Source of the DNA: Desulfococcaceae bacterium
GTDB lineage: Bacteria; Desulfobacterota; Desulfobacteria; Desulfobacterales; Desulfosalsimonadaceae
Direction: 5' to 3'
Assembly (NCBI GenBank): GCA_030145385.1
Contig: JAQYVU010000012.1
Span: 1 to 64,000 of the forward strand
Length of the DNA stretch: 64,000 nt
The translations under genes and the position numbers were made by a program. The notes below the pieces were generated by a model. The model did no database searches and was not told the origin of the DNA. It saw nothing but the letters and a program-made list of their open reading frames with translations. The first letter of the stretch is position 1. Each line of letters starts with the position of its first letter. Positions 1 through 64,000 of the stretch are shown here, one piece after another.

Positions 1-187
1 GTGGGGCATGATGGAGGTATTTATGCTGGGCATTCTCGTATCCATCGTAAAGCTGGCCAGGATGGCGGAGATCATTCCGGGGTTGTCCCTGTATGCATTT
101 GCCGGGCTTATTTTTGTTTTAGCCGGCGCGATTTCATCTGTTGACTCCCATTTGATATGGGACCGCCTGGGAGAAAGCCGTCAATGA
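1..187 (+). CDS. PqiA-domain inner membrane protein, 3' end only
   Basis: Only the C-terminal ~61 residues are in the window (frame starting at base 2). The residues include a hydrophobic segment followed by the ending SVDSHLIWDRLGES, which closely parallels the ending SFDPRLIWDNLEGKS of the next gene. The stop overlaps the next start as ATGA. In E. coli PqiA has two such domains in one chain and belongs to the PqiABC intermembrane lipid transport system; here the two domains appear to be separate genes. Homology to PqiA is inferred from the tail similarity and the operon context. Confidence 0.75.
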   Translation, partial: WGMMEVFMLGILVSIVKLARMAEIIPGLSLYAFAGLIFVLAGAISSVDSHLIWDRLGESRQ

Positions 188-819
188 ACCGGTCTGCCAT
201 GACAGCCATGGAATCTTCCCTGGTGAGTTGCACCAGCTGTCATCTTCTGTGTAAGTTGCCGGTGTATTTTAACAAATTCCATGCAACATGCCCCCGGTGC
301 GGGGAGACGCTTCATGCCAGAAAGCCGGACAGCATTGCCCGGACCTGGGCGCTGTTGCTGGCTGCCTGTCTTTTTTATATCCCGGCCAATGTTTTTCCCA
401 TTATGAAAGTGACCTCTTTAGGACATATCCAGGCGGACACAATTCTTTCGGGTGTTATTTATTTCATAAAAAGCGGCATGTGGCCCATTGCCCTGGTGAT
501 TTTTATTGCCAGCGTGTTTGTGCCGTTATTAAAGCTGGTTATACTGACATTCCTGTTGATATCGGTTCAGAGAAAATCACAATGGCGGCCAAAAGACCGG
601 GCGCGGCTGTACCGGCTGATAGAATCCATCGGCAGATGGTCCATGGTGGATATTTATGTGGTGACATTGATGGTGGCGATCGTGAAGATCGGTGCCGTTG
701 CTACTATTGAAGCGGCTCCGGCCGCCGTTTATTTTGCGGCTGTGGTGGTTCTTACCATGTTTGCGGCCATGAGTTTTGATCCGCGGCTGATATGGGATAA
801 TCTGGAGGGAAAATCATGA
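184..819 (+). CDS. Paraquat-inducible protein A domain protein (PqiA-like)
   Basis: A 211-aa inner-membrane protein with an N-terminal zinc-ribbon-like set of cysteines (C16, C19, C23, then CPRC at 36-39) and about four hydrophobic segments. The stretch SMVDIYVVTLMVAIVK near residue 158 is characteristic of PqiA domains. The ATG at 184 is preferred over an in-frame upstream GTG because it overlaps the previous stop as ATGA and has GGGAGAAA upstream. With the preceding partial gene and the MCE protein downstream it forms a PqiAB-type module, thought to move lipids between inner and outer membranes. Confidence 0.88.
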   Translation: MNRSAMTAMESSLVSCTSCHLLCKLPVYFNKFHATCPRCGETLHARKPDSIARTWALLLAACLFYIPANVFPIMKVTSLGHIQADTILSGVIYFIKSGMWPIALVIFIASVFVPLLKLVILTFLLISVQRKSQWRPKDRARLYRLIESIGRWSMVDIYVVTLMVAIVKIGAVATIEAAPAAVYFAAVVVLTMFAAMSFDPRLIWDNLEGKS

Positions 820-831
820 TGGCGTCGTAAA

Positions 832-938
832 AAGTCCCATCTACTGCGTTGTAGCGGTTTTTCAGCCTTTCAATATACTAAATGTATTATTTCAACTCTG
901 AAAAATCGCTACGCCTTGCCAAATTTTATGGGATTGGT
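832..938. repeat. Imperfect palindrome, MITE-like
   Basis: The pqiA-pqiB gap holds an imperfect inverted repeat. Arms include TAGCGGTTTTTCAG and CTGAAAAATCGCTA, and the outer ends are AAAGTCCCAT and ATGGGATT. The left end (TCGTAAAAAGTCC) matches the start of repeats at 3548 and, inverted, near 34190. It lies inside an operon, so it would be transcribed as a long hairpin between the two genes. Confidence 0.6.
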
Positions 939-989
939 GTAACTTTTAACTTAGCCATTTAAATCGAACTTTTTGGGGAATCATCAATC

Positions 990-2615
990 ATGAGTGAAGA
1001 ATTGAAATCGGAAATGCATTCACCCCGGGCTGCCCAAGCGGTGGTTCATGAAAAGCGCGGTATATCCGTTGTATGGATCGTTCCGCTGGTGGCGCTCATC
1101 ATCGGCGGATGGCTGGTGTACAAAGCCATTTCCGAACAAGGACCGACCATCACGATTGTATTTAAAAACGCCAAAGGTCTGGAGGCCGGAAAAACAAAAA
1201 TAAAATTCAAGGATGTGGATATCGGCATTTTGGAAACCATAGAATTAAGTGATGATTTGTCCCATGTGATTTTAGCGGCACAGCTTGTGGACGGAATGGA
1301 ACAGCATCTCACCGATCAGGCAAAATTCTGGGTGGTGCGCGCCCGGTTGACCGCCGGCGAAGTTTCCGGATTGGGCACCCTGTTTGCCGGTGCCTACATT
1401 GCCATGGATCCGGGCCAAAAGGGCCAGCCGCAGACGGTGTTTAAAGGTCTTGAAAGGCCCCCGGTGGTGACCGCTGATCTGCCGGGAAAGCATTTTATTC
1501 TGAAATCGGAAAAGCTGGGATCATTAGATATCGGTTCCCCTATTTATTACCGCCAGATTCAGGTGGGGCAAATTGCTGATTATCAGCTGGATGAAGACGG
1601 GCAGAATGTCACGGTAAAAATATTCATCAATGACCCGCACCATAATCTGGTTTACAGCAATACGCGTTTCTGGAACGCCTCCGGTATCGATATGACAATG
1701 GATGCCACCGGCATTAAAATTGATACCCAGTCCATCGTCAGCATGATGATCGGCGGTATTGCCTTTGAAACCCCGTTTGATTTTGAATCTTTTGATCAGG
1801 TATCTGAAAATGATGTGTTTATACTGCATGCGAACCGGGTGGCGGCAGAGAAAAAAACATACCAGATCAAGAATTACTGGGTGCTTAATTTTAAAGGGTC
1901 CGTCAGGGGCCTGTCTGAAGGGGCACCGGTGGAATTTAAAGGCATCCGCATTGGGGAAGTGGTGGGTATCAATTCTCAGCTGGATATGGATCCGGCAGGT
2001 ATGGAATTTACGATCCCTGTTCTCGTTGAAATCGAACCTGAACGCTACTTGAAAATGGATGAATTGAAAAGTAAGGAAGAACGGCGACGGATGACGGATT
2101 CGATGGTGGCAAAGGGACTAAGGGCGCAATTGAAAACCGGCAACCTGCTTACCGGGCAATTATTCGTGGATATTGATTTCCATCCGGACACAGCTGCCCG
2201 GGAAATTGACTGGAGCGGCAAATATCCGGTGTTCCCGACGCTTCAGCAGCCCTTAGAAGAGTTGTCGGAAATAGTTTTCGGTATCATCGCCCGTATTGAA
2301 AGAATCCCTTTTGAGCAGATGGGCAGTGATGCCCATGAAATGATTCGGAATTTGAATGAGTCAATTCAGTTGACAAAAAATATTTTAAAAAAATTCAGCA
2401 CGGAAGTCGGACCGGAAGCTTTGGCAACACTGACACAGGCGAATAAAACGTTAGCGGCAATGGAAGATATGATTTCTTCGGATTCACCGCTTAACCGGGA
2501 AGGCACCCGAACGCTGGAGGAACTGGCAGGCGCGGCAAGGTCCATGCGTATGTTAATGGATTATCTTGAACGGCATCCGGATGCCCTGATTTACGGGAAA
2601 GGAATAGAAAAGTGA
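990..2615 (+). CDS. MCE-domain intermembrane transport protein, PqiB-like
   Basis: The 541-aa length is close to E. coli PqiB (546 aa). One N-terminal transmembrane helix (about 27-46) anchors a periplasmic part with three MCE/MlaD-type repeats, near residues 50-110, 165-230 and 290-350; each has the typical G-L-x-x-G-x-x-V-x-x-x-G-I-x-V-G pattern (for example VRGLSEGAPVEFKGIRIGEV). The C-terminal 100 residues are helical. PqiB hexamers form a needle-like lipid channel across the periplasm. GGGGAA precedes the ATG. The stop overlaps the GTG of the following lipoprotein, so the two are translationally coupled. Confidence 0.9.
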   Translation: MSEELKSEMHSPRAAQAVVHEKRGISVVWIVPLVALIIGGWLVYKAISEQGPTITIVFKNAKGLEAGKTKIKFKDVDIGILETIELSDDLSHVILAAQLVDGMEQHLTDQAKFWVVRARLTAGEVSGLGTLFAGAYIAMDPGQKGQPQTVFKGLERPPVVTADLPGKHFILKSEKLGSLDIGSPIYYRQIQVGQIADYQLDEDGQNVTVKIFINDPHHNLVYSNTRFWNASGIDMTMDATGIKIDTQSIVSMMIGGIAFETPFDFESFDQVSENDVFILHANRVAAEKKTYQIKNYWVLNFKGSVRGLSEGAPVEFKGIRIGEVVGINSQLDMDPAGMEFTIPVLVEIEPERYLKMDELKSKEERRRMTDSMVAKGLRAQLKTGNLLTGQLFVDIDFHPDTAAREIDWSGKYPVFPTLQQPLEELSEIVFGIIARIERIPFEQMGSDAHEMIRNLNESIQLTKNILKKFSTEVGPEALATLTQANKTLAAMEDMISSDSPLNREGTRTLEELAGAARSMRMLMDYLERHPDALIYGKGIEK

Positions 2616-3265
2616 AAACCGAATCAATGAAAATTTCAATTTTTATCGGCAGATGCACCGGAATCGCCATTACTCTTTTCATTGTTTTATTCGCCGGGTG
2701 CAGGGGGAAAACACCGCCGATGGCATTTTATACGCTGTCACCCGTACAGGATGCAATGGCCCCGACGGATCATAATATGAAGGATCCGCAATCCGAAAAG
2801 ATGATAATCATCGGGGTGGGCCCGGTGCGTCTCCCTGATTTTTTAAACAAGCCCCAGATCATGACCCGCAAAGGTTCCGGCAGAATCAATTATTCGGAAT
2901 TTCACCGCTGGGGCGGATATCTGGATAAGGATTTTTTACGGGTTATGTCCGAGAATCTTTCTGCTTTGCTTTCAACCGATCAGGTGAAAACATACCCGTG
3001 GGGCGGCCAGGCGGATCCGGCATTTGAAGTGGACTTTGATGTGAAACAGTTTGACGGGGACATGCAAGGTGATGTGGTATTAAATGTCATCTGGCAGATC
3101 CGGGATAATTCAGACAGGGCCCGGCCTGTTTTAATCCGGCGCTCAATTATCCGGGAACCGGTGAATGCCTCGGAAAAAAATGATTACGAAGCAGTGGTTT
3201 CCGCCCAAAGCCGAGCGCTTGGCAGGTTAAGTGAAGAAATCGCAAAAGAGATGAGTAAACCGTGA
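2612..3265 (+). CDS. PqiC-like ABC-type transport auxiliary lipoprotein
   Basis: A 217-aa protein with a signal sequence and lipobox (LFAGC, Cys30). The mature part starts with the family pattern MAFYTLSP followed by IIIGVGPVRLPDFLNKPQIMTR, typical of PqiC/YmbA outer-membrane lipoproteins that dock the PqiB tunnel. The GTG start overlaps the pqiB stop (GTGA); an ATG at 2627 is an alternative. It is the last gene of the operon. Confidence 0.86.
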   Translation: MKTESMKISIFIGRCTGIAITLFIVLFAGCRGKTPPMAFYTLSPVQDAMAPTDHNMKDPQSEKMIIIGVGPVRLPDFLNKPQIMTRKGSGRINYSEFHRWGGYLDKDFLRVMSENLSALLSTDQVKTYPWGGQADPAFEVDFDVKQFDGDMQGDVVLNVIWQIRDNSDRARPVLIRRSIIREPVNASEKNDYEAVVSAQSRALGRLSEEIAKEMSKP

Positions 3266-3974
3266 CGGCTGCCGCATTAGACCGGCAAAGAATCTGGGTA
3301 TCAGAAAGCAGCATTCAGTATCCATCAACGACCAAAGGCGTATTTTTTTACGGCGTATTCGTAAAATTTTTTCAAATGATCGCTTTTGCGATACTTCTTT
3401 TGATGCTCCCATGGCCGGCAAAGATTTGATTAAAAGAGCCGGGGCAACACCGGGGGCTGCGTTTTCCATTTTTGCCACCCGGGGCTGGCTGGATTTTAAT
3501 TTTTTATTCGAAAGGGGGCGTCACGTTAATTTTTTTCAGAACAGTTTTGATGGCTTCGTAAAAAGTCCAAATTCTTTGTTGCGCTGTATCCTTCGTTTCT
3601 TCAAAGTACACTATGATCATACAGACTTATCAAAGGTTTTAAATCGGTCTTGATACCTGCACCAATTGAAGTGATATTTCAGGGTTATGGATGAGGAAAA
3701 AAATCTTAGCAGAAAAGAAAAGTGCATCTCAATATTCCAATGAATGAGTCAAGGGCAGATCTGACCCCGAAATCTGACCCCGAAATTCAAAAGCAGTGTT
3801 CTGCCGGCGGTAATCACACAATTGTGGGTTCTGGTGACCCCAAGCCTGTTAATTGGCGTGCCATGAATTTTATATCACCGATTAAAAAGAACCAAGTCAA
3901 TCATAATCAATAATCAAGGTTTGAAGCTATTCCTGTCTTCCTTCCATTCCTTCGTAATGGGTGACCCCTTTATT
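3266..3974. other. Gene-free stretch between pqi operon and nuclease-ATPase gene
   Basis: No convincing coding sequence. It contains the dispersed repeat at 3548-3600 and a 13-bp tandem duplication of ATCTGACCCCGAA at 3759-3784, a kind of end sequence often seen next to REP-associated transposases. A 63-codon open frame over the tandem repeat (3722-3913) has no recognisable protein pattern. The stretch is where base composition changes toward the AT-rich gene that follows, so it is a plausible insertion boundary. Confidence 0.5.
3546..3604 (+). repeat. Dispersed repeat, copy 1
   Basis: About 58 bp beginning TTTGATGGCTTCGTAAAAAG and ending near CCTTCGTTTCTTC. A near-identical copy in opposite orientation lies at 34142-34200. 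The first 20 bases resemble the left end of the palindrome at 832. This is probably part of a non-autonomous dispersed element. Confidence 0.7.
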
Positions 3975-6434
3975 TTATGTTGAATAAAATTTTCGAGATA
4001 AGCTTCGTAAGACAAGTAATTTTTCAGCTTGAAATTTTTCCATTATAATCTTGGAAAAAGTTGAAGGGGTTGATAAGCTATAGAATTCATTTTCTTTTTG
4101 CTCTTCTTCAATTAAATACGATATAAATAACTCTGCTTTATCAAGCCTAGTATTAACCCGCTTCTCTCGTCTTTTATTAGCAAATAACCAATAATCATTA
4201 TTTGACATTTCAACTATATCTGTTGCAATCCTTTCATTAAAAAAACCACAATCTGTTGAAACGAGTTCAATGTAGGTAAAATAAGCTGAAAGCACCTTAT
4301 AGATGTACAGGCCGTATGTAGTAATTTTAATGCTATCAACATCCTCACAATAATAATCTATTCGATTGTTTGATTCAACAAGATCCCTTTTTAAAAAATA
4401 ATCCAAATTTTTTTCATAATCTTCTACCATGTTATAATTTTCTGAGAAAAAATCTTTTAACTCATTTGTTGATACATAAAATGGATTTGATGGATCTATA
4501 CCTTCGGATAACCTTTTTAATATTCGTAAACCGGTAAAGTGAGAACCATTTGTTTTTGACCTTATTTGGTATATATTTGGAATACTACTTTCCCCTTCAT
4601 CATAAAAAAACCGATAGGGTATCATAACAGGTTTCAAGACCTGATGGATTTTCAGGATCCAAATGTCAGAACTAGATATCATTTCATCGACATTTGTGTA
4701 TCCAGATTTAACAAAGTCCCTAAAAAGCTCTAAGGCCAACCTGATATTTCCATGTGCACACGCTGTAAGAAACTCATTTAATGGTGAATTTCTTATATTG
4801 GTAAATTCATTATCAAAAATTTTGTATAATTTTTTACATGCTTCAATTCTACTTTTCGAATAATTATCTCCAAAAAGTGAGCAACACTTGTCATCATTTT
4901 CAAGAATAGAAAGCACATAGTCAATTCTCTTTTTAAATACTAATTGTATTACTGGCGAACTAATGTGAAACCCTGAATTTTGATAAGCGTCTAACGTACC
5001 ATGCATCCTTGAAGAATGGAATCTTTCTTCGCGCATAGAAACAATTACCAAACATCTAAGATTATCAGAAATTTCTTGTGCGGTTGTAAAACAAAAATCT
5101 TGAAGATTGTGAGGGAATTGATCTGTGTTATCTATAACTATAATAGATCCTTTTTTTCGTCTTACCCAATATCCTACAAGTTTTTGTGCTATATATTTTT
5201 TGTCCTTTAACCATTCATTAACTAAATCATTTAATTTTATATTGTATGCGTCAGAACTTTTATTAACACCAAATAATACTTGCTTTTTAGCAATACTAAA
5301 TCGATCAGAGAACAATTTTAATAATTCTTCGCGTTTCGATGATAGAATACCGTCTACATCTAAACAGGTAACAATATTACTCCATATTTTATTATGAATT
5401 ATGGTTTCATCTTCAGGGACTTTAAGCAAATCAACCGTTGCAATAACAGCATTATTAGTTAAATATTCTGGCGGGTCATGGTAAAATAATCTTTTAAGAA
5501 ATGTTGATTTTCCAGACCCTTTGCCACCAAAAAGAACTATTACTTCGCCGGTTTTTTTTAGATCAATACTTTTATTGATTCGGTCACCTAATTTTCCACC
5601 GTTACAATCATCTTCAAAATTATTAATTCCGTATTCTTCCATGTATGGTGTTAGCGAATCACGAATTATGGCTCTGAAATTTGAGTAAGAATGATTATAC
5701 TCTCTCTGATTTACATAACAGTGGGTCATAAAATCAGATTGATCAGCTTCAATAACACCAAAAAACATATTTGATAGAGGCCGCAACTCTCTAGCATAAT
5801 TATTTGAAGTAACTTCTTGGTTATATAAATTTATTTTATCTTTAGGATAAAATATTTCTCTATTTAATTGGCTAATGGATCCAAGGATGTTCTTTAGCGA
5901 ACCATCACGAATAGCAGTATATCCAAAATTATTAGTAGCTTCAATAAACATATCCGAAAAATATTTATTACTGAATATAACGAAAGCTTTAAGTTTTTTC
6001 CAATTCTTACCTTTTTCGAATGTTTTAAAAAAAATCCATTCATGCCCATTCGTAATTACTGCAAACTCGCACCCCTCCTCTATGCAATAATTTCTTACTT
6101 GGATAATTGCTTTCTGAATGTTGTTATCAGTTAGTAATGTTTCTACTTTGATATGTTTTGCCAGAGCGCCCGTATTAAAATTTTCAGGGCAATTAAAATA
6201 TAGTCCCTCTTTTTTTGCTTCAATAAATAATAAATCGGTACCATTATTTTTTTTTAAACGGTAATCGGCATATCCAGGATCTATAAAACTCTCACATTTT
6301 GTAAGAGATTTTGGCCAACTAAGAACAGAGTGGATTATTTCATCAATTATTTGATGACGTGTATCTGCTTCATTAAGGTTTCTATTATTGTATTTTTCCA
6401 TAATGTTATTTGCAATATCATGTGGTGTATTCAT
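3975..6434 (-). CDS. Predicted HsdR-N-like nuclease fused to P-loop ATPase, candidate defence protein
   Basis: An 819-aa cytoplasmic protein. Residues about 15-135 resemble the N-terminal nuclease domain of type I restriction R subunits: E22, GYADY with D57, and the IEAKK motif (E72, K74) give a PD-(D/E)xK arrangement. A Walker A motif GGKGSGKS lies at 303-310 and a Walker B IIVIDN at 431-436 (D435), followed by a CLVIVSMREER strand-turn resembling a sensor region. The C-terminal ~300 residues are helical and unassigned. No methylase, specificity or helicase gene is nearby, so it is not a normal type I system. The gene is visibly AT-rich against its neighbours, suggesting transfer. A single-gene antiphage role is inference. 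Confidence 0.7.
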   Translation of the reverse strand: MNTPHDIANNIMEKYNNRNLNEADTRHQIIDEIIHSVLSWPKSLTKCESFIDPGYADYRLKKNNGTDLLFIEAKKEGLYFNCPENFNTGALAKHIKVETLLTDNNIQKAIIQVRNYCIEEGCEFAVITNGHEWIFFKTFEKGKNWKKLKAFVIFSNKYFSDMFIEATNNFGYTAIRDGSLKNILGSISQLNREIFYPKDKINLYNQEVTSNNYARELRPLSNMFFGVIEADQSDFMTHCYVNQREYNHSYSNFRAIIRDSLTPYMEEYGINNFEDDCNGGKLGDRINKSIDLKKTGEVIVLFGGKGSGKSTFLKRLFYHDPPEYLTNNAVIATVDLLKVPEDETIIHNKIWSNIVTCLDVDGILSSKREELLKLFSDRFSIAKKQVLFGVNKSSDAYNIKLNDLVNEWLKDKKYIAQKLVGYWVRRKKGSIIVIDNTDQFPHNLQDFCFTTAQEISDNLRCLVIVSMREERFHSSRMHGTLDAYQNSGFHISSPVIQLVFKKRIDYVLSILENDDKCCSLFGDNYSKSRIEACKKLYKIFDNEFTNIRNSPLNEFLTACAHGNIRLALELFRDFVKSGYTNVDEMISSSDIWILKIHQVLKPVMIPYRFFYDEGESSIPNIYQIRSKTNGSHFTGLRILKRLSEGIDPSNPFYVSTNELKDFFSENYNMVEDYEKNLDYFLKRDLVESNNRIDYYCEDVDSIKITTYGLYIYKVLSAYFTYIELVSTDCGFFNERIATDIVEMSNNDYWLFANKRREKRVNTRLDKAELFISYLIEEEQKENEFYSLSTPSTFSKIIMEKFQAEKLLVLRSLSRKFYST

Positions 6435-7299
6435 AATTATAATAGATCCAATCTTATCTATAAGTGATTCTGTAAGCCTGCCAATAATGGTATAATCAAA
6501 ATTTCCATAGCCCTTGAACTTATCAAAGAATATTTATCATAAATAAACTCCAATGAAAAGAGTTGTTTATGCATTAGAGCATCGGAGAGTACTACATTGT
6601 CGGAGTTTGAACTGCATTTTAACGTCCTTGTGAGATAGAGGCGGAGATCTGAGTTAAAACCTAAGATCTGTGATTCCTTCACAAAATCGCAGGCCGAATA
6701 TAACCTTTGATTCGAGAATAGAGCCAAGAGGCCGGACTATCTATTGTATTCTTCACTGAAGGGTCGAATTCTAATGGTGAGCACTTAGCAAGTTTATTGC
6801 CATCTTTAAATATGTGCACGCCGATTTGCAGTTCCGTTAACACCTGCCATGACATATATTTTTTTCATGGAAGATTCCTTTGTAAAAAAAAATTATGGGA
6901 AAGGGTTGTTGTCTGATTGGGTTTTTGGATGAAAAAAGGAAACGGCAGTTAAAGACAAAAAATCATTTAACCGCCGCTTGTTTGAATGATAATCCCTGAA
7001 ACAATTCACAATTCAAGGCCACGGCACTGTTTCTCCTTGGCAGGCCCGAAAGCCTGTCCAACGAGGATTATCAAAAAGCTTCGCCGAGTCGAAAGTTGAC
7101 TTAACTCAACTTTCGAATTTCCTGTGGGAGCGGCTTTCTGCCGCGATATGCATGCAATAGTATCAGCGGGAATAACGCGGCAGGATGCAGCTCCCACAAG
7201 ATGCCATTTTCTCGATCTCCTTGGAAACCTTAAAGTGGACGACTTGACTTAATCGAAGCAGATATTCAGAAAAGAAAGACAATTCAGTTGTAAAAATAA
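6435..7299. other. Intergenic stretch with hairpins, no clear gene
   Basis: The part next to the ATPase gene is AT-rich. An open frame at 6458-6727 (minus, TTG start, 89 codons) has no family pattern and is probably not a gene. The right half carries REP-like hairpins, including a perfect 11-bp stem TCGAAAGTTGA/TCAACTTTCGA with a 6-nt loop at 7089-7116 and an imperfect TTGGCAGGC/GCCTGTCCAA stem near 7037-7061. Confidence 0.45.
7123..7198. repeat. REP-like palindromic element
   Basis: Starts TGTGGGAGCGGCTTTCTGCC and ends GCGGCAGGATGCAGCTCCCA CA, so the two ends pair imperfectly around a 30-nt centre. Half-copies with the same core occur at 28153-28173 (TGTGGGAGCGGTTTCCAGCC) and 54789-54812 (TTGTGAAAGCGGCTTTCAGC). 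The core resembles REP sequences of Pseudomonas-type genomes, which are spread by REP-associated transposases; a deleted transposase of that kind lies at 11887-12317. Confidence 0.65.
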
Positions 7300-7333
7300 A
7301 AAGAGACAGCGCCATCTCTGACAATGTCTCTTT
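7300..7333 (-). terminator. Rho-independent terminator of the esterase gene
   Basis: A 9-bp perfect stem (AAAGAGACA / TGTCTCTTT) followed on the minus strand by TTATTTTTAC. It lies about 60 bp downstream of the stop of the pectinacetylesterase-like gene. Confidence 0.8.
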
Positions 7334-7395
7334 CGTCTTTTTAAATTGCCTGACTTTTTACAATAACCTGATTCTTGATAAATTTCAGGTGTCTC

Positions 7396-8517
7396 TTATG
7401 GAATAAAGTTTTCATCACCTGCGTTTTCCCATTTTTTGGGCGTTTGAATCATATGACTGACCCAATCGACAAAGGGCTCCCCTCCGGCTGTATCTTCCGT
7501 ATAAAATTTGGGAGACATCATAATCGTATGAACTTGTCCGGCACCGATGTAATAACGATAATTGGAAGACGTCGCGGCTGTGTACTGTGCATAATTTTTC
7601 ATCGTATAATGCCACGTACCCGCCACTTGTGGGGTAATATTGTACCACTCAGAAGGGTCGTTAATATTTAACATCACATTATAGAAAAATATCTGGGTCC
7701 CGTCAAAGGCGGTAGTGTATTGGGCCAGTCGGCTCAACGGATATTCAGTGGCAATAGCGTTATACAGCACTGGCATGGTCAAGCTGGGATCATAGCCATC
7801 GGGAAAAATCCATTCCGGCATCTGAACATTCCAGTTGAGAATCCCTTCGGTGGCAAATGTTTCGCTCAGGACACCGGCACCGGCATCCCCCAAAAGATAG
7901 ACATTGGACCATTTGAAGGATTGTTTGATATAGGGAAACGCCAGGGTCGCTCCGTAACTTCCGGCACTGGAACCGGTAACAAAAACCTTTCCGGGATAAT
8001 TGGTATTATTTTCCAAATAATTTAATACCGCCTGAAAATTGACAAAACCGCGATGCTTAATCGTCGTGCCATAGTAGTTCGCATCGTTTGCTCCCCAGAA
8101 GAGATCGCCAGTGCAGTATGGGATATAAACAAAGCCCCAGTCTTTAAACGGGTTGTTTTTTTCTGTCTGGTCAAATAGCCCATATCCTTCCATGTCATCG
8201 GAAAACTGCTCTAATACCTCTGTCTGCTCCTGGGTATAGGTGGGGGCCGCCACGCAGTTCATATAATCCCAGCAGGCCCCGCCGCCTTGAAAAAATACGA
8301 CGATATTATTTTTTTTGCCGCCTTTGACAAAAAAAGAAAATTCATCATCCGTGGTGCCGGGAGCATCTGAGCATGCCGGGGTAAGGCCATTGAATTCAAA
8401 ACCTACGGGATTGATCTCTGTCCACTCATCAGGCAGACTGCCGGCAAGGGCGATCGAGACAGTTAACAGAAAAGATAAGAAAATAATACAGATTTTTAAA
8501 ATTTTGAAACGTTTCAT
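7396..8517 (-). CDS. Exported pectinacetylesterase/Notum-family hydrolase
   Basis: A 373-aa protein with an N-terminal signal peptide (cleavage probably after IALA). Family landmarks of pectinacetylesterase (PF03283) are visible: FFQGGGACWD near residue 75, YIPYCTGDLFWG near 128, the nucleophile motif VTGSSAGSYGA near 180 and a late histidine in GAGQVHTIM. Such enzymes are alpha/beta hydrolases that remove acyl groups from polysaccharides or other esters; the substrate here is unknown. The ATG at 8517 has a strong GGGGGG ribosome site, so the longer frame beginning at 8547 is not used. A riboswitch-like leader lies upstream and a terminator downstream, so it is a single-gene unit. Confidence 0.83.
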   Translation of the reverse strand: MKRFKILKICIIFLSFLLTVSIALAGSLPDEWTEINPVGFEFNGLTPACSDAPGTTDDEFSFFVKGGKKNNIVVFFQGGGACWDYMNCVAAPTYTQEQTEVLEQFSDDMEGYGLFDQTEKNNPFKDWGFVYIPYCTGDLFWGANDANYYGTTIKHRGFVNFQAVLNYLENNTNYPGKVFVTGSSAGSYGATLAFPYIKQSFKWSNVYLLGDAGAGVLSETFATEGILNWNVQMPEWIFPDGYDPSLTMPVLYNAIATEYPLSRLAQYTTAFDGTQIFFYNVMLNINDPSEWYNITPQVAGTWHYTMKNYAQYTAATSSNYRYYIGAGQVHTIMMSPKFYTEDTAGGEPFVDWVSHMIQTPKKWENAGDENFIP

Positions 8518-8552
8518 TTTTCCCCCCTTTTTATAAGTTTGGTGCATAAAAA

Positions 8553-8583
8553 AGTCGGGCTATCTTTAAAAAGGTAACCCGGC
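8553..8583 (-). terminator. Terminator hairpin overlapping the riboswitch 3' end
   Basis: On the minus strand the segment beginning GCCGGGTTACC and ending GATAGCCCGAC forms a long stem with several G-U pairs, followed by TTTTTT. The left arm is the same sequence that closes the upstream aptamer, so the two structures are mutually exclusive. Confidence 0.75.
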
Positions 8584-8672
8584 TGTCTTTTGAAATTTTG
8601 GATTTTTTAAGAATATCTCGTGAAGACCCGTGGCTTTTCGTCTCCTGATTACTCAGGATTTGGCTTTTCCCA
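8572..8672 (-). promoter_or_regulatory. Cyclic-di-GMP-I (GEMM) type riboswitch aptamer
   Basis: Read on the minus strand, the leader of the esterase gene has the landmarks of the GEMM-I aptamer in order: AAAAGCCAAATCC, a small hairpin CCTGA(GTAA)TCAGG, then GACGAAAAGCCACGGGTCT, a variable linker, and AGACAGCCGGGTTACC. Compared with the family consensus, GGCAAACC reads GCCAAATCC and ACGCAAAGCC reads ACGAAAAGCC. A terminator uses the 3' aptamer strand, so ligand binding would be expected to favour read-through (an ON switch). Identification is from motif order and the expression platform; ligand class is inferred. Confidence 0.75.
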
Positions 8673-9050
8673 TATTATTTATATTACAAACAGAGAAATA
8701 AATATATCAGCCATAAGTATAATTTTTCTCAAAAAAAAGGCCCAGATGTAACGTTAGAACCTCAAATTTTGGTCGTAGGCTTTTTGTAAGTATTTTGCCT
8801 GAATCTGTCTATGAAACGACAGTAATCCTGAAATTTTTAAAGGCGAGGACTATCGATAAGAACGATCAACATTCTTCTCTTTTCTAAGACACCATATATT
8901 GAGTGAGATTTTTTACCGAATTTTTGAAAAATTCTTCAGACCGTTCTTGCATAGTGCAATGTCGAGTTAACTTTTTTTAGTAAGTACTTTGGCATGGCAT
9001 ATTTTTTAGGGATGTAGGGAAAAAATTACAAAAAAATCAGACTAAAACCA
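8673..9050. other. AT-rich intergenic stretch
   Basis: No gene recognised. It presumably contains the promoter for the riboswitch transcript on the minus strand. Runs of A and T are frequent, as in the repeats that follow. Confidence 0.4.
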
Positions 9051-9257
9051 ATAACTTCTTGTCGGACCAAATTAACCCATTGGAAATTAAGGGAAAAAAT
9101 ATTCAAAATAAGCCTAAAAAATGTCTTAGCGATATGTTTTTGGTACCAAAAAGGGCATTTTAAGAAAATAATTATAGGGAAAACGATAAATGATTAGAAA
9201 AGAAAGCAGGATTTGCTCTGTCCTTGCTCGTTAATTCTTGTATAAGGTTTTTCCGTA
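9051..9257 (+). repeat. 207-bp direct repeat, left copy
   Basis: Runs from ATAACTTCTTGTCGGACC to GGTTTTTCCGTA and is repeated almost exactly at 10077-10283 in the same orientation, with mismatches mainly in the last 30 bp. Both copies begin with the 19-bp motif CTTGTCGGACCAAATTAAC, which is also the end sequence of the deleted transposase element at 11813-12480. The toxin-antitoxin pair lies between the copies. Confidence 0.9.
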
Positions 9258-9292
9258 TCTCGGTGGGCAATTTCCGGGTGTCATTTCGAAAT

Positions 9293-9321
9293 TTGACAAA
9301 ATTATTATGATTGCATATAAT
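9293..9321 (+). promoter_or_regulatory. Consensus sigma-70 promoter of the toxin-antitoxin operon
   Basis: TTGACA at 9293-9298 and TATAAT at 9316-9321 with a 17-nt spacer are a perfect match to the housekeeping promoter consensus. The antitoxin ATG is 48 bp downstream of the -10 box. A short dyad TGTC-N7-GACA lies between promoter and start and could be an antitoxin operator (weak). Confidence 0.85.
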
Positions 9322-9369
9322 GGTTTTAAAATGATGTCAGTAAACGACACCACAACAAAGGAGAATGAC

Positions 9370-9630
9370 ATGAAATCAATTACAATCAGAGGGATTGAAC
9401 CTCCTGTCGCCGATATGCTTAAAAATAAAGCAAAGCTTGAAGGTAAGAGCGTAAATCAATTTATTAAGGATATCATAAAAGACAAACTTGGATTAGGGAA
9501 TAAAAAAAAGCACACAGCCACTTATCATGACCTGGATCAGTTGTTTGGAAAATGGGATGAAGCGGAATTTCAGCGAATTCAGGAAAAAATAGATAGTGAA
9601 AGAAAAATCGATGAGGAACTATGGGCATGA
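9370..9630 (+). CDS. FitA/VapB-type ribbon-helix-helix antitoxin
   Basis: An 86-aa protein that begins MKSITIRGIEPPVADMLKNK and continues KLEGKSVNQFIKDIIKD, the pattern of FitA/StbC-like ribbon-helix-helix antitoxins. The C-terminal half is charged and would wrap the toxin. AAAGGAG precedes the ATG at 9370; the longer in-frame extension to 9238 starts inside the flanking repeat and is upstream of the promoter, so it is rejected. The 3' end overlaps the toxin gene by 10 bp. The protein should repress its own promoter together with the toxin. Confidence 0.88.
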   Translation: MKSITIRGIEPPVADMLKNKAKLEGKSVNQFIKDIIKDKLGLGNKKKHTATYHDLDQLFGKWDEAEFQRIQEKIDSERKIDEELWA

Positions 9631-10019
9631 AACGATTTTTAATTGATACCAATATTTATTCATATGCCCTAAGAGGAGATCAATCAGTTATTCAAATTCT
9701 TCAAAAGGCTGAGGTGATCGGCTTATCAAGTATTAGTATCGGTGAACTCATTTCAGGATTTAAGGGCGGAAGCCGGGAGCAAAAAAACAGAGAAGAACTG
9801 GATATTTTTCTTGATAGCCCGCGGGTTCAACTCATTTATATTGATGAAATTACAGCAGACTTCTATGCTGAGATATTGAATAATTTAAGGGAAATCGGCA
9901 AACCAATCCCGACAAATGACATATGGATAGCAGCTTGTGCATTTCAGCATGGTTTAAAATTGTATTCGCTGGACGCCCATTTTAAATCAGTTAGAGGTTT
10001 AATGCTTTTAGGGAATTAA
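9621..10019 (+). CDS. VapC-type PIN-domain ribonuclease toxin
   Basis: A 132-aa PIN-domain protein. Conserved acidic residues for metal binding are present: D9 (FLIDTN), E42 (ISIGEL), D100 (TNDIWIAA) and D118 (SLDAHF). VapC toxins cleave tRNA or rRNA when free of antitoxin. The start at 9621 overlaps the antitoxin gene; M3 at 9627 is an alternative. The catalytic set is complete, so the module is probably functional. Confidence 0.9.
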   Translation: MGMKRFLIDTNIYSYALRGDQSVIQILQKAEVIGLSSISIGELISGFKGGSREQKNREELDIFLDSPRVQLIYIDEITADFYAEILNNLREIGKPIPTNDIWIAACAFQHGLKLYSLDAHFKSVRGLMLLGN

Positions 10020-10076
10020 CTGATTTTTTTTGATTCCTGCACCAAATCACAGGTTCTCTATAACCTGTGATAAGAG

Positions 10077-10283
10077 ATAACTTCTTGTCGGACCAAATTA
10101 ACCCATCGGAAATTAAGGGAAAAAATATTCAAAATAAGCCTAAAAAATGTCTTAGCGATATGTTTTTGGTACCAAAAAGGGCATTTTAAGAAAATAATTA
10201 TAGGGAAAACGATAAATGATTAGAAAAGAAAGCAGGATTTGCTCTGTCCCCGCGCATTAATTCATGTATAAGGTTTTTCCGTA
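10077..10283 (+). repeat. 207-bp direct repeat, right copy
   Basis: Second copy of the repeat at 9051-9257, offset by 1026 bp, starting 58 bp after the toxin stop. Recombination between the copies would remove the promoter, antitoxin and toxin exactly. The rest of the 10020-10326 gap holds only a short dyad (ACAGGTT...AACCTGT, 10050-10070) that may be the toxin-operon terminator. Confidence 0.9.
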
Positions 10284-10326
10284 CACGGCTTTCCGGGAAT
10301 GAGAAATACGCATATAAAAAAACTTT

Positions 10327-11772
10327 CTAAACGGCTGATTTAATTTTATCGATGACTATATCGGTGAGTTGCGGGTAATAGAGTTTCTTTTTAGCCGCTT
10401 GGCAGATAGTGCTCTCCCACTTGCGAAACGAATCCACATTCTTCAATGTGTGGTCGGCGACCTTGGGGTTTCCCTTTTCGGCAATTTCGCGGATACCTGC
10501 AAGCGCCTGGTCGTCGCCAGGAAAATACATCGGTATCACGCCTGTATCCTTTGGGAGCGATTCATAAATCATTCTGGAATGCCTTTCGCGCTCACAGTCC
10601 TCTAAAAATTTTTCAAGGCTGAAAAAGTTCAGACTGCCCAAAGTACCCATCGCATGCCGTATGATATGTACCCCATACTTTCTCAACGTGTTGCGGCTTA
10701 ATTCTGATTCGGACAGCGCCCGGGAAGTCACATCGGTTAGGCTGGTACTGCCTCCGGTCTGGGCAGACGGGAAATCTGTAATCCAGGTGTTGACCCTCGC
10801 CAGGGCTGCATTGATGAACGTTTGATGGGGGGAACTGTAAGAAAGATTCCCGCCTGAACCGGTTACACTGGGTATGCCACAGTGTATGCACGATATGCCA
10901 GGGTTAACGGTCTGGGCGATAACCATCATGAAAATAACCTGGGCATGGTTCTGCGTCAGGAAAGACTCCGGGCTAGCGGCACCAGAGATGCCGGCAATAC
11001 TCTGGTCGATCAGCAAAAGATTGTTGCCTGTGCGGGCACTGCGCAAAAAAGGATCAACCATGTTATTCATGGGCGCTAAAGAGGTAATCAGGCTGGTACC
11101 GTCGACCCAGTGTTCCTTGCCTTTTAAAAAAGTCACCTCGTCATCGCTCATCGTATTCGTGGTGATCATCTTGAGTCCTTGATAGTTTTTCTCCATCAGC
11201 TGAGCGACCTCGAAAAGGGAAATGCTCTTGTCGCAGGCCACCGGCAGGCTAAAAATTCCTGCAATATCTTGTTGTTCACCCACCGTGAGGATAATCTTTT
11301 CGTACTCATCGCGATTGGCCGGACGCAGTTCTTCGTCGCCAGATCGTTTTAGAAAGGGTGATGTCGCACCGGTTCCAAAAGTGTTTATTCCCGGATCTCC
11401 AGGCATTTCACGGGGCACCTGCTCCAGGCAATGATCGATATATTCCCGCTTCAAGGGAATGAACAGTGCCGTTTCGTTGTCGAAATCCACGGCATCGGCT
11501 TCCATAAGAAGATCCATAAGGGTTTGGTTCCCGGTAATGTTTATGCCGATTTCCGTTAGTACCCGTTTTGCATTTTCGTCAATGCGCTGGTAGATAGCCT
11601 TCTCTGCGATCAGGTCGTCGATATCCGCCATCCGGCATCGAACTTTTTCCAGAATCGTTTCCTCGGAGACATGACGTAAAATATCCTCATAGGTGGCTTT
11701 GGCCTTTTCGAAATGAGCCTCCTTTTCCAGGAGTATCCCCTTGTCAAAGATCTCATCCGCCTTTTTACTCAT
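10327..11772 (-). CDS. MttB/trimethylamine methyltransferase family protein, non-pyrrolysine type
   Basis: A 481-aa protein. Most of its length matches the MttB superfamily: FLKRSGDEELRPANRDEYEKI near 140-160, the conserved glycine-rich GISGAASPESFL and a late HIIRHAMGTLGSLNFFSLEKF. Pyrrolysine-dependent members carry an in-frame TAG; none is seen here, so this resembles non-Pyl homologues that demethylate glycine betaine or related quaternary amines to a corrinoid protein. Residues 1-60 form an extra helical, TPR-like segment. No corrinoid protein, methyltransferase or transporter gene is adjacent, so substrate and partner are unknown. The ATG at 11772 has AGGGAAA upstream; the frame extends to a TTG at 11793. 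Confidence 0.75.
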   Translation of the reverse strand: MSKKADEIFDKGILLEKEAHFEKAKATYEDILRHVSEETILEKVRCRMADIDDLIAEKAIYQRIDENAKRVLTEIGINITGNQTLMDLLMEADAVDFDNETALFIPLKREYIDHCLEQVPREMPGDPGINTFGTGATSPFLKRSGDEELRPANRDEYEKIILTVGEQQDIAGIFSLPVACDKSISLFEVAQLMEKNYQGLKMITTNTMSDDEVTFLKGKEHWVDGTSLITSLAPMNNMVDPFLRSARTGNNLLLIDQSIAGISGAASPESFLTQNHAQVIFMMVIAQTVNPGISCIHCGIPSVTGSGGNLSYSSPHQTFINAALARVNTWITDFPSAQTGGSTSLTDVTSRALSESELSRNTLRKYGVHIIRHAMGTLGSLNFFSLEKFLEDCERERHSRMIYESLPKDTGVIPMYFPGDDQALAGIREIAEKGNPKVADHTLKNVDSFRKWESTICQAAKKKLYYPQLTDIVIDKIKSAV

Positions 11773-11812
11773 TGTCGTTTTCCCTATTTTCAACCCGCGA
11801 ATCCTTCGAATC

Positions 11813-12480
11813 CTTGTCGGACCAAATTATATTATTGATTTCTATTAAGATTGATTCCATAAATAGCTGTTTTCTGAGCTTAGGGCTTACTTTTCAGGGG
11901 CAAAAAGAGGGCTATAAGGAATTTGGGATTCTCTCAGCTCATAATTCCCGTTTTTTCCCGATACTTTCCGGCCGACTGCCTTTGCTCCCAGCTTTGCTTT
12001 TGTATCCAACACAAATTCTTTATCTCCGACCGCGATGCTTTCCGTCCATTTCGCATCCCGTTTGTTTGATCCGCTTTTTAAAATCTCCTCAATCCATTGC
12101 CGATGCGATTCCAACAAATGCACATCATCTTTGATCCCAAGCAAATTCGACAATTCACGGCGATTTATAACAGTATATCTCTGCTTTGAATTCTGAATTT
12201 CAGTGTATCCCCCGAACTCCCATTCTGAAGGGTGTTGAACCACCCCGGCCCGGACCATATTTAAATCAATATGTGCCATACATAACCTGGAAGATGATGT
12301 CGATTTGCACGAGCCATTGATAATTATATGATTACTCTGAGTTGTGGAATATTGGTTTTAATTGTCGGCCTTTCTTAAAACCGCTTTTTTACCGCCAAAA
12401 AGGTGGTTCTAAGACCCTGTCCAGTCCCACTTTTAACACCTATTTTAATAATTTTAAATAAGTTAATTTGGTCCGACAAG
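11813..12480. mobile_element. Deleted REP-associated transposase element with 17-bp inverted ends
   Basis: Perfect 17-bp inverted repeats CTTGTCGGACCAAATTA (11813-11829) and TAATTTGGTCCGACAAG (12464-12480) bound a 668-bp segment containing a transposase remnant. The same end sequence starts both 207-bp repeats at 9058 and 10084. The segment therefore looks like a non-autonomous derivative of an element that also left solo fragments around the toxin-antitoxin genes. Confidence 0.7.
11887..12317 (-). pseudogene. REP-associated tyrosine transposase (Y1_Tnp), internal deletion
   Basis: On the minus strand the ATG at 12317 opens MARANRHHLPGYVWHI, the standard N-terminus of this transposase group. 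It then stops shortly after. A second frame, beginning MAHIDLNMVRAGVVQHPSEW, carries the family C-terminus to 11887. The central part with the HUH and catalytic tyrosine motifs is missing, and the two remaining parts meet at a shared CACAT with a frameshift. In full-length members several hundred bases separate these segments. It cannot be active. Confidence 0.82.
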
Positions 12481-12841
12481 CATTTCAGCATTTCAAATAT
12501 CTACTATGTCAAATGCGCTACCGCATAAACGACTCTAGCGGCATCGCATTTTCCTTGTATATGCGGCAACCTCGACAATCGCTCAACTTGGGTAAGAATA
12601 GAACGCTTTTGATTGAAATTTAGTTGTTTTTTATGTATTTAAGTCGTTATGTCTTCAACAGTTGCTTTATATTCAAAATAACGTAAGACGCGTCCGCCTC
12701 TCTGCGGATTCAGGTTCTATATAGTTTTCGAAACAGTTCCTTGCTGAACAACCCTGAGAAAAAGGCTTTTGGGCGGCTTTTACCCCGAGAAAACAATATT
12801 GATTCTAAGTCAATTTAGGTTGATTTTTTAAAGGTAAAAAT
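12318..12841. other. Intergenic stretch upstream of Omp85-type gene
   Basis: Holds the right end of the deleted transposase element (to 12480) and the dispersed repeat at 12508-12600. The remaining 240 bp should contain the promoter for the 12842 gene; no convincing promoter or riboswitch was identified. Confidence 0.4.
12508..12600 (+). repeat. Dispersed repeat, copy 1 of 2
   Basis: Starts GTCAAATGCGCTACCGCATA and includes ATGCGGCAACCTCGACAATC then GCTCAACTT. A second, same-strand copy is at 56363-56450, upstream of a DUF1254/DUF1214 gene. Both copies sit 20-250 bp upstream of genes for exported proteins. Confidence 0.8.
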
Positions 12842-13972
12842 ATGCAACAGGACGGGAAAACACCAGTGAAGCGGCGGCTGAATCAAAGGCCAGCAGTCAT
12901 TCCGATGATGGTCGGGTTTGTTTTTATATTTTGTTTCTCCGCCTTTGCTCAAGAAGGAGAATCCGGTGCTGCTGAAAATAAAAAGGAAAAGAATTATGTG
13001 ATCGCACCCATGGTGCTTTCCAATCCGAACATCGGCAGCGGCGGCGGGGTGAGTGCCCTTTGTTTTTATTCACCGGACCCGGATGATACGGTGTCGCCGA
13101 AGAGTTCCGCCGGAGCGACGGGTTTTTATACGGATACGGATTCTTATTTTGTTTCGCTTTTTAACCAGAGTTATTTTCAGCAGGACACCTGGCGGCTGGG
13201 TATGGCGGTGCCGTACGGGCGGATCGAAAATGAACTGGATATTTCAGATATCGGAGAAGTGCGTTTTGCGTCAGTCATCAAGGGTGTTGCCGGCCGTCTT
13301 CAGCGCCGGGTATATGGTGATTTTTTTGCAGGCGTCCGGCTGTCCTACATCAGCATAGATTATGAAGAAGGTAATGACGCCAGCAAAGATTATTTTGAGC
13401 GTTACGGTGTTTCGGATCGGGATACCGGGAGTTTCGGCATCCAGATGAGTTATGATTCCAGGGACAGCCAGCGGTATCCATACAAGGGCCTTCTCGCAGA
13501 GGCGAGTTTTAACGCAAATCCCGAATGGCTGGGGGCTGATGAAGGGTATTTTGCGGTGGAAGGGTTTGTTAATTCATTTCACCGGATTCTCATCGGTCAT
13601 GTAATTGCGTTGCGGGCCTACGGACGATTCACGCCCTCTGATACGCCTTATTCCGGTCTTTCGACGCTCGGAAGGCGGAGTGATCTTCGGGGTTATGTTT
13701 CCGGTGAAATCATAGCGGACAACATGATCAGTACCCAGGCGGAATATCGATGGTTTTTTACCCGCAAATGGGGAGTTGTCTTTTTCGGAGGCGCGGCAGC
13801 GCTGTATGACGGGAATGTGTCGAATATTGACAGCGATATGATTTATTACAGCGGGGGTCTCGGGCTTCGCTATCTTCTGCATGAAGAGAACCGGGTGAAT
13901 TTCCGGGTGGATTATGCATGGGGGGAAGCGGATGAACAAGGGGTTTATGTGAGCATCAGCGAGGCGTTTTGA
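12842..13972 (+). CDS. Omp85/BamA-TamA family outer membrane barrel protein
   Basis: A 376-aa protein with an N-terminal signal sequence (to about FAQEGE). The mature part is rich in alternating hydrophobic residues and aromatic-ended strands, and it carries the Omp85 loop motif LRGY (RRSDLRGYVSGE, near residue 280) and a C-terminal strand ending in phenylalanine (SISEAF). No POTRA domain fits before the barrel, so it is a short surface-antigen-type member rather than BamA. A weak AAAGGT site precedes the ATG. It is followed by two genes on the same strand. Confidence 0.8.
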   Translation: MQQDGKTPVKRRLNQRPAVIPMMVGFVFIFCFSAFAQEGESGAAENKKEKNYVIAPMVLSNPNIGSGGGVSALCFYSPDPDDTVSPKSSAGATGFYTDTDSYFVSLFNQSYFQQDTWRLGMAVPYGRIENELDISDIGEVRFASVIKGVAGRLQRRVYGDFFAGVRLSYISIDYEEGNDASKDYFERYGVSDRDTGSFGIQMSYDSRDSQRYPYKGLLAEASFNANPEWLGADEGYFAVEGFVNSFHRILIGHVIALRAYGRFTPSDTPYSGLSTLGRRSDLRGYVSGEIIADNMISTQAEYRWFFTRKWGVVFFGGAAALYDGNVSNIDSDMIYYSGGLGLRYLLHEENRVNFRVDYAWGEADEQGVYVSISEAF

Positions 13973-14078
13973 TATATAAAAGGCTTGAATTCGTTAATGA
14001 AAAGCTGTTATCTTATAATTTAAAATCATGACCAGCAGATTTTTGCCCCCTTTTACTTAAACCAATTCTGGATTGATT

Positions 14079-14825
14079 ATGAAAAGTGAAATCCGATCTC
14101 TATTAAGCTGTCTGCTGTTGCTGTTTGGTATCGTCCATTACGTTTTAATGGTTCCTGGCGACGCATTTGCATTCGGCGGTACTAAAGCTCCGGATAGTGA
14201 ATTCGGATCCCTGAAAAAGGGAACCCGACTTCTTGGCTTGAATGCCTCCATGGGAATATTTGATTCTGAAAACCCCAGTTCAGTTTTTGAGGATATCGAA
14301 AAAGTAAAGCGGACCTATTATGATTTTAATGCGTATGGCGGTTACTTTGTTAAAGATCTTCTTTTATTGGGCGGTAACTGGAATTATGAATTTTCAAAAA
14401 ATGACAACGGGTACTCCGGGGACATTGATCAGCAAAGAATACAAACCGTCGAACAGTTTAATAAAATGGGGGTGTTAATGCGCAACTATCTCCCGCTTGA
14501 CGATGCCGGGCGGTTTGCTTTATTTGTTCAGACCGGTGTTGATTTCGGCTATGGCAAATCGATTCGGGAGGTAACTTTAGAAAACGATATCGACAGGACG
14601 GTAACCCGGTCGTATACGCTTGATGTCGGAGTACAGCCCGGCCTTATGGTCTTTATAGATGAGGGATCGGCCGTTGAAGTCAGCGTGAATGTGCTCGGGT
14701 TGTCTTCAAAATGGGGAGATTATGATTTCAATGATGGTGAACGCTCCGGGAATACATCGTCGACGGATTTGGATTTTACAATAAGGCTGCTCACCCTTTT
14801 TATCGGCGTTTCTTACTATTTTTAA
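14079..14825 (+). CDS. Small outer-membrane beta-barrel protein
   Basis: A 248-aa protein with a signal sequence (about 1-29, ending DAFA) and a mature part of alternating strands (for example LLGLNASMGIF, YGGYFVKDLLLLGGNWNYEF) ending IGVSYYF, a typical last barrel strand. This pattern is seen in many OmpA-like or OmpW-like porin-type barrels, but no specific family was recognised. The ATG at 14079 is preferred over a TTG at 14073. The stop is 16 bp before the next gene, so the two are probably co-expressed. Confidence 0.7.
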   Translation: MKSEIRSLLSCLLLLFGIVHYVLMVPGDAFAFGGTKAPDSEFGSLKKGTRLLGLNASMGIFDSENPSSVFEDIEKVKRTYYDFNAYGGYFVKDLLLLGGNWNYEFSKNDNGYSGDIDQQRIQTVEQFNKMGVLMRNYLPLDDAGRFALFVQTGVDFGYGKSIREVTLENDIDRTVTRSYTLDVGVQPGLMVFIDEGSAVEVSVNVLGLSSKWGDYDFNDGERSGNTSSTDLDFTIRLLTLFIGVSYYF

Positions 14826-14840
14826 TATGAGAATTATAGG

Positions 14841-15914
14841 ATGAATCCGGTTCATTATAAAAAAATAAGCTTTCTGGCGCTCATCATCATCACGTCTCTT
14901 TTCGCCTGTGTGGATGATGATTATTTCGGCACGTCTGACTTGAATGAAATTATAGAGTTTAGCGTTCCCGGCCAGTCCGGCTCAACGGCAATCAATAGTG
15001 AAGCGGCGGCCGTTAGCCTTTCCGTCGGAAATGGTATTGACAGATCCGCACTGGCGCCGAACATTTTTATAACCTCTAATTTCGCATCGGTTATGCCTGA
15101 TAAGTATGGCATACAGGATTTTACCGATCCTGTTGAGTATATAGTCCGGTCCGAAAGCGGTATTGAAAAGCGCTGGACGATTACGGTCAGCGAGCAAGGG
15201 GCAGACCCGCAGCTGCAGAACTCGGATTTTAATCTCTGGTATGAAACATCCGCCGGTTTGATCAACCCGATCTTGTATGATGAACCCGGCGAAAATGAAA
15301 ACAGCACCATCTGGGCAACTGCAAACTACGGGCTGACAAACTACGGTGATGAACCGAATACAACCCCGGTTGATCTGGGCGAAGACGACTTTGCCGCCCG
15401 GTTGATTACGGTAAAGGCTCCGGCTGTCGTGCCATTGGCAGCTGCGACCCTTTTTACGGGAGAATTTGACTTAAATATTATCAATCCGCCGAAATCTGCC
15501 ATTTTCGGAATCCCTTTTGCCGGCCGGCCATCCGGTTTCAGGCTCAATTATGCCTATGTGCCCGGAGATGAAAATATCGGTGTAACAGCCGACGAGTGTG
15601 ACATATACGTTTTGCTGGAAAAAAGAGAAGATGATTCCGTTTCCCGAATTGCCACCGGCTGGTTTCGTGACGGAACGGATACCGGAACCAGTGAATGGAC
15701 TGTTCTGGAAGTTGATTTAAAGTACGGACCGCTGACTGCAGCCGATCCGGAATTTGCGTATGCAAACATTCCTTCGGATCAGACATGGGCCGATCCGGAT
15801 GAGACGCCGACCCATATCAGTGTTGTGTTTTCATCAAGTGCTTTGGGGGATTCCTATGAAGGCGCTATCGGCAGTATCCTGGTGGTTGATGATTTTGAGT
15901 TGATATATAACTGA
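14841..15914 (+). CDS. PCMD-domain lipoprotein
   Basis: A 357-aa lipoprotein (lipobox SLFAC near Cys23). Residues 35-115 look like the DUF5018-type beta-sandwich that precedes PCMD domains (SVPGQSGSTAIN to RWTITVSEQG). From about 125 the sequence follows the putative carbohydrate metabolism domain: NSDFNLWYE, YDEPGENENSTIWATAN, an FTGEF-containing strand, the GRPSGFRLNYAYVPGDEN motif and DDFELIYN at the end. This architecture is typical of Bacteroidota surface lipoproteins, so lateral transfer is possible. Function unknown; binding of a surface polysaccharide is a guess from the domain name. Confidence 0.75.
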   Translation: MNPVHYKKISFLALIIITSLFACVDDDYFGTSDLNEIIEFSVPGQSGSTAINSEAAAVSLSVGNGIDRSALAPNIFITSNFASVMPDKYGIQDFTDPVEYIVRSESGIEKRWTITVSEQGADPQLQNSDFNLWYETSAGLINPILYDEPGENENSTIWATANYGLTNYGDEPNTTPVDLGEDDFAARLITVKAPAVVPLAAATLFTGEFDLNIINPPKSAIFGIPFAGRPSGFRLNYAYVPGDENIGVTADECDIYVLLEKREDDSVSRIATGWFRDGTDTGTSEWTVLEVDLKYGPLTAADPEFAYANIPSDQTWADPDETPTHISVVFSSSALGDSYEGAIGSILVVDDFELIYN

Positions 15915-16003
15915 CAAAAATTTCTGAAGCGGCCCGGGTGTTTCTTTTTGAACCGAGCTGTAAATAACTGTCAGAAAATATTTATATTGTTTGCGGGGGC
16001 GAT

Positions 16004-16870
16004 TTACTCTGCTTTTCCATTTCCGTGTTCAAATTTTTCCAGAATGATCCGGAAATATCCGATTTTAAGGGCCACCTTGATTTTGAGCATTTCCCTGGTT
16101 TCATCGGCTGAAACATAAATCCACATATCGTTTATTTTTTTATGATCTTTTGCCTGTTCTTTTTTATCCAGGTTTGTCAGTTCCGGTACAATCTCAAATG
16201 CTTTGCGATTTTTTCCGGCAATTTCAATGGCCGTTTTTCTGATACATTTCAGCTCAAGTAAAAACTGGTCATCTCCTGTGAACACATCAAATATTTCCTC
16301 CATTCCAACTTCCCAGTCAAGGCGTCTTACCAGAAAGGTGGCGGAAAAAGGGTCCAGGGTAAAGTTTTCCGTCTGAATTTCCAGTTCGGTTTCCTTCGCC
16401 GGTTTTCCTTTTTTGGATTTTGTCTCTGTGGATTTGATTGCTCCGTTTTCCTGAAACTCGATGACGGTTTCTTTTTTAGTCGATTTGACCCTTTCATGGA
16501 TTTTCGCTTCAATAGGGGAGAAGGGATCATCTGAAATTAGGGATTCTCCCCGGTAGCGGATTTTGTATATGCGATCCAGCTTTTTGTTGGTTTCCGCATG
16601 AACTGCTATTTTATATTGATCATTTTCCTGTTCAACGGAAATGCGTGCGGTGCCCACATTGACTTTATTCCATGCCACCTGATAATGATAAGTACCGGAC
16701 AGAGGCTGAAACTCAGGATCTATCGATAACTTTTCAACCGTTCTTGCCGTGCTGGCAAATACTGAGATATCTGGATTAATAAATACTTCATGCAGAAAGA
16801 ACAATGCGCCGGCAATCAGTAATGTTCTGGTGAAGCAGACAATCTTTTTTGGTCTAATAAGTTTTATCAT
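16004..16870 (-). CDS. DUF3108 domain exported protein, copy 1
   Basis: A 288-aa protein with an N-terminal hydrophobic segment and the DUF3108 pattern: FQPLSGTYHYQVAWNKVNVGTA, then RIYKIRYRGESLIS, and later WEVGMEEIFDVFTGDD and DMWIYVSADETREMLKIK. DUF3108 proteins are periplasmic beta-rich proteins of unknown role. It is the last gene of a co-directional run (lipoprotein, barrel, DUF3108). A paralogue lies at 41687-42550; a 212-bp internal block (16371-16582) differs from it by one base while the ends have diverged. Confidence 0.82.
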   Translation of the reverse strand: MIKLIRPKKIVCFTRTLLIAGALFFLHEVFINPDISVFASTARTVEKLSIDPEFQPLSGTYHYQVAWNKVNVGTARISVEQENDQYKIAVHAETNKKLDRIYKIRYRGESLISDDPFSPIEAKIHERVKSTKKETVIEFQENGAIKSTETKSKKGKPAKETELEIQTENFTLDPFSATFLVRRLDWEVGMEEIFDVFTGDDQFLLELKCIRKTAIEIAGKNRKAFEIVPELTNLDKKEQAKDHKKINDMWIYVSADETREMLKIKVALKIGYFRIILEKFEHGNGKAE

Positions 16871-16980
16871 GATGGTTTTTCTTTCTTCAGTCGTTGGCGG
16901 ATATAATGGGTGAGTTGACTCAATTTTCGTGCCCGTTCACGGGGTCGGAATTATCAATTTTTCGTAAACTGCTGGTCTGT

Positions 16981-17087
16981 AGGCGTTTACAGGGTGCCGC
17001 AGATGCGAGGCGCCGGGCGCGAAGACGTACTCGCCGTACTTCAAGTGTCCGGGAACAAAGCAGATGCGGTGCCCTGTGAACGCTTAC
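16981..17087. repeat. Long imperfect palindrome between DUF3108 and barrel genes
   Basis: Arms GGCGTTTACAGGGTGCCGCA and, inverted, GCGGTGCCCTGTGAACGCTT surround a GC-rich centre containing GTAC-TCGCC-GTAC. It belongs to a type of palindromic intergenic unit common in Desulfobacterota-like genomes (from general knowledge). It lies inside the co-directional run and would fold in the transcript; no copy is at the equivalent place in the second locus. Confidence 0.6.
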
Positions 17088-17097
17088 CAATTTTCAA

Positions 17098-18201
17098 TTA
17101 TCCGGCGCCTATATCTTCCGGTGCCCAGAACAGCACATCCACCCCGAAACGGAACCCGGGCGTGGCATCCCAGTCGTCCCGATTGTAAAAATTTACTTCC
17201 GGTCCCGCCTGCATAAACAGCCATTTTTTGTATATGTTTCTACGGTAAATATAGGATATTCGATACGTATCAACAATGCCGGTACCGGTTTTGTGTCCAA
17301 AAACACTGAATTTAATTCCATGACCGCGATCCAGATTTTTAAAGGTGCCCTTGGTGCTGAAACCAATCAGAAAAGACTGTTCCCATTCGATACCTTCGGT
17401 GGCTTCAGTGTATCGGGCGGCAGAAAAAGATCGGAGCAGCAGCTTTTCTCTGGGCAGCCAGTCGAGTCTGAGTGATGTGAGTCCGCCCAATCCGGTTTCA
17501 TCACTGAACCAAAATCCTTTTTGCGTAGGAATGATATGAAAATTATCCCATTCGAAATGGGGCCGGAATACCATTCCTGCAAAATACGCCGGCGACAGGT
17601 TGACCCGGACGCCGGCATAAGAATTCAGGTAGGGGAAACGTCTAAACGCTGAAATCAACTCAAGGCCTATCAATAGGGGATTTTCCACTTCATCCGGATC
17701 TTCTCCGGGAAGTTCATCCGGCTCCGACGTACTAATAAAAAGACCGAAGCGCCCTTTTGTTTTAGGTAATTTTATATCCGCACGAAAATCAAGATCCACG
17801 CCGAATTGCAGACCGCCTTTTTCCTCAAATTTGGTATTAATGGCAAGGTTAAAACGGGATCGTCGCAGCGTCGGCAGGTCCTCCTCCTGTTCTTCTCCGA
17901 GAAAATCGTCGGCCTGAAATACAAAACTATGTATCGCATCGTTGGTTGCGTCATAAACACTATCCATCCAGTTCTGCTGTGAATCGGGGTCCTCGCTTTC
18001 CAAAGACTCCTCAATTTTATCGGAAATTTCATCATGCTCAGTGTCTATGATTGCGGAATCAATTGATTCGGACAACAAATTTTCAGTTTCAGTTAAAGAC
18101 AAATCATCATTGACTGAAGTTGAAAAAAGAGGTGAAGTGTATAAAATTGAGATAAAAAAGATAAAGGGAAGTAATATTAAAGTTTTTAACTGCAAGTCCA
18201 T
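17098..18201 (-). CDS. Exported outer-membrane-type protein, copy 1
   Basis: A 367-aa protein with a signal sequence (about 1-29), an acidic low-complexity stretch (residues 35-75, many E, D, S) and then barrel-like strands such as RFNLAINTKF, VDLDFRADIKLP, YAGVRVNLSPAYFAGMVFRP and SYIYRRNIYKKWLFMQAGPEV. No named family was recognised. It pairs with the DUF3108 gene downstream and has a paralogue at 42580-43731. Upstream of the ATG the in-frame codons match the paralogue (NSSISG versus NTISG) but a TAA interrupts them, so this copy begins later and has a poor ribosome site. Confidence 0.7.
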   Translation of the reverse strand: MDLQLKTLILLPFIFFISILYTSPLFSTSVNDDLSLTETENLLSESIDSAIIDTEHDEISDKIEESLESEDPDSQQNWMDSVYDATNDAIHSFVFQADDFLGEEQEEDLPTLRRSRFNLAINTKFEEKGGLQFGVDLDFRADIKLPKTKGRFGLFISTSEPDELPGEDPDEVENPLLIGLELISAFRRFPYLNSYAGVRVNLSPAYFAGMVFRPHFEWDNFHIIPTQKGFWFSDETGLGGLTSLRLDWLPREKLLLRSFSAARYTEATEGIEWEQSFLIGFSTKGTFKNLDRGHGIKFSVFGHKTGTGIVDTYRISYIYRRNIYKKWLFMQAGPEVNFYNRDDWDATPGFRFGVDVLFWAPEDIGAG

Positions 18202-18253
18202 GCCGGAGATACTCGAATTTTAAGGAAATGGAAATTTTTTTAGCTCGAAGCGG

Positions 18254-18381
18254 TTTCAAAACCTCAGATCGGCGTCGAGATCAAGGCGCGGGCTTACGAA
18301 AAAACGCATCATATTGGGCATATGTGAGTATTTTGAGAAAGCCCGCAACACAGATATCGGTGCTTAAATGGGGTTTTGAAA
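18254..18381. repeat. 128-bp imperfect palindrome
   Basis: Outer arms TTTCAAAACC and GGTTTTGAAA, inner arms GCGGGCTT and AAGCCCGC around an AT-rich centre. Its layout resembles the palindrome at 16981. It lies between the barrel gene and the terminator at 18399. Confidence 0.6.
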
Positions 18382-18398
18382 TGTCTTCTCGTGTTGTT

Positions 18399-18438
18399 AA
18401 AGATAAATCCCCCCCACGTTTGGAGGGGGTTTATCTTT
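18399..18438 (-). terminator. Strong hairpin terminator after the tandem-domain lipoprotein gene
   Basis: The arms AAAGATAAATCCCCC and GGGGGTTTATCTTT form a stem of about 14 bp with one bulge. It works in either direction and lies 18 bp after the minus-strand stop at 18456. A decayed counterpart is at 43751-43772 in the second locus. Confidence 0.75.
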
Positions 18439-18455
18439 ATGCGAAAATGATGCCT

Positions 18456-19049
18456 TTATTTTTTATCCGCCGGACGGACGGTAATGGCAACCGCTTCCGT
18501 GTATTTGGCTGAAACCTCATCCCCTTTTTTGATATTTTTGAAATTTTCAACGCTTTCATCAACTTCCACGGTAAACACGTTTCCCCTCGGGCCTTTTAAA
18601 TCAACAGTCCGGTTTTCATAATCAATGTCTTCAACAATTGCCCTGACACTAATAACGTTATATACCTTACCTTCGGGTTTCTGCCCTTCAGGCGCCCGGG
18701 TCATAGCCCCGCCGGAAACCAAAGTCGGGTCTTGTCCCGATCCTTTTTCGAGATTGATGGCAATGGAAGCATGATATTGAATATCCAAGAGATCGCCGAC
18801 TTCCACTTCCTTAAAATTATAAGCTTCTTCATCAACATAAAAGGTCATGGAATTTCCTTTCGGACCTTTAAGGGTAACATGCCGTGTATCGTAATCAATT
18901 GCTTCCACAGTTGCAGTGACGGCTAATTCTTCGGACAGATCCAAGGATGGTTTTTCACAATCATTTTTCAAGTGACAGCATCCTGAAGCAGCCATGCTCA
19001 ATAAAAAAACGGTCAGGACAATAAAAATTAACTTCGTGTTTCTGCTCAT
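18456..19049 (-). CDS. Lipoprotein with two tandem small beta domains
   Basis: A 197-aa lipoprotein (lipobox AASGC, Cys24). The mature part holds two copies of a ~57-aa unit: VEAIDYDTRHVTLKGPKGN (near 45) and VEDIDYENRTVDLKGPRGN (near 140), each followed by a valine-rich strand, NFKxxxxGD and an AI-ending strand. The pattern suggests a small OB- or SH3-like beta fold; no named family is claimed. TAAAGGAGATGA precedes the ATG at 19049, which excludes the longer frame. A 24-codon remnant of a paralogue is at 43805-43879. Confidence 0.78.
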   Translation of the reverse strand: MSRNTKLIFIVLTVFLLSMAASGCCHLKNDCEKPSLDLSEELAVTATVEAIDYDTRHVTLKGPKGNSMTFYVDEEAYNFKEVEVGDLLDIQYHASIAINLEKGSGQDPTLVSGGAMTRAPEGQKPEGKVYNVISVRAIVEDIDYENRTVDLKGPRGNVFTVEVDESVENFKNIKKGDEVSAKYTEAVAITVRPADKK

Positions 19050-19225
19050 CTGTTCATCTCCTTTAGTTTGTTTTTGAAGTTGTCTATACTGCCTATGAAA
19101 AAACACTTAGAGTTCTTTTTTTACATATAATAATCAGTGTTCCGGCAAATAGTTTTTTTTGAATTTACATAGGGTTGCAAAAAATATTTCATAAAAATCA
19201 CCGTTTTTAAAAGATGATAATGATC

Positions 19226-21211
19226 TTATTGGTAAAAAGCTGATTTTGATAATCCCACTTTTCTTTTCTTTCTCAGCGCATCCAGATGTTCAATGAGAAT
19301 CCGTCTTACTTCTTCTATTACCAGCGGTTCCGTCTGACAGCTATGACCATAGGGTACCACAAGTTCGGATTCAACTCCGTCAATATGCGCACTTTTGTAT
19401 GAGACAACCCCGTCATCTCCATCCGGCGGCTGCTCGTCACCACTGATCGCGATTATTGAGTGCGCCTTGACATTTTCCGGAAATGGCAGTTCTGCAATGG
19501 CCAGCAGAGACGGATTATCAGGTGCCATGCTGTCAATACTTGTTCTTGCCATGCTGGATCTCACTTGTCCCGCTACTGAAAACCGCTTGGAAAGGTTGAA
19601 AAGATCTGTCGCGGTCTGGACGACTTCCCTTGGCAGGGCGACCAGACGCGCTGCCATTCGGCGGGCCAAAGATCCGGCCAGAATGCTTCCCCGGTGGGGC
19701 GTGGCAATAAAAATGACGCGACGAACCTCCGGCAAAGGATGAATAACAGCATACTGCCTGACAAGTTCCTGTTCTTTTGGCTTAAGGTCAAGCTCTTTGA
19801 GTGTTTTTCCGGTAACTGTTTTGATAATTGTTTCACCGGTTTCAACCGCAGTTAATCTCGTCAGCAGGCCTCCCTGGCTGTGGCCCATTACCACGATATT
19901 TTTTAAAGCCGAATCCTGACCGGACGGATCAAATTTCCTGACCTGATTTTCAATGGATTCCCTCAAATGTTTCGCGGAAAAAACAACCGGTTTTCCGCTG
20001 TCATACAGATAAAGCCAGACCTGAAAATGCTGGCGTATTTGAGGATCACCCGCCAGCGTGTTGAGCATCTCCGCCCACCAGAACGGACTGCTCATGGTTC
20101 CATGTATCAGCACAAGCGGAATCAGACCCTGTTTATATGGTTGAACCGGGTAGATCCCCGGTTTAAAAAGCGAACGTCCCATACGAAATAAATTTCGGCC
20201 CATACTCCACAAAATCGGATCATTGAGTGAATAGGCAAGTGGGGCGGTCAAATCCATTTCAAGGGGGACTTTTTTGTCGTTGATCATGATTTCGTTTTCA
20301 GCCATGGTGGAAAGAGTACTGACTTCTCCGGAACAATTACCTTCCTCAAGATTTTCAATGCTCCCCTTAATTTCTAAAAAAATGGTCGCCGAGACGGCTG
20401 ATGCCACCGGCTGTCCAGGACGTTTTTTTCGGACTGCAATAATCGGGGCACCCAGTCCGGGTTCCCGGTTCCGAACGCTTAACCCATGAACTTCAAACGT
20501 ATCAGCCGGCAAAATTGTGGCAAACTCATCGGGGTTCCAGGGCATTTCAAGTTTTTTGACAGACAGGTTAATAGCACCCACAGGCAACGGCAGGGAGTTT
20601 TCTTTTATTTCAACCTTGCCTTCAGAGAAAGTCAGCACATTTGAAAGGCTCCTGTTATATAAATCACAGGCCATTCGGAACCGTCGGTCAAATGATCCGG
20701 GCGGTGGATCGCTGCCCTCGCCCAGCAGAAAAAGATAAGCATACACGGCTGAGCCCAGATAATATTTTTTCGGACTGATCGGCTCATGTGTTGGAAAGAT
20801 TCCATCCGGATTCATCGGGGAATAATAGAATTCCCGATTATCAATCACCTGTTGTGACTGATCCGCTTCGGCTTTATGGGCAACCAGAAAACATAATTCA
20901 GACAGGGACAACAGCAAATCCCTTCTTTCATCATGACAGGCAATATCATGAAGTTTTTTGATGAATTGTACCGGGTCTGCCAAAAAGTCATCATCCGGTA
21001 ATCCATGACGGTGAAGAATAACAGAGGTGTAACTGCTGTATTCATTCGATGTGAGCGCACTGCTGTTAATCTGACTGTAGACGGCAGATTCATTCACCCG
21101 GGAAACGCCGACCGGTGTCGCGCATCCGAAAGTCAACAAAACGAAAAACACAACCAGCCCGAACAATAACGGGCGCGAAATCATATCTTTAATATAAAAT
21201 CGATTTACCAT
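19226..21211 (-). CDS. Large alpha/beta-hydrolase lipoprotein
   Basis: A 661-aa lipoprotein (lipobox LTFGC, Cys30). Residues 30-350 form a helical and then beta-rich domain of unknown type. From 365 a lipase-like alpha/beta hydrolase domain follows: oxyanion LIHGT (368-372), nucleophile elbow GHSQGG (443-448, Ser445), FIATPHRGS and a late YGHS histidine near 623. Probably a periplasmic or outer-membrane esterase or lipase; the substrate is unknown. The start is 2 bp from the stop of the DUF4105 gene, indicating a two-gene operon. Confidence 0.82.
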   Translation of the reverse strand: MVNRFYIKDMISRPLLFGLVVFFVLLTFGCATPVGVSRVNESAVYSQINSSALTSNEYSSYTSVILHRHGLPDDDFLADPVQFIKKLHDIACHDERRDLLLSLSELCFLVAHKAEADQSQQVIDNREFYYSPMNPDGIFPTHEPISPKKYYLGSAVYAYLFLLGEGSDPPPGSFDRRFRMACDLYNRSLSNVLTFSEGKVEIKENSLPLPVGAINLSVKKLEMPWNPDEFATILPADTFEVHGLSVRNREPGLGAPIIAVRKKRPGQPVASAVSATIFLEIKGSIENLEEGNCSGEVSTLSTMAENEIMINDKKVPLEMDLTAPLAYSLNDPILWSMGRNLFRMGRSLFKPGIYPVQPYKQGLIPLVLIHGTMSSPFWWAEMLNTLAGDPQIRQHFQVWLYLYDSGKPVVFSAKHLRESIENQVRKFDPSGQDSALKNIVVMGHSQGGLLTRLTAVETGETIIKTVTGKTLKELDLKPKEQELVRQYAVIHPLPEVRRVIFIATPHRGSILAGSLARRMAARLVALPREVVQTATDLFNLSKRFSVAGQVRSSMARTSIDSMAPDNPSLLAIAELPFPENVKAHSIIAISGDEQPPDGDDGVVSYKSAHIDGVESELVVPYGHSCQTEPLVIEEVRRILIEHLDALRKKRKVGLSKSAFYQ

Positions 21212-21212
21212 T

Positions 21213-22286
21213 TTATTCTCCTGTACCGGGCCGCCAGTCCATGCCCGGGGGCCCGCTGCGGATTATTTTGGAAAAATCCGGTGAATCGTTAGCCGATTTG
21301 GCGCGGTCGTTGATACGGCTTTTTTGCTTAAGTTCATTAAACGGCAAGGATGTATCAATGGTTTTGTTTTCATATGCGCGACGGTCCCATAAGCCATTTA
21401 AGATTATTGACCAGTGCCATTTTGCTCTGCCAGGGGCCGCATGCTTTCGGGCCAGACGGAACCCGCTGGTCATGCAGTTTTCGGTCAGCGCATTATACCA
21501 TTCCGGATAATCATGAAGCTGGTTGATCCGTTGAATATATTCCATCAGTCCATTTCGCGCATTATCCAGAGAAGCTATTTTCAGGCGATACAAATAGACG
21601 TCTTCTCCCTGCCTGAAATTCGTCCGAAGCCGGACCATGTCTCTTTCATCACCCACGATATAGATCAGCTCATACTGTCTGAAAAAGCCTTTAACCGCGG
21701 AATAGTCTTCACCTTCTTCCTTGCGCGTTTCAATGGAGAAACAAAGATAACGATCGCCTTCAAATCCGAAGCTGATCATGGCATGAGCGACATATGTCAG
21801 CCCCCAGTCGGTGAGCATCAAATCGATGCTTTGCAGTTTCGACAAATCATATGTCCGTGTTTCATATCTCGGGATGTAGTCGGTCTCGGTAATATAATCG
21901 CAATTTCTCACATTATGCACAACGACCCGGTTACCGGTTATTTCGGCATAGGGCATTTTCGCAACATCTGGCTGCCAGCGGCGATCATGGGACGGCTGCA
22001 TCAGAAAAAAAGACGCCAGGGGAATTAAAAAAGCCAGCAGACAAAGTAGGGGCACCCGTCGTTTCGGTGCTGTGATAATTGCACCTGTATGCGCGGAGAC
22101 ATACAAAACCATAACAGCCATGCAAACCCAATGCGGCCAGCTTCCGAACCACAGAGAAAGAAGTCCCCATGTAAAAAATGGCAGAAAAATCAGTGCGTAA
22201 AGGAGTCGGGCCCCCCATTCTGCAGAACTCCTTCGAACCTTATTTTTTACCTGTCTGCTCGCGGTTTTTTGTCTCCCCATATTCAT
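21213..22286 (-). CDS. DUF4105 (Lnb N-terminal periplasmic domain) membrane protein
   Basis: A 357-aa protein with three N-terminal membrane helices (about 25-105) and a periplasmic domain. The domain carries DUF4105-type motifs: VHNVRNCDYITETDYIPRYE, SIDLMLTDWG, HAMISFGFEGDRYLCFSIE and, later, YNALTENCMTSGFRLAR with a conserved cysteine. Proteins with this domain resemble NlpC/P60-like cysteine peptidases or lipid-modifying enzymes. GGAGGTG precedes the ATG at 22286, which excludes the longer frame. It overlaps closely with the downstream hydrolase lipoprotein gene, so the pair probably acts together in the envelope. Confidence 0.8.
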   Translation of the reverse strand: MNMGRQKTASRQVKNKVRRSSAEWGARLLYALIFLPFFTWGLLSLWFGSWPHWVCMAVMVLYVSAHTGAIITAPKRRVPLLCLLAFLIPLASFFLMQPSHDRRWQPDVAKMPYAEITGNRVVVHNVRNCDYITETDYIPRYETRTYDLSKLQSIDLMLTDWGLTYVAHAMISFGFEGDRYLCFSIETRKEEGEDYSAVKGFFRQYELIYIVGDERDMVRLRTNFRQGEDVYLYRLKIASLDNARNGLMEYIQRINQLHDYPEWYNALTENCMTSGFRLARKHAAPGRAKWHWSIILNGLWDRRAYENKTIDTSLPFNELKQKSRINDRAKSANDSPDFSKIIRSGPPGMDWRPGTGE

Positions 22287-22519
22287 TAAGTAGCACCTCC
22301 ATAAAAGGATCAAAAAATATTTACTGTTTTTTGCAATCAGTTTATCAATTCCCGATTTAACCGGTTGTTGAAAAACGTGATGGATGCAGTCAATTTGAGG
22401 CCATCAGACATTGTTCCGAGCCAAAGGCCTTAGACATGAAATCATTTCCACACACTTTTGACATAGAAGAAGATCCACATGTCACCAGCATCAAAAAAGG
22501 TAAGAATAAGACCAGGCCC

Positions 22520-24223
22520 CTATGGATTGCTAATCTTTTCAATTAGTTTTTCTGCTTCTTCTTTATACGTTTCTGCCCGTTTTGAAAAGAAGTCACTTGT
22601 AACCTCGTCATAGGGCGCATAACCATCTGAAACGGCAACAATCCCCGGCCTTGACCATGCATAGATTTTTACCTTACCGGCTGTCTCTTCAGATAATTTT
22701 TGTTCCAGCACCTTAACTTCTTCATCTGAAAAAACCCGCTTGCCCGTCAGTTCAAGCAGAAAACAGTAGCATCCATCCACAAAGGAACCATTGGTATTTT
22801 CCAAAAAAATATCCTCATGCCCAATGAAGTGGTCTTCCAGATAGGCTAAGCCTTTTGCAATCACCTTCCTTTGCTCAGTGGTTAGAAGATACTCAAGCGG
22901 CGCCCACTGATAGCGGATCATTCCATTTTTACTATACAAATCAAACTGCACCTGACGGACCATGAGCCGAATATGTGGTTTTTCAAGCGCCCGCTGAAGG
23001 CTCTCTTCCAGAATAGAAATTTCATTTCCCGATATTTTCCGGATACCTAAAACAGAGGCAAATATTGTGGGATGTTCATCAGCTTCAATAACGTCAACAT
23101 CAAGCAGAACAATGCCGAATTGAGATGCTGTATACTCCCGGATAATCTGTTCAGCAGCCCTTGTCAATTTGACCTTTGGGTGCAGTTTTTCGCTGACAAA
23201 AAATCCGTCCAGATCATTGGTCACAATCTTGTTCGCGGATCCGGCCGACGAAATATCCCGCGACATCACACTCCGGATAATCAGTTCAGTGGACATTCCA
23301 ACAGACTCGGCCATCCGGTTTTCAATCCTTTTCACCTCCCTGGGTGAAATGATTGTGGATGAATGAATATTTGCCAGGACATAGAGTTTATCCCCATGAA
23401 TTTCATACATCATCTTTTCCATTCCTGTCACAGGCATGGCGGAGATCTCAGCAGAAAGCAGGGTGTGGATTTTAAGTTCTATTTGTTTTTCCCAGGCAAT
23501 TTTAAACAGCGCATGGGTTAAAAAAACCGCAACTACAAAAAAACTGACAACGACGATGCCAAATCGCTTGATAATATCCTTTTTGGATAGGGTCCCAAAA
23601 TTTCGCGCCAGGCCGAAAACCGTAAAGGTAATTGATGCAACCAGTAAAATGGATAGAAAGTTGGCAAAAAATAACAAAAAAGAGCCAATACCGCCGGCGT
23701 AGGCACCCAGCGAAAAGCATATTCCGGAATTGGCCAGGGGCGGTACAATGGCCGTGGCAATGGCAACCCCCGGAAGCGCCGGGCTGATTTTTTCGTCAAC
23801 CATTGCATAGGAACCCGCGAACCCGGCGAGAACAGCGACCAGAAGATCAAAGAGATTCGGCTCTGTCCGGGACAGCATTTCAGGTGTCGCCTCAATAATG
23901 GGGGCCAGGGAGCCCAGAATAAACCCCATGAAAACGGATGCCACGACGCCGACGACTTCGGCCCGAATGGACCTGCCCAGTAGTTCCGTGTTGCCGCGGA
24001 TGAGGGCGAGCGTCATCCCGAAAATAGGCGTCATCAAAGGCGCAACGAGCATGGCTCCGATAACCACCGCCGTGCTGTTGGTAACCAGCCCTAAACCGGC
24101 AATAAGCGTCGAAACCGCTACCAGGATATAGAATCGGAGCCCCGGCTCCGACCCTTCTTTTACCTCCTGATAGATTGTGCGAAACCGTTCGGGGGATACC
24201 TGAAACCGGCCATTGTTTTTCAT
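22520..24223 (-). CDS. DUF389 / TIGR00341-family inner membrane protein
   Basis: A 567-aa protein whose first ~240 residues are five or six membrane helices. They include the DUF389 signatures VTNSTAVVIGAMLVAPLMTPI (near 46) and GVAIATAIVPPLANSGICF (near 150). The C-terminal ~320 residues form a soluble, repeated alpha/beta part like BON-type domains (IIREYTASQFGIVLLDVDVIE). Function is unknown; the domain is widespread and sometimes linked to mechanosensing or transport. GGAGAGA precedes the ATG. It follows the Omp85-type gene. Confidence 0.85.
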   Translation of the reverse strand: MKNNGRFQVSPERFRTIYQEVKEGSEPGLRFYILVAVSTLIAGLGLVTNSTAVVIGAMLVAPLMTPIFGMTLALIRGNTELLGRSIRAEVVGVVASVFMGFILGSLAPIIEATPEMLSRTEPNLFDLLVAVLAGFAGSYAMVDEKISPALPGVAIATAIVPPLANSGICFSLGAYAGGIGSFLLFFANFLSILLVASITFTVFGLARNFGTLSKKDIIKRFGIVVVSFFVVAVFLTHALFKIAWEKQIELKIHTLLSAEISAMPVTGMEKMMYEIHGDKLYVLANIHSSTIISPREVKRIENRMAESVGMSTELIIRSVMSRDISSAGSANKIVTNDLDGFFVSEKLHPKVKLTRAAEQIIREYTASQFGIVLLDVDVIEADEHPTIFASVLGIRKISGNEISILEESLQRALEKPHIRLMVRQVQFDLYSKNGMIRYQWAPLEYLLTTEQRKVIAKGLAYLEDHFIGHEDIFLENTNGSFVDGCYCFLLELTGKRVFSDEEVKVLEQKLSEETAGKVKIYAWSRPGIVAVSDGYAPYDEVTSDFFSKRAETYKEEAEKLIEKISNP

Positions 24224-24369
24224 GTCGCTATATCTCTCCTATACCCGTTATGGCTTTCTTCTTTCAAAACACGCTGGTCAGATTAGACGCAATTATAAAT
24301 CTTATACAATATATCAAATGGTTAAAATCAGTTCTTCGACAAAGCGCTCTCAAAGATAGTTGATTGTTC

Positions 24370-25740
24370 TTAAAATGGATGCCCGATAAACAGTTGCGCA
24401 AAGGCATCTTCATCTGAAAACGCAAAATCCGCCCGGAGGATAATATTATTGGCCATCGCCCGGACACCCGTTCCCAAAGACCATTTCATGTTTGAATGAA
24501 GCTCATTGAAACTCCAGTTGGGCGCCACCCGCCCCAGGTCGGAAAACCCCACCAGCTGAATCCAGTCCACATCCAGGCGATTGTCTAATGTAAAATCTTT
24601 TAATGGATTCCAGTTAAGCGTATGGCGGTATTCCATTCCATAGTAGATGGCGGACCGGTCATTAAAACGGGTTGCAGGATAACCGCGAAGCCGGAACAAC
24701 CCACCCAGATTGGCACCCTTGTATGTTGGCGGACGGTGATAAATAGCATTGCCGTTCTCCGTATGGGAATTGTTCCATGACACGCAGTCCGTGGTCCAGA
24801 AATTAAATGTGACCACGCGCTGGCGGGCTGTTTCTGAAGGGCCTAAATTGAAATATTTATCCAGTTCAAAACCGATTACGGACCATGGGCGGGAACTCCC
24901 GAATTCACCCCAGTCGCCGGAAAAATAAATCCGCTGGGAACTTCCACGGGACGGATTCAGCCGGAAATCGGTATTGTCATAATATATCGCCACATCTGTA
25001 CCGGCTGTTTTCTGGATGATATCGGCGTCATCATTATCAAGGGTCTGGTTTCGGTAAAACGGCTTCAGCTCCAAATAGGTCCGGCCGGTTGCAAATGGAT
25101 TCCAGGAATCTACGCCTTCATCGGCATAAACACAAACCCCGTTTTCCAGTTTACGTGTGGGCATAAAAGTGTCCTTGCCGTGGCCGATGGGCAGAAGATA
25201 CCTGATTCTGAAGTCAACCCAGAAATCATCCCCGTCCGCTTCAATAAAATTATCCTTGGAAGAGTCATTGCTCCCGGCATCTTCATCCGGAAATTCCGGA
25301 TTGTTGATGGTATAAGACTGAATATTTTCAAAGCTGCCCACAGACGTCTGGGGATCTAAAATAATCCGTTTACAAAATGGGACCCGGTAATTTCGTACCA
25401 TCAGAAACAGCATATAGGTCCCCTGTGCGCTTATCAGGCCGGTTCCCACGGTCAGCATCCGGTCCTGGCCATACCCTTCAGCAACGGCAGCTACTCCCAG
25501 TCCGGTGCCGATGGTGGAATTATAAAACGGATACGGCACCACCAGCATGCGTTTGGGAGGACGTTCCGCTGCCGGTGGTTCAACCGCATCGATAATTTTG
25601 AGTTCATCAGCATATCCCGATGAACAAAAAAACATCAGAAACAGAATCACCAGGCAGTAGTTGAAAAGAGGTGCCGGTTTCCGCAATAAACTTCTTAATA
25701 AAAGCCTTCGATGTTGGAAGTTTTTTTTATCCATTTTCAT
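24370..25740 (-). CDS. Omp85/BamA-TamA family outer membrane barrel protein
   Basis: A 456-aa protein with a long signal sequence (about 1-45, ending SSGYADE). The barrel part contains the Omp85 loop motif LFRLRGYPATRF near residue 345 and ends in FAQLFIGHPF. No POTRA domains are evident. Its start lies inside the last codons of the mechanosensitive channel gene (overlap 14 bp), so the two are translationally coupled. It is distinct from the Omp85-type protein at 12842, but the shared fold suggests a role in export or lipid handling at the outer membrane. Confidence 0.82.
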   Translation of the reverse strand: MKMDKKNFQHRRLLLRSLLRKPAPLFNYCLVILFLMFFCSSGYADELKIIDAVEPPAAERPPKRMLVVPYPFYNSTIGTGLGVAAVAEGYGQDRMLTVGTGLISAQGTYMLFLMVRNYRVPFCKRIILDPQTSVGSFENIQSYTINNPEFPDEDAGSNDSSKDNFIEADGDDFWVDFRIRYLLPIGHGKDTFMPTRKLENGVCVYADEGVDSWNPFATGRTYLELKPFYRNQTLDNDDADIIQKTAGTDVAIYYDNTDFRLNPSRGSSQRIYFSGDWGEFGSSRPWSVIGFELDKYFNLGPSETARQRVVTFNFWTTDCVSWNNSHTENGNAIYHRPPTYKGANLGGLFRLRGYPATRFNDRSAIYYGMEYRHTLNWNPLKDFTLDNRLDVDWIQLVGFSDLGRVAPNWSFNELHSNMKWSLGTGVRAMANNIILRADFAFSDEDAFAQLFIGHPF

Positions 25741-28099
25741 CGCCCGATGTTGCTGAACAAGGTACCAGGCTCACCTGGATCGGCTTTCCGGCATCCAGGT
25801 GAACATCATGCTGGGGAAATGCAATGACGATACCGGATTCATCCAATCGCTTGCCGAGCATATGGCGGAAATCACTGGCAATAATTCGATAGGTCATTTC
25901 CGGGTCAATGTTCACCCAGAAATAAACAGTAAAGATCAACGCGCTATCACCAAAATCATCAAATAAAATGCACGGTGCCGGATTTTTCAGGATTCGGCCG
26001 TGTTCTTCAAGAACCCGGCTGACAATCTGGGAAACATTGCGGGTATGTGACCCGTAAGCGACACCAAATTTAATGGTCAGCCGTAGCTGCGAATCCGATA
26101 ACGTCCAGTTAACCACATTTTTTTGGAGAAATTCGCTGTTCGGCACCAGAATATCAATGCCGTCAAACCGCCTGACCTGAGAACATCGGGCTCCGACACT
26201 GACAACAGTGCCTGACATTCCGTCAATTTCAATGATATCATCCACCTTAATGGGCTGTTCCATCAGCAGAATAATACCGCTGATAAAATTATTGATCAGA
26301 TTCTGTGCACCAAAACCAACCCCAATGGCAAGCGCGCCACCCATGAATGCAAACACGGTTAATGGGATTTTCACTGTCATCAGTGCAAAAATCACCAGGC
26401 TGATAAAAACTATAATAATAAATATTTTTTCAATTAAGATGACACCGGGAGCGGCAACTTTAAAGTGCCTGGCGGATATCGCACCGATTTTATTCTTCAG
26501 GGGTGTGCTGAGTAAAAAACCGATAATCAGTATCATTAGCGCCGTTAATATCTTGCCGATGGTAACCGCACGCTGTCCGGTCACTTTTTCGCCGTCAATA
26601 AATATGGTGTCATCAACGGCAAACAGTTCATAATTCCAGAAAGAAACCAGAAAAGCCCCTCCATGATCAAACAACCCCGCAATGCGTTCAGTGATAGTAA
26701 GCCGCTTGCGGTGGCCCCGGACTTCATTTAAAAACCGTTCGGTGTTGCGGATCACATCATTTGTTTTCGGGATATTTTGGGACAGGAAATCAGCCCGCGC
26801 CTGATAGGCTTCAAGTATTTCAAGAACAAAGACCTGTTCTTCCTCGCTGATCGCGTCGGCTTCCGCCCGCCTTTGCTGGTTGGCAACCAGGCTTTGAGAC
26901 AATTCCAGACTGGAACTGGTGTATGCCTGAAATTCACGCAATCTGGATATGATGATCTCAAGACGGTCGGCCGCCTTTTTTAATTCTACACTATCACGGT
27001 CATTAGCCAGCAGGTATCGCTCTTCCCAAAGTATTTTTTCAACATCAAGGCCGGAAAGGATAATGAAATACATATCCGCTATCTGGGAACTGGTATCCGC
27101 CCATGCCTGAAAAACCTCAAGCTGACGGCGGGCGACCGAATTTCCCGCAAGATCCGATGCCTTACCTGCCAGTAACGCCTGACGGGCCTGCCTTAGTTTT
27201 TCCTGGTTAACTTTATCCCGTTCCGTCGCCTCAGAATAGAGCGTTTCAAGCTGCTCCTTTTCTTTTTTGATGGCAGTCAGTTTCCGGTCAAGATCCTGCT
27301 TTGTAAATGCAACATCTGAAGACACTCTTTCGAAATACTGTTCAAGTAATGCCAGTTCTTTTCGATTAAACGCGATGATCGCGTCAGTGGTCTCAAGTTG
27401 TTTTTTTAAAACCAGGACTCTGACGCGTGCCACCTCATTTCCCAAAAGAGAAAGTTCCCGAAGCCATTTCAAACGTAGCGGATTTTCAGATGACCGTCGG
27501 CGCTCCAAGGCCTCGGTTGACAGCCGCAATTTCTGCTCGGATGTTTTCAACTCATCACGGGCATCTTCCTGATTCTGTAATAAAAACGTTTTCAGCGCGG
27601 TCTTTTCATCAATTTTAAGATTCAGGTCATAAATATCATCACGCAGCTGATCCACAACGGTGACCGCATATGGGGGGCCTTTACCATACCTTTCAAGGCC
27701 CTTATCCGTATCCGGATAAAAATGCGCTGCCTGGCTGATTTCGTCAATGGTTCGATAGGCGTCGACATACTGTTCATAAAAGGAGATCTTTCTCTTCAGC
27801 AGCCAGATCTTTTGATTGACTTCCTGCGGGGTCGCTCCGATTTGGTTCGGCGAAGTGGACTCAAGAAAGGACTTTGTATTCTGGAGATCCTGCCGTGCCG
27901 CATCCAGAGATTTCTGGAGACGGCCCATCGCTATCTCATTTTCACCCGGTTCCTGTTTAACCGAATTCTCAGGAGAAACCGTTTCGAATTGAACCCCGGT
28001 CTGAGACCATGCCGGCGGCAAATATACGATAGAAAACAAAAACCACAAGATCAGTCCGGCAATAAGCAGGAGGTTTGCTTTTCCTGATTTTTTAAACAT
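25727..28099 (-). CDS. MscS-superfamily mechanosensitive channel with long coiled-coil periplasmic part
   Basis: A 790-aa protein with a signal sequence (1-32), about 420 residues of mostly coiled-coil periplasmic sequence, several membrane helices (from about 500) and a C-terminal MscS domain. The pore-lining helix and following beta domain read GGALAIGVGFGAQNLINNFI and DDIIEIDGMSGTVVSVGARC. The layout resembles MscK/YjeP-type channels that release solutes on hypo-osmotic shock. The ATG at 28099 is chosen because the signal peptide follows it directly. A paralogue begins at 63670. The next gene overlaps its end. Confidence 0.87.
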   Translation of the reverse strand: MFKKSGKANLLLIAGLILWFLFSIVYLPPAWSQTGVQFETVSPENSVKQEPGENEIAMGRLQKSLDAARQDLQNTKSFLESTSPNQIGATPQEVNQKIWLLKRKISFYEQYVDAYRTIDEISQAAHFYPDTDKGLERYGKGPPYAVTVVDQLRDDIYDLNLKIDEKTALKTFLLQNQEDARDELKTSEQKLRLSTEALERRRSSENPLRLKWLRELSLLGNEVARVRVLVLKKQLETTDAIIAFNRKELALLEQYFERVSSDVAFTKQDLDRKLTAIKKEKEQLETLYSEATERDKVNQEKLRQARQALLAGKASDLAGNSVARRQLEVFQAWADTSSQIADMYFIILSGLDVEKILWEERYLLANDRDSVELKKAADRLEIIISRLREFQAYTSSSLELSQSLVANQQRRAEADAISEEEQVFVLEILEAYQARADFLSQNIPKTNDVIRNTERFLNEVRGHRKRLTITERIAGLFDHGGAFLVSFWNYELFAVDDTIFIDGEKVTGQRAVTIGKILTALMILIIGFLLSTPLKNKIGAISARHFKVAAPGVILIEKIFIIIVFISLVIFALMTVKIPLTVFAFMGGALAIGVGFGAQNLINNFISGIILLMEQPIKVDDIIEIDGMSGTVVSVGARCSQVRRFDGIDILVPNSEFLQKNVVNWTLSDSQLRLTIKFGVAYGSHTRNVSQIVSRVLEEHGRILKNPAPCILFDDFGDSALIFTVYFWVNIDPEMTYRIIASDFRHMLGKRLDESGIVIAFPQHDVHLDAGKPIQVSLVPCSATSGDENG

Positions 28100-28152
28100 A
28101 ATTATTCGCACCACTTCATAAAAAAGGTCTTCTTTAATATCCCGCAGTCTTT

Positions 28153-28173
28153 TGTGGGAGCGGTTTCCAGCCA
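28153..28173 (+). repeat. REP-like half-site
   Basis: TGTGGGAGCGGTTTCCAGCC, the same core as the REP-like element at 7123, in the gap between the channel and SlyB-like genes. Confidence 0.5.
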
Positions 28174-28276
28174 TGAATTTGAATCGTGTCAGGATGCCGC
28201 TCACACTGATAATGGCTCACACAAAAACCAGGAGGCTGATTTTGGTGGGCACTCTTCATTCCGTTGCGCTTTCTAT

Positions 28277-28741
28277 TTATTGCCTGACACGCATGGTGCC
28301 ATCCGGACTCTTGATCAGGCGAACCCTGTCACCAACCGAATATTCATCATCTTTTTCCTGAACAATCACCAGGATTTGACCATCATCCATCTCCAGTTCA
28401 ATTTCGAGTGCCGGACGCATGGCCCGGGCCTGTTCCGCGGCACTTCCCGCAGCAGCGCCAGCTAACGCCCCACCGGTAGTCGCCAGTTTTTTGCCCCGGC
28501 CTTTGCCGATAGTGGAACCGACAATACCGCCAACTACCGCTCCACCCAGGGAACCGGCACCCGTCTCTTCATGCTGAATTTGTACGTCTGCAACATCCAA
28601 CACAGTTCCGTAATAAACGGATTGGGCCGTCTGAGCCTGCCCCGGCTTATAGACTTTGCTCCCCTGACTTGCCGGCTGACAACCGGTTATAATGAAAAAG
28701 AAAAAACTCGTCAGGGCCAGCATGATTGATATTTTTCTCAT
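28277..28741 (-). CDS. SlyB-like glycine-zipper outer membrane lipoprotein
   Basis: A 154-aa lipoprotein (lipobox IITGC). A glycine-zipper segment (GAGSLGGAVVGGIVGSTIGK with GGALAGAAAGSAAEQ) occupies the middle, preceded by GTVLDVADVQIQ and followed by a small beta domain (ALEIELEMDDGQILVIVQ). This matches the SlyB/PcP family, which stabilises the outer membrane under stress. The ATG at 28741 follows AAAGGAG. The paralogue at 61751 has exactly the same length. Confidence 0.88.
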   Translation of the reverse strand: MRKISIMLALTSFFFFIITGCQPASQGSKVYKPGQAQTAQSVYYGTVLDVADVQIQHEETGAGSLGGAVVGGIVGSTIGKGRGKKLATTGGALAGAAAGSAAEQARAMRPALEIELEMDDGQILVIVQEKDDEYSVGDRVRLIKSPDGTMRVRQ

Positions 28742-28789
28742 TGTTTGGATTCTCCTTTCAGATTTCATATTCATTTTTTCACTTTTAGA

Positions 28790-29644
28790 TTATTGAAAAA
28801 GGCTCTTCGGCAGAAGCGTCTGTATCTGGCAGCGCATTGTCCAGCGCGGCCCAATATTATCCGGTTTCTTAACGTTATAGTAAGCCCCGATTTGCATATT
28901 CAGGGGGAGTTTACCAAGAAATATCAGCCTGCCTATCCCGCCGCCAAACGGAACCGTCCAGCGATTGTCGCTGTCTGCTTCCCAGTTGGCTGTAATGACA
29001 GGAGCGGATGTCAGATACCATCCGTTCGGCAGATTGTAGTTAACAAAATACTGAACCAGCATCTGGTTGACATCAGCCCGGTCACTGTCACCGGCAAACG
29101 ACCAGATATTCTGCGCCAGTACACCATATACCCAGGGCTTTCCCATCTTCAGGACTACCGCCGCAGGCCCGGCCCCCCATTTTTTACTTCCCAGCCGGTC
29201 ATCCGTTGCTGTGGGCAGCATGAAGATCGGACCGGCACCCCAGATAACTTCTCCCGGTTCTTTAGGCCCGACAAACAAAGATAAATTGATGTCACCCAGG
29301 CCGAACTTGCTGTCCTGGCCGGGTGCAAATTCCGGCTGATTGATCAGCGGCATGATGGTGCGTGTTATAAGATTCCAGTCCTTATTCAGAGAGAATGGAA
29401 TCACCGGCTGGATATTCGTGATGTTCTGGGTTTTTTCAAGAGGTCCGTATTTGAAATTGGTATTGTTCTGAATCGGCAAACTGATCAAATCCGCCATGGG
29501 GTTCTGGGACGCTGCTCTCAGCTCTTCATCAGTGGCTTCCCCCGATTCCACAACCCCGTCCCCATCGAACGCTGCTGTCAGACCCGGCATGATGAACAAA
29601 CAGGCAATCATTAAAAGAGTAAATAAAAATCGAACTTTAAACAT
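28790..29644 (-). CDS. Outer membrane protein of the MetA/phenol-degradation-like barrel type, copy 1
   Basis: A 284-aa protein with a signal sequence (about 1-25). The mature part begins DGDGVVESGEATDEELRAAS, then barrel-like strands such as NNTNFKYGP, VIPFSLNKDWNLITRTIMPL, FGLGDINLSLFVGPK and a C-terminal QTLLPKSLFQ. Similar proteins are often labelled transporter or, misleadingly, neuromedin U. Function is unknown. The paralogue at 60767 is very similar and is also followed by a SlyB-like gene. Confidence 0.75.
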   Translation of the reverse strand: MFKVRFLFTLLMIACLFIMPGLTAAFDGDGVVESGEATDEELRAASQNPMADLISLPIQNNTNFKYGPLEKTQNITNIQPVIPFSLNKDWNLITRTIMPLINQPEFAPGQDSKFGLGDINLSLFVGPKEPGEVIWGAGPIFMLPTATDDRLGSKKWGAGPAAVVLKMGKPWVYGVLAQNIWSFAGDSDRADVNQMLVQYFVNYNLPNGWYLTSAPVITANWEADSDNRWTVPFGGGIGRLIFLGKLPLNMQIGAYYNVKKPDNIGPRWTMRCQIQTLLPKSLFQ

Positions 29645-29768
29645 TTTCTCATCCTTTTCAGGTCGTTAAAAATTTGCGAAAATCCGCATGAAACGATTCT
29701 TTAGCGCTTCCGGATTCCAGGTTTTAATTTATAATCGGATTTCAGGGCATGTTCTCGTCTTACATCCA

Positions 29769-30443
29769 TTACTGTTTCTTTCCATGCGCCAGATCAATAA
29801 ATGTCCTGAGTCTTTTTGCCCAGAATTTAAATGCTTCTTTAGCTGAACCATACTTGGAAAATCTTTCAGTAAACCCGGCCGTCTGTTCATCCTGAGCAGC
29901 CACAATCACCTCATTGGTGACTGAATCAATGACAATCAACTCTACGCTCGTAGCGCCGGATCCGGTCCATGCGCCGGTGGTCCCTTTTTTTGCGGCACTG
30001 ATCACCAATCCAATGGGTAAGGCAGTGGTAATTCCACTGACGACCGGACTGCTCTGTTTAAGGCCGGTTAAAGCAATTTTTAAACGCGCTACACCAGGGC
30101 CGGGCTCAGTCACGATGGGGTAACCGCCTTTGTAGGCCTCTTTGACTTCCTGCTCAAATTCAGTCGATAACCCCAACAGTACTGCAGGATCGATCCCCTT
30201 GTATTCTGAATCGTCGGCAAAAAAATACACCACGCTGTCGAGCATAACTTTGTCATAATTTTTAAAATCGACCCCAGGCTTGATCCATCGCAAATTAGCG
30301 CCACCCTTTGGCCCGGGTTGCAGGTCTTCATAATACTCTCCCAGAAATCCAGACTGCTTGGGAGCGGACGCACAGGATATTATAGTTGTCGCAAAAACCA
30401 GCAAAATAAGAAATTTCACTGCAATCATTTGTTCTTTTTTCAT
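29769..30443 (-). CDS. DUF3313 lipoprotein
   Basis: A 224-aa lipoprotein (lipobox IISC near Cys24). The mature part follows the DUF3313 pattern: FLGEYYEDLQPGPKGGANLR, a YFFADDSEYKGIDPAVL loop, VARLKIALTGLK and a C-terminal SVELIVIDSVTNEVIVAAQD segment. DUF3313 proteins are outer-membrane-linked proteins of unknown role. GAAGGAG precedes the ATG at 30443. It has no counterpart in the right-hand arm. Confidence 0.78.
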   Translation of the reverse strand: MKKEQMIAVKFLILLVFATTIISCASAPKQSGFLGEYYEDLQPGPKGGANLRWIKPGVDFKNYDKVMLDSVVYFFADDSEYKGIDPAVLLGLSTEFEQEVKEAYKGGYPIVTEPGPGVARLKIALTGLKQSSPVVSGITTALPIGLVISAAKKGTTGAWTGSGATSVELIVIDSVTNEVIVAAQDEQTAGFTERFSKYGSAKEAFKFWAKRLRTFIDLAHGKKQ

Positions 30444-30494
30444 AACGATCTCCTTCATTTAAAAAAAAGTCACTTTTTTGTTTTTGAAATGGAA

Positions 30495-31331
30495 TTATTG
30501 TAAAAGAGCGGACAACGCATCCGCCTCTTCATCACAGTCCCGGGAAGGCATCAGCCCATTGTCAACAGCTGCTTTATATTCGCTTTTGGCGGCTTCCAGT
30601 TCGGCGCAAAAAACAGGATCCGCATGCAGCCGGGCGACGGTGGCCGCTCCCATAAAACGTCCCTCAGCCACGTCGCTGTGCCAGTGGACGTTACAGATAT
30701 TCCGGCTTTCACCGAATGCCCGGCCCCGGGCCAGAATCGCATCGGCCCGTTCCGGCGCAATCTCCGTCAAAATCAACGCCCATGCCCATCCAAGCGCTGT
30801 ATGCCCGGAAGGATAGGAACCGTCCTTTCTCAATTTTTCTTCGTCTTCCGGGGTGCAGACCGGGGCATTATTTTCCATAAAGGGCCGTTTCCGCTGATAA
30901 TGCGTTTTTGCCTGATATGTTGAAAGACCGGCATCTCCTGCAGACCGACGAAGAATCATGTAAAGATGCGGGGTGTCCTTTTCATTAATCGGGATTCCCA
31001 GGGCACAGGAAAAGGCACCGGCAGCTTCGGGAAAATGAAGGTTTGCATCATCAATGGCCAGGTTCCAGCGTGAAGTATCCCTCAATTTCAATGCTTTTCG
31101 GCTGACTTCCTCGTCCATCGCCATGGCCGCCGAACCTTTTTCCGGGGGCGGCGGAATCAGTTCAAGACTGTTTGGAAGGGTTTCGATCTCAAGATAGCCG
31201 GCCAGAAGCCCGGGATAAATCTCCGGTACTTCTGTAGGAATTTTAATGGTGTCAACACTTGCGCATGCGGTGATGATGAGAATACCCATGAGAACAAGCA
31301 GAATCTTTATTCGTTTAAAAACCATTTCCAT
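30495..31331 (-). CDS. Class A non-specific acid phosphatase (PhoN/PhoC-like), lipoprotein
   Basis: A 278-aa member of the PAP2/class A acid phosphatase family with a lipobox (IITAC, Cys23). The full signature K-X6-RP / PSGH / SR-X5-H-X3-D is present: KTHYQRKRP at 142-150, PSGH at 174-177, SRNICNVHWHSD at 209-220. These enzymes release phosphate from diverse esters in the periplasm. The lipid anchor differs from the soluble enterobacterial forms. AGGAG is 4 nt before this ATG and 10 nt before an in-frame ATG at 31325, so the exact start is uncertain. Confidence 0.88.
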   Translation of the reverse strand: MEMVFKRIKILLVLMGILIITACASVDTIKIPTEVPEIYPGLLAGYLEIETLPNSLELIPPPPEKGSAAMAMDEEVSRKALKLRDTSRWNLAIDDANLHFPEAAGAFSCALGIPINEKDTPHLYMILRRSAGDAGLSTYQAKTHYQRKRPFMENNAPVCTPEDEEKLRKDGSYPSGHTALGWAWALILTEIAPERADAILARGRAFGESRNICNVHWHSDVAEGRFMGAATVARLHADPVFCAELEAAKSEYKAAVDNGLMPSRDCDEEADALSALLQ

Positions 31332-31387
31332 AACACTCCTATTCTTTGATAAGTATATTTGTTTCTACACTACTCATACTTTTATCA

Positions 31388-32440
31388 TTATTTTACCTTG
31401 ACTGGCGTTGGTAATTTGTATGCTTCCAATTGATCTAATTTTGGCTCGTATACCCGCATTACATAGTTCCAGCCTTTGGTGATAGGTAAGTTATTTTTAG
31501 CGTTGGCACCACATTCACCAAAAGTAACATCAAAGCTGCCATCTTCATTAAAAGTGATGTTGTTTTTGTTTAGAATTGCTTTTTCATTAAACATCCAGCC
31601 TTCGGCATCATACATAGTGATTGAAAAGAAGCCCGGGGCATTAAATGGCGGTACTTGAAAAGTTGCTTGGTAGCAAACACCTGTGTCGTCTTCTGGAGCA
31701 TATGCGATGTATCGAGCATTGGCATCGGGTAATAACCCCCACCCGACAGCTGTGCCTAGTAAATGCAAATGCTCATCAACTGTGCCACGCGCTCCCTGCA
31801 TATTATTTTGTGAATCCAATGCAATAGCTTCATTTGCAAGCTTGACTCTAAGCTTCACTAATTGATCCATATCATAATTAGGCTGTTTAAAGACTTTGTC
31901 GCCTTTAACGTCTAACTTTACGGCTTGTTGTAAGGCGACTACTTTTTCAGCATCTGCCGGATCAGTCAGATTAATTTCTGTACGTATGTTTACCATAACA
32001 AAATCGCTGTCCATATCGCTTTTAATCTGGTAAGTACCCGCACCAATAAAAACGTCATTAACATAGTGATCATTTTGCACGACCATTACAGATTGATAAC
32101 GGCCATCAGTTTCCGGCAGGGTTATGGTTGCACCTTTTGACACATCAACAACAGCACCACTGTAAATGGTATCCTGATTCATGCGTACAACCGTTTGATT
32201 ACTTAAATCAAACGGTTGTACCGGAAGGTGGATAAACTTATTGACCCCGCCGAGTTTAATAGTATTACCAAAAGTGAGGTCTGATTCTGCTCTTTTATAG
32301 TTTTCAAGCGTCACGGGGATCGTATCAATTTCATCTGCGATAGATGCCTCCTTTGCTGTGGAACACCCAAAAATTATTAAACTACTGACGACTAATGCGC
32401 TTGTGATGATTGAACGACCTATCTTACTCGAAATACTCAT
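31388..32440 (-). CDS. DUF1254/DUF1214-type lipoprotein
   Basis: A 350-aa lipoprotein (lipobox IIFGC). It has the DUF1254 core VVRMNQDTIYSGAVVDVSKG and QSVMVVQNDHYVNDVFIGAG, and then the DUF1214 ending FSITMYDAEGWMFNEK to YVMRVYEP. It is the short form of the family, like the protein at 56475 in the other arm. DUF1254/DUF1214 proteins are exported and of unknown function. Codon use looks more A/T-ended than in flanking genes, hinting at separate acquisition. It lies between a longer DUF1254 gene and the phosphatase gene. Confidence 0.82.
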   Translation of the reverse strand: MSISSKIGRSIITSALVVSSLIIFGCSTAKEASIADEIDTIPVTLENYKRAESDLTFGNTIKLGGVNKFIHLPVQPFDLSNQTVVRMNQDTIYSGAVVDVSKGATITLPETDGRYQSVMVVQNDHYVNDVFIGAGTYQIKSDMDSDFVMVNIRTEINLTDPADAEKVVALQQAVKLDVKGDKVFKQPNYDMDQLVKLRVKLANEAIALDSQNNMQGARGTVDEHLHLLGTAVGWGLLPDANARYIAYAPEDDTGVCYQATFQVPPFNAPGFFSITMYDAEGWMFNEKAILNKNNITFNEDGSFDVTFGECGANAKNNLPITKGWNYVMRVYEPKLDQLEAYKLPTPVKVK

Positions 32441-32479
32441 TTCTGTTTTCCTTTATTCTTTTTAATTTTGCTTTATAAT

Positions 32480-34000
32480 TTACTTTACCAATTCAAAGTC
32501 ACCCGGTTTCCAGGTCTTGTCGAACCACGGTTCCAGTGGGCCATAGAGCCGCAGTATAGTAAGGTAGCTTTTCCCGGGCATCGTTTGAACCCAATTGCCC
32601 TCGTGACCTTCTGGTGCTTCAGGACCAAACCAGACTGTATATGAGCCGTCCTTATTGGGCTTGACTGATGGAAACGTGCTATCGAGGCCGCCTGATTTCT
32701 GGTCGGTCTCAAGTATTGAGCGGTGTTGACCCGAATACACCATGTATGACCAGAAGTTGTTGACCGGGATTGGCGAAGGCAGCGTCACTTTGTATGTTTT
32801 TCCACCATCGAGGTACTTGCCTTTAACATCCTTTGCAGTAGCTGCATAGGCCGATCCTGTTCCCACTTTCGGCGCAGCCATGGCAGGTGTAATACCGGTA
32901 GCCGCATAATGAAACATAATGCGGTCATCGAGAACCAGCTCGCCGTTGTTCATGAATTCATGGCTGCCACCGGCAAAGGATGAATACCACTGGCGGTCCG
33001 GATAGAAATAGACAGCCTTACTGCGCGGACTAAAAGTTATGGAACGTGCCGTGGCGTTGGCGATTGCAGCGGCTTCGGTCAGGATTTTCTTCATGCGTGC
33101 ATCCGGTGAAAAGGGTTTTCCTTTCTTGATACCGATAGAGGCAAAGAGCCCAACAAGTTCCGGATTAAATGCATCCGCAGGCTCATACTGAATCACCGCG
33201 TTAAGCTCTTCATAGAAGTAACTATCGTTTGCATGAATCGTATTGAATTTTTTGCCGGAAAGGTCGTAGATTTTTTGCTTTGGCGGCTTGCTTGCCTGCG
33301 CGAGAGGATAGCAGCGAAAGCCTTCTTTTAGCTCTTTTGTAGATGCCTTTAAATCACCGTCTTTCACAAAGACGCGCATGATCAGCCAATGACGATAGGT
33401 AGCAGACTTTGCAACAAAGTAGCCTTCCGGGATATCCCCCTCATAGTCCGGCCCTATAAACAGATATTTACCACCCTTGCCCTGATCAGGGCCGGCCAGC
33501 CCAATGTCACTAACGTAACGCATAAATGCGTCGTCAAGGATTCCCAGCACAGGACCGGGGATCTCTACGACAACCGGGCCATTTTTTAAGTCAATCTCTG
33601 CTAAGGCATACGGGGTCGTTGATTGGGCAGTCAATAACAGGCCGCGGGCATCCAGTAAGCTTTCGGTAATCCCCAGGTCGCCTGGTTTTAGGCCAGCGTC
33701 TTTGAGTCCCTCCAGGAAAGCATATGTGGAGGTTGCCGGCATGCCGTTAAGAAACGCATCTACTCCGCGTGACAGGTCGAGAAAATCATAGGTTTTTTTG
33801 ACCGTAGATTCGCTGGGCATACCATCGAAAAATTCGAGGTCTCCGAGAAAATCGGTCTTGACCGTGTCCGGGGTAAGCAGAAATTCCGGTACATCAGCAG
33901 CGTATTTCGGCTTTTGAGCGTCTTGTGCATTGGCACAAAACACCATTAACATAGTTGTCAACGTACATATAATAACGTATATTATTTTCTTAGTCTTCAT
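32480..34000 (-). CDS. DUF1254/DUF1214 exported protein, long form
   Basis: A 506-aa protein with a signal sequence (to about CANAQDA). DUF1254 features: FLGDLEFFDGMPSESTVKK, SRGVDAFLNGMPA, a SLLDARGLLLTAQSTTPYAL segment and GPVVVEIPGPVLGILDDAF. The DUF1214 half ends with NNFWSYMVYSGQHRSILETD, DGSYTVWFGPEAPEG and the GNWVQTMPGKSYLTILRLYG tail. Most like the proteins at 34204 and 48393. AAAGGAAAG precedes the ATG at 34000. Role unknown. Confidence 0.84.
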   Translation of the reverse strand: MKTKKIIYVIICTLTTMLMVFCANAQDAQKPKYAADVPEFLLTPDTVKTDFLGDLEFFDGMPSESTVKKTYDFLDLSRGVDAFLNGMPATSTYAFLEGLKDAGLKPGDLGITESLLDARGLLLTAQSTTPYALAEIDLKNGPVVVEIPGPVLGILDDAFMRYVSDIGLAGPDQGKGGKYLFIGPDYEGDIPEGYFVAKSATYRHWLIMRVFVKDGDLKASTKELKEGFRCYPLAQASKPPKQKIYDLSGKKFNTIHANDSYFYEELNAVIQYEPADAFNPELVGLFASIGIKKGKPFSPDARMKKILTEAAAIANATARSITFSPRSKAVYFYPDRQWYSSFAGGSHEFMNNGELVLDDRIMFHYAATGITPAMAAPKVGTGSAYAATAKDVKGKYLDGGKTYKVTLPSPIPVNNFWSYMVYSGQHRSILETDQKSGGLDSTFPSVKPNKDGSYTVWFGPEAPEGHEGNWVQTMPGKSYLTILRLYGPLEPWFDKTWKPGDFELVK

Positions 34001-34141
34001 AAGTTCTTTCCTTTCTATAAAAGCTTTAAACTTGCAATCTCGTAAAAAGTCAGATTCCGATGGCAAAGAAAAAAGCTCCACCAATCTTAAAATTGGCAAG
34101 GGGCGCAAATCCTGAGTGATAATTTGTACTTATCGTACCAT

Positions 34142-34200
34142 GAAGTAACGAAGGATGTAGCGCAACAAAGAATTTGGACTTTTTACGAAGCCATCAAATT
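34142..34200 (-). repeat. Dispersed repeat, copy 2 (inverted)
   Basis: The reverse complement matches the repeat at 3546-3604 over nearly its whole length. It lies in the gap between two DUF1254 genes. A further fragment, TCGTAAAAAGTCAGATTCC at about 34041-34060, has the same start. Confidence 0.75.
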
Positions 34201-34203
34201 TGA

Positions 34204-35670
34204 TTATTTCACCTTTTCAGCATCACCCGGAATCCAGGTTTTATCGAAATACGCTTTTTCCGGGCCATACAGGCGGATATAAGCGAACCATCCCATGTCC
34301 GGTTTGGTCTGCACCCAGTTTTTTTCGGGTACGTTTTCAGGAAGTTTGGGGCCAAAGTAGAGGTCGAATGATCCGTCTTTGTTGGGCTTTGCCCCATGAA
34401 CCGACCCCACGAGCGGACGTCCCAGATCATTCTGGATCAGGGAACGGGTTTCATTGTCGTAGCCGGTCAGGGACCAGAACATGTTGGCTGGAACATCTTT
34501 CGGCAGATGGATTTTGTAGGTGTGCTCGCCGCTCAGCCATTTACCGCTCGAATCCATGTAGAGACCGATATATTGAGACCCCTGTCCCGGCACCGACACG
34601 ACCATGGATTTAGCGGTACCGATTGCCTCGAAGGCGTATTTGCTGCGCTGATCAATGGCCATGTAATCCGGTGTCTGAAATGCCGGATCACCGAAAAATA
34701 TATGTTTCCAATATCGTTTTCCCGGGTAGGCATACAGGAGATCCTTTGGTATCCGCGATTGCCAGGCAAGGGTCTTGGCCATGGCCCGTCCCACTTCTGC
34801 CGCTTGGGTCAGGATCGTTCGCAAGCGCTTATCAGGCTCGAAAGCACGCCCATGGGCAATACCAAGGGTTTCCAGCATTCCCAGCATGGCCATATCCTGG
34901 GCACGGGGTGGATTTTCATTGATGTATCGGGCCAGGCTTTCAAAATAGGCAAAACCTTCATTGGTCAGCATGTCGCATTCTTTACCGGACAAGTGAATAA
35001 AATCCATTTTAGGCGGCTTTTTTGCTTCGGAAAGCTTGTACTGTTTGTATGTATGGATGAGCTCGACGAGCTTGGGAAAATCATCCCGGGTTTGAGGGAT
35101 AGCCCGCAGGTAAAATACCACAATATTGGTATCCGACTTTACAGTATGAAAATGAAAGGCCGGCATGGGCCCGTCATAGCCGGGCGGAAGGATGAGGAAT
35201 TTTCCGCCGCGGTTTTGCTCCGGGGAAAACGGGCCGCCTAGATCGCACAGGGGCTGCTGCCAGATATTGTTCATCGTTCCGAGAAGTCCGGGCGGCAGTT
35301 CCATAACTATGGGGCCGTTGCGCAGATCCAGAACACCCGACATGTAAACGGTATCCTGGTTGGCGGTAAGAACCAGTTGCTGCTGTTCTGCGGATTTATC
35401 TGCCACGACGACCGTACTGCTGTCGCAGCCCAGCCGGATGTGCTCGTCGGCCATTGCCCCATAGGACGCCATGGGCAAAGCCCATAGATAGGCCTGAACG
35501 GCACGCTGAAAATCAAGTTCATCATAAAGTGTCTGCACTGTTTTTTCTGTGGGATAGCCGCTTGTAAACGCCAGTTCTCCGATTCTGGTCTTCATGGTTT
35601 CCGCCTGGCTGGATGCTGAAAACAGCAATAACAGGCAGGCAGCTGAGATCATGATCGTGAGTTTTTTCAT
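34204..35670 (-). CDS. DUF1254/DUF1214 exported protein, long form
   Basis: A 488-aa protein with a signal sequence (to about SSQAE). DUF1254 motifs include IGELAFTSGYPTEKTVQTLY, QRAVQAYLWALPMASYGAM, VLTANQDTVYMSGVLDLRN and GPIVMELPPGLLGTMNNIW. The DUF1214 half includes FWSLTGYDNETRSLIQND and SFDLYFGPKLPENVPEKNW. AAAGGGG precedes the ATG at 35670. One of four consecutive family members in this arm apart from the inserted SYLF gene. Confidence 0.85.
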   Translation of the reverse strand: MKKLTIMISAACLLLLFSASSQAETMKTRIGELAFTSGYPTEKTVQTLYDELDFQRAVQAYLWALPMASYGAMADEHIRLGCDSSTVVVADKSAEQQQLVLTANQDTVYMSGVLDLRNGPIVMELPPGLLGTMNNIWQQPLCDLGGPFSPEQNRGGKFLILPPGYDGPMPAFHFHTVKSDTNIVVFYLRAIPQTRDDFPKLVELIHTYKQYKLSEAKKPPKMDFIHLSGKECDMLTNEGFAYFESLARYINENPPRAQDMAMLGMLETLGIAHGRAFEPDKRLRTILTQAAEVGRAMAKTLAWQSRIPKDLLYAYPGKRYWKHIFFGDPAFQTPDYMAIDQRSKYAFEAIGTAKSMVVSVPGQGSQYIGLYMDSSGKWLSGEHTYKIHLPKDVPANMFWSLTGYDNETRSLIQNDLGRPLVGSVHGAKPNKDGSFDLYFGPKLPENVPEKNWVQTKPDMGWFAYIRLYGPEKAYFDKTWIPGDAEKVK

Positions 35671-35766
35671 TTTGTTTCCCCTTTTCCTATCATTCAAAGT
35701 CGAAAAAATTTTAAAGGCGTTTGTGTCTTTTTTTATTGTCATTTTTCTCCTCCGTATTTTGAAGAA

Positions 35767-36351
35767 TTATTGTGTTTTTTCCGCTTTAAAATTAAATTTC
35801 TGGCCACCAATGGCTGCCTCGTACATCAAACCGCCCTTGGCGTGAACAAATACGGCCATTCCCTTGTTGTAACTGGTCTCTGCCTGAGCTCCCGTGGCCG
35901 GGCCGGCTGTCGCACTGGCTGATACCCCTTTGGTGCCCGCCTGAACCTGGGCTCCAGCCGTTATGGCAACCGCTGATGCCTGGGCATCAAATGCAAACTC
36001 ACCTTTGGTAAATTCATCATATGCGCGTTTATCCAGGAAAAAAATAATCTCGCTGAATGCCTGGCCACCGGCCTGCCAAACAATGGATAATTTGATGATG
36101 GATGACGTCCCGGTGACCTGGCCGCCGAGATAGACCTTTCCCTCGCCGTAAGCCCCCCCGACGACAAAGCCGGCTTTCCCAATCGTCGGAAAAAGCGCAT
36201 ACCCATAGGCATTTTCAAAGAACGGCTGAACAGCCGGGGATTTTTTAAATACGTCAACCGCATTAGAATAACTGTCGGCGTAGGCCTGGTTTGAAAAACC
36301 TAATGCAACTATTACCATTGCCAATAAAGCAAAAAACCGATGTTTCTTCAT
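35767..36351 (-). CDS. YSC84/SYLF-domain exported lipid-binding protein, copy 1
   Basis: A 194-aa protein with a signal sequence (to YADS). The SYLF/YSC84 signature is clear: VFKKSPAVQPFFENAYGYAL, FPTIGKAGFVVGGAYGEGKVY, then a QAFSEIIFF strand and KGMAVFVHAKGGLMYEAAIG. SYLF domains bind phosphoinositides or lipids. The close paralogue at 49974 occupies the equivalent place in the other arm. Confidence 0.9.
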   Translation of the reverse strand: MKKHRFFALLAMVIVALGFSNQAYADSYSNAVDVFKKSPAVQPFFENAYGYALFPTIGKAGFVVGGAYGEGKVYLGGQVTGTSSIIKLSIVWQAGGQAFSEIIFFLDKRAYDEFTKGEFAFDAQASAVAITAGAQVQAGTKGVSASATAGPATGAQAETSYNKGMAVFVHAKGGLMYEAAIGGQKFNFKAEKTQ

Positions 36352-36443
36352 TTTTTTTCCTGTTTAATCAGGTTCTTAAGTGATACCAAGAAAGAGATAG
36401 GTTTTTCTTAAATTCCAAGTCTCCGCGTTCGACAATACGAATT

Positions 36444-37910
36444 TTATTCAACCTTCTCCACCTTCGGCGGCATCCATTTTCCTTCCAGGGCCTCCGAATC
36501 GGGACCATACAGCCGCATCACCAAATAAAAAGGTCCGTCCGGCGCCGGCAGCCAGTTGGCTTCCCTGTCTTCTCCGGGGGTATCTTTTTGAATGTAGAAA
36601 ATAATAGAGCCATCTTCTTGTTTTATAAACTGATCCATCATGGCTGAAGTCAAAAGATATCGGTCTAACGGATTATGGATAAACAGCTGGGTCTTTCCAT
36701 CGTACATGGACAGTGACCAGAAAGACTTAACCGGCGGGAGATTTTCACCCTTAAACGTCAGGGTGTAATTGTTTTCAGATGCATCCATAGGGACCTGGTC
36801 TTTGTCCGTCAGATAGGTCGGATATAACGCTTCAAAACCGGAATTGCCGTACAGGCCCATATGGGCGGCCACTGCCCGCATAACGTAAAAATCGTACAGG
36901 CCGTAATTTTCTGCAGCACTTTTCTTTAAAAATTCACGGGTTCCGAAAATTTTTGCGCTGGCCAGGGGATCTTTTGCTGCTTTGGCGGCAAAAGCTTCTA
37001 TTTCCTTGAACCCTTCTGCGACGCCAGCCTCGATAGCCTCGACTGTTTCCGGCGAAAATTTTGTAATGTCGAATCTTTCATTCGTTCCGAGATCGATTTT
37101 TGCAAACCGTTTCAAGAGTTCTTTTTCTTCATCCACCGGATTGATCAGATTAAGCATAAAATCGATATAATTAAACGAACCTGCGGTGAACTGCTCCCCT
37201 TCCTTCCATTCCGGAAAATCAAGCTTCGGGGCGGGTCCAAGGGATGCGCGCCCCAGATAGTCGCTCAAAGTTTTCAAATCATATACATCCTGTATTGCTT
37301 TGACAGATTCCATGTCTCCGGCATCGAACAACTGGGTACGAACCACGGAAAAGAAATAGTCTGTTTCACATCGAATAACCTCATCAATACCGTCGGGTTT
37401 GACACCCTGCCAGTCTGAGGCGGCAATCAGGTATTTCCCGGCCTTGTTGCCCGTGGTCAGCGTACCGATATAGGCAAAATTATGGGTATACAGGTCGATA
37501 AGCTGAAAACTATAATATCGTTCGGGTTCTATTTCCGGGACGGAAATGACCGCGGGTTCCTGCCGGATATCAACCCAGAACATACAATACGGTGTATCTG
37601 CATTGGGTGTGACCACCGCCTTGTCTTCCGGTGTATACAACCTGGCTTCACAGCCGAGATAATTGAACGGTCCTTTATATTCAGGTGACTTTTCATTGAC
37701 CGCATACATGTACATGGTTTTGTAATTCACAACCATAGGAAAGCCGTATACATAGGCCTCTTTTGCAATAGCCCGGGCTTCGGCTGCAGTTAAATCTTGC
37801 GTGACGGCTGCCGGTGTTTCCTTTTTCTGAACTTCAGCTGATTCCTCTTTGCTGCAACCGAAAAGTGCCAGCAGACCGCTCAATACTAATAATATACCGA
37901 TTTTTTTCAT
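36444..37910 (-). CDS. DUF1254/DUF1214 lipoprotein
   Basis: A 488-aa lipoprotein (lipobox ALFGC, Cys19). The DUF1254 part includes AKEAYVYGFPMVVNYKTMY, TPNADTPYCMFWVDIRQEPA and YYSFQLIDLYTHNFAYIG. The DUF1214 part includes KSFWSLSMYDGKTQLFIHNP and DGPFYLVMRLYGPDSEAL. This is the classic form of the family, with a different DUF1254 half from the three long exported forms. It follows the OMP gene, as the equivalent lipoprotein (50638) nearly does in the other arm. Confidence 0.88.
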   Translation of the reverse strand: MKKIGILLVLSGLLALFGCSKEESAEVQKKETPAAVTQDLTAAEARAIAKEAYVYGFPMVVNYKTMYMYAVNEKSPEYKGPFNYLGCEARLYTPEDKAVVTPNADTPYCMFWVDIRQEPAVISVPEIEPERYYSFQLIDLYTHNFAYIGTLTTGNKAGKYLIAASDWQGVKPDGIDEVIRCETDYFFSVVRTQLFDAGDMESVKAIQDVYDLKTLSDYLGRASLGPAPKLDFPEWKEGEQFTAGSFNYIDFMLNLINPVDEEKELLKRFAKIDLGTNERFDITKFSPETVEAIEAGVAEGFKEIEAFAAKAAKDPLASAKIFGTREFLKKSAAENYGLYDFYVMRAVAAHMGLYGNSGFEALYPTYLTDKDQVPMDASENNYTLTFKGENLPPVKSFWSLSMYDGKTQLFIHNPLDRYLLTSAMMDQFIKQEDGSIIFYIQKDTPGEDREANWLPAPDGPFYLVMRLYGPDSEALEGKWMPPKVEKVE

Positions 37911-37962
37911 AATTACCCCCCTTGATTATTGTTTTATTTTAAATGAATGAATTCAATGCTTT

Positions 37963-38967
37963 TTAAAAGGGCAGCGCGGCTGAAAGCGTAAAAAAGTCTC
38001 CCCGAAACCGGTCTTCAACCTCAAATTCCCGCATCCATTTAAAGGTCAGCGACCCGTTCCATGGAAGATAGACAAGACCTGCCTGCAGTCCGAGACCATA
38101 CGCCTGGTCTTTCACATTCTTATTGGTCGCATCCGATCCCTTGTCTTTGGTTATCTGCCACTGGCCATAACCGGCAACGCCGATTTCCGACAGGAATTCT
38201 TCATTGACGGGCAGATACTGGCTGACACCATAGTTGAGTGTAAAATGGGATCCCGGAGTGATATCCACATCATCTTTTTCATGATGGATTTCATATGTTC
38301 CGTTCATTGTAAGGGCCGTACCTTTTTGCTCGTCAACATAGTACACCCCGTTTACCATAAATTCATGGGTCCACATGCCAAGCCCAACATTGTCAGCATC
38401 TCCGGCGTCATATTTCCCGATCGGAATGTAAATACCATATGAACAGCCGATATCCGCCTGCCCGAAATTCCAGCTGAGCCATAGCGGCCGTACATAAGTG
38501 TCTCCAAATCCATAGCTGGATTCGTCAAATTTTGTTCCGATTTGAGGAATGTATACAAGCTCAAGTGCTGCCTTAAAACCTGTGTTGCCGAAAGGCTGAG
38601 ACACGAGACAAGCATAATTTGCCCCGAAAATCTTCTTTTTAGTCACAAGAAGATACGTCGGCACGGTCACCCACGAGTCAACATCCACATCCAGTTTTAT
38701 GGTCGCTGGACCAGCCGAAATCGAATTGACGTTATTTCCGTTTTTATCCTTTAAAGTATCGGTTGTATAATATAGGTTGTATAATAAAAAATAGTTGCCT
38801 GGGGTCGGCTGGGCAAAATCACGTATGTTAAACAGTGCCGGGGAAAAGTGCCCCAGCTCGGCTGCTGATCCAAAGCCTGAAAATCCTAAAATTAAGCATA
38901 AAAAAACCGTTCCCGAGATCAAAAGAGATGATAACCTTCTGTTATTTATTTTGATATTTTGAATCAT
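37963..38967 (-). CDS. SphA/MetA-like outer membrane barrel protein, left arm
   Basis: A 334-aa protein with a signal sequence (to about SAAELGHF) and strongly amphipathic strands: NYFLLYNLYYTTDTLKD, TYLLVTKKKIFGANYACLV, YGFGDTYVRPLWLSWNFG and a terminal FFTLSAALPF. It resembles outer-membrane proteins of the phenol MetA-degradation type, some of which transport hydrophobic compounds. AAGGAG precedes the ATG at 38967. The right-arm paralogue has exactly 334 residues and is about nine-tenths identical by eye. Confidence 0.82.
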   Translation of the reverse strand: MIQNIKINNRRLSSLLISGTVFLCLILGFSGFGSAAELGHFSPALFNIRDFAQPTPGNYFLLYNLYYTTDTLKDKNGNNVNSISAGPATIKLDVDVDSWVTVPTYLLVTKKKIFGANYACLVSQPFGNTGFKAALELVYIPQIGTKFDESSYGFGDTYVRPLWLSWNFGQADIGCSYGIYIPIGKYDAGDADNVGLGMWTHEFMVNGVYYVDEQKGTALTMNGTYEIHHEKDDVDITPGSHFTLNYGVSQYLPVNEEFLSEIGVAGYGQWQITKDKGSDATNKNVKDQAYGLGLQAGLVYLPWNGSLTFKWMREFEVEDRFRGDFFTLSAALPF

Positions 38968-39081
38968 TGTGTTCTCCTTGTTTATCTGTGTTGATTTCAA
39001 AAAAAATATTGTGAAATGATTAAACAATCTGCGAAATGGAATCATTCACCCATCCCATTAAAACTATATGCCAGCTTGTTT

Positions 39082-39333
39082 TTATGTGTTTTCATTCAGA
39101 TACTCGATGATTTCAGACTCCAGCTCCTTCAGCAGCATGGCGTATTCCTTCCAGGAAGCAGATGCATCGTCGTTGTCTGATCGCGCCAAATGCAACAATG
39201 CATCCTGGCATTTGCGATAATCCTCGCAAATCCCCTGGAAGTCTGTACTTCTTAGAAACAGCCGTTTAAGGGCGTCTTCTTGATCCGGAAACCGGTTAAT
39301 CACAGCGAACAAATCGGCATGAATTTTTTTCAT
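39082..39333 (-). CDS. Conserved 83-aa protein of unknown function, left arm
   Basis: A small soluble, helical protein. Its core DLFAVINRFPDQEDALKRLF and DFQGICEDYRKCQDALL is shared with the 83-aa protein at 46959, which also stands first in its arm. No signal sequence and no known motif. The position directly divergent from the regulator and before the OMP gene suggests a regulatory or assembly role (inference). Confidence 0.72.
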   Translation of the reverse strand: MKKIHADLFAVINRFPDQEDALKRLFLRSTDFQGICEDYRKCQDALLHLARSDNDDASASWKEYAMLLKELESEIIEYLNENT

Positions 39334-39555
39334 ACAAAAAAATCCCCGCATAAACGACCATTTGAATTAGATAAAAAAAATATGCGATGTAAAATATACT
39401 TGTAGAATATGGTTTTATTTACTATTACATTAACGGTTGTTTGAGAACCTATAATAGGTTATTTAAGGCCTATATAGATTTTATAAAGATTTGGAATGAC
39501 AAAATATAACAAGAATTCACAAATTAGTGTTATATTGAAATCCGGTGTATACGTA
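39334..39555. promoter_or_regulatory. Divergent control region, left arm
   Basis: AT-rich 222 bp between the left-arm array (minus) and its regulator (plus). It contains the perfect dyad AACCTATAATAGGTT at 39446-39460. Promoters in both directions must lie here; none was placed with confidence. Confidence 0.6.
39446..39460. promoter_or_regulatory. Candidate operator dyad, left arm
   Basis: AACCTAT-A-ATAGGTT, a perfect 7-bp dyad with one central base. A near match occurs at 46832-46846 upstream of the other regulator, on the equivalent strand and at similar distance from the regulator start (about 80-96 bp). Confidence 0.55.
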
Positions 39556-41169
39556 ATGGTCCAAAAAATACCGTCTAACCCTTCGCCCACACATGCCATG
39601 CACCTGCCTTTTCCAGCGGAAAAGATAATGCAGCAACTGAAGCGGATTATGGACAGTGATGAGTTTCATGCGACAGAATCCCAGCGCAAACTCCTTGATT
39701 ATGTTGTATGCAAGACGATTGCCGGGGAATCCGACCAGATAAAAGGATACACCATTGCCACCCAGTTATTCTGCCGGAAAGAAGACTTTGACCTGAATAC
39801 CGACCCCATCGTCAGCATCCATGCCAACAAACTTCGAAGGGCGATGGAACGGTATTATCTGGTCGCCGGCCAGAAAGATCCGATTCGCATCGATATACCC
39901 AAAGGGACCTATGTACCTGTATTTTCAAAATTTAGTACTGAGAATACACCTGTAGCGGTCCACGAAAGAATAACGCCCGAGGCCACAATGGAATATCCGT
40001 GGCCAACCGTGCTGGTCAAACCTTTCAAAAACCTTACGGGCGATGCGGGAAATGATCATTTTGGAATTGGTCTTGCCACAGAACTATCGATTGCCTTATC
40101 CCGGTACCAAGATATCCGGGTAATGATGTATGGACCGGAAGGGGAAAGCAGAAGGGTATCTGATAATCATGCCCGTTTTATAATGGAAGGCAGTGTCCGC
40201 AGGGATGATACAAAAATCTATGTGCACATCCAGCTGATTGATTCTGCAAGCAATATACAAATTTTCGGAGAATCAAGCGGAATAGAATCTGATCCCTCCC
40301 AGGTAATGGCATTTCTGGATGAAATGATCGAAAAAATCGCAACTGCCGTGGCTGGAGAGCATGGGGCCATATCCAGGGTGATGTCTGAAGACTTAATGAG
40401 TAAACCGCCCATTGAACTGACAACCTATGAGGCGATATTAAAATATTATGAATATGACAGGGTTTTAACGCCGGAGACGTATCTTGCCGCGTTGGAGGCC
40501 CTGACCCATGCTTCTGAAAAAGAGCCGGACTGCGGCCAGGTCTGGACGAAACTGTCCCGTCTCCATGCAGATAACATTGTCCAGGAATATTTCGATACCG
40601 ACATCACTCTTGACCATGTCCTGGCCTTCGCCACCAAGGGCGTACTTCTCAATCCGGACAATCAGCGTGCCAGGATGATACTCGCCGCTATCCGCATGTT
40701 TCGTGATGAAATTCCTGCTGCATTGGCCGAGGTTGAAAAGGCGCTGGCCCTGAATCCCGGCTCTTTGTTTTTTCTGGATGTGATCGGTTATATTCTGACC
40801 CTCTTGGGAGAATGGGAACGCGGGCCGATGCTGATAAAAAAAGCCATGTCCCTCAATCCCTATTATCATAATTATGTTCATTACTCACTGTGGCTCGATT
40901 TATACAGAAAAAAAGAGTATGAAAAGGCATATCATGAAAGCATGCAGTTAGCCTTTCACGGAAACTTTTGGGAACCGCTGGTTAGGGGCGCCGCTCTCGG
41001 GCAACTTGGAAGGATTGAGGAAGGAAAACGCGCTGCAGACGACCTTTTAATGTATAAGGCGGATTTTCGGAAAAAGGGGCGGAAGCTGATCAAGTACTTT
41101 ATTAAATTTGATGACATTGTCGAGCACGTTATAGACGGGCTTAATAAAGTCGGCATTAATGTGGATTAA
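39556..41169 (+). CDS. Winged-helix-like / TPR regulator, left copy
   Basis: A 537-aa soluble protein. Residues about 20-125 match the N-terminal domain seen in adenylate-cyclase-like TPR proteins (AGESDQIKGYTIATQLF, DPIVSIHANKLRRAMERYY, IRIDIPKGTYVPVF), probably a DNA-binding fold. Residues 150-290 resemble the TolB-N/FlgO-like region (VLVKPFKNLTGD ... GLATELSIALSRYQDIRVM). From about 330 TPR repeats follow. No cyclase catalytic motif is present. The ATG at 39556 is chosen because it gives exactly the length of the paralogue (537 aa); the frame is open to 39496. It is divergent from the left arm. Confidence 0.8.
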   Translation: MVQKIPSNPSPTHAMHLPFPAEKIMQQLKRIMDSDEFHATESQRKLLDYVVCKTIAGESDQIKGYTIATQLFCRKEDFDLNTDPIVSIHANKLRRAMERYYLVAGQKDPIRIDIPKGTYVPVFSKFSTENTPVAVHERITPEATMEYPWPTVLVKPFKNLTGDAGNDHFGIGLATELSIALSRYQDIRVMMYGPEGESRRVSDNHARFIMEGSVRRDDTKIYVHIQLIDSASNIQIFGESSGIESDPSQVMAFLDEMIEKIATAVAGEHGAISRVMSEDLMSKPPIELTTYEAILKYYEYDRVLTPETYLAALEALTHASEKEPDCGQVWTKLSRLHADNIVQEYFDTDITLDHVLAFATKGVLLNPDNQRARMILAAIRMFRDEIPAALAEVEKALALNPGSLFFLDVIGYILTLLGEWERGPMLIKKAMSLNPYYHNYVHYSLWLDLYRKKEYEKAYHESMQLAFHGNFWEPLVRGAALGQLGRIEEGKRAADDLLMYKADFRKKGRKLIKYFIKFDDIVEHVIDGLNKVGINVD

Positions 41170-41620
41170 CCTATCAAACCCAAATAACTAAAAAGTCTTG
41201 ACGGTTATACATCCATCTGCTCTTTCAATTTTTTAAACGGATTTTAAATTAGTTTTTTGGTTTCCTGCCCCGCAAATAAAATCAAAATGATAGACTCCAC
41301 CACCCTTTTTAAAAATCTACAGTGTAAATATCAGCCTGATCCATATCCAAAAGATGAATGGATTGACAAAGGAAAATGATTGCTCATTTATACTATTTTT
41401 CCTGTGTTCACAATGCAACTTGGTAGCCAGAAACGACAGTATTGCAGAAATATTTAAAAACGCTGACTTTCGATAACTTATACAATTTTTTTGTTTTAAG
41501 GAAATACCATATCTTGGAGTATAAATAAGGGTGAATCATTATAAATCCGAATAAAATCTAACATAACCAGTAAGATCAAATTCAGATTTTTACATTTTAG
41601 AGATATTTTTGAACGTCGAT
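41170..41620. other. Gene-free stretch after the left regulator
   Basis: About 450 bp of AT-rich sequence without a recognisable gene, RNA or repeat. It separates the convergent regulator and DUF3108 genes. Confidence 0.5.
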
Positions 41621-41676
41621 CATTCCGGCACGCATTCCGAAAAAGTCAAGGCTGTTTCGGAATACGTGCCGGAATG
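41621..41676 (-). terminator. 22-bp stem hairpin between convergent genes
   Basis: The arms CATTCCGGCACGCATTCCGA (plus AA) and TTTCGGAATACGTGCCGGAA (plus TG) pair over 22 nt with a single G-U, loop 12 nt. It begins 10 bp past the minus-strand stop at 41687. It lacks a long T-run, so it may be a dispersed palindromic repeat acting as a transcript end. Confidence 0.6.
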
Positions 41677-41686
41677 GCCGTGGCTC

Positions 41687-42550
41687 TTATTGGGATAGCG
41701 TTTGCAGAGAAGCCTCTTCAGCAGGCTCAAATTTTTCCAGAATGATCCGGAAATATCCGATTTTAAGAGCCACCTTGATTTTGAGCATTTCTTTGGTTTC
41801 ATCGGCTGAAACATAAATCCACATATCGTTCATTTGTTTTTTGTCTTTTTCCTGTTCTTTTTTATCCAGGTTTGTCAATTCCGGAACAATCTCCCATGCT
41901 TCGCGCTTTTTTCCGGCAATTTCAATGGTCTTTTTCTGAATGCATTTAAGTTCAAGTAAATACTGGTCATCTCCTGTAAACACATCGAAAATTTCCTCCA
42001 TTCCGACTTCCCAGTCAAGACGTCGCACCAGGAAGGTGGCGGAAAAAGGGTCCAGGGTGAAGTTCTCCGTCTGAATTTCCAGTTCGGTTTCCTTCGCCGG
42101 TTTTCCTTTTTTGGATTTTGTCTCTGTGGATTTGATTGCTCCGTTTTCCTGAAACTTGATGACGGTTTCTTTTTTAGTCGATTTGACCCTTTCATGGATT
42201 TTCGCTTCAATAGGGGAGAAGGGATCATCTGAAATTAGGGATTCTCCCCGGTAGCGGATTTTGTATATGCGATCCAGCTTGCTGTTGGTCTCCGCATGCA
42301 CCGCTATCGTATATTGATCATTTTCCTGTTCAACGGAAATGCGTGCGGTGCCCACATTGACTTTATTCCATGCCACCTGATAATGGTAAGTGCCTGATTG
42401 CGGTTGGAATTCCGGGTCTATGGATAAATTTTCGACAGTCCTTTCCGGTGCCGCAAGAAGGCAGGCATCGGTTTGAATAAATATCGCGTAGCCGATCAAC
42501 AGCAGGACGGCGGTGAAAGCCATGTTTTTTGTTTGTTTAAGTTTCGTCAT
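41687..42550 (-). CDS. DUF3108 domain exported protein, copy 2
   Basis: A 287-aa paralogue of the protein at 16004, with the same domain landmarks (FQPQSGTYHYQVAWNKVNVG, WEVGMEEIFDVFTGDD, DMWIYVSADETKEM). The block 42069-42280 differs from copy 1 by one base in 212, whereas the signal sequence and C-terminus differ clearly, which fits gene conversion. The start is 30 bp from the stop of the upstream barrel gene, suggesting an operon. Confidence 0.82.
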   Translation of the reverse strand: MTKLKQTKNMAFTAVLLLIGYAIFIQTDACLLAAPERTVENLSIDPEFQPQSGTYHYQVAWNKVNVGTARISVEQENDQYTIAVHAETNSKLDRIYKIRYRGESLISDDPFSPIEAKIHERVKSTKKETVIKFQENGAIKSTETKSKKGKPAKETELEIQTENFTLDPFSATFLVRRLDWEVGMEEIFDVFTGDDQYLLELKCIQKKTIEIAGKKREAWEIVPELTNLDKKEQEKDKKQMNDMWIYVSADETKEMLKIKVALKIGYFRIILEKFEPAEEASLQTLSQ

Positions 42551-42579
42551 GATGGCTTTTCTTTTGGTGGTTAAAGTTT

Positions 42580-43731
42580 CTAAGCGTCAATATCTTCCGG
42601 CGTCCAGAACAGCACATCAAGCCCGATGCGAAAACCGGGGGCGATTTCCCAGTCATCTTCGTTGCGAAATCTGGCCTCCGGCCCCCCCTGAATAAACAGC
42701 CATTTTTTATATATATTTCTTCTGTATATATAGGCTATGCGATAATAATCAATAATTCCGGTACTACCGGTTTTGTGTCCGAAAACGCTGAATTTAATCC
42801 CATGCCCGCGATCAAGATCTTTAAAGGTCCCCTTGGTGCTGAAGCCTATCATAAAAGTCTGTTCCCATTCAATACCTTCGGTTGCTTCATTGTAACGTGC
42901 CGCAGACAGGGACCGGAGCAGAAGATCTTCCCTGGCCAGCCAGTCCAGCCTGAGGGAGGTGAGGCCCCCCAGTCCGGTTTCATCACTGAACCAGAACACT
43001 TTCTGCTGGGGAATGACATGAAACGTTTCCCACTCGAAATGCGGTTTGAATGTAATTCCGGTGAAAAAAGCCGGCGACCGGTTCACCCGGACACCTGCAA
43101 CAGAGCTCAGATAAGGAAAGCGCCTGAATGCTGAAATTAATTCAAGACCTACCAGGAGAGGATTCTGCACATCATCCGGGTCTTCGCCGGGGAGTTCATC
43201 CGGAGCCGATGTATTAATAAAAAGACCGAATCGCTCTTTTGTTTTCGGTAATTTTATATCCGCTCGAAAATCAAGATCCATGGAGAATTGACGGCCGTTG
43301 TTGTCCTCAATTTTGGCGTCTATGGCAAAATTGAAGCGGGAACGCGTGAGGGTCGGCAGGTCCTCTTCCTGCTCCTCACCGAGAAAGTCGTCTGCTTTAA
43401 ACACCATATTGTGTATGTAAATATTTGTTTTATCGTAATAATCATCTACCCAGTTGCTCTGGTCTTCGGAATCTTCAGCTTCAGGGGAATCCTCAATTTT
43501 TTCAGAGATTTCCTCCTCCTCAATGTCACTGGCGAATTGGCCGGTTGATTCGGGCAAAGAATTTTCAGTTTCAGTTAATTCCGGATCATCACTGGATTGA
43601 GCTGATAAAAGAGGAGATGCGTATAAGGTTGAAATAAATAATAAAAACAGAAATAAAATTACAGTGTTTAATCGGGGGGCAATGCCGGAGATCGTATTGT
43701 TTTCAGAATTTTGAATGTTTTTTCTGCTCAT
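42580..43731 (-). CDS. Exported outer-membrane-type protein, copy 2
   Basis: A 383-aa paralogue of the protein at 17098: signal sequence, acidic stretch (residues about 50-95), then barrel-like strands ending FRIGLDVLFWTPEDIDA. It keeps about 26 more N-terminal residues than copy 1 because its start is upstream of the shared segment. No named family. Together with the DUF3108 gene it forms a duplicated two-gene unit. Confidence 0.7.
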   Translation of the reverse strand: MSRKNIQNSENNTISGIAPRLNTVILFLFLLFISTLYASPLLSAQSSDDPELTETENSLPESTGQFASDIEEEEISEKIEDSPEAEDSEDQSNWVDDYYDKTNIYIHNMVFKADDFLGEEQEEDLPTLTRSRFNFAIDAKIEDNNGRQFSMDLDFRADIKLPKTKERFGLFINTSAPDELPGEDPDDVQNPLLVGLELISAFRRFPYLSSVAGVRVNRSPAFFTGITFKPHFEWETFHVIPQQKVFWFSDETGLGGLTSLRLDWLAREDLLLRSLSAARYNEATEGIEWEQTFMIGFSTKGTFKDLDRGHGIKFSVFGHKTGSTGIIDYYRIAYIYRRNIYKKWLFIQGGPEARFRNEDDWEIAPGFRIGLDVLFWTPEDIDA

Positions 43732-43750
43732 TTTTCTAAAAAGTATTCCA

Positions 43751-43772
43751 ATTCCCCTCCGGGGGAGGGAAT
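43751..43772 (-). terminator. Decayed hairpin matching the terminator at 18399
   Basis: ATTCCCCTCC and GGAGGGAAT pair with one bulge, followed by TGGTAAATTTATCTTT, which mirrors the TTTATCTTT of the hairpin in the first locus. It marks the downstream boundary of the lipoprotein remnant. Confidence 0.5.
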
Positions 43773-43804
43773 GGTAAATTTATCTTTAAATGATGATCTT
43801 GTTT

Positions 43805-43879
43805 TTATTTTTTGTCAGCCGGACGGGCGTAAATGGTAAGCGCTTCCGTGTCTTTGGCCGAAATTTCATCGTCTTTCAT
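43805..43879 (-). pseudogene. Remnant of a tandem-domain lipoprotein gene (3' end)
   Basis: On the minus strand 24 codons read MKDDEISAKDTEALTIYARP then ADKK and a stop, matching the end of the lipoprotein at 18456 (KKGDEVSAKYTEAVAITVRP then ADKK). The rest of the gene is gone. It lies upstream of the barrel gene just as the intact lipoprotein does in the first locus, so the duplicated unit originally had three genes. Confidence 0.8.
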
Positions 43880-44064
43880 ACGGGGAACTCCCGCAGGCGG
43901 TTCCGGAAAGCATCAGGCACCATAGGCAAGTATTATTTTGATAATCTGCGGCATAAAATTTTCCTTCAATATTAAGGCCGTGAGTTCTGATTACATGGTA
44001 AAGGCAGATAGATAATTCAGAAAGATAGTTCTGAAAGTATATAAAATATTCAAGATGATAAATT

Positions 44065-44949
44065 TTAGTAAAAATCAAACATCACGCTGGCCATAAGATA
44101 GGTGTCATCATATTCCTGTGAAAACTCACCCAGGATTGCCCGGCCCGTATAAGCTTCAAAGCCGATGCGCCAGTTGCTGCTGCCGGCCGATCGTTTGATA
44201 TGGATGCCGCCCTGAACGGACGTGCCCAGGTTCCAGCCGGTTTCCTGAAAAGAGCGAAAATGGATGCCGGCATATTGGGCCGTACTGTTATTCCACATAT
44301 CATGGGGCCCCTGATACTGGAACCCCGCCTCAAAAGCCCATCTTTCCTGGCGGTCATGATTGCCGATGTGAAATGCATAGCTGGGTTCGAAATAGAATTG
44401 AATGTCCTCTTTCATTTGATAGCAGATGCCCAATGCAAAGTCTTCCCGCGTATAACCGATTCTTTTCCGGCCGGTGGCTTCAATATATTCATCGCCCAAA
44501 TGAGCGGAAAGGTGGCGGTAGCCGTAACGAAGCGTTATGGTGTCTCTCCAGTCATACACCAGAAAAACGCCATAAAAACCATCCCAGCCGACATTGTCCA
44601 GGCTGTTGCCGGTATCAAACTGGGTGAACAGGCATCCGGCGATGTCCAGCGAAAAATCATCCTTTCCTTTGGGGTCTGTGATTTTGAAAACGGTGTAGCG
44701 GGTGCCCGCATCAAGTATAAAACGTCCGGCAGAGGTATCCGGTATATCCGTGTCAAACATGGCGAATCCCAACTGCATCTGCGGACTCCTCGGATCGGCG
44801 ATGTAATCCGGGTAGGGCTGATCGTTCGGATCAAATTCAAATACCCACCCCCTGCGGGTTTCAAAAGAAGTGTCCGCCGGCAATGCCTCTTGCGCAATTG
44901 CCGGTGAACATACCATTAAAAAAAAGCAGATAACGATTGTATATCTCAT
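44065..44949 (-). CDS. DUF1207-family outer membrane protein
   Basis: A 294-aa protein with a signal sequence (to about AIAQE). The start of the mature part has the DUF1207 signature PYPDYIADPRSPQMQLGFAM. The rest is barrel-like (RFILDAGTRYTVFK, TLRYGYRHLSAHLGDEYIE, YFEPSYAFHIGN) with a terminal YLMASVMFDFY. AAAGGAGGG precedes the ATG at 44949, which rules out the longer frame. It is transcribed toward the DUF3108/barrel unit. Confidence 0.82.
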   Translation of the reverse strand: MRYTIVICFFLMVCSPAIAQEALPADTSFETRRGWVFEFDPNDQPYPDYIADPRSPQMQLGFAMFDTDIPDTSAGRFILDAGTRYTVFKITDPKGKDDFSLDIAGCLFTQFDTGNSLDNVGWDGFYGVFLVYDWRDTITLRYGYRHLSAHLGDEYIEATGRKRIGYTREDFALGICYQMKEDIQFYFEPSYAFHIGNHDRQERWAFEAGFQYQGPHDMWNNSTAQYAGIHFRSFQETGWNLGTSVQGGIHIKRSAGSSNWRIGFEAYTGRAILGEFSQEYDDTYLMASVMFDFY

Positions 44950-45138
44950 AATAACCCTCCTTTTTTTTAAAAAGATATTGGAATACAGGGGAGAAAAATC
45001 GGGCAATTATTTGGGCAGAAAAGAAAACAGATATGGAGGTTGCCCTGGAAACGGGAAGGCAAATAGAGTTAATTCAGAAAACTAAAAGAGGCGGCGATTT
45101 TATGGCCCGGTGCCATATCCGCAGTCAGCAGATTGTTT

Positions 45139-46752
45139 TTATTCCACATTCACCCCTGTTTTTTGAAGCCCGTTGATAACGCATTCGACGATGTCTTCAA
45201 ATTTAATGTAATGTTTGACCAGATTACGTCCTTTTGTCTGGAAATCCGGTTTGAGTTTTAAAAGATCTTTAGCGATTCGTGTTCCTTTTTTAATCCTTCC
45301 CAGTTGCCCGAGTGTTGCGGCACGGGCCAGCGGTTCCCAGAAATTTCCGGTAACTGCGAAGTTCAAGGTTTCATGATAGGCCTCATCATATTTTTTTTTG
45401 CGGAACAAATCGAGCCATAAAGCATAATGAACAAAATTGTGATAATAGGGATTAAGGCTTACGGCTTTTTTTATCAGCATCGTGCCGCGTTCCCAGTCCC
45501 CAAGCAGGGTCAGAAGGTAGCCGATGACATCCATGAACAACAGCGAATTAGGATTCAGGGCCAGAGCCTGCTCGGTCTCAGCCCGTGCTGCAGGAATTTC
45601 GTCAAAAAGCATTTGCAGAAAAGCGAGAACCGTTCGGGCACGCTGATTGTCCGGATTAAGAAGGACGCCTTTGCTGGCATAAGACAGGGCCTGTTCAAGG
45701 GATATTTCGGTGTCGAAATATTCATAGATGATATTATCTGCATGGAGACGCGCCAGCTTCGACCATACCTGGCCGCAATCGGGTTCATTTTTTGAAGCAT
45801 GCGTCAGGGCCTCTAAAGCGGCAATATATGTCTCTGCGTTATAAAATCTGTCATATTCGTAATACCTCAATATTGCTTCATAGGTTGTCAGGTCTTTCGG
45901 CGGCTTATTTTTTGATTCCTTAGACATCGTTCGGGAGACCGCCCCGTGCTCACCGGCAACACCAACGGCTAATTTTCTGGAAATTTCCTCCTGAAAGGTG
46001 ATTATTTGAGAGGCTTTAAGATCTGTATTGTGAGATTCTCCCAGGATTTGCATGCCGCTGACTGTATCAATTAAGTGAACATTCACATTGATTTTCGTCT
46101 CGTCTTTGCGCACGCTCCCTTCAACAACAAAACGGGCAGGCGTATCCGAAATCCTTTTCGCATGTCCTTCCGGACCGCGCATTAACACCCGGATATCCTG
46201 GTAGCGGGCCAGGTCAGAAGATATCTCAGTTGCCAGGCCGATTCCCATATAATTACTTTCTGAATCGCCGGTCAGGTTTTTAAATGGTTTGATTAACACT
46301 GTGGGCCACGAATTCATATCCGTGGTATTCGGTCTTATATCGCTATTTGCTATTGTACGCGCATTCATTCCGGTTTGATTATAAAATACAGGAATATAAG
46401 TTCCTTTAGGAATGTCAATGCACAACGGGTCCTCTCTGCCTGCTGTTAAATAATAGTGTTCCAGGGCCCGGCGGAGCTTATTTGCATGAATGCTTACGAT
46501 GGGATCGTTGTTCTGGTCAAAGTCCTCTTTTCTGCCGAATACCTGGGTGGCCACGGTGTAGCCCTTGATCTCGTCCGATTCTCCGGCGATGACCTTATTC
46601 ACAACAAATTTGAGAAACGCGACCTGGGCCTCGGTGGCATTGAATTCCGGGCTGTCTAAAATTCGTTGGAGCTGCCGCAATATTTCTTCAGCCGCCGGGG
46701 AAAGAGGCGATTTCCTATTATCGCCGGGAGGGGTTTTTTTTTGTAGAACCAT
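45139..46752 (-). CDS. Winged-helix-like / TPR regulator, right copy
   Basis: A 537-aa paralogue of the protein at 39556. The N-terminal domain (AGESDEIKGYTVATQVFGRK, DPIVSIHANKLRRALEHYYL, IDIPKGTYIPVF) is the best conserved part, then the TolB-N-like region (VLIKPFKNLTGD) and TPR repeats. The two regulators point toward each other and away from the arrays they adjoin. Strong conservation of the first 120 residues suggests that both recognise similar DNA (inference). Confidence 0.8.
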   Translation of the reverse strand: MVLQKKTPPGDNRKSPLSPAAEEILRQLQRILDSPEFNATEAQVAFLKFVVNKVIAGESDEIKGYTVATQVFGRKEDFDQNNDPIVSIHANKLRRALEHYYLTAGREDPLCIDIPKGTYIPVFYNQTGMNARTIANSDIRPNTTDMNSWPTVLIKPFKNLTGDSESNYMGIGLATEISSDLARYQDIRVLMRGPEGHAKRISDTPARFVVEGSVRKDETKINVNVHLIDTVSGMQILGESHNTDLKASQIITFQEEISRKLAVGVAGEHGAVSRTMSKESKNKPPKDLTTYEAILRYYEYDRFYNAETYIAALEALTHASKNEPDCGQVWSKLARLHADNIIYEYFDTEISLEQALSYASKGVLLNPDNQRARTVLAFLQMLFDEIPAARAETEQALALNPNSLLFMDVIGYLLTLLGDWERGTMLIKKAVSLNPYYHNFVHYALWLDLFRKKKYDEAYHETLNFAVTGNFWEPLARAATLGQLGRIKKGTRIAKDLLKLKPDFQTKGRNLVKHYIKFEDIVECVINGLQKTGVNVE

Positions 46753-46958
46753 TTTTTTGTTCCATCAGGAACTGTTAGGAAGTTATTTTATTTAAAATCA
46801 ATGGGTTTTAAATAAAATTTATATATTAAATACCCTATATTAGGTTCACAATCATAGCTTATTTATTTATAAGAAAAACAAGTCAACTTCAAGTCAATTC
46901 TATTCTCTTATTTTCTTCCCGTTTAATCACAATATATCTATTTGAAAGGGATGTTTTG
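46753..46958. promoter_or_regulatory. Divergent control region, right arm
   Basis: AT-rich 206 bp between the right regulator (minus) and its array (plus). On the regulator strand it reads GAACCTAATATAGGGTATTT, parallel to GAACCTATAATAGGTTATTT in the left arm, followed in both by an AT-rich run. Confidence 0.6.
46832..46846. promoter_or_regulatory. Candidate operator dyad, right arm
   Basis: ACCCTATATTAGGTT, the reverse complement AACCTAATATAGGGT, a dyad with one mismatch, homologous to AACCTATAATAGGTT at 39446. It lies 80 bp upstream of the regulator start. Confidence 0.5.
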
Positions 46959-47210
46959 ATGAATGTGATTTATACGGATTTATTTGCCGTTATTAAACGC
47001 TTCCCGGATCGAAAAGAGCTCTTAAAAAATTTGTTCAGGAAGAGCCAGGATTTCCAAGGTATATGTGAAGATTATCGCAAGTGTCGGGATGCATTGGTTT
47101 TTTGGTCTCAGTCGGACAAAAAAAATGCCGCTGCTCCCAGAGAGGAATATGCAGCGCTTCTTCGGGATCTGGAATTGGAAATCATTCAGAAGCTGGATGA
47201 AAATATATAA
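46959..47210 (+). CDS. Conserved 83-aa protein of unknown function, right arm
   Basis: A paralogue of the protein at 39082: DLFAVIKRFPDRKELLKNLF and DFQGICEDYRKCRDALV are the conserved core. Same length, no signal sequence, and the same first position in the array. The ATG at 46959 is chosen over a TTG one codon earlier; GAAAGGG precedes it. Confidence 0.72.
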   Translation: MNVIYTDLFAVIKRFPDRKELLKNLFRKSQDFQGICEDYRKCRDALVFWSQSDKKNAAAPREEYAALLRDLELEIIQKLDENI

Positions 47211-47324
47211 ACAGGACGTTTATTTATGTTTTATGAGGATTGGATGGTGATCCCGTTAACGCTTTTCGGAGGATTCTGTACAATTTATTTTTCCATAATA
47301 ACAGAAGGAAACAAGGGGGATACT

Positions 47325-48329
47325 ATGATTTCCAGGATCAGAAGAGACACCCGGTGGTTTAACAATTTTCTTATCTCGGGGTTTGCATTTTTTGCAGTGG
47401 TTTTCGGATTTGCAGGATTTGGATCAACAGCCGAACTGGGTCACTTTTCCGCGGCACTGATGGGCATACGTGATTTTGTCCAGCCGGATCCGGGCAACTA
47501 TTTCATACTGTATAACCTTTATTACACAACCGATACCTTAAAGGACAAAAACGGCAAGAACGTCAATTCGATCCCGGTTGGCCCAGCCACCGTAAAGCTG
47601 GATGTGGATATTGATTCGTGGGTGACCGTGCCGACTTATGTCCTTGTGACTGAAAAGAAAATTCTCGGGGCAAATTATGCTTGTCTCGTGTCTCAGCCTT
47701 TTGGCAACACAAATTTTAAGGCAGCACTTGAGCTTGTAAACATTCCTGCGCTCGGAACAAAATTTGACGAATCCAGCTACGGGTTTGGAGACACTTATGT
47801 CCGGCCGTTATGGCTCAGCTGGAATTTCGGGCAGGCGGATATCGGCTGTTCATATGGTATTTACATTCCCATCGGGAAATATGACGCCGGAGAGGCTGAC
47901 AATGTGGGACTTGGCATGTGGACCCATGAATTTATGGTAAACGGGGTGTACTATGTTGACGAACAAAAAGGTACGGCCCTGACAATGAACGCAACATATG
48001 AAATCCATCATGAAAAGGATGATGTGGATATCACGCCGGGATCTCATTTTACCCTCAACTATGGCGTCAGTCAGTTTCTGCCCGTCAATGAAAAATTTCT
48101 CTCCGAAGTCGGCATTGCCGGTTATGGCCAGTGGCAGATAACCAAAGACAAAGGATCCGATGCGGCCAATAAGGACGTTAAAGACCAGGCATATGGTCTC
48201 GGACTGCAGGCAGGCCTTGTCTATCTTCCGTGGAACGGCCAGCTGACCTTTAAATGGATCCGGGAATTTGAGGTTGAGGACCGGTTTCGGGGTGATTTTT
48301 TCACACTCACTGCCGCACTGCCGTTTTGA
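47325..48329 (+). CDS. SphA/MetA-like outer membrane barrel protein, right arm
   Basis: A 334-aa paralogue of the left-arm protein at 37963 with highly similar strands (NYFILYNLYYTTDTLKDKNG, YGFGDTYVRPLWLSWNFGQA) and the same C-terminal FFTLTAALPF. Signal sequence to about STAELGHF. CAAGGGG precedes the ATG at 47325; the upstream extension is out of keeping with the paralogue. Confidence 0.82.
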   Translation: MISRIRRDTRWFNNFLISGFAFFAVVFGFAGFGSTAELGHFSAALMGIRDFVQPDPGNYFILYNLYYTTDTLKDKNGKNVNSIPVGPATVKLDVDIDSWVTVPTYVLVTEKKILGANYACLVSQPFGNTNFKAALELVNIPALGTKFDESSYGFGDTYVRPLWLSWNFGQADIGCSYGIYIPIGKYDAGEADNVGLGMWTHEFMVNGVYYVDEQKGTALTMNATYEIHHEKDDVDITPGSHFTLNYGVSQFLPVNEKFLSEVGIAGYGQWQITKDKGSDAANKDVKDQAYGLGLQAGLVYLPWNGQLTFKWIREFEVEDRFRGDFFTLTAALPF

Positions 48330-48392
48330 TATCCTTTGAAGACGTAAATGTTCATATGATCAATCAATTTTTTGAAAATTAGGAGAATTAAT

Positions 48393-49919
48393 ATGAAAAC
48401 AGCACAAAATTATGTCCTTTCAGTATTCATTATTGCATTTGTAATAATTGGCATTGCCGCCCCTGCAACTTATGCCAAAGCACCAAAGATGAAAATGACC
48501 ACACCGATCCCGGAGAGCATTACCACGCCGGACACAGTGCAGACCAGCATCGGTGAGTTGGAATTTGTTGACGGTTTTCCAACTGAGGCGACCATTCAGA
48601 AAAGTTATGACTATTTAGATACCATGCGGGCCGTGGATGTCTTTTTGAACTCGATACCGGTTGCTTCGCTGGTCGCCATGCGCGAGGGCCTCAAATCCGC
48701 AGGCATCACCGGCAATACCATCGGCATCTTTGAGGACCTGATGGATTCGAAAACGCTTTTTTTGACCCCTAACTCGGAGAGCATCTATGTTGGGGCATGG
48801 CTGGATCTGTCCAAGGGGCCTTTGGTAGTGGAAAGCCCGCCGAATACGCTGGGTATTGTCGATGACATGTGGTTCCGCTATGTTGCCGACCTGGGCAACG
48901 CCGGGCCTGATCAGGGACGCGGCGGCCGTTTTCTGTTCCTTCCCCCGGGTTATGACGGTCCGGTTCCACCCATGGGGTTTCATGTCTATCAATCAATGAC
49001 ATACAACAATTTTTTGATCTGGCGAGGTTTTCTGGTTGACGATTCCCCCAAACCCGGTGTTGAGCGCATCAGGCAGCACGCAAAGGTTTATCCGCTTGCA
49101 GCCATCAAAAACCCGCCAAAACAAAAGTTTATTAACCTGTCCGGCAAAGCCTTTAACACGATTCACGCCAATGATTACACCTTCTTTGAAGAGGTCAATC
49201 AGGCCATTCAGGAGGAGCCGGTGGGGTCGGGTGATCCTGAACTGCTGGGTCAGCTGGCGGCAATCGGCATCCAGAAAGGGGTGGAATTTGCCCCTGATGC
49301 ACGGATGAAAAAAATCCTTACGGATGCGGCTGCAATCGGCAGTGCCATCGCCCGGGCGCATATCTTCGACACCCGAGACAGGGAAGCCTATATATTTGAA
49401 AATAGCTACTGGAAGACAGCATTTATCGGTGGAAATCACCTGTTTACTTACGAAGACGGCGGCCGTCGTCTGGATGCCCGGTCCATGTTCTTTTACTATG
49501 CAACCATGATCACCCCGGCCATGGCAAACAAAATGGTGGGGGTGGGATCGCAGTATGCGCTGGCCACGGTGGACAGCAAAGGGCTGATGCTTGATGGCGC
49601 AGAGAATTACAAGCTGACCTTTCCGCCGGATGTTCCTGCAAAAGAATTCTGGTCAATTGTTGTTTACGATAACCAGACCCGCTCGATGCTGCAGACCGAC
49701 CAGCAGTTTCCGAGCCTCAACAGCGAACGCGGGGTCAAGGTAAACAAAGACGGCACCACGGATATCTATTTCGGTCCTAAAGCGCCAAAAGGCAAGGAAA
49801 GCAACTGGATCCAGACCATTTCCGGAAAAGGCTGGAATACCATTATCCGGCTTTATGGACCGCTCGAACCATGGTTTGACCAGACCTGGAAACCGGGAGA
49901 GATTGAATTGGTTAAATAG
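48393..49919 (+). CDS. DUF1254/DUF1214 exported protein, long form
   Basis: A 508-aa protein with a signal sequence (to TYAKA). It has the same motifs as the left-arm long forms: IGELEFVDGFPTEATIQKSY, MRAVDVFLNSIPVASLVAM, LFLTPNSESIYVGAWLDLSK and FWSIVVYDNQTRSMLQTDQ. Closest to the protein at 32480 (shared DxGNAGPDQGRGGRFLF-type segment). AGGAGA precedes the ATG at 48393. Confidence 0.86.
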   Translation: MKTAQNYVLSVFIIAFVIIGIAAPATYAKAPKMKMTTPIPESITTPDTVQTSIGELEFVDGFPTEATIQKSYDYLDTMRAVDVFLNSIPVASLVAMREGLKSAGITGNTIGIFEDLMDSKTLFLTPNSESIYVGAWLDLSKGPLVVESPPNTLGIVDDMWFRYVADLGNAGPDQGRGGRFLFLPPGYDGPVPPMGFHVYQSMTYNNFLIWRGFLVDDSPKPGVERIRQHAKVYPLAAIKNPPKQKFINLSGKAFNTIHANDYTFFEEVNQAIQEEPVGSGDPELLGQLAAIGIQKGVEFAPDARMKKILTDAAAIGSAIARAHIFDTRDREAYIFENSYWKTAFIGGNHLFTYEDGGRRLDARSMFFYYATMITPAMANKMVGVGSQYALATVDSKGLMLDGAENYKLTFPPDVPAKEFWSIVVYDNQTRSMLQTDQQFPSLNSERGVKVNKDGTTDIYFGPKAPKGKESNWIQTISGKGWNTIIRLYGPLEPWFDQTWKPGEIELVK

Positions 49920-49973
49920 TCGCTAAAAAATAAGTGGTGAGAAATAATAAAATCAGCATAAAGGAGAATGAAA

Positions 49974-50552
49974 ATGAAGACTTATCGCTTTTATAGTTTA
50001 TTGATTATGATGATGTTTGCATTGAATTTTGCAAGCATTGCGCTTGCTGACAGTTATTCAAATGCGGTTGAGGTTTTTAAAAAATCCCCGGCCGTGCAGC
50101 CGTTTTTTGAAAACGCATATGGATATGCAATTTTTCCGACGATTGGAAAAGCCGGCTTTGTTGTCGGGGGGGCTTACGGCGAGGGGAAAGTGTATCAGGC
50201 AAGTAAAATGACCGGGACATCATCCATCGTCAAATTGTCCATCGGCTGGCAGCTCGGCGGCCAGGCATTTTCCGAGATTATTTTTTTCAAAGATCAACGC
50301 GCTTACGATGAATTTACCAGCGGTGAGTTTGCGTTTGACGCCCAGGCATCGGCCGTTGTCGTTACCGCCGGTGTTCAGGCGCAGGCAGGCTCTAAAGGCG
50401 CATCTGCCAGTGCGACGGCCGGTCCCGCTACCGGGGCACAGGCGCAAACCAGTTACAACAAGGGCATGGCTGTATTTGTTCACGCAAAAGGGGGGTTGAT
50501 GTATGAGGCGGCCATTGGCGGCCAGAAGTTTAATTTTAAGCCTGCTGAATAA
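49974..50552 (+). CDS. YSC84/SYLF-domain exported lipid-binding protein, right arm
   Basis: A 192-aa paralogue of the protein at 35767 with the same SYLF signature (FKKSPAVQPFFENAYGYAIF, GKAGFVVGGAYGEGKVYQAS, KGMAVFVHAKGGLMYEAAIG). The ATG at 49974 fits the AAGGAG site best; an ATG at 49968 is possible. It lies between two DUF1254 genes in both arms. Confidence 0.9.
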   Translation: MKTYRFYSLLIMMMFALNFASIALADSYSNAVEVFKKSPAVQPFFENAYGYAIFPTIGKAGFVVGGAYGEGKVYQASKMTGTSSIVKLSIGWQLGGQAFSEIIFFKDQRAYDEFTSGEFAFDAQASAVVVTAGVQAQAGSKGASASATAGPATGAQAQTSYNKGMAVFVHAKGGLMYEAAIGGQKFNFKPAE

Positions 50553-50637
50553 AATATATAATCGTAAAATTTATATTCGATTTTAAATCAAATGATTATC
50601 TCTATTAATCAGAGGGTAAACAAAAGGGGGCAGGGCA

Positions 50638-52092
50638 ATGAAAAAAATCGGATTATTCTTCGTGTGTTTTGCGATGGTGGTTCTTCTTGGATGCACAAAA
50701 GAAGAAACGGCCGACACGCATAAAAAGGAAGAAACGGCAGCCAAACAGGAAGTACCCCCTGTCGAAACCAGGGTACAAGACACAATGAAATTGAGCGATG
50801 AACAAATTGAAAACATCGTTCGCCGATCTTACCAGTATGTGGCCATGTACAACGTGAACAACAAGTTCGCGTTTAAACAGGGCGGGTGGAACACCATGGA
50901 TGCGGATACGAAACTCAAAGATCACACGATGAGGGAAATTGCCCGGCCCAACAACGACACGCTTTATATCGCGTGTATGCTGGATTTGTGCAAGGACCCC
51001 GTGATTTTGGAAATGCCGGCCTTTGACTCAAAGTATGTCTCGCTCATGGTCACAGGCTATGACCACTACGTTAATATTCCGATGGCGACGCGTCTGGGCG
51101 ATTTCAAGAAACCCGAGAAAATGCTTTTCTATACTGCCCGCACCCAGGGTTACAACGGCGAGCCGGTTGAAGGTGTTGACCGCATCTTTGAGGCCACCGG
51201 TGATTTTATTTCTGCGGTATTAAGGATTATGCCGCATGGAAACGACCCGGAACGCTTCAAGCGAATTGTCGAAGAGATGCAGTCGGTGAAGATAAGCACC
51301 TTGTCGGAATACCGGGGCGGCAAGGCCAGTCCGATCGGTGATATCGAATTCCCGCCGGTGGGGAAGACCGACGCGGATGTGTTTGAGAACAATTTGCTCG
51401 AAGTCATGCAGTTTGTCTTCAACCACACGACCTTTGATCCGGAAAACGAAATGGACCAGGCAGTGCTGGCTGCCTATGAGCCGATGGGAGTCGAACCGGG
51501 AAAAGCATATGACCCAAGCCGGGCTTCGAAAATTGATGCCAAAAGATTTCGCGAGACAGCAGAGCGGATTCAGCGCAAGTGGCTGGCAAGCCTGACAGAC
51601 GCACAGACGATGACCAAGATTCAAAGCCGTATTTTCCAGCCCAAGGGAAAGACGGATCTGGAAGCCACAAAGGCAGTGTCGATCATCGGCCCCATCGGCA
51701 TCCCTCAGGAGGAGGCGGTCTATCCACAGGTGGCAACAGCCGACGGCAAGCAGATGAACGCCATGCACGACTATGTCATCCGGATGACCAAAGATGAGCT
51801 GCCGCCGGCCGGGGCCTTCTGGTCGCTGACGCTCTATGATTTGGAAAATGGATTCTTCATTCCAAATGACCGCAAGAAATACAGCGTTGGCGAGAATGCC
51901 GGAATGAAGCTTAATGACGATGGCGGCATCGAGATTTTTATCGCTGCCGAAAAGCCCGGGGGCGTGCCCGAGGAAAACTGGCTGCCCATCCCGCGGGAGA
52001 ACCTGAATCTAAGCCCCCAGTTGCGGGTTTACGTGCCCGACCTGGAAAAATTTAAAACCTGGAAACCGCCCAAAGCGGAAATGGTGAAATGA
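50638..52092 (+). CDS. DUF1254/DUF1214 lipoprotein
   Basis: A 484-aa lipoprotein (lipobox VVLLGC, Cys19). DUF1254 features: YQYVAMYNVNNKFAFKQGGW, RPNNDTLYIACMLDLCKDPV and YDHYVNIPMATRLGDF. DUF1214 features: GAFWSLTLYDLENGFFIPND and EENWLPIPRENLNLSPQLRV. Its beginning resembles the left-arm lipoprotein at 36444 (MKKIG...LLGC, charged linker), but the domain sequence is divergent. Confidence 0.84.
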   Translation: MKKIGLFFVCFAMVVLLGCTKEETADTHKKEETAAKQEVPPVETRVQDTMKLSDEQIENIVRRSYQYVAMYNVNNKFAFKQGGWNTMDADTKLKDHTMREIARPNNDTLYIACMLDLCKDPVILEMPAFDSKYVSLMVTGYDHYVNIPMATRLGDFKKPEKMLFYTARTQGYNGEPVEGVDRIFEATGDFISAVLRIMPHGNDPERFKRIVEEMQSVKISTLSEYRGGKASPIGDIEFPPVGKTDADVFENNLLEVMQFVFNHTTFDPENEMDQAVLAAYEPMGVEPGKAYDPSRASKIDAKRFRETAERIQRKWLASLTDAQTMTKIQSRIFQPKGKTDLEATKAVSIIGPIGIPQEEAVYPQVATADGKQMNAMHDYVIRMTKDELPPAGAFWSLTLYDLENGFFIPNDRKKYSVGENAGMKLNDDGGIEIFIAAEKPGGVPEENWLPIPRENLNLSPQLRVYVPDLEKFKTWKPPKAEMVK

Positions 52093-52204
52093 GCATCCGC
52101 TATTGAATGGCGCATAATAAGTTCGCTGCATGGCCATTATCCTGAAAATACAGGTCAATGGCAATGCGGGTTGACAGTAACGGGAAAAAATCAGGGGAGG
52201 ATTT

Positions 52205-53923
52205 ATGAAATCAATAAAAAGATATGTGAAAATATCGGCCGCATTATCGGTGCTTTTCTTGTTATTGCCTGCGGCAAATGGCTACAGCCAGAGTAATCTT
52301 TCAAAATCGCCTAAACTGATTCTCCAGATTACGGTCGACCAGTTACGGGGCGACATGCCCGGGTCCGTTTATGACCGGTTGGGTAAAGACGGTTTCCGGT
52401 ATCTGTATGAGAAGGGAATCGTTTATGAAAACGCCCATCACCGTCATGCCAACACTGAAACCGTCGTGGGGCATGCGACGCTGGCCACCGGTGCGGACCC
52501 GGCCGATCACGGCATGATCGGCAATATCTGGTTTGACAGGGAACTCAACCGGGTGGTCTACAACATCGAAGATGACCGGTATTCACTTCTCGGTGAAGGC
52601 GGCGGGGTGGACAAAAACGCTGAGCTGGATCCCACCCAGAAACTGGCCGGAACAGACGGCCGCTCCCCGGCGGCGATGTTGACCACGACATTCAGCGACG
52701 AGCTGGCGTTAAGAACCCACGGCAAAGCAAAAATATTCGGGGTTTCGGTGAAAGACCGTGGGGCTGTCACCATGGCAGGCCACGCGGGCAAAGCGTTCTG
52801 GTTTTCCAAGGCAAAAGGGGAGTTTGTTACAAGCACGTATTATTACGATGCGTATCCCCAGTGGGTAAATGAGTGGAACAAAAAAAAGGTTCCGCTGGCG
52901 TATGCCGATACAAACTGGGATTTGATGTATGACAAATCGACATACATCTACGGCAATTACGATGATATGCCCTATGAAACCAACCTTCCCGGTTACGGCA
53001 TCGTTTTTCCGCATCCGTTTGGCAAGGCGGATGGCAAGCTGTTCACCTCGCTGCTGACCCTCAGTCCCGCAGGAGATGAGTTGTGCCTCAAATTTGCCCG
53101 GGAACTGGTGGTTAAGGAAGAGCTGGGGCAGGATGAGATCACCGACTACCTATCCATCAGTTTTTCTTCCACGGATTATGTCGGGCATATTTTCGGCCCG
53201 TCAAGTTTGGAAAGCGAAGACAATCTGCTGCGTCTCGACAAAACCCTGTCTGAATTATTCGCCTTTATTGATAAACACGTCGGGCTGAAACATACGCTCA
53301 TTGTGCTTTCCGCTGACCATGGCGCGGCGGCAGTCCCGGCCCAGCTGAATGAATTTGGCATTGATGCCCAGTATTTTGTGCCGGACAAACTGGATAAAGA
53401 AAAAGCCATCGAAAACATAAAATCAACATACGGCATCGCCGAGGAGCTTATCTCAGGGTTCAATCATCCCTACGTTTACTTAAATAATGAGATAATACTG
53501 AAACATCAGCTGGATGAGAATGAAGTGGCCCGGGCCATTGCCGAAGAACTCGTGAAATTCAAAGGCGTTGCCTATGCGGTGCCGAGCATTGATCTGGTTG
53601 AAGGAAAAATTCCCGATACCCGGCTGTACCGGCAGATACTTCGCAACTTCAATCCGAAACGCTCCGGCGATATCTATCTGGTTCTCGAACCCCACTGGTT
53701 TGTCAATGATTTTGACGGGTCAAAGGTAGCCAGCACGCATGGTTCCCCCTGGCGGTATGATACGTTTGTTCCCATTATTTTTGTCGGAAACGGTCTGGCT
53801 GCCAAAACGGTTTTCCGGGAAGTCCAGACAGTGGACATTGCATTAACACTTTCAAAATATCTGAAGATAAAAGCCCCTTCCGGCGCAACCGGAGTCCCGT
53901 TAACCGAGGTGCTGGATCAGTAA
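52205..53923 (+). CDS. PafA-like periplasmic alkaline phosphatase/phosphodiesterase
   Basis: A 572-aa exported protein of the nucleotide pyrophosphatase/alkaline phosphatase superfamily. The signal peptide ends near GYSQS. Metal-site pattern ITVDQLRGD (D45), nucleophile region NTETVVGHATLATG with Thr86 at the PafA catalytic position, SVKDRGAVTMAGHAGKAFW with the Lys/Arg pair typical of PafA-type monoesterases, and LSADHGAAAVP. It should release phosphate from monoesters outside the cytoplasm. GGGGAGG precedes the ATG. A C-terminal fragment of a second copy lies at 55952-56251. Confidence 0.87.
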   Translation: MKSIKRYVKISAALSVLFLLLPAANGYSQSNLSKSPKLILQITVDQLRGDMPGSVYDRLGKDGFRYLYEKGIVYENAHHRHANTETVVGHATLATGADPADHGMIGNIWFDRELNRVVYNIEDDRYSLLGEGGGVDKNAELDPTQKLAGTDGRSPAAMLTTTFSDELALRTHGKAKIFGVSVKDRGAVTMAGHAGKAFWFSKAKGEFVTSTYYYDAYPQWVNEWNKKKVPLAYADTNWDLMYDKSTYIYGNYDDMPYETNLPGYGIVFPHPFGKADGKLFTSLLTLSPAGDELCLKFARELVVKEELGQDEITDYLSISFSSTDYVGHIFGPSSLESEDNLLRLDKTLSELFAFIDKHVGLKHTLIVLSADHGAAAVPAQLNEFGIDAQYFVPDKLDKEKAIENIKSTYGIAEELISGFNHPYVYLNNEIILKHQLDENEVARAIAEELVKFKGVAYAVPSIDLVEGKIPDTRLYRQILRNFNPKRSGDIYLVLEPHWFVNDFDGSKVASTHGSPWRYDTFVPIIFVGNGLAAKTVFREVQTVDIALTLSKYLKIKAPSGATGVPLTEVLDQ

Positions 53924-53955
53924 ATAATTAAGAAAACACGTTAGCAGGGGGTGAA

Positions 53956-54756
53956 ATGAGGAAAAGATTACTTGTCATTGCATGGTCACTGTTTTTTGGA
54001 ATTCTGCTGGTGTCCTGTTTGAAACGGGAATCAAGCGGCCCCGGGCCGGAAGCAGCAGGTATTGAAGGCATCCAATGGTATCTGCAGGAAGTGGCTGGTT
54101 CGCAAATATCACCAATGGCAAATAATAAACAGCCGCATATCATGCTGAATTCTGGCCGGAAACAGGCGACAGGATTTTCCGGGTGCAACAATTTCTTTGG
54201 CAGTTACGAACTTGACGGAGCATCACTCAAGTTCGGCCCGGTCGGTTCAACCCGAATGGCCTGTCCGGATCTTGAGATGAGCCTGGAAACCGAGGTTTTT
54301 AAGGCCCTGGAGCATACCCGCACATGGAAAATCCAGGGCGGAGAGCTGCTTTTCTTAAGTGACAACGACGTTCTTGTCCGGTTTTCCCGGGAGAAAATCC
54401 AGGGACTTTTCGGCCCGGTCTGGCAGTGGGTGCAGACCTTGTATAATGACGATCGTAAGGTCGTTCCTGAAAATCCCGCAAACTATACCGTGCAGTTTAA
54501 AGAAGACGGGAAGCTCAGTGTAAAGGGGGACTGCAATCAGAAGGGCGGCGTCTATTCGGTTTCCCCCGGGGAAAAGACTATTTCCATTGAGATCACCCAT
54601 TCCACCATGGCTTTCTGTCCGGAGGGTTCTTTGGAAGATGAATTTGTCAAAGGATTTTCCGCTGCGGTAATTTATTCTTTCAAAGACGGCGATCTCTATA
54701 TTGACCTGAAATTCGATTCCGGGACCATGCGGTTTTCAAAACAGCAGGGAGAATAA
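53956..54756 (+). CDS. Lipoprotein with two META/HslJ-like domains
   Basis: A 266-aa lipoprotein (lipobox LLVSC, Cys21). Residues about 35-145 form a META domain: IQWYLQEVAG, GRKQATGFSGCNNFFGSYEL, LKFGPVGSTRMACP. A second, more divergent copy follows (about 150-265): WQWVQTLYNDDRKVVP, LSVKGDCNQKGGVYSVSPG and SIEITHSTMAFCPEG. META-domain lipoproteins such as HslJ are linked to envelope stress. The gene sits 30 bp after the phosphatase gene. Confidence 0.82.
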   Translation: MRKRLLVIAWSLFFGILLVSCLKRESSGPGPEAAGIEGIQWYLQEVAGSQISPMANNKQPHIMLNSGRKQATGFSGCNNFFGSYELDGASLKFGPVGSTRMACPDLEMSLETEVFKALEHTRTWKIQGGELLFLSDNDVLVRFSREKIQGLFGPVWQWVQTLYNDDRKVVPENPANYTVQFKEDGKLSVKGDCNQKGGVYSVSPGEKTISIEITHSTMAFCPEGSLEDEFVKGFSAAVIYSFKDGDLYIDLKFDSGTMRFSKQQGE

Positions 54757-54788
54757 ATTGCCTGGGGTTTTTTGAGGAAACAATTTTT

Positions 54789-54812
54789 TGTGAAAGCGGC
54801 TTTCAGCCGCGA
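54789..54812 (+). repeat. REP-like half-site
   Basis: TTGTGAAAGCGGCTTTCAGC followed by CGCG, a degenerate copy of the REP-like core at 7123, 37 bp upstream of the S1/P1 nuclease start. Confidence 0.5.
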
Positions 54813-54848
54813 AACTGAAATCACTATTAAGAAATTAAGGAGTCAAAA

Positions 54849-55928
54849 ATGTCGAAAAAACCAACAATCCTTTTAGCAGCAATGGTCTTTAGTGCCTTCA
54901 CTGGCTTTGCTTCGACCGCGCATGCCTGGGATCATCCTTCGCACATGACCTGCGCAGCCATAGCATTCGCTGAAATCGAACGCACGCATCCCGATCTGAT
55001 TGAAAAGATTGGGCTGGTTTTATTGAAGCATCCGGATCCAAGCCCGTTCTGGGTGGCTTCTGGAGATGCAAGGGGCAAGGAACGCGCCCGGCGCATGTTC
55101 ATCGAAGGAGCACGCTGGCCGGACGACAACAAATGGACGATACATGACCGCCCTACCTGGCATACGGCCCGCTGGGCCATTGTCGAAACAGACGCTTCGC
55201 CCGAGACCAAGGCTTTAGCTGCAGCTCGTAAAGGGATGCCTGCAGGACAGGCGATCGAAGCCCTGGTATTGAATTATGCCATGCTGTCGAGTTCTGAAAC
55301 CAATCCTACCGAACGCGCCAGTGCCCTGAGCTGGATACTCCATCTGGTCGGAGATATCCACCAGCCCCTTCATGTCAGTGATCGCTTTTCAAAGCAATTT
55401 CCCGCCGGAAATGCTGCGGGGACGCTTGAGTACGTTGCCGATCCTCTGGGGGACTCGACAATTCCGCTGCACATGCTTTGGGACTCCAATAGCCTGCGGT
55501 CGCAAAAATTGGGTGATATCGACCGTAATGCGCAGGAATTGGTGAAAAAGTATCCGCGCTCTGCTTTCCCTGAGCTGGCCGCGTACAGTGGGCCGGACGT
55601 TTTTGAGAAATGGGCGCGGGAGAGTTACAAGGTGGCGGTAGATTTTGCCTACGGATATGGGATCGAAACAGTCACCGACCCTGATCCGGATCAAACTCCT
55701 GACACGGTGGTAAGGAAAATGGTGAAATTCGCACTCGAAGGGATCTCCCCGGTGGAGGAGGCTCCGGAAGTGCCTGTCGAATACTGGGAGAAATTACAGG
55801 ATGTGGCTCACCGGCGCATTACTTTGGCCGCTTACCGGTTAGCAGATCTTATCATCGTCGCTGCTGATCAGATTGCATCAGAAAGAGCGCTAGCCGGAAG
55901 TGTTTTGAATACCATTGATCAGCATTGA
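54849..55928 (+). CDS. S1/P1-family exported nuclease
   Basis: A 359-aa protein with a signal peptide cleaved after STAHA, leaving the mature N-terminal tryptophan (W27, AWDHPSHM) that coordinates zinc in this family. Further zinc ligands are in FIEGARWPDD, WHTARW and the signature WILHLVGDIHQPLHVSDRF. S1/P1 enzymes degrade single-stranded nucleic acids and release nucleotides, which neighbouring phosphatases could dephosphorylate. TAAGGAG precedes the ATG. Confidence 0.88.
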   Translation: MSKKPTILLAAMVFSAFTGFASTAHAWDHPSHMTCAAIAFAEIERTHPDLIEKIGLVLLKHPDPSPFWVASGDARGKERARRMFIEGARWPDDNKWTIHDRPTWHTARWAIVETDASPETKALAAARKGMPAGQAIEALVLNYAMLSSSETNPTERASALSWILHLVGDIHQPLHVSDRFSKQFPAGNAAGTLEYVADPLGDSTIPLHMLWDSNSLRSQKLGDIDRNAQELVKKYPRSAFPELAAYSGPDVFEKWARESYKVAVDFAYGYGIETVTDPDPDQTPDTVVRKMVKFALEGISPVEEAPEVPVEYWEKLQDVAHRRITLAAYRLADLIIVAADQIASERALAGSVLNTIDQH

Positions 55929-55951
55929 TGCTGGATGCTGCAACGGTTGCA

Positions 55952-56251
55952 CAGCAGCTATTGCGCAATTTTAATCCGAAGCGATCAGGGGATATCTGTC
56001 TGGTTCTCGAACCCCACTGGTTTGTCAACGATTTTGACGGGTCAAAGGTAGCCAGCACGCAAGGTTCCCCTTGGCGGTATGATACCTATGTACCGATCAT
56101 GTTTGCCGGTTGGAACATCTCAGCGAAAACAATTAACCGGCAGGTGGAAACCGTGGATATTGCGCCGACCCTGGCGTTGTTACTGGGTACGAAACTGCCT
56201 TCCGGTTCAGTAGGAAAACCGCTGACGGAAGCTATGTCAAACCTAAATTGA
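55952..56251 (+). pseudogene. C-terminal remnant of a PafA-like phosphatase gene
   Basis: From 55952 the frame reads LLRNFNPKRSGDICLVLEPH and then follows the last ~95 residues of the phosphatase at 52205, including GSPWRYDTYVPIMFAG and VDIAPTLALLLG. The DNA between 55960 and 56080 closely matches 53640-53760. No start, signal peptide or catalytic site remains; an ATG at 55925 overlaps the nuclease stop but adds unrelated residues. It is the end of a lost second copy. Confidence 0.82.
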
Positions 56252-56362
56252 GCGTTCTAAGTTTTGAAATAATTGTTTTAATATTTATTTAAGGATTTTG
56301 ATCTATTTTAAGTTTCAAAATTTAAAGCCCTACGGGATTGCCGATCTCACCGCATCTGCTGC

Positions 56363-56450
56363 GTCAAATGCGCTACCGCATAAACCATTATAGCGGAAAA
56401 GCATTTTTCTTGCATATGCGGCAACCTCGACAATCGCTCAACTTAGGTCA
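56363..56450 (+). repeat. Dispersed repeat, copy 2 of 2
   Basis: Same-strand copy of the repeat at 12508-12600, with one or two small gaps. It ends 25 bp upstream of the DUF1254/DUF1214 gene and could carry its control elements or a hairpin. Confidence 0.8.
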
Positions 56451-56474
56451 AAATAATAAAAAGGAGAAATTAAA

Positions 56475-57503
56475 ATGAAGAAATGGTTTTTGTTAATTAT
56501 GATAATGATTTTTTCAGCTTCTGTGGGCAGCGCCCTTGCCGAAGAAAGCAAGATTGATGTGAATCTCGATAACTTGAGAACCGTGGAAAGCCATATGCAG
56601 TTTGACCGCTATCAAAAGGCCGCTGGCGGCATTAACAAGTTGTATCACTTAAGAGCGGCAGTGGATATTGACAACCAGACCACTATCGCCATGAATCGTG
56701 ATACTCTCTATAGCCTTGCGATTGTGAATCTGAAAAAACCCGTAACCTTAACGATTCCCGAAAACAATGGCAGGTATTTCAGTGTTGAGGTCATTGACGA
56801 GGATCATTATGCCTATGAGGTATATACCAAACCCGGCAAATACACACTCAAAGAAAAGGATGTCGGCACTCAATATGCCGAGTTTGCAGTGCGCGTATTT
56901 ATGAATCCGGATGATCCTGAAGATATGGCTGCCGCGCACGCCCTGCAGGACGGGTTCAAGGTCGAAGGCGGTTCCAGTGAACCATTTGTACTGCCTAATT
57001 ACGACATGGAACGCTATGAAACGCTTTTTAAGATGGTCCAGCAGCTGGTCGCTTTCGCAGGCAAAGATACCATCGGTTCCATGGGCAAACGCGGCGAGGT
57101 CGATTCCCTGAAGCATACCGTTGCAACGATTGCGGGATGGGGACTTTTGCCGCCTGAAAATGCAATGTATCAGGCAGTGCAGCTGAACTTATCCACCGCA
57201 AAGAAATATAAAATCGAAGTACCCGCCGATGTGCCGGTTAACGCGTTCTGGTCGATTTCCATGTACAATGCCCAGGGCTTCTTTCAAAAAAATGACCTGG
57301 ACGCCTACAGTCTGAATAGTGTCACCGCAAAACCCAATGCCGACAAATCGTTTACCATCTACCTGGGCGGGTGCGAAGATGGCCGGGATAACTGTCTGCC
57401 GTTTACCGGAGAAGGATTTTATTATCAGTGGCGGATGTACGAGCCTGGTGAAGCATTCCTGAATGGTGAATACTCATTTAATTTGCCGGAAGAGGTCAAA
57501 TAA
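56475..57503 (+). CDS. DUF1254/DUF1214 exported protein, short form
   Basis: A 342-aa protein with a signal sequence (to SALAEES). Core motifs: TTIAMNRDTLYSLAIVNLKK, YFSVEVIDEDHYAYEVYTK and NAFWSISMYNAQGFFQKND. It is the counterpart of the left-arm lipoprotein at 31388, but with a cleavable signal rather than a lipobox. AAAAGGAG precedes the ATG. Confidence 0.85.
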   Translation: MKKWFLLIMIMIFSASVGSALAEESKIDVNLDNLRTVESHMQFDRYQKAAGGINKLYHLRAAVDIDNQTTIAMNRDTLYSLAIVNLKKPVTLTIPENNGRYFSVEVIDEDHYAYEVYTKPGKYTLKEKDVGTQYAEFAVRVFMNPDDPEDMAAAHALQDGFKVEGGSSEPFVLPNYDMERYETLFKMVQQLVAFAGKDTIGSMGKRGEVDSLKHTVATIAGWGLLPPENAMYQAVQLNLSTAKKYKIEVPADVPVNAFWSISMYNAQGFFQKNDLDAYSLNSVTAKPNADKSFTIYLGGCEDGRDNCLPFTGEGFYYQWRMYEPGEAFLNGEYSFNLPEEVK

Positions 57504-57626
57504 TGACTGCTGTAGGAATCTTTTATAACAACTTCAGTCGTTTATATTAACCTGATTCAAATTTACGATGCCGCTTCCAAAAGAAATGGTATCCTGAATG
57601 TGACCCAAGTGACAAGGAGAACAGGT

Positions 57627-59288
57627 ATGAAAAGAGTGTCCAAACCGCAAACGTTTCTATTTATCTTAGGGGTACTATGCCTCCTGCTTGTATCGTCATC
57701 ATATGCCGAAGCAAAGCAGCCGAACATTCTGCTGGTTATGGTTGACGACATGGGTTGGACCGATGTGGGCTGTTTCGGCAGTGAGATCGATACACCGAAT
57801 ATTGATGCCTTGGCTGAGCAGGGCGTGAAATTTTCAGACTTCCATGTTTCCGTGAGCTGCTCGCCGACCCGCTCGATGCTTTTGTCCGGAACAGACAATC
57901 ATTTGGCTGGTCTTGGCAATATGGGGGAGATGCTTGCGCCCGAGCAACGCGGCAAACCAGGCTATGAAGGTCACTTAAACGACCGGGTTGCATCCCTTGC
58001 CGAAGTCCTTGGCTCCGGCGGGTACCATACTTACATGGCCGGCAAATGGCACCTTGGCCATGATCCTGAATCTTTCCCTTATGCACGTGGGTTTGAGCGG
58101 TCGTTCAGCATGCTTTTCGGCGGGGCCAGCTACTGGAGCGATATGTTCGGAATGCTGGCAGTGCATGAGGAGGTTGCCGAGTATGTTTTAAACGATAAGC
58201 GGCTCAAAGAATTGCCCAAAGACTTTTATGCCACGCGCAGTTTTGCTGATTTTCTAATTGAGTCAATTCGGGCAAACCGGGGCGATGGCAAACCCTTTCT
58301 TGCCTATCTTGCTTTTACCGCACCGCATGACCCGATGCATGTTCCTGAACCGTGGCTCAGCAAATATCGCGGTAAGTATGACGACGGGTACGAGAGGCTC
58401 AAATCACAGCGCGCTTTAGCGGCAAAACAGATGGGGCTGGTTTCCGATAGCGCCCCGATGCCAAAACGATACCATCCGGAAGTCTATGATTGGGTGACGG
58501 CATGGGATTCACTTACCGAGGAACAGCAGGCCATCGAGTCCAGGGGAATGGAAGTCTATGCAGGCATAGTCAACAACATGGATTACCATTTCGGGCGGGT
58601 TGTGAAGTTTCTTAAAGACATCGGCGAATACGATAATACCGTCGTGCTTTTTTTGTCTGATAACGGACCGAATCCCTGGTACAGCGAAGACTATCCCGGC
58701 AACCGAGGCAGCAAATGGTACGCCCAGTTTGACAACAGTATCGATAATATTGGAAACCCCATGTCCCACTATGCGTACGGAATGGGCTGGGGATCTGCCA
58801 GTGCGGGCCCGTTGGATCTTTTTAAAATGACCGTTGCCGAAGGCGGCATCCGCAGTCCGCTGATCATTGCAGGACCGGGTATCCAGAGCGGCCGGCAGGC
58901 TGATTCCTTTGCCTATGTTTGGGACATCATGCCCACGATATTAGATTTTGCCGGTATTCCACGCCCTGAGAAATATAAGGGCCGGCAGTTGGAGAAAATG
59001 ATGGGCAAGACGCTGAAAGGCGTGCTCACCGGATCGACAAAAGCGGTCTACGGCGCAGACGAAGTCGTCTGTGGAGAGATGCAAAACGGCAAGTGGGCAC
59101 GGCAGGGTGATTTCAAAGCAGTTTCAGTTTCACCGCCCTACGGGACAGGGATATGGCACCTTTACAACCTTGCGGATGATCCCGGAGAAACGAAGGATCT
59201 GGCCGGTAAAAAGCCGGAAACGCTGAAGAAACTGCAAGCAGCATGGGATCAATATGCCAAAGATGTCGGTGTTATTTTAACCAAATGA
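57627..59288 (+). CDS. Type I arylsulfatase
   Basis: A 553-aa exported sulfatase. Signal peptide to about SYAEA. Metal motif VMVDDMGWTD (D40, D41) and the formylglycine site CSPTR (Cys78) in SVSCSPTRSMLLSG; later GKWHLGHDPE and SDNGPNPWYS complete the active site. Cys78 must be converted to formylglycine; no maturase gene is in the window. It hydrolyses sulfate esters in the periplasm. CAAGGAG precedes the ATG at 57627. It is followed by a porin gene, possibly for uptake of the desulfated product. Confidence 0.9.
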   Translation: MKRVSKPQTFLFILGVLCLLLVSSSYAEAKQPNILLVMVDDMGWTDVGCFGSEIDTPNIDALAEQGVKFSDFHVSVSCSPTRSMLLSGTDNHLAGLGNMGEMLAPEQRGKPGYEGHLNDRVASLAEVLGSGGYHTYMAGKWHLGHDPESFPYARGFERSFSMLFGGASYWSDMFGMLAVHEEVAEYVLNDKRLKELPKDFYATRSFADFLIESIRANRGDGKPFLAYLAFTAPHDPMHVPEPWLSKYRGKYDDGYERLKSQRALAAKQMGLVSDSAPMPKRYHPEVYDWVTAWDSLTEEQQAIESRGMEVYAGIVNNMDYHFGRVVKFLKDIGEYDNTVVLFLSDNGPNPWYSEDYPGNRGSKWYAQFDNSIDNIGNPMSHYAYGMGWGSASAGPLDLFKMTVAEGGIRSPLIIAGPGIQSGRQADSFAYVWDIMPTILDFAGIPRPEKYKGRQLEKMMGKTLKGVLTGSTKAVYGADEVVCGEMQNGKWARQGDFKAVSVSPPYGTGIWHLYNLADDPGETKDLAGKKPETLKKLQAAWDQYAKDVGVILTK

Positions 59289-59334
59289 TGGGCATCGTGG
59301 ATATGAATTAATCATTAATTGTAAGGAATGAGCG

Positions 59335-60681
59335 ATGCGTAATCGTTTTTTACCGGAGTATAAGTATCTTAAGTGGCTTGGTGCCGTATTAATAGCAGTT
59401 CTGTTTGTTCCCTCTCAGGTTTATGCCGGCAGCACAACAAGCATAACGAGCAAACCGCTGGAAAACTTTGAATCCGGCAATACCGCCTTGAGTGAACAAG
59501 AACAAGATTTACGGATAAACAACCCCGGGTCCATTGTTAAGCGGTTGGAAGAAGACGCGGTAAAAAAGGATTACTTCTTTCAGTTTCCCGGTATCTCAGG
59601 GGCTTTAAAACCCTGGTATGACATGAAGGCTGACCTTGATGAGAAGTACGGATTTAAGTTCGGCATCTCCTATGCTGCCATTTACAATAAGGCGAGTGAT
59701 AATTTCGGGCCGGAGGATGATGCGGCAAGCTCAGACCTTGACATCAGCGGCACCTGGGTCTTTCACGGCCGTGAAACGGATTCACCGACAATGCTTGGTT
59801 TTGATTTTTTCTGGCGGGACACCCTGGGCACCGACATTCCGCCCCAGAGGTTGTTCACGCAGTTCGGAGCACTCTACTCAACCGCCGCACCTTATGGGGA
59901 AGAGGACCCGTGTGTCGGAGAATTCTGGATACAGCAGAAATTCAAGAATGTATTCGGGTTTCGCGTGGGACAGATCTTTCCCATTACAGCGTATGACTTC
60001 TTTCCCTTCAAGAACTTCCGGACAGATTTCATCGATTTTAATCAGGTCACCAACAATGCGATCCCTTTGCCCGGCAACGGGTTCGGCGCGTTTGTCATGT
60101 ACCGGCCTGCTTCCAGGATCATGCTTCGTCTCGGTGCCCATGACGCAAACGCAAATGTTCAGAAATCCGGTTTCGATACCTATGACGGCGAACTCTTTTC
60201 AATTTTCGAGCTCGGTTTTGACACAGGCTTGCTGCCGCGTAAACCCGGAGGGCCGCCGCAAGGTCACTTTCATGTTTCGCTCTGGCACCAGGACGAGAGG
60301 GAAGACGCTGGCATTGAAGACGGCTGGGGCATCGCCGGATCGGCAGTTCAGCGGTTCGGACGTTTTACGCCTTTCGTGCGCTATGGTTACGCGGACGGCG
60401 GTAAAAATGGCCCGGCGCCTGTCAGGCACATGGCAAACGTGGGCCTGGTCATAGATGAAATTTTCGGACAGGCCAATGACCGCATCGGAATCGGCTGCAC
60501 CTGGTCCGATCCGGCAGATCGGGCACTGGACGACCAGAGTATGATCGATGCCTACTATCGCGTACAGGTGACGCCGGAGATCCAGGTCGGCCCGACGTTC
60601 CAGGTCATCTTTGATCCGGTGCGCAACCCGGATGAAGATACGATTTTCATCGGTGGAATCCGCGCTCGAATTGCATTATAG
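59335..60681 (+). CDS. OprB-like carbohydrate-selective porin
   Basis: A 448-aa outer-membrane protein with a signal sequence (to VYAGS). The barrel pattern follows the OprB family: KYGFKFGISYAAIYNKASDN, TWVFHGRETDSPTMLGFDFF, GEFWIQQKFKNVFGFRVGQI, GHFHVSLWHQDERED and a C-terminal FIGGIRARIAL. OprB porins admit sugars, so with the sulfatase it may serve uptake of sulfated saccharides (inference). TAAGGA precedes the ATG. Confidence 0.85.
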   Translation: MRNRFLPEYKYLKWLGAVLIAVLFVPSQVYAGSTTSITSKPLENFESGNTALSEQEQDLRINNPGSIVKRLEEDAVKKDYFFQFPGISGALKPWYDMKADLDEKYGFKFGISYAAIYNKASDNFGPEDDAASSDLDISGTWVFHGRETDSPTMLGFDFFWRDTLGTDIPPQRLFTQFGALYSTAAPYGEEDPCVGEFWIQQKFKNVFGFRVGQIFPITAYDFFPFKNFRTDFIDFNQVTNNAIPLPGNGFGAFVMYRPASRIMLRLGAHDANANVQKSGFDTYDGELFSIFELGFDTGLLPRKPGGPPQGHFHVSLWHQDEREDAGIEDGWGIAGSAVQRFGRFTPFVRYGYADGGKNGPAPVRHMANVGLVIDEIFGQANDRIGIGCTWSDPADRALDDQSMIDAYYRVQVTPEIQVGPTFQVIFDPVRNPDEDTIFIGGIRARIAL

Positions 60682-60766
60682 AACCAAAGTGAAGAATCAA
60701 GCTCAGTCAATGATACCAGTAATGGATGGAAGAACCTGATTCTAAAATCATAATAAGGAGTAAAAA

Positions 60767-61624
60767 ATGTTTAAAAGAATTCGAATTCTGATCGTGTTTT
60801 TAATAATTGCTTGTATGTTTGTGCTCCCGGGCCTGACATTGGCATACAAGGGAGACGGTGTTGTGGAATCCGGTGAAAACACTGATGAAGAGTTGAGAAA
60901 AGCGTCTCAGAACCCCATGGCGGATCTGATCAGTTTTCCGATTCAGAACAATACCAATTTTAAATACGGTCCCTTTGAAAAAACTCAGAATATCACGAAT
61001 ATCCAGCCGGTGATTCCATTCTCCCTGAATGAGGAGTGGAATCTGATAACACGCACCATCATGCCGCTGATCAATCAGCCGGGATTTGTATCCGGCCAGG
61101 ACAGCAAGTTCGGGCTGGGTGATATTAATTTAGCTCTGTTTGTCGGGCCCAAAGAGCCGGGAGAAGTTATCTGGGGCGCCGGGCCTATCTTCATGCTGCC
61201 CACTGCAACGGATGACCGGCTGGGCAGTAAAAAATGGGGGGCCGGGCCTGCGGCAGTAGTCCTTAAGATGGGTAAGCTGTGGGTCTATGGTGTACTGGCT
61301 CAGAATATCTGGTCGTTTGCCGGGGACTCCGACCGGGCTGATGTCAACCAGATGCTGGTTCAGTATTTTGTTAACTATAATTTGCCGGACGGATGGTATC
61401 TGTCTTCCGCTCCTGTCATCACAGCCAACTGGGAAGCGGACAGCGACAACCGCTGGACGGTTCCTTTTGGCGGCGGGATCGGCAGGCTGATCTTTCTAGG
61501 CAAACTACCGTTGAATTTGCAGGTCACGGCTTTCTATAATGTTGTGAAACCGGATGATATCGGACCTCGCTGGACGTTGCGTTGTCAAATACAAACGCTT
61601 CTGCCAAAAAATATGTTTCAATAG
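60767..61624 (+). CDS. Outer membrane protein of the MetA/phenol-degradation-like barrel type, copy 2
   Basis: A 285-aa paralogue of the protein at 28790 with near-identical sequence over most of its length (IQNNTNFKYGPFEKTQNITN, FGLGDINLALFVGPKEPGEV). Signal sequence to about LAYKGD. AAGGAG precedes the ATG. As in the left arm, the next gene encodes a SlyB-like lipoprotein. Confidence 0.76.
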   Translation: MFKRIRILIVFLIIACMFVLPGLTLAYKGDGVVESGENTDEELRKASQNPMADLISFPIQNNTNFKYGPFEKTQNITNIQPVIPFSLNEEWNLITRTIMPLINQPGFVSGQDSKFGLGDINLALFVGPKEPGEVIWGAGPIFMLPTATDDRLGSKKWGAGPAAVVLKMGKLWVYGVLAQNIWSFAGDSDRADVNQMLVQYFVNYNLPDGWYLSSAPVITANWEADSDNRWTVPFGGGIGRLIFLGKLPLNLQVTAFYNVVKPDDIGPRWTLRCQIQTLLPKNMFQ

Positions 61625-61750
61625 CTTTTGAACTATGAAGATGACTATCTCCTTTTTCGAGAATGACGGCGGAGATACGGCACTTATTATGTTTAATTGC
61701 TTCTTTAATAACAAGAAAACGAACTGAAAAATAAAAGGAGGGTTTAAAAA

Positions 61751-62215
61751 ATGAAAACCAGGATAATGGCATTTGTCATTGCAGCTTCTTTTTTAGCCAT
61801 TTTAGCGGGTTGCCAGGCGCCCAGCCAGGGAAGCAAAACCTACACACCGGGACAGGCGCAGACGGCTCAGTCCGTATACTACGGAACGGTTTTGAATGTG
61901 GCAGACGTTCAAATCCAGCATGAAGAGACCGGGGCTGGTTCGGTGGGCGGCGCCGTGGTCGGCGGCATTGTCGGTTCCACCATCGGCGGTGGCCGGGGTA
62001 AGAAACTGGCGACTACCGGGGGCGCATTGGCTGGGGCAGCCGCAGGGAGCGCTGCGGAACAGGCCAGGGCCATGCGTCCGGGAGTTGAAATAGAATTGGA
62101 AATGGATGACGGGCGCATTCTGGTGATTGTTCAGGAAAAAGATGATGAATATGCCGTGGGTGACAGGGTTCGTCTGATCGAGAGTCCGGACGGAACAATG
62201 CGTGTCAGGCAATAG
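61751..62215 (+). CDS. SlyB-like glycine-zipper outer membrane lipoprotein, copy 2
   Basis: A 154-aa paralogue of the protein at 28277 (lipobox AILAGC). The glycine zipper GAGSVGGAVVGGIVGSTIGG and the GGALAGAAAGSAAEQARAM segment are almost unchanged, while the signal sequence differs. GGAGGG precedes the ATG. Confidence 0.88.
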   Translation: MKTRIMAFVIAASFLAILAGCQAPSQGSKTYTPGQAQTAQSVYYGTVLNVADVQIQHEETGAGSVGGAVVGGIVGSTIGGGRGKKLATTGGALAGAAAGSAAEQARAMRPGVEIELEMDDGRILVIVQEKDDEYAVGDRVRLIESPDGTMRVRQ

Positions 62216-62527
62216 GCTGCTCCTCACCGGATTGGATAGGTATCCGGGAATCGGGAAATGGAAAGCTGTTCCGGCGGCAGGTAGTTTGACGATGCAGCGG
62301 TCCATGTCGTTCAGGCGCCGAGGGTTTGTCAAAGAGCCTGTTTTGATTGGCAAATTTGTTTAATTCTTGCCATGTGATGGAAAAAATATTATAAAATTAG
62401 ATAATTAGTTTAGAAAAGGGCAGTGCAAAACTACATACAGGATAAATTGTTTTTTTCTTCCGGGTATATGTCCTGATGCTTTGGAAGATGCAAAATAAAC
62501 TATAGGATTAGAGAGGAGCAGAGAGAA
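62216..62527. other. Intergenic stretch before the DUF2860 gene
   Basis: 312 bp without a recognisable gene or repeat. The second half is AT-rich and presumably holds a promoter for the 62528 gene. Confidence 0.4.
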
Positions 62528-63556
62528 ATGAATACTGCCAAAATCCCTTTGTTGATCATGGTTTTATTTTTGTCCGTAAGCGCTGCATATGCCCTGGATC
62601 CGATTCCCCAGGAACCGGGCTTCAGCGGATTTGTCCGGGCCGGAGCCGGTGTTATGAATTACAAGAGCAACATGGTAGCCGGTGTTCTTATGGTGGATTT
62701 GGGAGATAAGACGATTGATTCACTGACCGATACACCGGGTTCAAAAACACAAGGTTATCCATCGTTGAATTATGAACTGGCCTGGACGTTTGCCGATTCA
62801 CGAACACAGATTACTTTCGGTTCTCAGCTCGAAGATGTGGCCCGGATGGAGCTTGGCCAGCAGCTGGCGGTCAAACAGGAACTGCCGGATAAAAGCATTC
62901 TTTCCGCCGGCTTATTATTAACAAACATCCCCACCGAAGTCTGGAAAGATCCCTATGTGACGGGTATGCCAAGAGATGAGTCCGACCGCACTTCCTACGG
63001 CGCACGAATTGTTTTTGACCGGATTCTGGGTTCCGGTTTTGAGGTAAAATATTCGTACCGGAAGATTGAGATCGACGACGAACAAAGCGGTGTTTTCCTG
63101 GGGCTCTCCCCGGATCAAAGAGACCTGCTTCGCCGGGATGGCAACAACCATTTTATTGATTTGAATTACGGTATGACTTTCCAGCAGAAACATCGAATAA
63201 TGCCCGGCATTTCATATTTCAAGAGGCATCGGGACGGCGACGCCATGAGCAACTGGGGAACGACTTTCCAGATGACCTATATTTGTTTCGATAATCCGGT
63301 TGTCCTGGTGCTCAACGGTCTCATCGGCATGGCGGATTATGATAAAACCAATCCGGTTTTCGGGAAAACACAGGAAGATGACCTCTATAGCGCCAACATG
63401 CAGGTCGTCTATAGAAATCCGTTTGGCTGGAAGCCCTTTGGTCATGAGAATTTCAGCATGTACGTCACGGGAAGTTATCTGTTGAATGATGCCAATATTG
63501 ATTTTTACGATACTGAAGTGTTCACGGGTATTGTCGGTGCGATGTTCCGGTTCTGA
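62528..63556 (+). CDS. DUF2860-like outer membrane protein
   Basis: A 342-aa protein with a signal sequence (to AAYALDP). It opens FSGFVRAGAGVMNYKSNM, then barrel strands (SLNYELAWTFADSRTQITFG, GSGFEVKYSYRKIEID, KHRIMPGISYFKRHRDGD) and ends TGIVGAMFRF. This resembles the DUF2860 barrel family. There is no counterpart in the left arm between the SlyB-like and channel genes. GAGGAG precedes the ATG. Confidence 0.72.
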   Translation: MNTAKIPLLIMVLFLSVSAAYALDPIPQEPGFSGFVRAGAGVMNYKSNMVAGVLMVDLGDKTIDSLTDTPGSKTQGYPSLNYELAWTFADSRTQITFGSQLEDVARMELGQQLAVKQELPDKSILSAGLLLTNIPTEVWKDPYVTGMPRDESDRTSYGARIVFDRILGSGFEVKYSYRKIEIDDEQSGVFLGLSPDQRDLLRRDGNNHFIDLNYGMTFQQKHRIMPGISYFKRHRDGDAMSNWGTTFQMTYICFDNPVVLVLNGLIGMADYDKTNPVFGKTQEDDLYSANMQVVYRNPFGWKPFGHENFSMYVTGSYLLNDANIDFYDTEVFTGIVGAMFRF

Positions 63557-63669
63557 TCGATGATCCCTGATGCCGCAATGTTGCCATATGGTTCCTTGTG
63601 CCGCTGTTTCCTGATTTCATTTCATTGCGATGAATAAATGAAGATTTTTTGTTTCAAAAGCTTTGAAAT

Positions 63670-64000
63670 ATGACCTTACAGAAATCAATAAAAATAATCA
63701 GCCGTCTCTTCACCGGGCTTATGATATGGGTTTTGATTTCCGGTGCTGATTTGCCGTCTGCATGGCCGCATACCGATCTTGAATTCGACCCGCTTCCTTC
63801 TGAACAGACGCTTAAACAAGAACCGGGTGACAATGTCGAAACGATCGGCCGTCTCCAGAATTTTCTGGATAAGGCACGGCAGGATCTCCAAAACACACAG
63901 TCTTTTCTGGAAACCACTTCGCCCGACCAAATCGGTGCCACTGCCCAGGAAGTTAATCAAAAGATTTGGCTGCTCAAGAGAAAAATTTCCTTTTATGAAC
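63670..64000 (+). CDS. MscS-superfamily channel, 5' part only (right arm)
   Basis: The ATG at 63670 opens MTLQKSIKIISRLFTGLMIW with a signal sequence, then a long charged helix. From about residue 40 it matches the left-arm channel: LKQEPGDN, GRLQNFLDKARQDLQNTQSF, then TSPDQIGATAQEVNQKIWLL and KRKISFYE at the window edge. Most of the protein, including the pore, lies beyond the window. No upstream ribosome site is strong. This reading replaces the minus-strand open frames in the same place. Confidence 0.85.
   Translation, partial: MTLQKSIKIISRLFTGLMIWVLISGADLPSAWPHTDLEFDPLPSEQTLKQEPGDNVETIGRLQNFLDKARQDLQNTQSFLETTSPDQIGATAQEVNQKIWLLKRKISFYE

Follow-up and report, generated by a model that had tools for sequence, protein, structure and literature searches.

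Why does one genome from a sulfate-reducer family carry a large cell-envelope operon in two copies that face each other, with the same kind of control switch and different enzymes? We analyzed this question in a window of 64,000 nucleotides, which belongs to a 70,668-base contig of a draft genome (209 contigs, 97.04% complete, 4.23% contaminated). Our answer, for and against which we find the arguments about balanced, is that an operon of a widespread and variable type has been doubled here, and that its two arms are versions specialized for different substrates and governed by the same kind of switch.

The features are listed in Table 1. Read outward from the centre, the left arm opens with a regulator gene on the plus strand, followed on the minus strand by genes for an 83-aa protein (p83), a 334-aa outer-membrane protein, a DUF1254 protein, a SYLF-type protein and three more DUF1254 proteins (types b, c and short, as ordered by coordinates), and then by PAP2, DUF3313, barrel-like, SlyB-like, MscS, Omp85-like and DUF389 genes. 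In the right arm, a regulator gene on the minus strand is followed on the plus strand by p83, outer-membrane protein, DUF1254, SYLF, DUF1254, PafA-like phosphatase, META, S1/P1 nuclease, short DUF1254, sulfatase, OprB, barrel-like, SlyB-like, DUF2860 and MscS genes, and past the window by Omp85-like, DUF5666-like and DUF389 genes. DUF2860 stands between SlyB-like and MscS in the right arm only, and the order of the DUF389 and DUF5666-like genes differs between the arms. The gene order and pairing described in the first-pass annotation agree with the coordinates and with inverted DNA homology of 74-90%, in which paired genes keep mirror order and the same orientation. The inverted pairs include 37952-41169 with 48340-45139 (74% DNA identity), 24367-25576 with 67519-66310 (89%) and 22509-24223 with 69940-68226 (90%), each with an E-value given as 0.0. 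The equal lengths reported for the regulators, p83, outer-membrane proteins and SlyB-like proteins (537, 83, 334 and 154 aa) are exact with internal ATG starts, and each arm indeed has its own enzymes between the conserved pairs, the middle genes differing almost completely. The extent of 24370-64000 given earlier was too short: the right arm runs to about 69,940, with the contig end just after, and in the left arm the genes with partners extend outward as far as DUF389 (22520) and the DUF5666-like gene (18456).

Table 1. Features of the two arms (identities in %; contig positions given for partners past the window).
Feature	Position	Strand	Remark
Left regulator, 537 aa	39556..41169	+	DNA-binding-like N-terminus, TolB/FlgO-like middle, TPR; 63% to right
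Right regulator, 537 aa	45139..46752	-	sister of left in tree; TPR
Left palindromic operator candidate, CCTATAATAGG	39448..39458	.	115 bp before p83 start
Right palindromic operator candidate, CCTATATTAGG	46834..46844	.	115 bp before p83 start
Left p83	39082..39333	-	p83 family; 59% to right
Right p83	46959..47210	+	model without first Met is a four-helix bundle
Left 334-aa outer-membrane channel	37963..38967	-	PF13557; 82% to right
Right 334-aa outer-membrane channel	47325..48329	+	82% to left
Left DUF1254/DUF1214 protein, type a	36444..37910	-	lipobox-like motif; 74% to congener L081
Left SYLF-type protein	35767..36351	-	82.5% to right
Left DUF1254/DUF1214 protein, type b	34204..35742	-	80% to D. 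cetonica L106
Left DUF1254/DUF1214 protein, type c	32480..34108	-	88% to L108
Left short DUF1254/DUF1214 protein	31388..32440	-	lipobox-like motif
Left class A acid phosphatase-like (PAP2) protein	30495..31331	-	lipobox-like motif; intact signature motif; 78% to congener L081
DUF3313 protein, left only	29769..30458	-	lipobox-like motif
Left barrel-like protein	28790..29644	-	88% to right; barrel nature from earlier reading and sequence character
Left glycine-zipper (SlyB-like) protein, 154 aa	28277..28741	-	lipobox-like motif
Left MscS-type channel	25727..28204	-	PF00924 and PF21082
Left Omp85-superfamily protein	24370..25740	-	partner at contig 66113-67516
Left DUF389 membrane protein	22520..24223	-	partner at contig 68226-69929
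Left DUF5666-like protein	18456..19106	-	partner at contig 67551-68141, 73% identical
Direct copy of left-arm outer end, between regulators: DUF3108 gene, second gene, broken DUF5666-like tail	41687..43876 (copy of 16004-18527)	-	proposed inversion footprint
Right DUF1254/DUF1214 protein, type b	48372..49919	+	model on VPA0735 fold
Right SYLF-type protein	49968..50552	+	80% to congener G004
Right DUF1254/DUF1214 protein, type a	50638..52092	+	lipobox-like motif; 72% to L051
Right PafA-like alkaline phosphatase superfamily enzyme	52205..53923	+	NCBIfam 477.5 bits; 82% to D. widdelii L105
Right META-domain protein	53956..54756	+	lipobox-like motif
Right S1/P1 nuclease family protein	54849..55928	+	family match
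Fragment duplicating part of PafA-like gene 3' end	55925..56251	+	53632-53787 vs 55954-56109, 87%
Right short DUF1254/DUF1214 protein	56475..57503	+	family match
Right type I sulfatase	57600..59288	+	CSPTR motif
Right OprB-family porin	59335..60681	+	family match
Right barrel-like protein	60767..61624	+	nearest outside relative 60-62%
Right glycine-zipper (SlyB-like) protein, 154 aa	61751..62215	+	pairs with left copy
DUF2860 protein, right only	62528..63556	+	family match
Right MscS-type channel, on to contig 66051	63670..64000	+	81% to left

Among the genes common to both arms, the left MscS copy belongs to the MscS family by its two domains, and the left SYLF-type protein scores below curated cut-offs (Pfam Ysc84, 20.8 bits vs 25.1; NCBIfam lipo_BPSL1445, 56.3 vs 200). 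The left SlyB-like copy has a glycine-zipper 2TM domain and a lipobox, as in SlyB lipoproteins, which form ring-like assemblies with outer-membrane proteins. A MetA-like barrel had been placed before the SlyB-like gene. The order of a later barrel, SlyB-like and MscS genes is common to the arms; however, the Pfam MetA match is that of the 334-aa protein, and the later barrel (left copies scanned) has no Pfam family. The gene at 18456, which we take to be DUF5666-like, gave no match in a Pfam scan.

All seven DUF1254/DUF1214 proteins of the window match PF06863 and PF06742 above cut-off. Their cross-arm identity is about 23-49%, whereas the ten scaffold pairs share 59-90%, and by identity in the genomes searched the DUF1254 proteins paired across the arms are not each other's closest relatives. 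Five have outside relatives at 66-88%; the two short ones reach 40% at best. Outside relatives of seven middle genes stand at 88, 82, 80, 78, 74, 72 and 66%, the 78 and 74 in a congener. The same genome holds another DUF1254 array, with a Cys-loop channel and an Ion_trans_2 channel. Class A acid phosphatases have the signature K-x6-RP ... PSGH ... SR-x5-H-x3-D, which is intact in the left PAP2 protein. The right sulfatase, with PF00884 and a CxPxR motif, is of type I. The PafA-like enzyme resembles the alkaline phosphatase PafA (PMC8812569); unlike PafA, it scores below the NCBIfam equivalog cut-off of 650 bits and is encoded in the operon type defined below.

An inverted duplication with exchanged middle genes had been proposed, and its outline stands. 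A quick tree built from 22 chosen rows places the regulators as sisters (SH-aLRT 100) and the single copy of a congener next to them (95). The outer-membrane protein pair (82%) has its nearest outside relative at no more than 37% and the DUF389 pair (90%) at 63%, each in 60 genomes, and the barrel pair (88%) has its nearest at 60-62%; by identity, the members of these three pairs are nearest to each other in the genomes searched. Under an inverted duplication, paired proteins should be mutual closest relatives; p83 narrowly departs from this, the right copy being 61% identical to a congener p83 and 59% to the left one. For SYLF, the cross-arm value (82.5%) compares with 80% between the right copy and the congener. 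Divergence along the arms was not even, as it should be after one event without later exchange: synonymous distances of paired genes range from 0.30 to 1.46, with 2.3 for p83. Silent identity is clustered in DUF389 (p 0.0008), MscS (0.005), Omp85-like (0.03) and the direct DUF3108 pair (0.0002), and after correction for the 12 genes tested it is clear in DUF389 and DUF3108 only. Thus, the duplication was not one untouched event. The clustering suggests gene conversion in some genes; the uneven divergence could alternatively reflect constraint or codon bias. Because a direct repeat (16029-18527 with 41727-43876) puts a truncated DUF5666-like tail between the regulators (59 of 72 tail bases match the left gene, 51 of 72 the right), the DNA suggests that the array was duplicated in tandem and one copy was then inverted, with this repeat as the proposed footprint. 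In this history, replacement or unequal loss would then have given each arm its own middle genes, and gene conversion may later have partly homogenized some of the long scaffold genes.

Two arrays might instead have been acquired independently and have come to lie head to head by chance. The difference of the middle genes, the modest regulator identity, the abundance of single-copy loci of the same type and the p83 comparison would fit this idea. However, the outside distances of the outer-membrane protein, barrel and DUF389, the sister regulators and the identical gene order and orientation make it improbable. Still less credible is a collapsed or chimeric inverted repeat in the assembly: the genome is a draft and the contig stops just beyond the right arm, but paired genes are nowhere identical over more than 131 bases, and the copies have diverged too far for a misassembled duplicate. 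A possibility that we doubt only somewhat is reciprocal loss, in which all middle genes were present in an ancestral array and its copies lost different parts, without exchange between genomes. The congener cluster L081 holds relatives of middle genes from both arms (DUF1254 type a 74%, PAP2 78%, META 53%, and a PafA-like gene split in two, with 59 and 56%). In contrast, 80-88% relatives of some middle genes lie in other genera, and the SYLF-flanking DUF1254 genes differ in type between the arms. Because reciprocal loss bears on history only, it is compatible with our functional reading.

Both arms fit a broader locus type, named here the regulator-p83 operon type, in which a divergent HTH-TPR regulator and the helical p83, with a palindrome between them, stand ahead of variable operons for outer-membrane channels, DUF1254 proteins, sulfatases and phosphatases. 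TPR matches were obtained in all six regulators scanned, weak FlgO/TolB matches in single members, and no signal peptide was seen. Of 80 regulator loci, at least 57 have p83, which lies near the regulator on the opposite strand in 31 of 40 loci of one set and at least 26 of 40 of the other. This head occurs with other gene sets, one per locus, in many bacteria, including records titled Acidobacteria, Holophagae and Gemmatimonadota. Although no described system with this composition had been known to the first-pass annotation, the system is thus not unique, and the single-copy heads in part bear out what had been named there as a refutation, single-copy versions of the arms in unrelated orders. 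DUF1214 domains are enriched there: 21 of 130 lie in regulator loci (30 genomes, 15 of them with such a case), and 0.44 was expected by length. p83 was also found with no regulator in sight in MatE, TPP enzyme and glutamate-synthase-like operons (L061, L065) and in an operon of iron-sulfur and FMN-binding proteins (L064). At L066, a regulator that has no p83 precedes SYLF-like, DUF5666-like and glycyl radical enzyme genes. Thus, the cassette need not sense ester substrates.

The palindrome AACCTAnnnTAGGkT stands at the heads of both arms. The genome has six copies of its exact core, and the only two within the window are those at the arm heads. A site was found in 21 of 30 intergenic regions (exact core in 17; four weak variants) and not in the other 9; the motif log-likelihood is 138.7, against 42.7-49.7 in three shuffled sets. 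The exact core occurs 15 times in 7,312 intergenic bases and twice in 327,365 other bases, and it is absent from 13 of 28 intergenic regions. Directly upstream of the regulator it occurs in none of the 40 loci L141-180, where 22 of 23 intergenic regions have a related GTAnnnTAC-type motif. Palindromes of one design, CTAnnnTAG or GTAnnnTAC, appear in Desulfobacterota and Rhizobiales records. We propose, with slightly less than even confidence, that regulator, p83 and TAnnnTA-type palindrome are one ancient control cassette with DUF1254-rich variable envelope operons behind it. Here it would have been doubled into a mirror pair, with two enzyme sets under one switch type and a partly gene-converted scaffold, and p83 would be a dedicated regulator partner (anti-activator or adaptor).

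HilA/CadC-type regulators combine a DNA-binding N-terminus, a TolB/FlgO-like middle and TPR, and the regulators here are similar; residues 305-461 of the right one weakly match NCBIfam HilA/EilA (27.4 bits vs a cut-off of 589). The 17 Pfam families found in six regulators at E up to 0.5 include no Trans_reg_C winged helix or other DNA-binding family. Unlike HilA/CadC, these regulators are usually beside p83. Polysaccharide utilization loci likewise join a regulator to variable outer-membrane and exported enzymes, together with a SusC/SusD pair; none of the 30 window proteins scanned gave a SusC/SusD-type match. The modelled right-arm DUF1254 protein shares the fold of VPA0735 (2p3y, 3vb9) over nearly its whole length (3vb9: Z 46.4, rmsd 2.2, 455 aligned) and matches VPA0106 (3u07) with Z 26.6. 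The titles of those entries call them uncharacterized or structural-genomics targets; here, sets of such proteins stand under a dedicated regulator.

Because switch type and scaffold are shared and the hydrolases differ, we read the arms as two substrate-specialized versions, likely co-switched sets for envelope capture and ester hydrolysis. An internal signal would act on the regulator, perhaps via p83. The regulator would bind the palindrome and switch on outer-membrane channels (PF13557 channel, barrel, OprB), DUF1254 lipoproteins or periplasmic proteins that may bind substrate, and exported hydrolases, namely acid phosphatase in the left arm and PafA-like phosphatase, S1/P1 nuclease and sulfatase in the right. 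SYLF, SlyB-like, MscS, Omp85-like and DUF389 proteins could stabilize the loaded envelope. These five are the part retained in both arms, and this would also suit an envelope-stress or osmotic protection island, whose hydrolases would serve to remodel lipids or lipopolysaccharide of the cell itself and not to obtain food. MscS-like genes in 8 of the 40 loci L141-180 (a count without matched control) and the channels of the second DUF1254 array point the same way. However, loci L101-140, many on short contigs, have MscS in 2 of 40, SlyB-like in none and barrel in 12, and porins with several different ester hydrolases suit uptake better; we consider such an island unlikely.

For DUF1254/DUF1214 proteins, structures have been solved, but we found no assigned role. 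Their repeated placement near regulator and p83 makes them open to experiment, with an operator whose binding can be assayed and an inducer that can be sought, and named isolates, among them Desulfosarcina widdelii, D. cetonica and rhizobia, carry such loci. As a paired experiment of nature, the mirror locus keeps switch type and scaffold alike and varies the enzymes.

The two arms were compared by DNA self-comparison of the contig, which is 70,668 bases long and belongs to a draft genome (209 contigs totalling 5.24 Mb; completeness 97.04%, contamination 4.23%). As the first-pass annotation had proposed, the arms are inverted homologues in mirror order. The stretch from the regulator to the 334-aa outer-membrane channel (OMP) is 74% identical across the arms over 3.2 kb. 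The DNA identities of the other paired genes are 80% (SYLF), 86% (barrel), 82% (SlyB-like), 85% (MscS), 89% (Omp85-like), 90% (DUF389) and 74% (DUF5666-like). The window ends early in the right MscS gene; most of that gene and the right partners of the last three genes are outside it. Protein identities across the arms are 63% for the regulator, 59% for the 83-aa helical protein (p83), 82% for OMP, 83% for SYLF, 88% for the barrel, 84% for the SlyB-like protein, 81% for MscS, 87% for the Omp85-like protein, 90% for DUF389 and 73% for the DUF5666-like protein. The four equal lengths of paired genes that had been noticed are exact, given internal ATG starts. OMP is at most 37% identical to its nearest outside relatives, and the barrel 56-62%. 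When the genome contigs were scanned with the outer channel as query, 69 pattern matches and no confirmed relatives were obtained. Therefore, a second scan was based on the regulator alignment.

The middle genes of each arm are arm-specific DUF1254/DUF1214 and enzyme genes. Type a DUF1254/DUF1214 proteins share 27% identity across the arms, type b proteins 41% and the short ones 36%; the best cross-arm pair is right type b and left type c (49%). The proteins that occupy matching places next to SYLF differ in type (about 23% and 26% identity). Among the fetched loci, the nearest relative of left type c is 88% identical (L108), that of the right PafA-like protein 82% (L105, D. widdelii) and that of left type b 80% (L106, D. 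cetonica). The nearest relatives of left PAP2 (78%) and left type a (74%) are both in the cluster of the congener (L081); those of right type a and right type b are 72% (L051) and 66% (L084) identical. The corresponding values are 59% for S1/P1, 49% for DUF3313, 40% for each short DUF1254 gene and about 30% for the sulfatase and OprB; for META, no relative in these loci covers more than 60% of its length. Thus, the case for closer outside kin concerns seven genes. A piece of the 3' end of the PafA-like gene (53632-53787) is repeated past the S1/P1 nuclease gene (55954-56109), a possible recombination scar.

Under an inverted duplication, the paired proteins would be each other's closest relatives. 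This holds for the regulators: in a quick tree built from 22 rows of our choice, those of both arms are sisters (SH-aLRT 100) and the single copy of the congener comes next (95). It does not hold for p83, because the right p83 is 61% identical to that of the congener and 59% to the left p83. A small SYLF tree did not resolve the branching among both arms and the congener. Between the two regulators lies a second, same-strand copy of the outer end of the left arm (the direct copy), next to a broken gene tail.

Positions of the direct copy and the adjoining gene tail
Feature	Positions	Relation	Identity	Source
Direct copy, segment 1	16029-16749 / 41727-42447	same strand	92%	
Direct copy, segment 2	17105-18210 / 42584-43692	same strand	76%	
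Broken tail of DUF5666-like gene	43779-43876	adjoins direct copy		self-comparison

Over equal stretches, the broken tail matches the left DUF5666-like gene at 59 of 72 bases and the right one at 51 of 72 (scores 46 vs. 30). From these sequences we infer that the direct copy and the tail may be the footprint of a tandem array, the second copy of which was inverted from within the DUF5666-like gene outward. The synonymous distances (NG86) across the arms are uneven: 0.30 for DUF389, 0.43 for OMP, 0.49 for the barrel, 0.52 for the Omp85-like gene and 0.53 for MscS, and, at the higher end, 0.92 for SYLF, 0.97 for the SlyB-like gene, 1.3 for the DUF5666-like gene, 1.46 for the regulator and 2.3 for p83. 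Clustering of identical silent codons was tested in 12 genes with 5,000 permutations. It was observed in DUF389 (p = 0.0008), MscS (0.005), the Omp85-like gene (0.03) and the direct DUF3108 pair (0.0002), and was not clear in OMP (0.20), the barrel (0.25), the DUF5666-like gene (0.24), the SlyB-like gene (0.08) and the second direct pair (0.10); SYLF, p83 and the regulator gave p values of 0.6 or more. After correction for multiple testing, clustering was still clear in DUF389 and DUF3108 only. The clustering fits gene conversion in some genes.

The left flank has features of its own. A minus-strand gene at 3975-6434, in an AT-rich stretch (GC 0.30 at 4001-6000), encodes an 819-aa protein with weak STAND/AAA NTPase matches below the cut-off and no PADLOC match. 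This stretch looks foreign and the gene is possibly a defence gene. A 207-base direct repeat (9051-9257 and 10077-10283; 97%) stands on either side of a PIN-domain gene (9621-10019), and 10327-11793 (minus strand) encodes an MttB-family (trimethylamine methyltransferase-like) protein. Short repeats are shared by the left flank and the arms (3546-3609/34198-34135 at 92%; 12499-12600/56354-56455 at 86%).

A palindrome, AACCTAnnnTAGGTT, is common to 21 of 30 regulator-p83 intergenic regions (two from the window and 28 from other loci), which include related ones (e.g. L110, L112 and L117; L115 and L116 from one genome). The exact core is present at 17 of these sites; the other four (L124, L128, L135 and L137) are weaker variants. 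The motif log-likelihood was 138.7 for the real data (25 starts) vs. 42.7-49.7 for three letter-shuffled sets (10 starts each). The exact core, CCTANNNTAGG, occurs twice in the window (39448 and 46834), both times 115 bp upstream of the p83 start, vs. 0.30 expected; two were reached in 4 of 100 shuffles. The loose pattern, with two mismatches allowed, showed no enrichment in the window (10 occurrences vs. 15.2 expected). The whole genome contains six exact cores, compared with 237 occurrences of a reversed control pattern per strand. The other four cores were rejected as marks of further target operons: they are without the longer consensus, and no nearby gene matches the reference set. In the regulator loci L101-140, 15 of the 28 intergenic regions with p83 close by contain the exact core, vs. 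two occurrences, each in L108, among 327,365 other bases; this count leaves out 12 loci without p83 within 700 bases. In the left-out loci, the core lies within 230 bases of the regulator in L103, L109 and L113, and elsewhere in L107 and L113. Upstream of the regulator in the loci L141-180, the exact core was found in 0 of 40. A related GTAnnnTAC-type motif is present there in 22 of 23 non-redundant intergenic regions (169.5 vs. 32.6-36.7), thinned from 27 and with approximate p83 and regulator starts. Because the putative recognition helix is nearly identical between the two window regulators, cross-regulation of the arms is plausible.

In a profile search of 194 genomes of the order, p83 was found in 14, including the genome studied here. 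The regulator loci are the best 80 of 278 relatives, counted once although some have double ids (L020/L101, L069/L103, L070/L110, L073/L112 etc.). Among these 80, p83 is encoded close to the regulator and on the other strand in 31 of the 40 loci of L101-140 (more than 1 kb away in L103, L121 and L139) and in at least 26 of 40 of L141-180, whose genera are nearly all Rhizobiales-type; the latter is a lower bound because the regulator start was set at 10001 for every locus. Behind p83 in loci with both genes are barrel and sulfatase genes (L048, L049, L053 and L060), DUF1254 (L070 and L073), a FadL-type gene (L074) or mixtures including PafA-like, PAP2, S1/P1 and SYLF genes. The two genes are sometimes apart. 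In L064, p83 without a visible regulator is upstream of iron-sulfur and FMN-binding proteins; in L066, the regulator without p83 is upstream of SYLF-like, DUF5666-like and glycyl radical enzyme genes. In L061 (around 9061) and L065 (around 1962), p83 stands among MatE, TPP-enzyme and glutamate-synthase-like genes with no regulator in the stretch, and these operons are of a kind quite unlike the regulator-p83 loci.

In 30 genomes from the 80 loci, which we picked mainly for long contigs, there are 130 DUF1214 domains, of which 21 (in 15 genomes) are inside regulator loci vs. 0.44 expected by length. Six more, which had made the count 27, were rejected as coordinate coincidences on other contigs. 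The genome studied here has 11 such domains: seven on the window's contig and two each on contigs C138 and C83. C138 carries a further array, in which two ion channels accompany barrel, DUF5666-like and Omp85-like genes; in its locus L004, 5427-7615 encodes a Cys-loop channel of the pentameric ligand-gated type and a two-helix ion channel within a DUF1254 array. The further array on C83 comprises sulfatases, a barrel and a gene with 55% identity to the PafA-like gene.

Searches with p83 gave single-member hits only in Pfam and NCBIfam (30 members each), no PADLOC match for the two window copies, and nothing below E 0.17 among PDB sequences. The p83 model is a four-helix bundle (mean pLDDT 94.5). 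It matches generic helical PDB proteins only, with a release factor at the top (Z 6.9) and the anti-activator Aqs1 in fourth place (6.5), and these matches may be without significance. The DUF1254 model closely matches VPA0735. Among the matches listed, those outside its own family, to the RetS sensor domain (Z 6.7) and to lectins and carbohydrate-binding modules (about Z 5), were set aside as too weak to be evidence.

Judged by titles and the first part of abstracts, none of the papers found in the open-licence literature describes this gene set. DUF1254 is mentioned there in five papers and DUF1214 in one, and none names two of DUF1254, SYLF and DUF1214 together. DUF1254 genes are listed in tables of expression data related to NnrR and to iron (PMC6710368, PMC3751524). 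The main rival explanation of the arms is envelope stress defence. The signature motifs of the sulfatase and acid phosphatase are intact, and many products have lipobox-like motifs by a simple pattern, two barrel matches to which are probably false. Because of these motifs and the VPA0735 match, we favour capture and ester hydrolysis over stress defence, with slightly reduced confidence, since the closest-relative evidence points both ways and the regulator and p83 do not always occur together. The arms would then be two sets with different substrate specialities that are switched together and serve capture and ester hydrolysis at the envelope.
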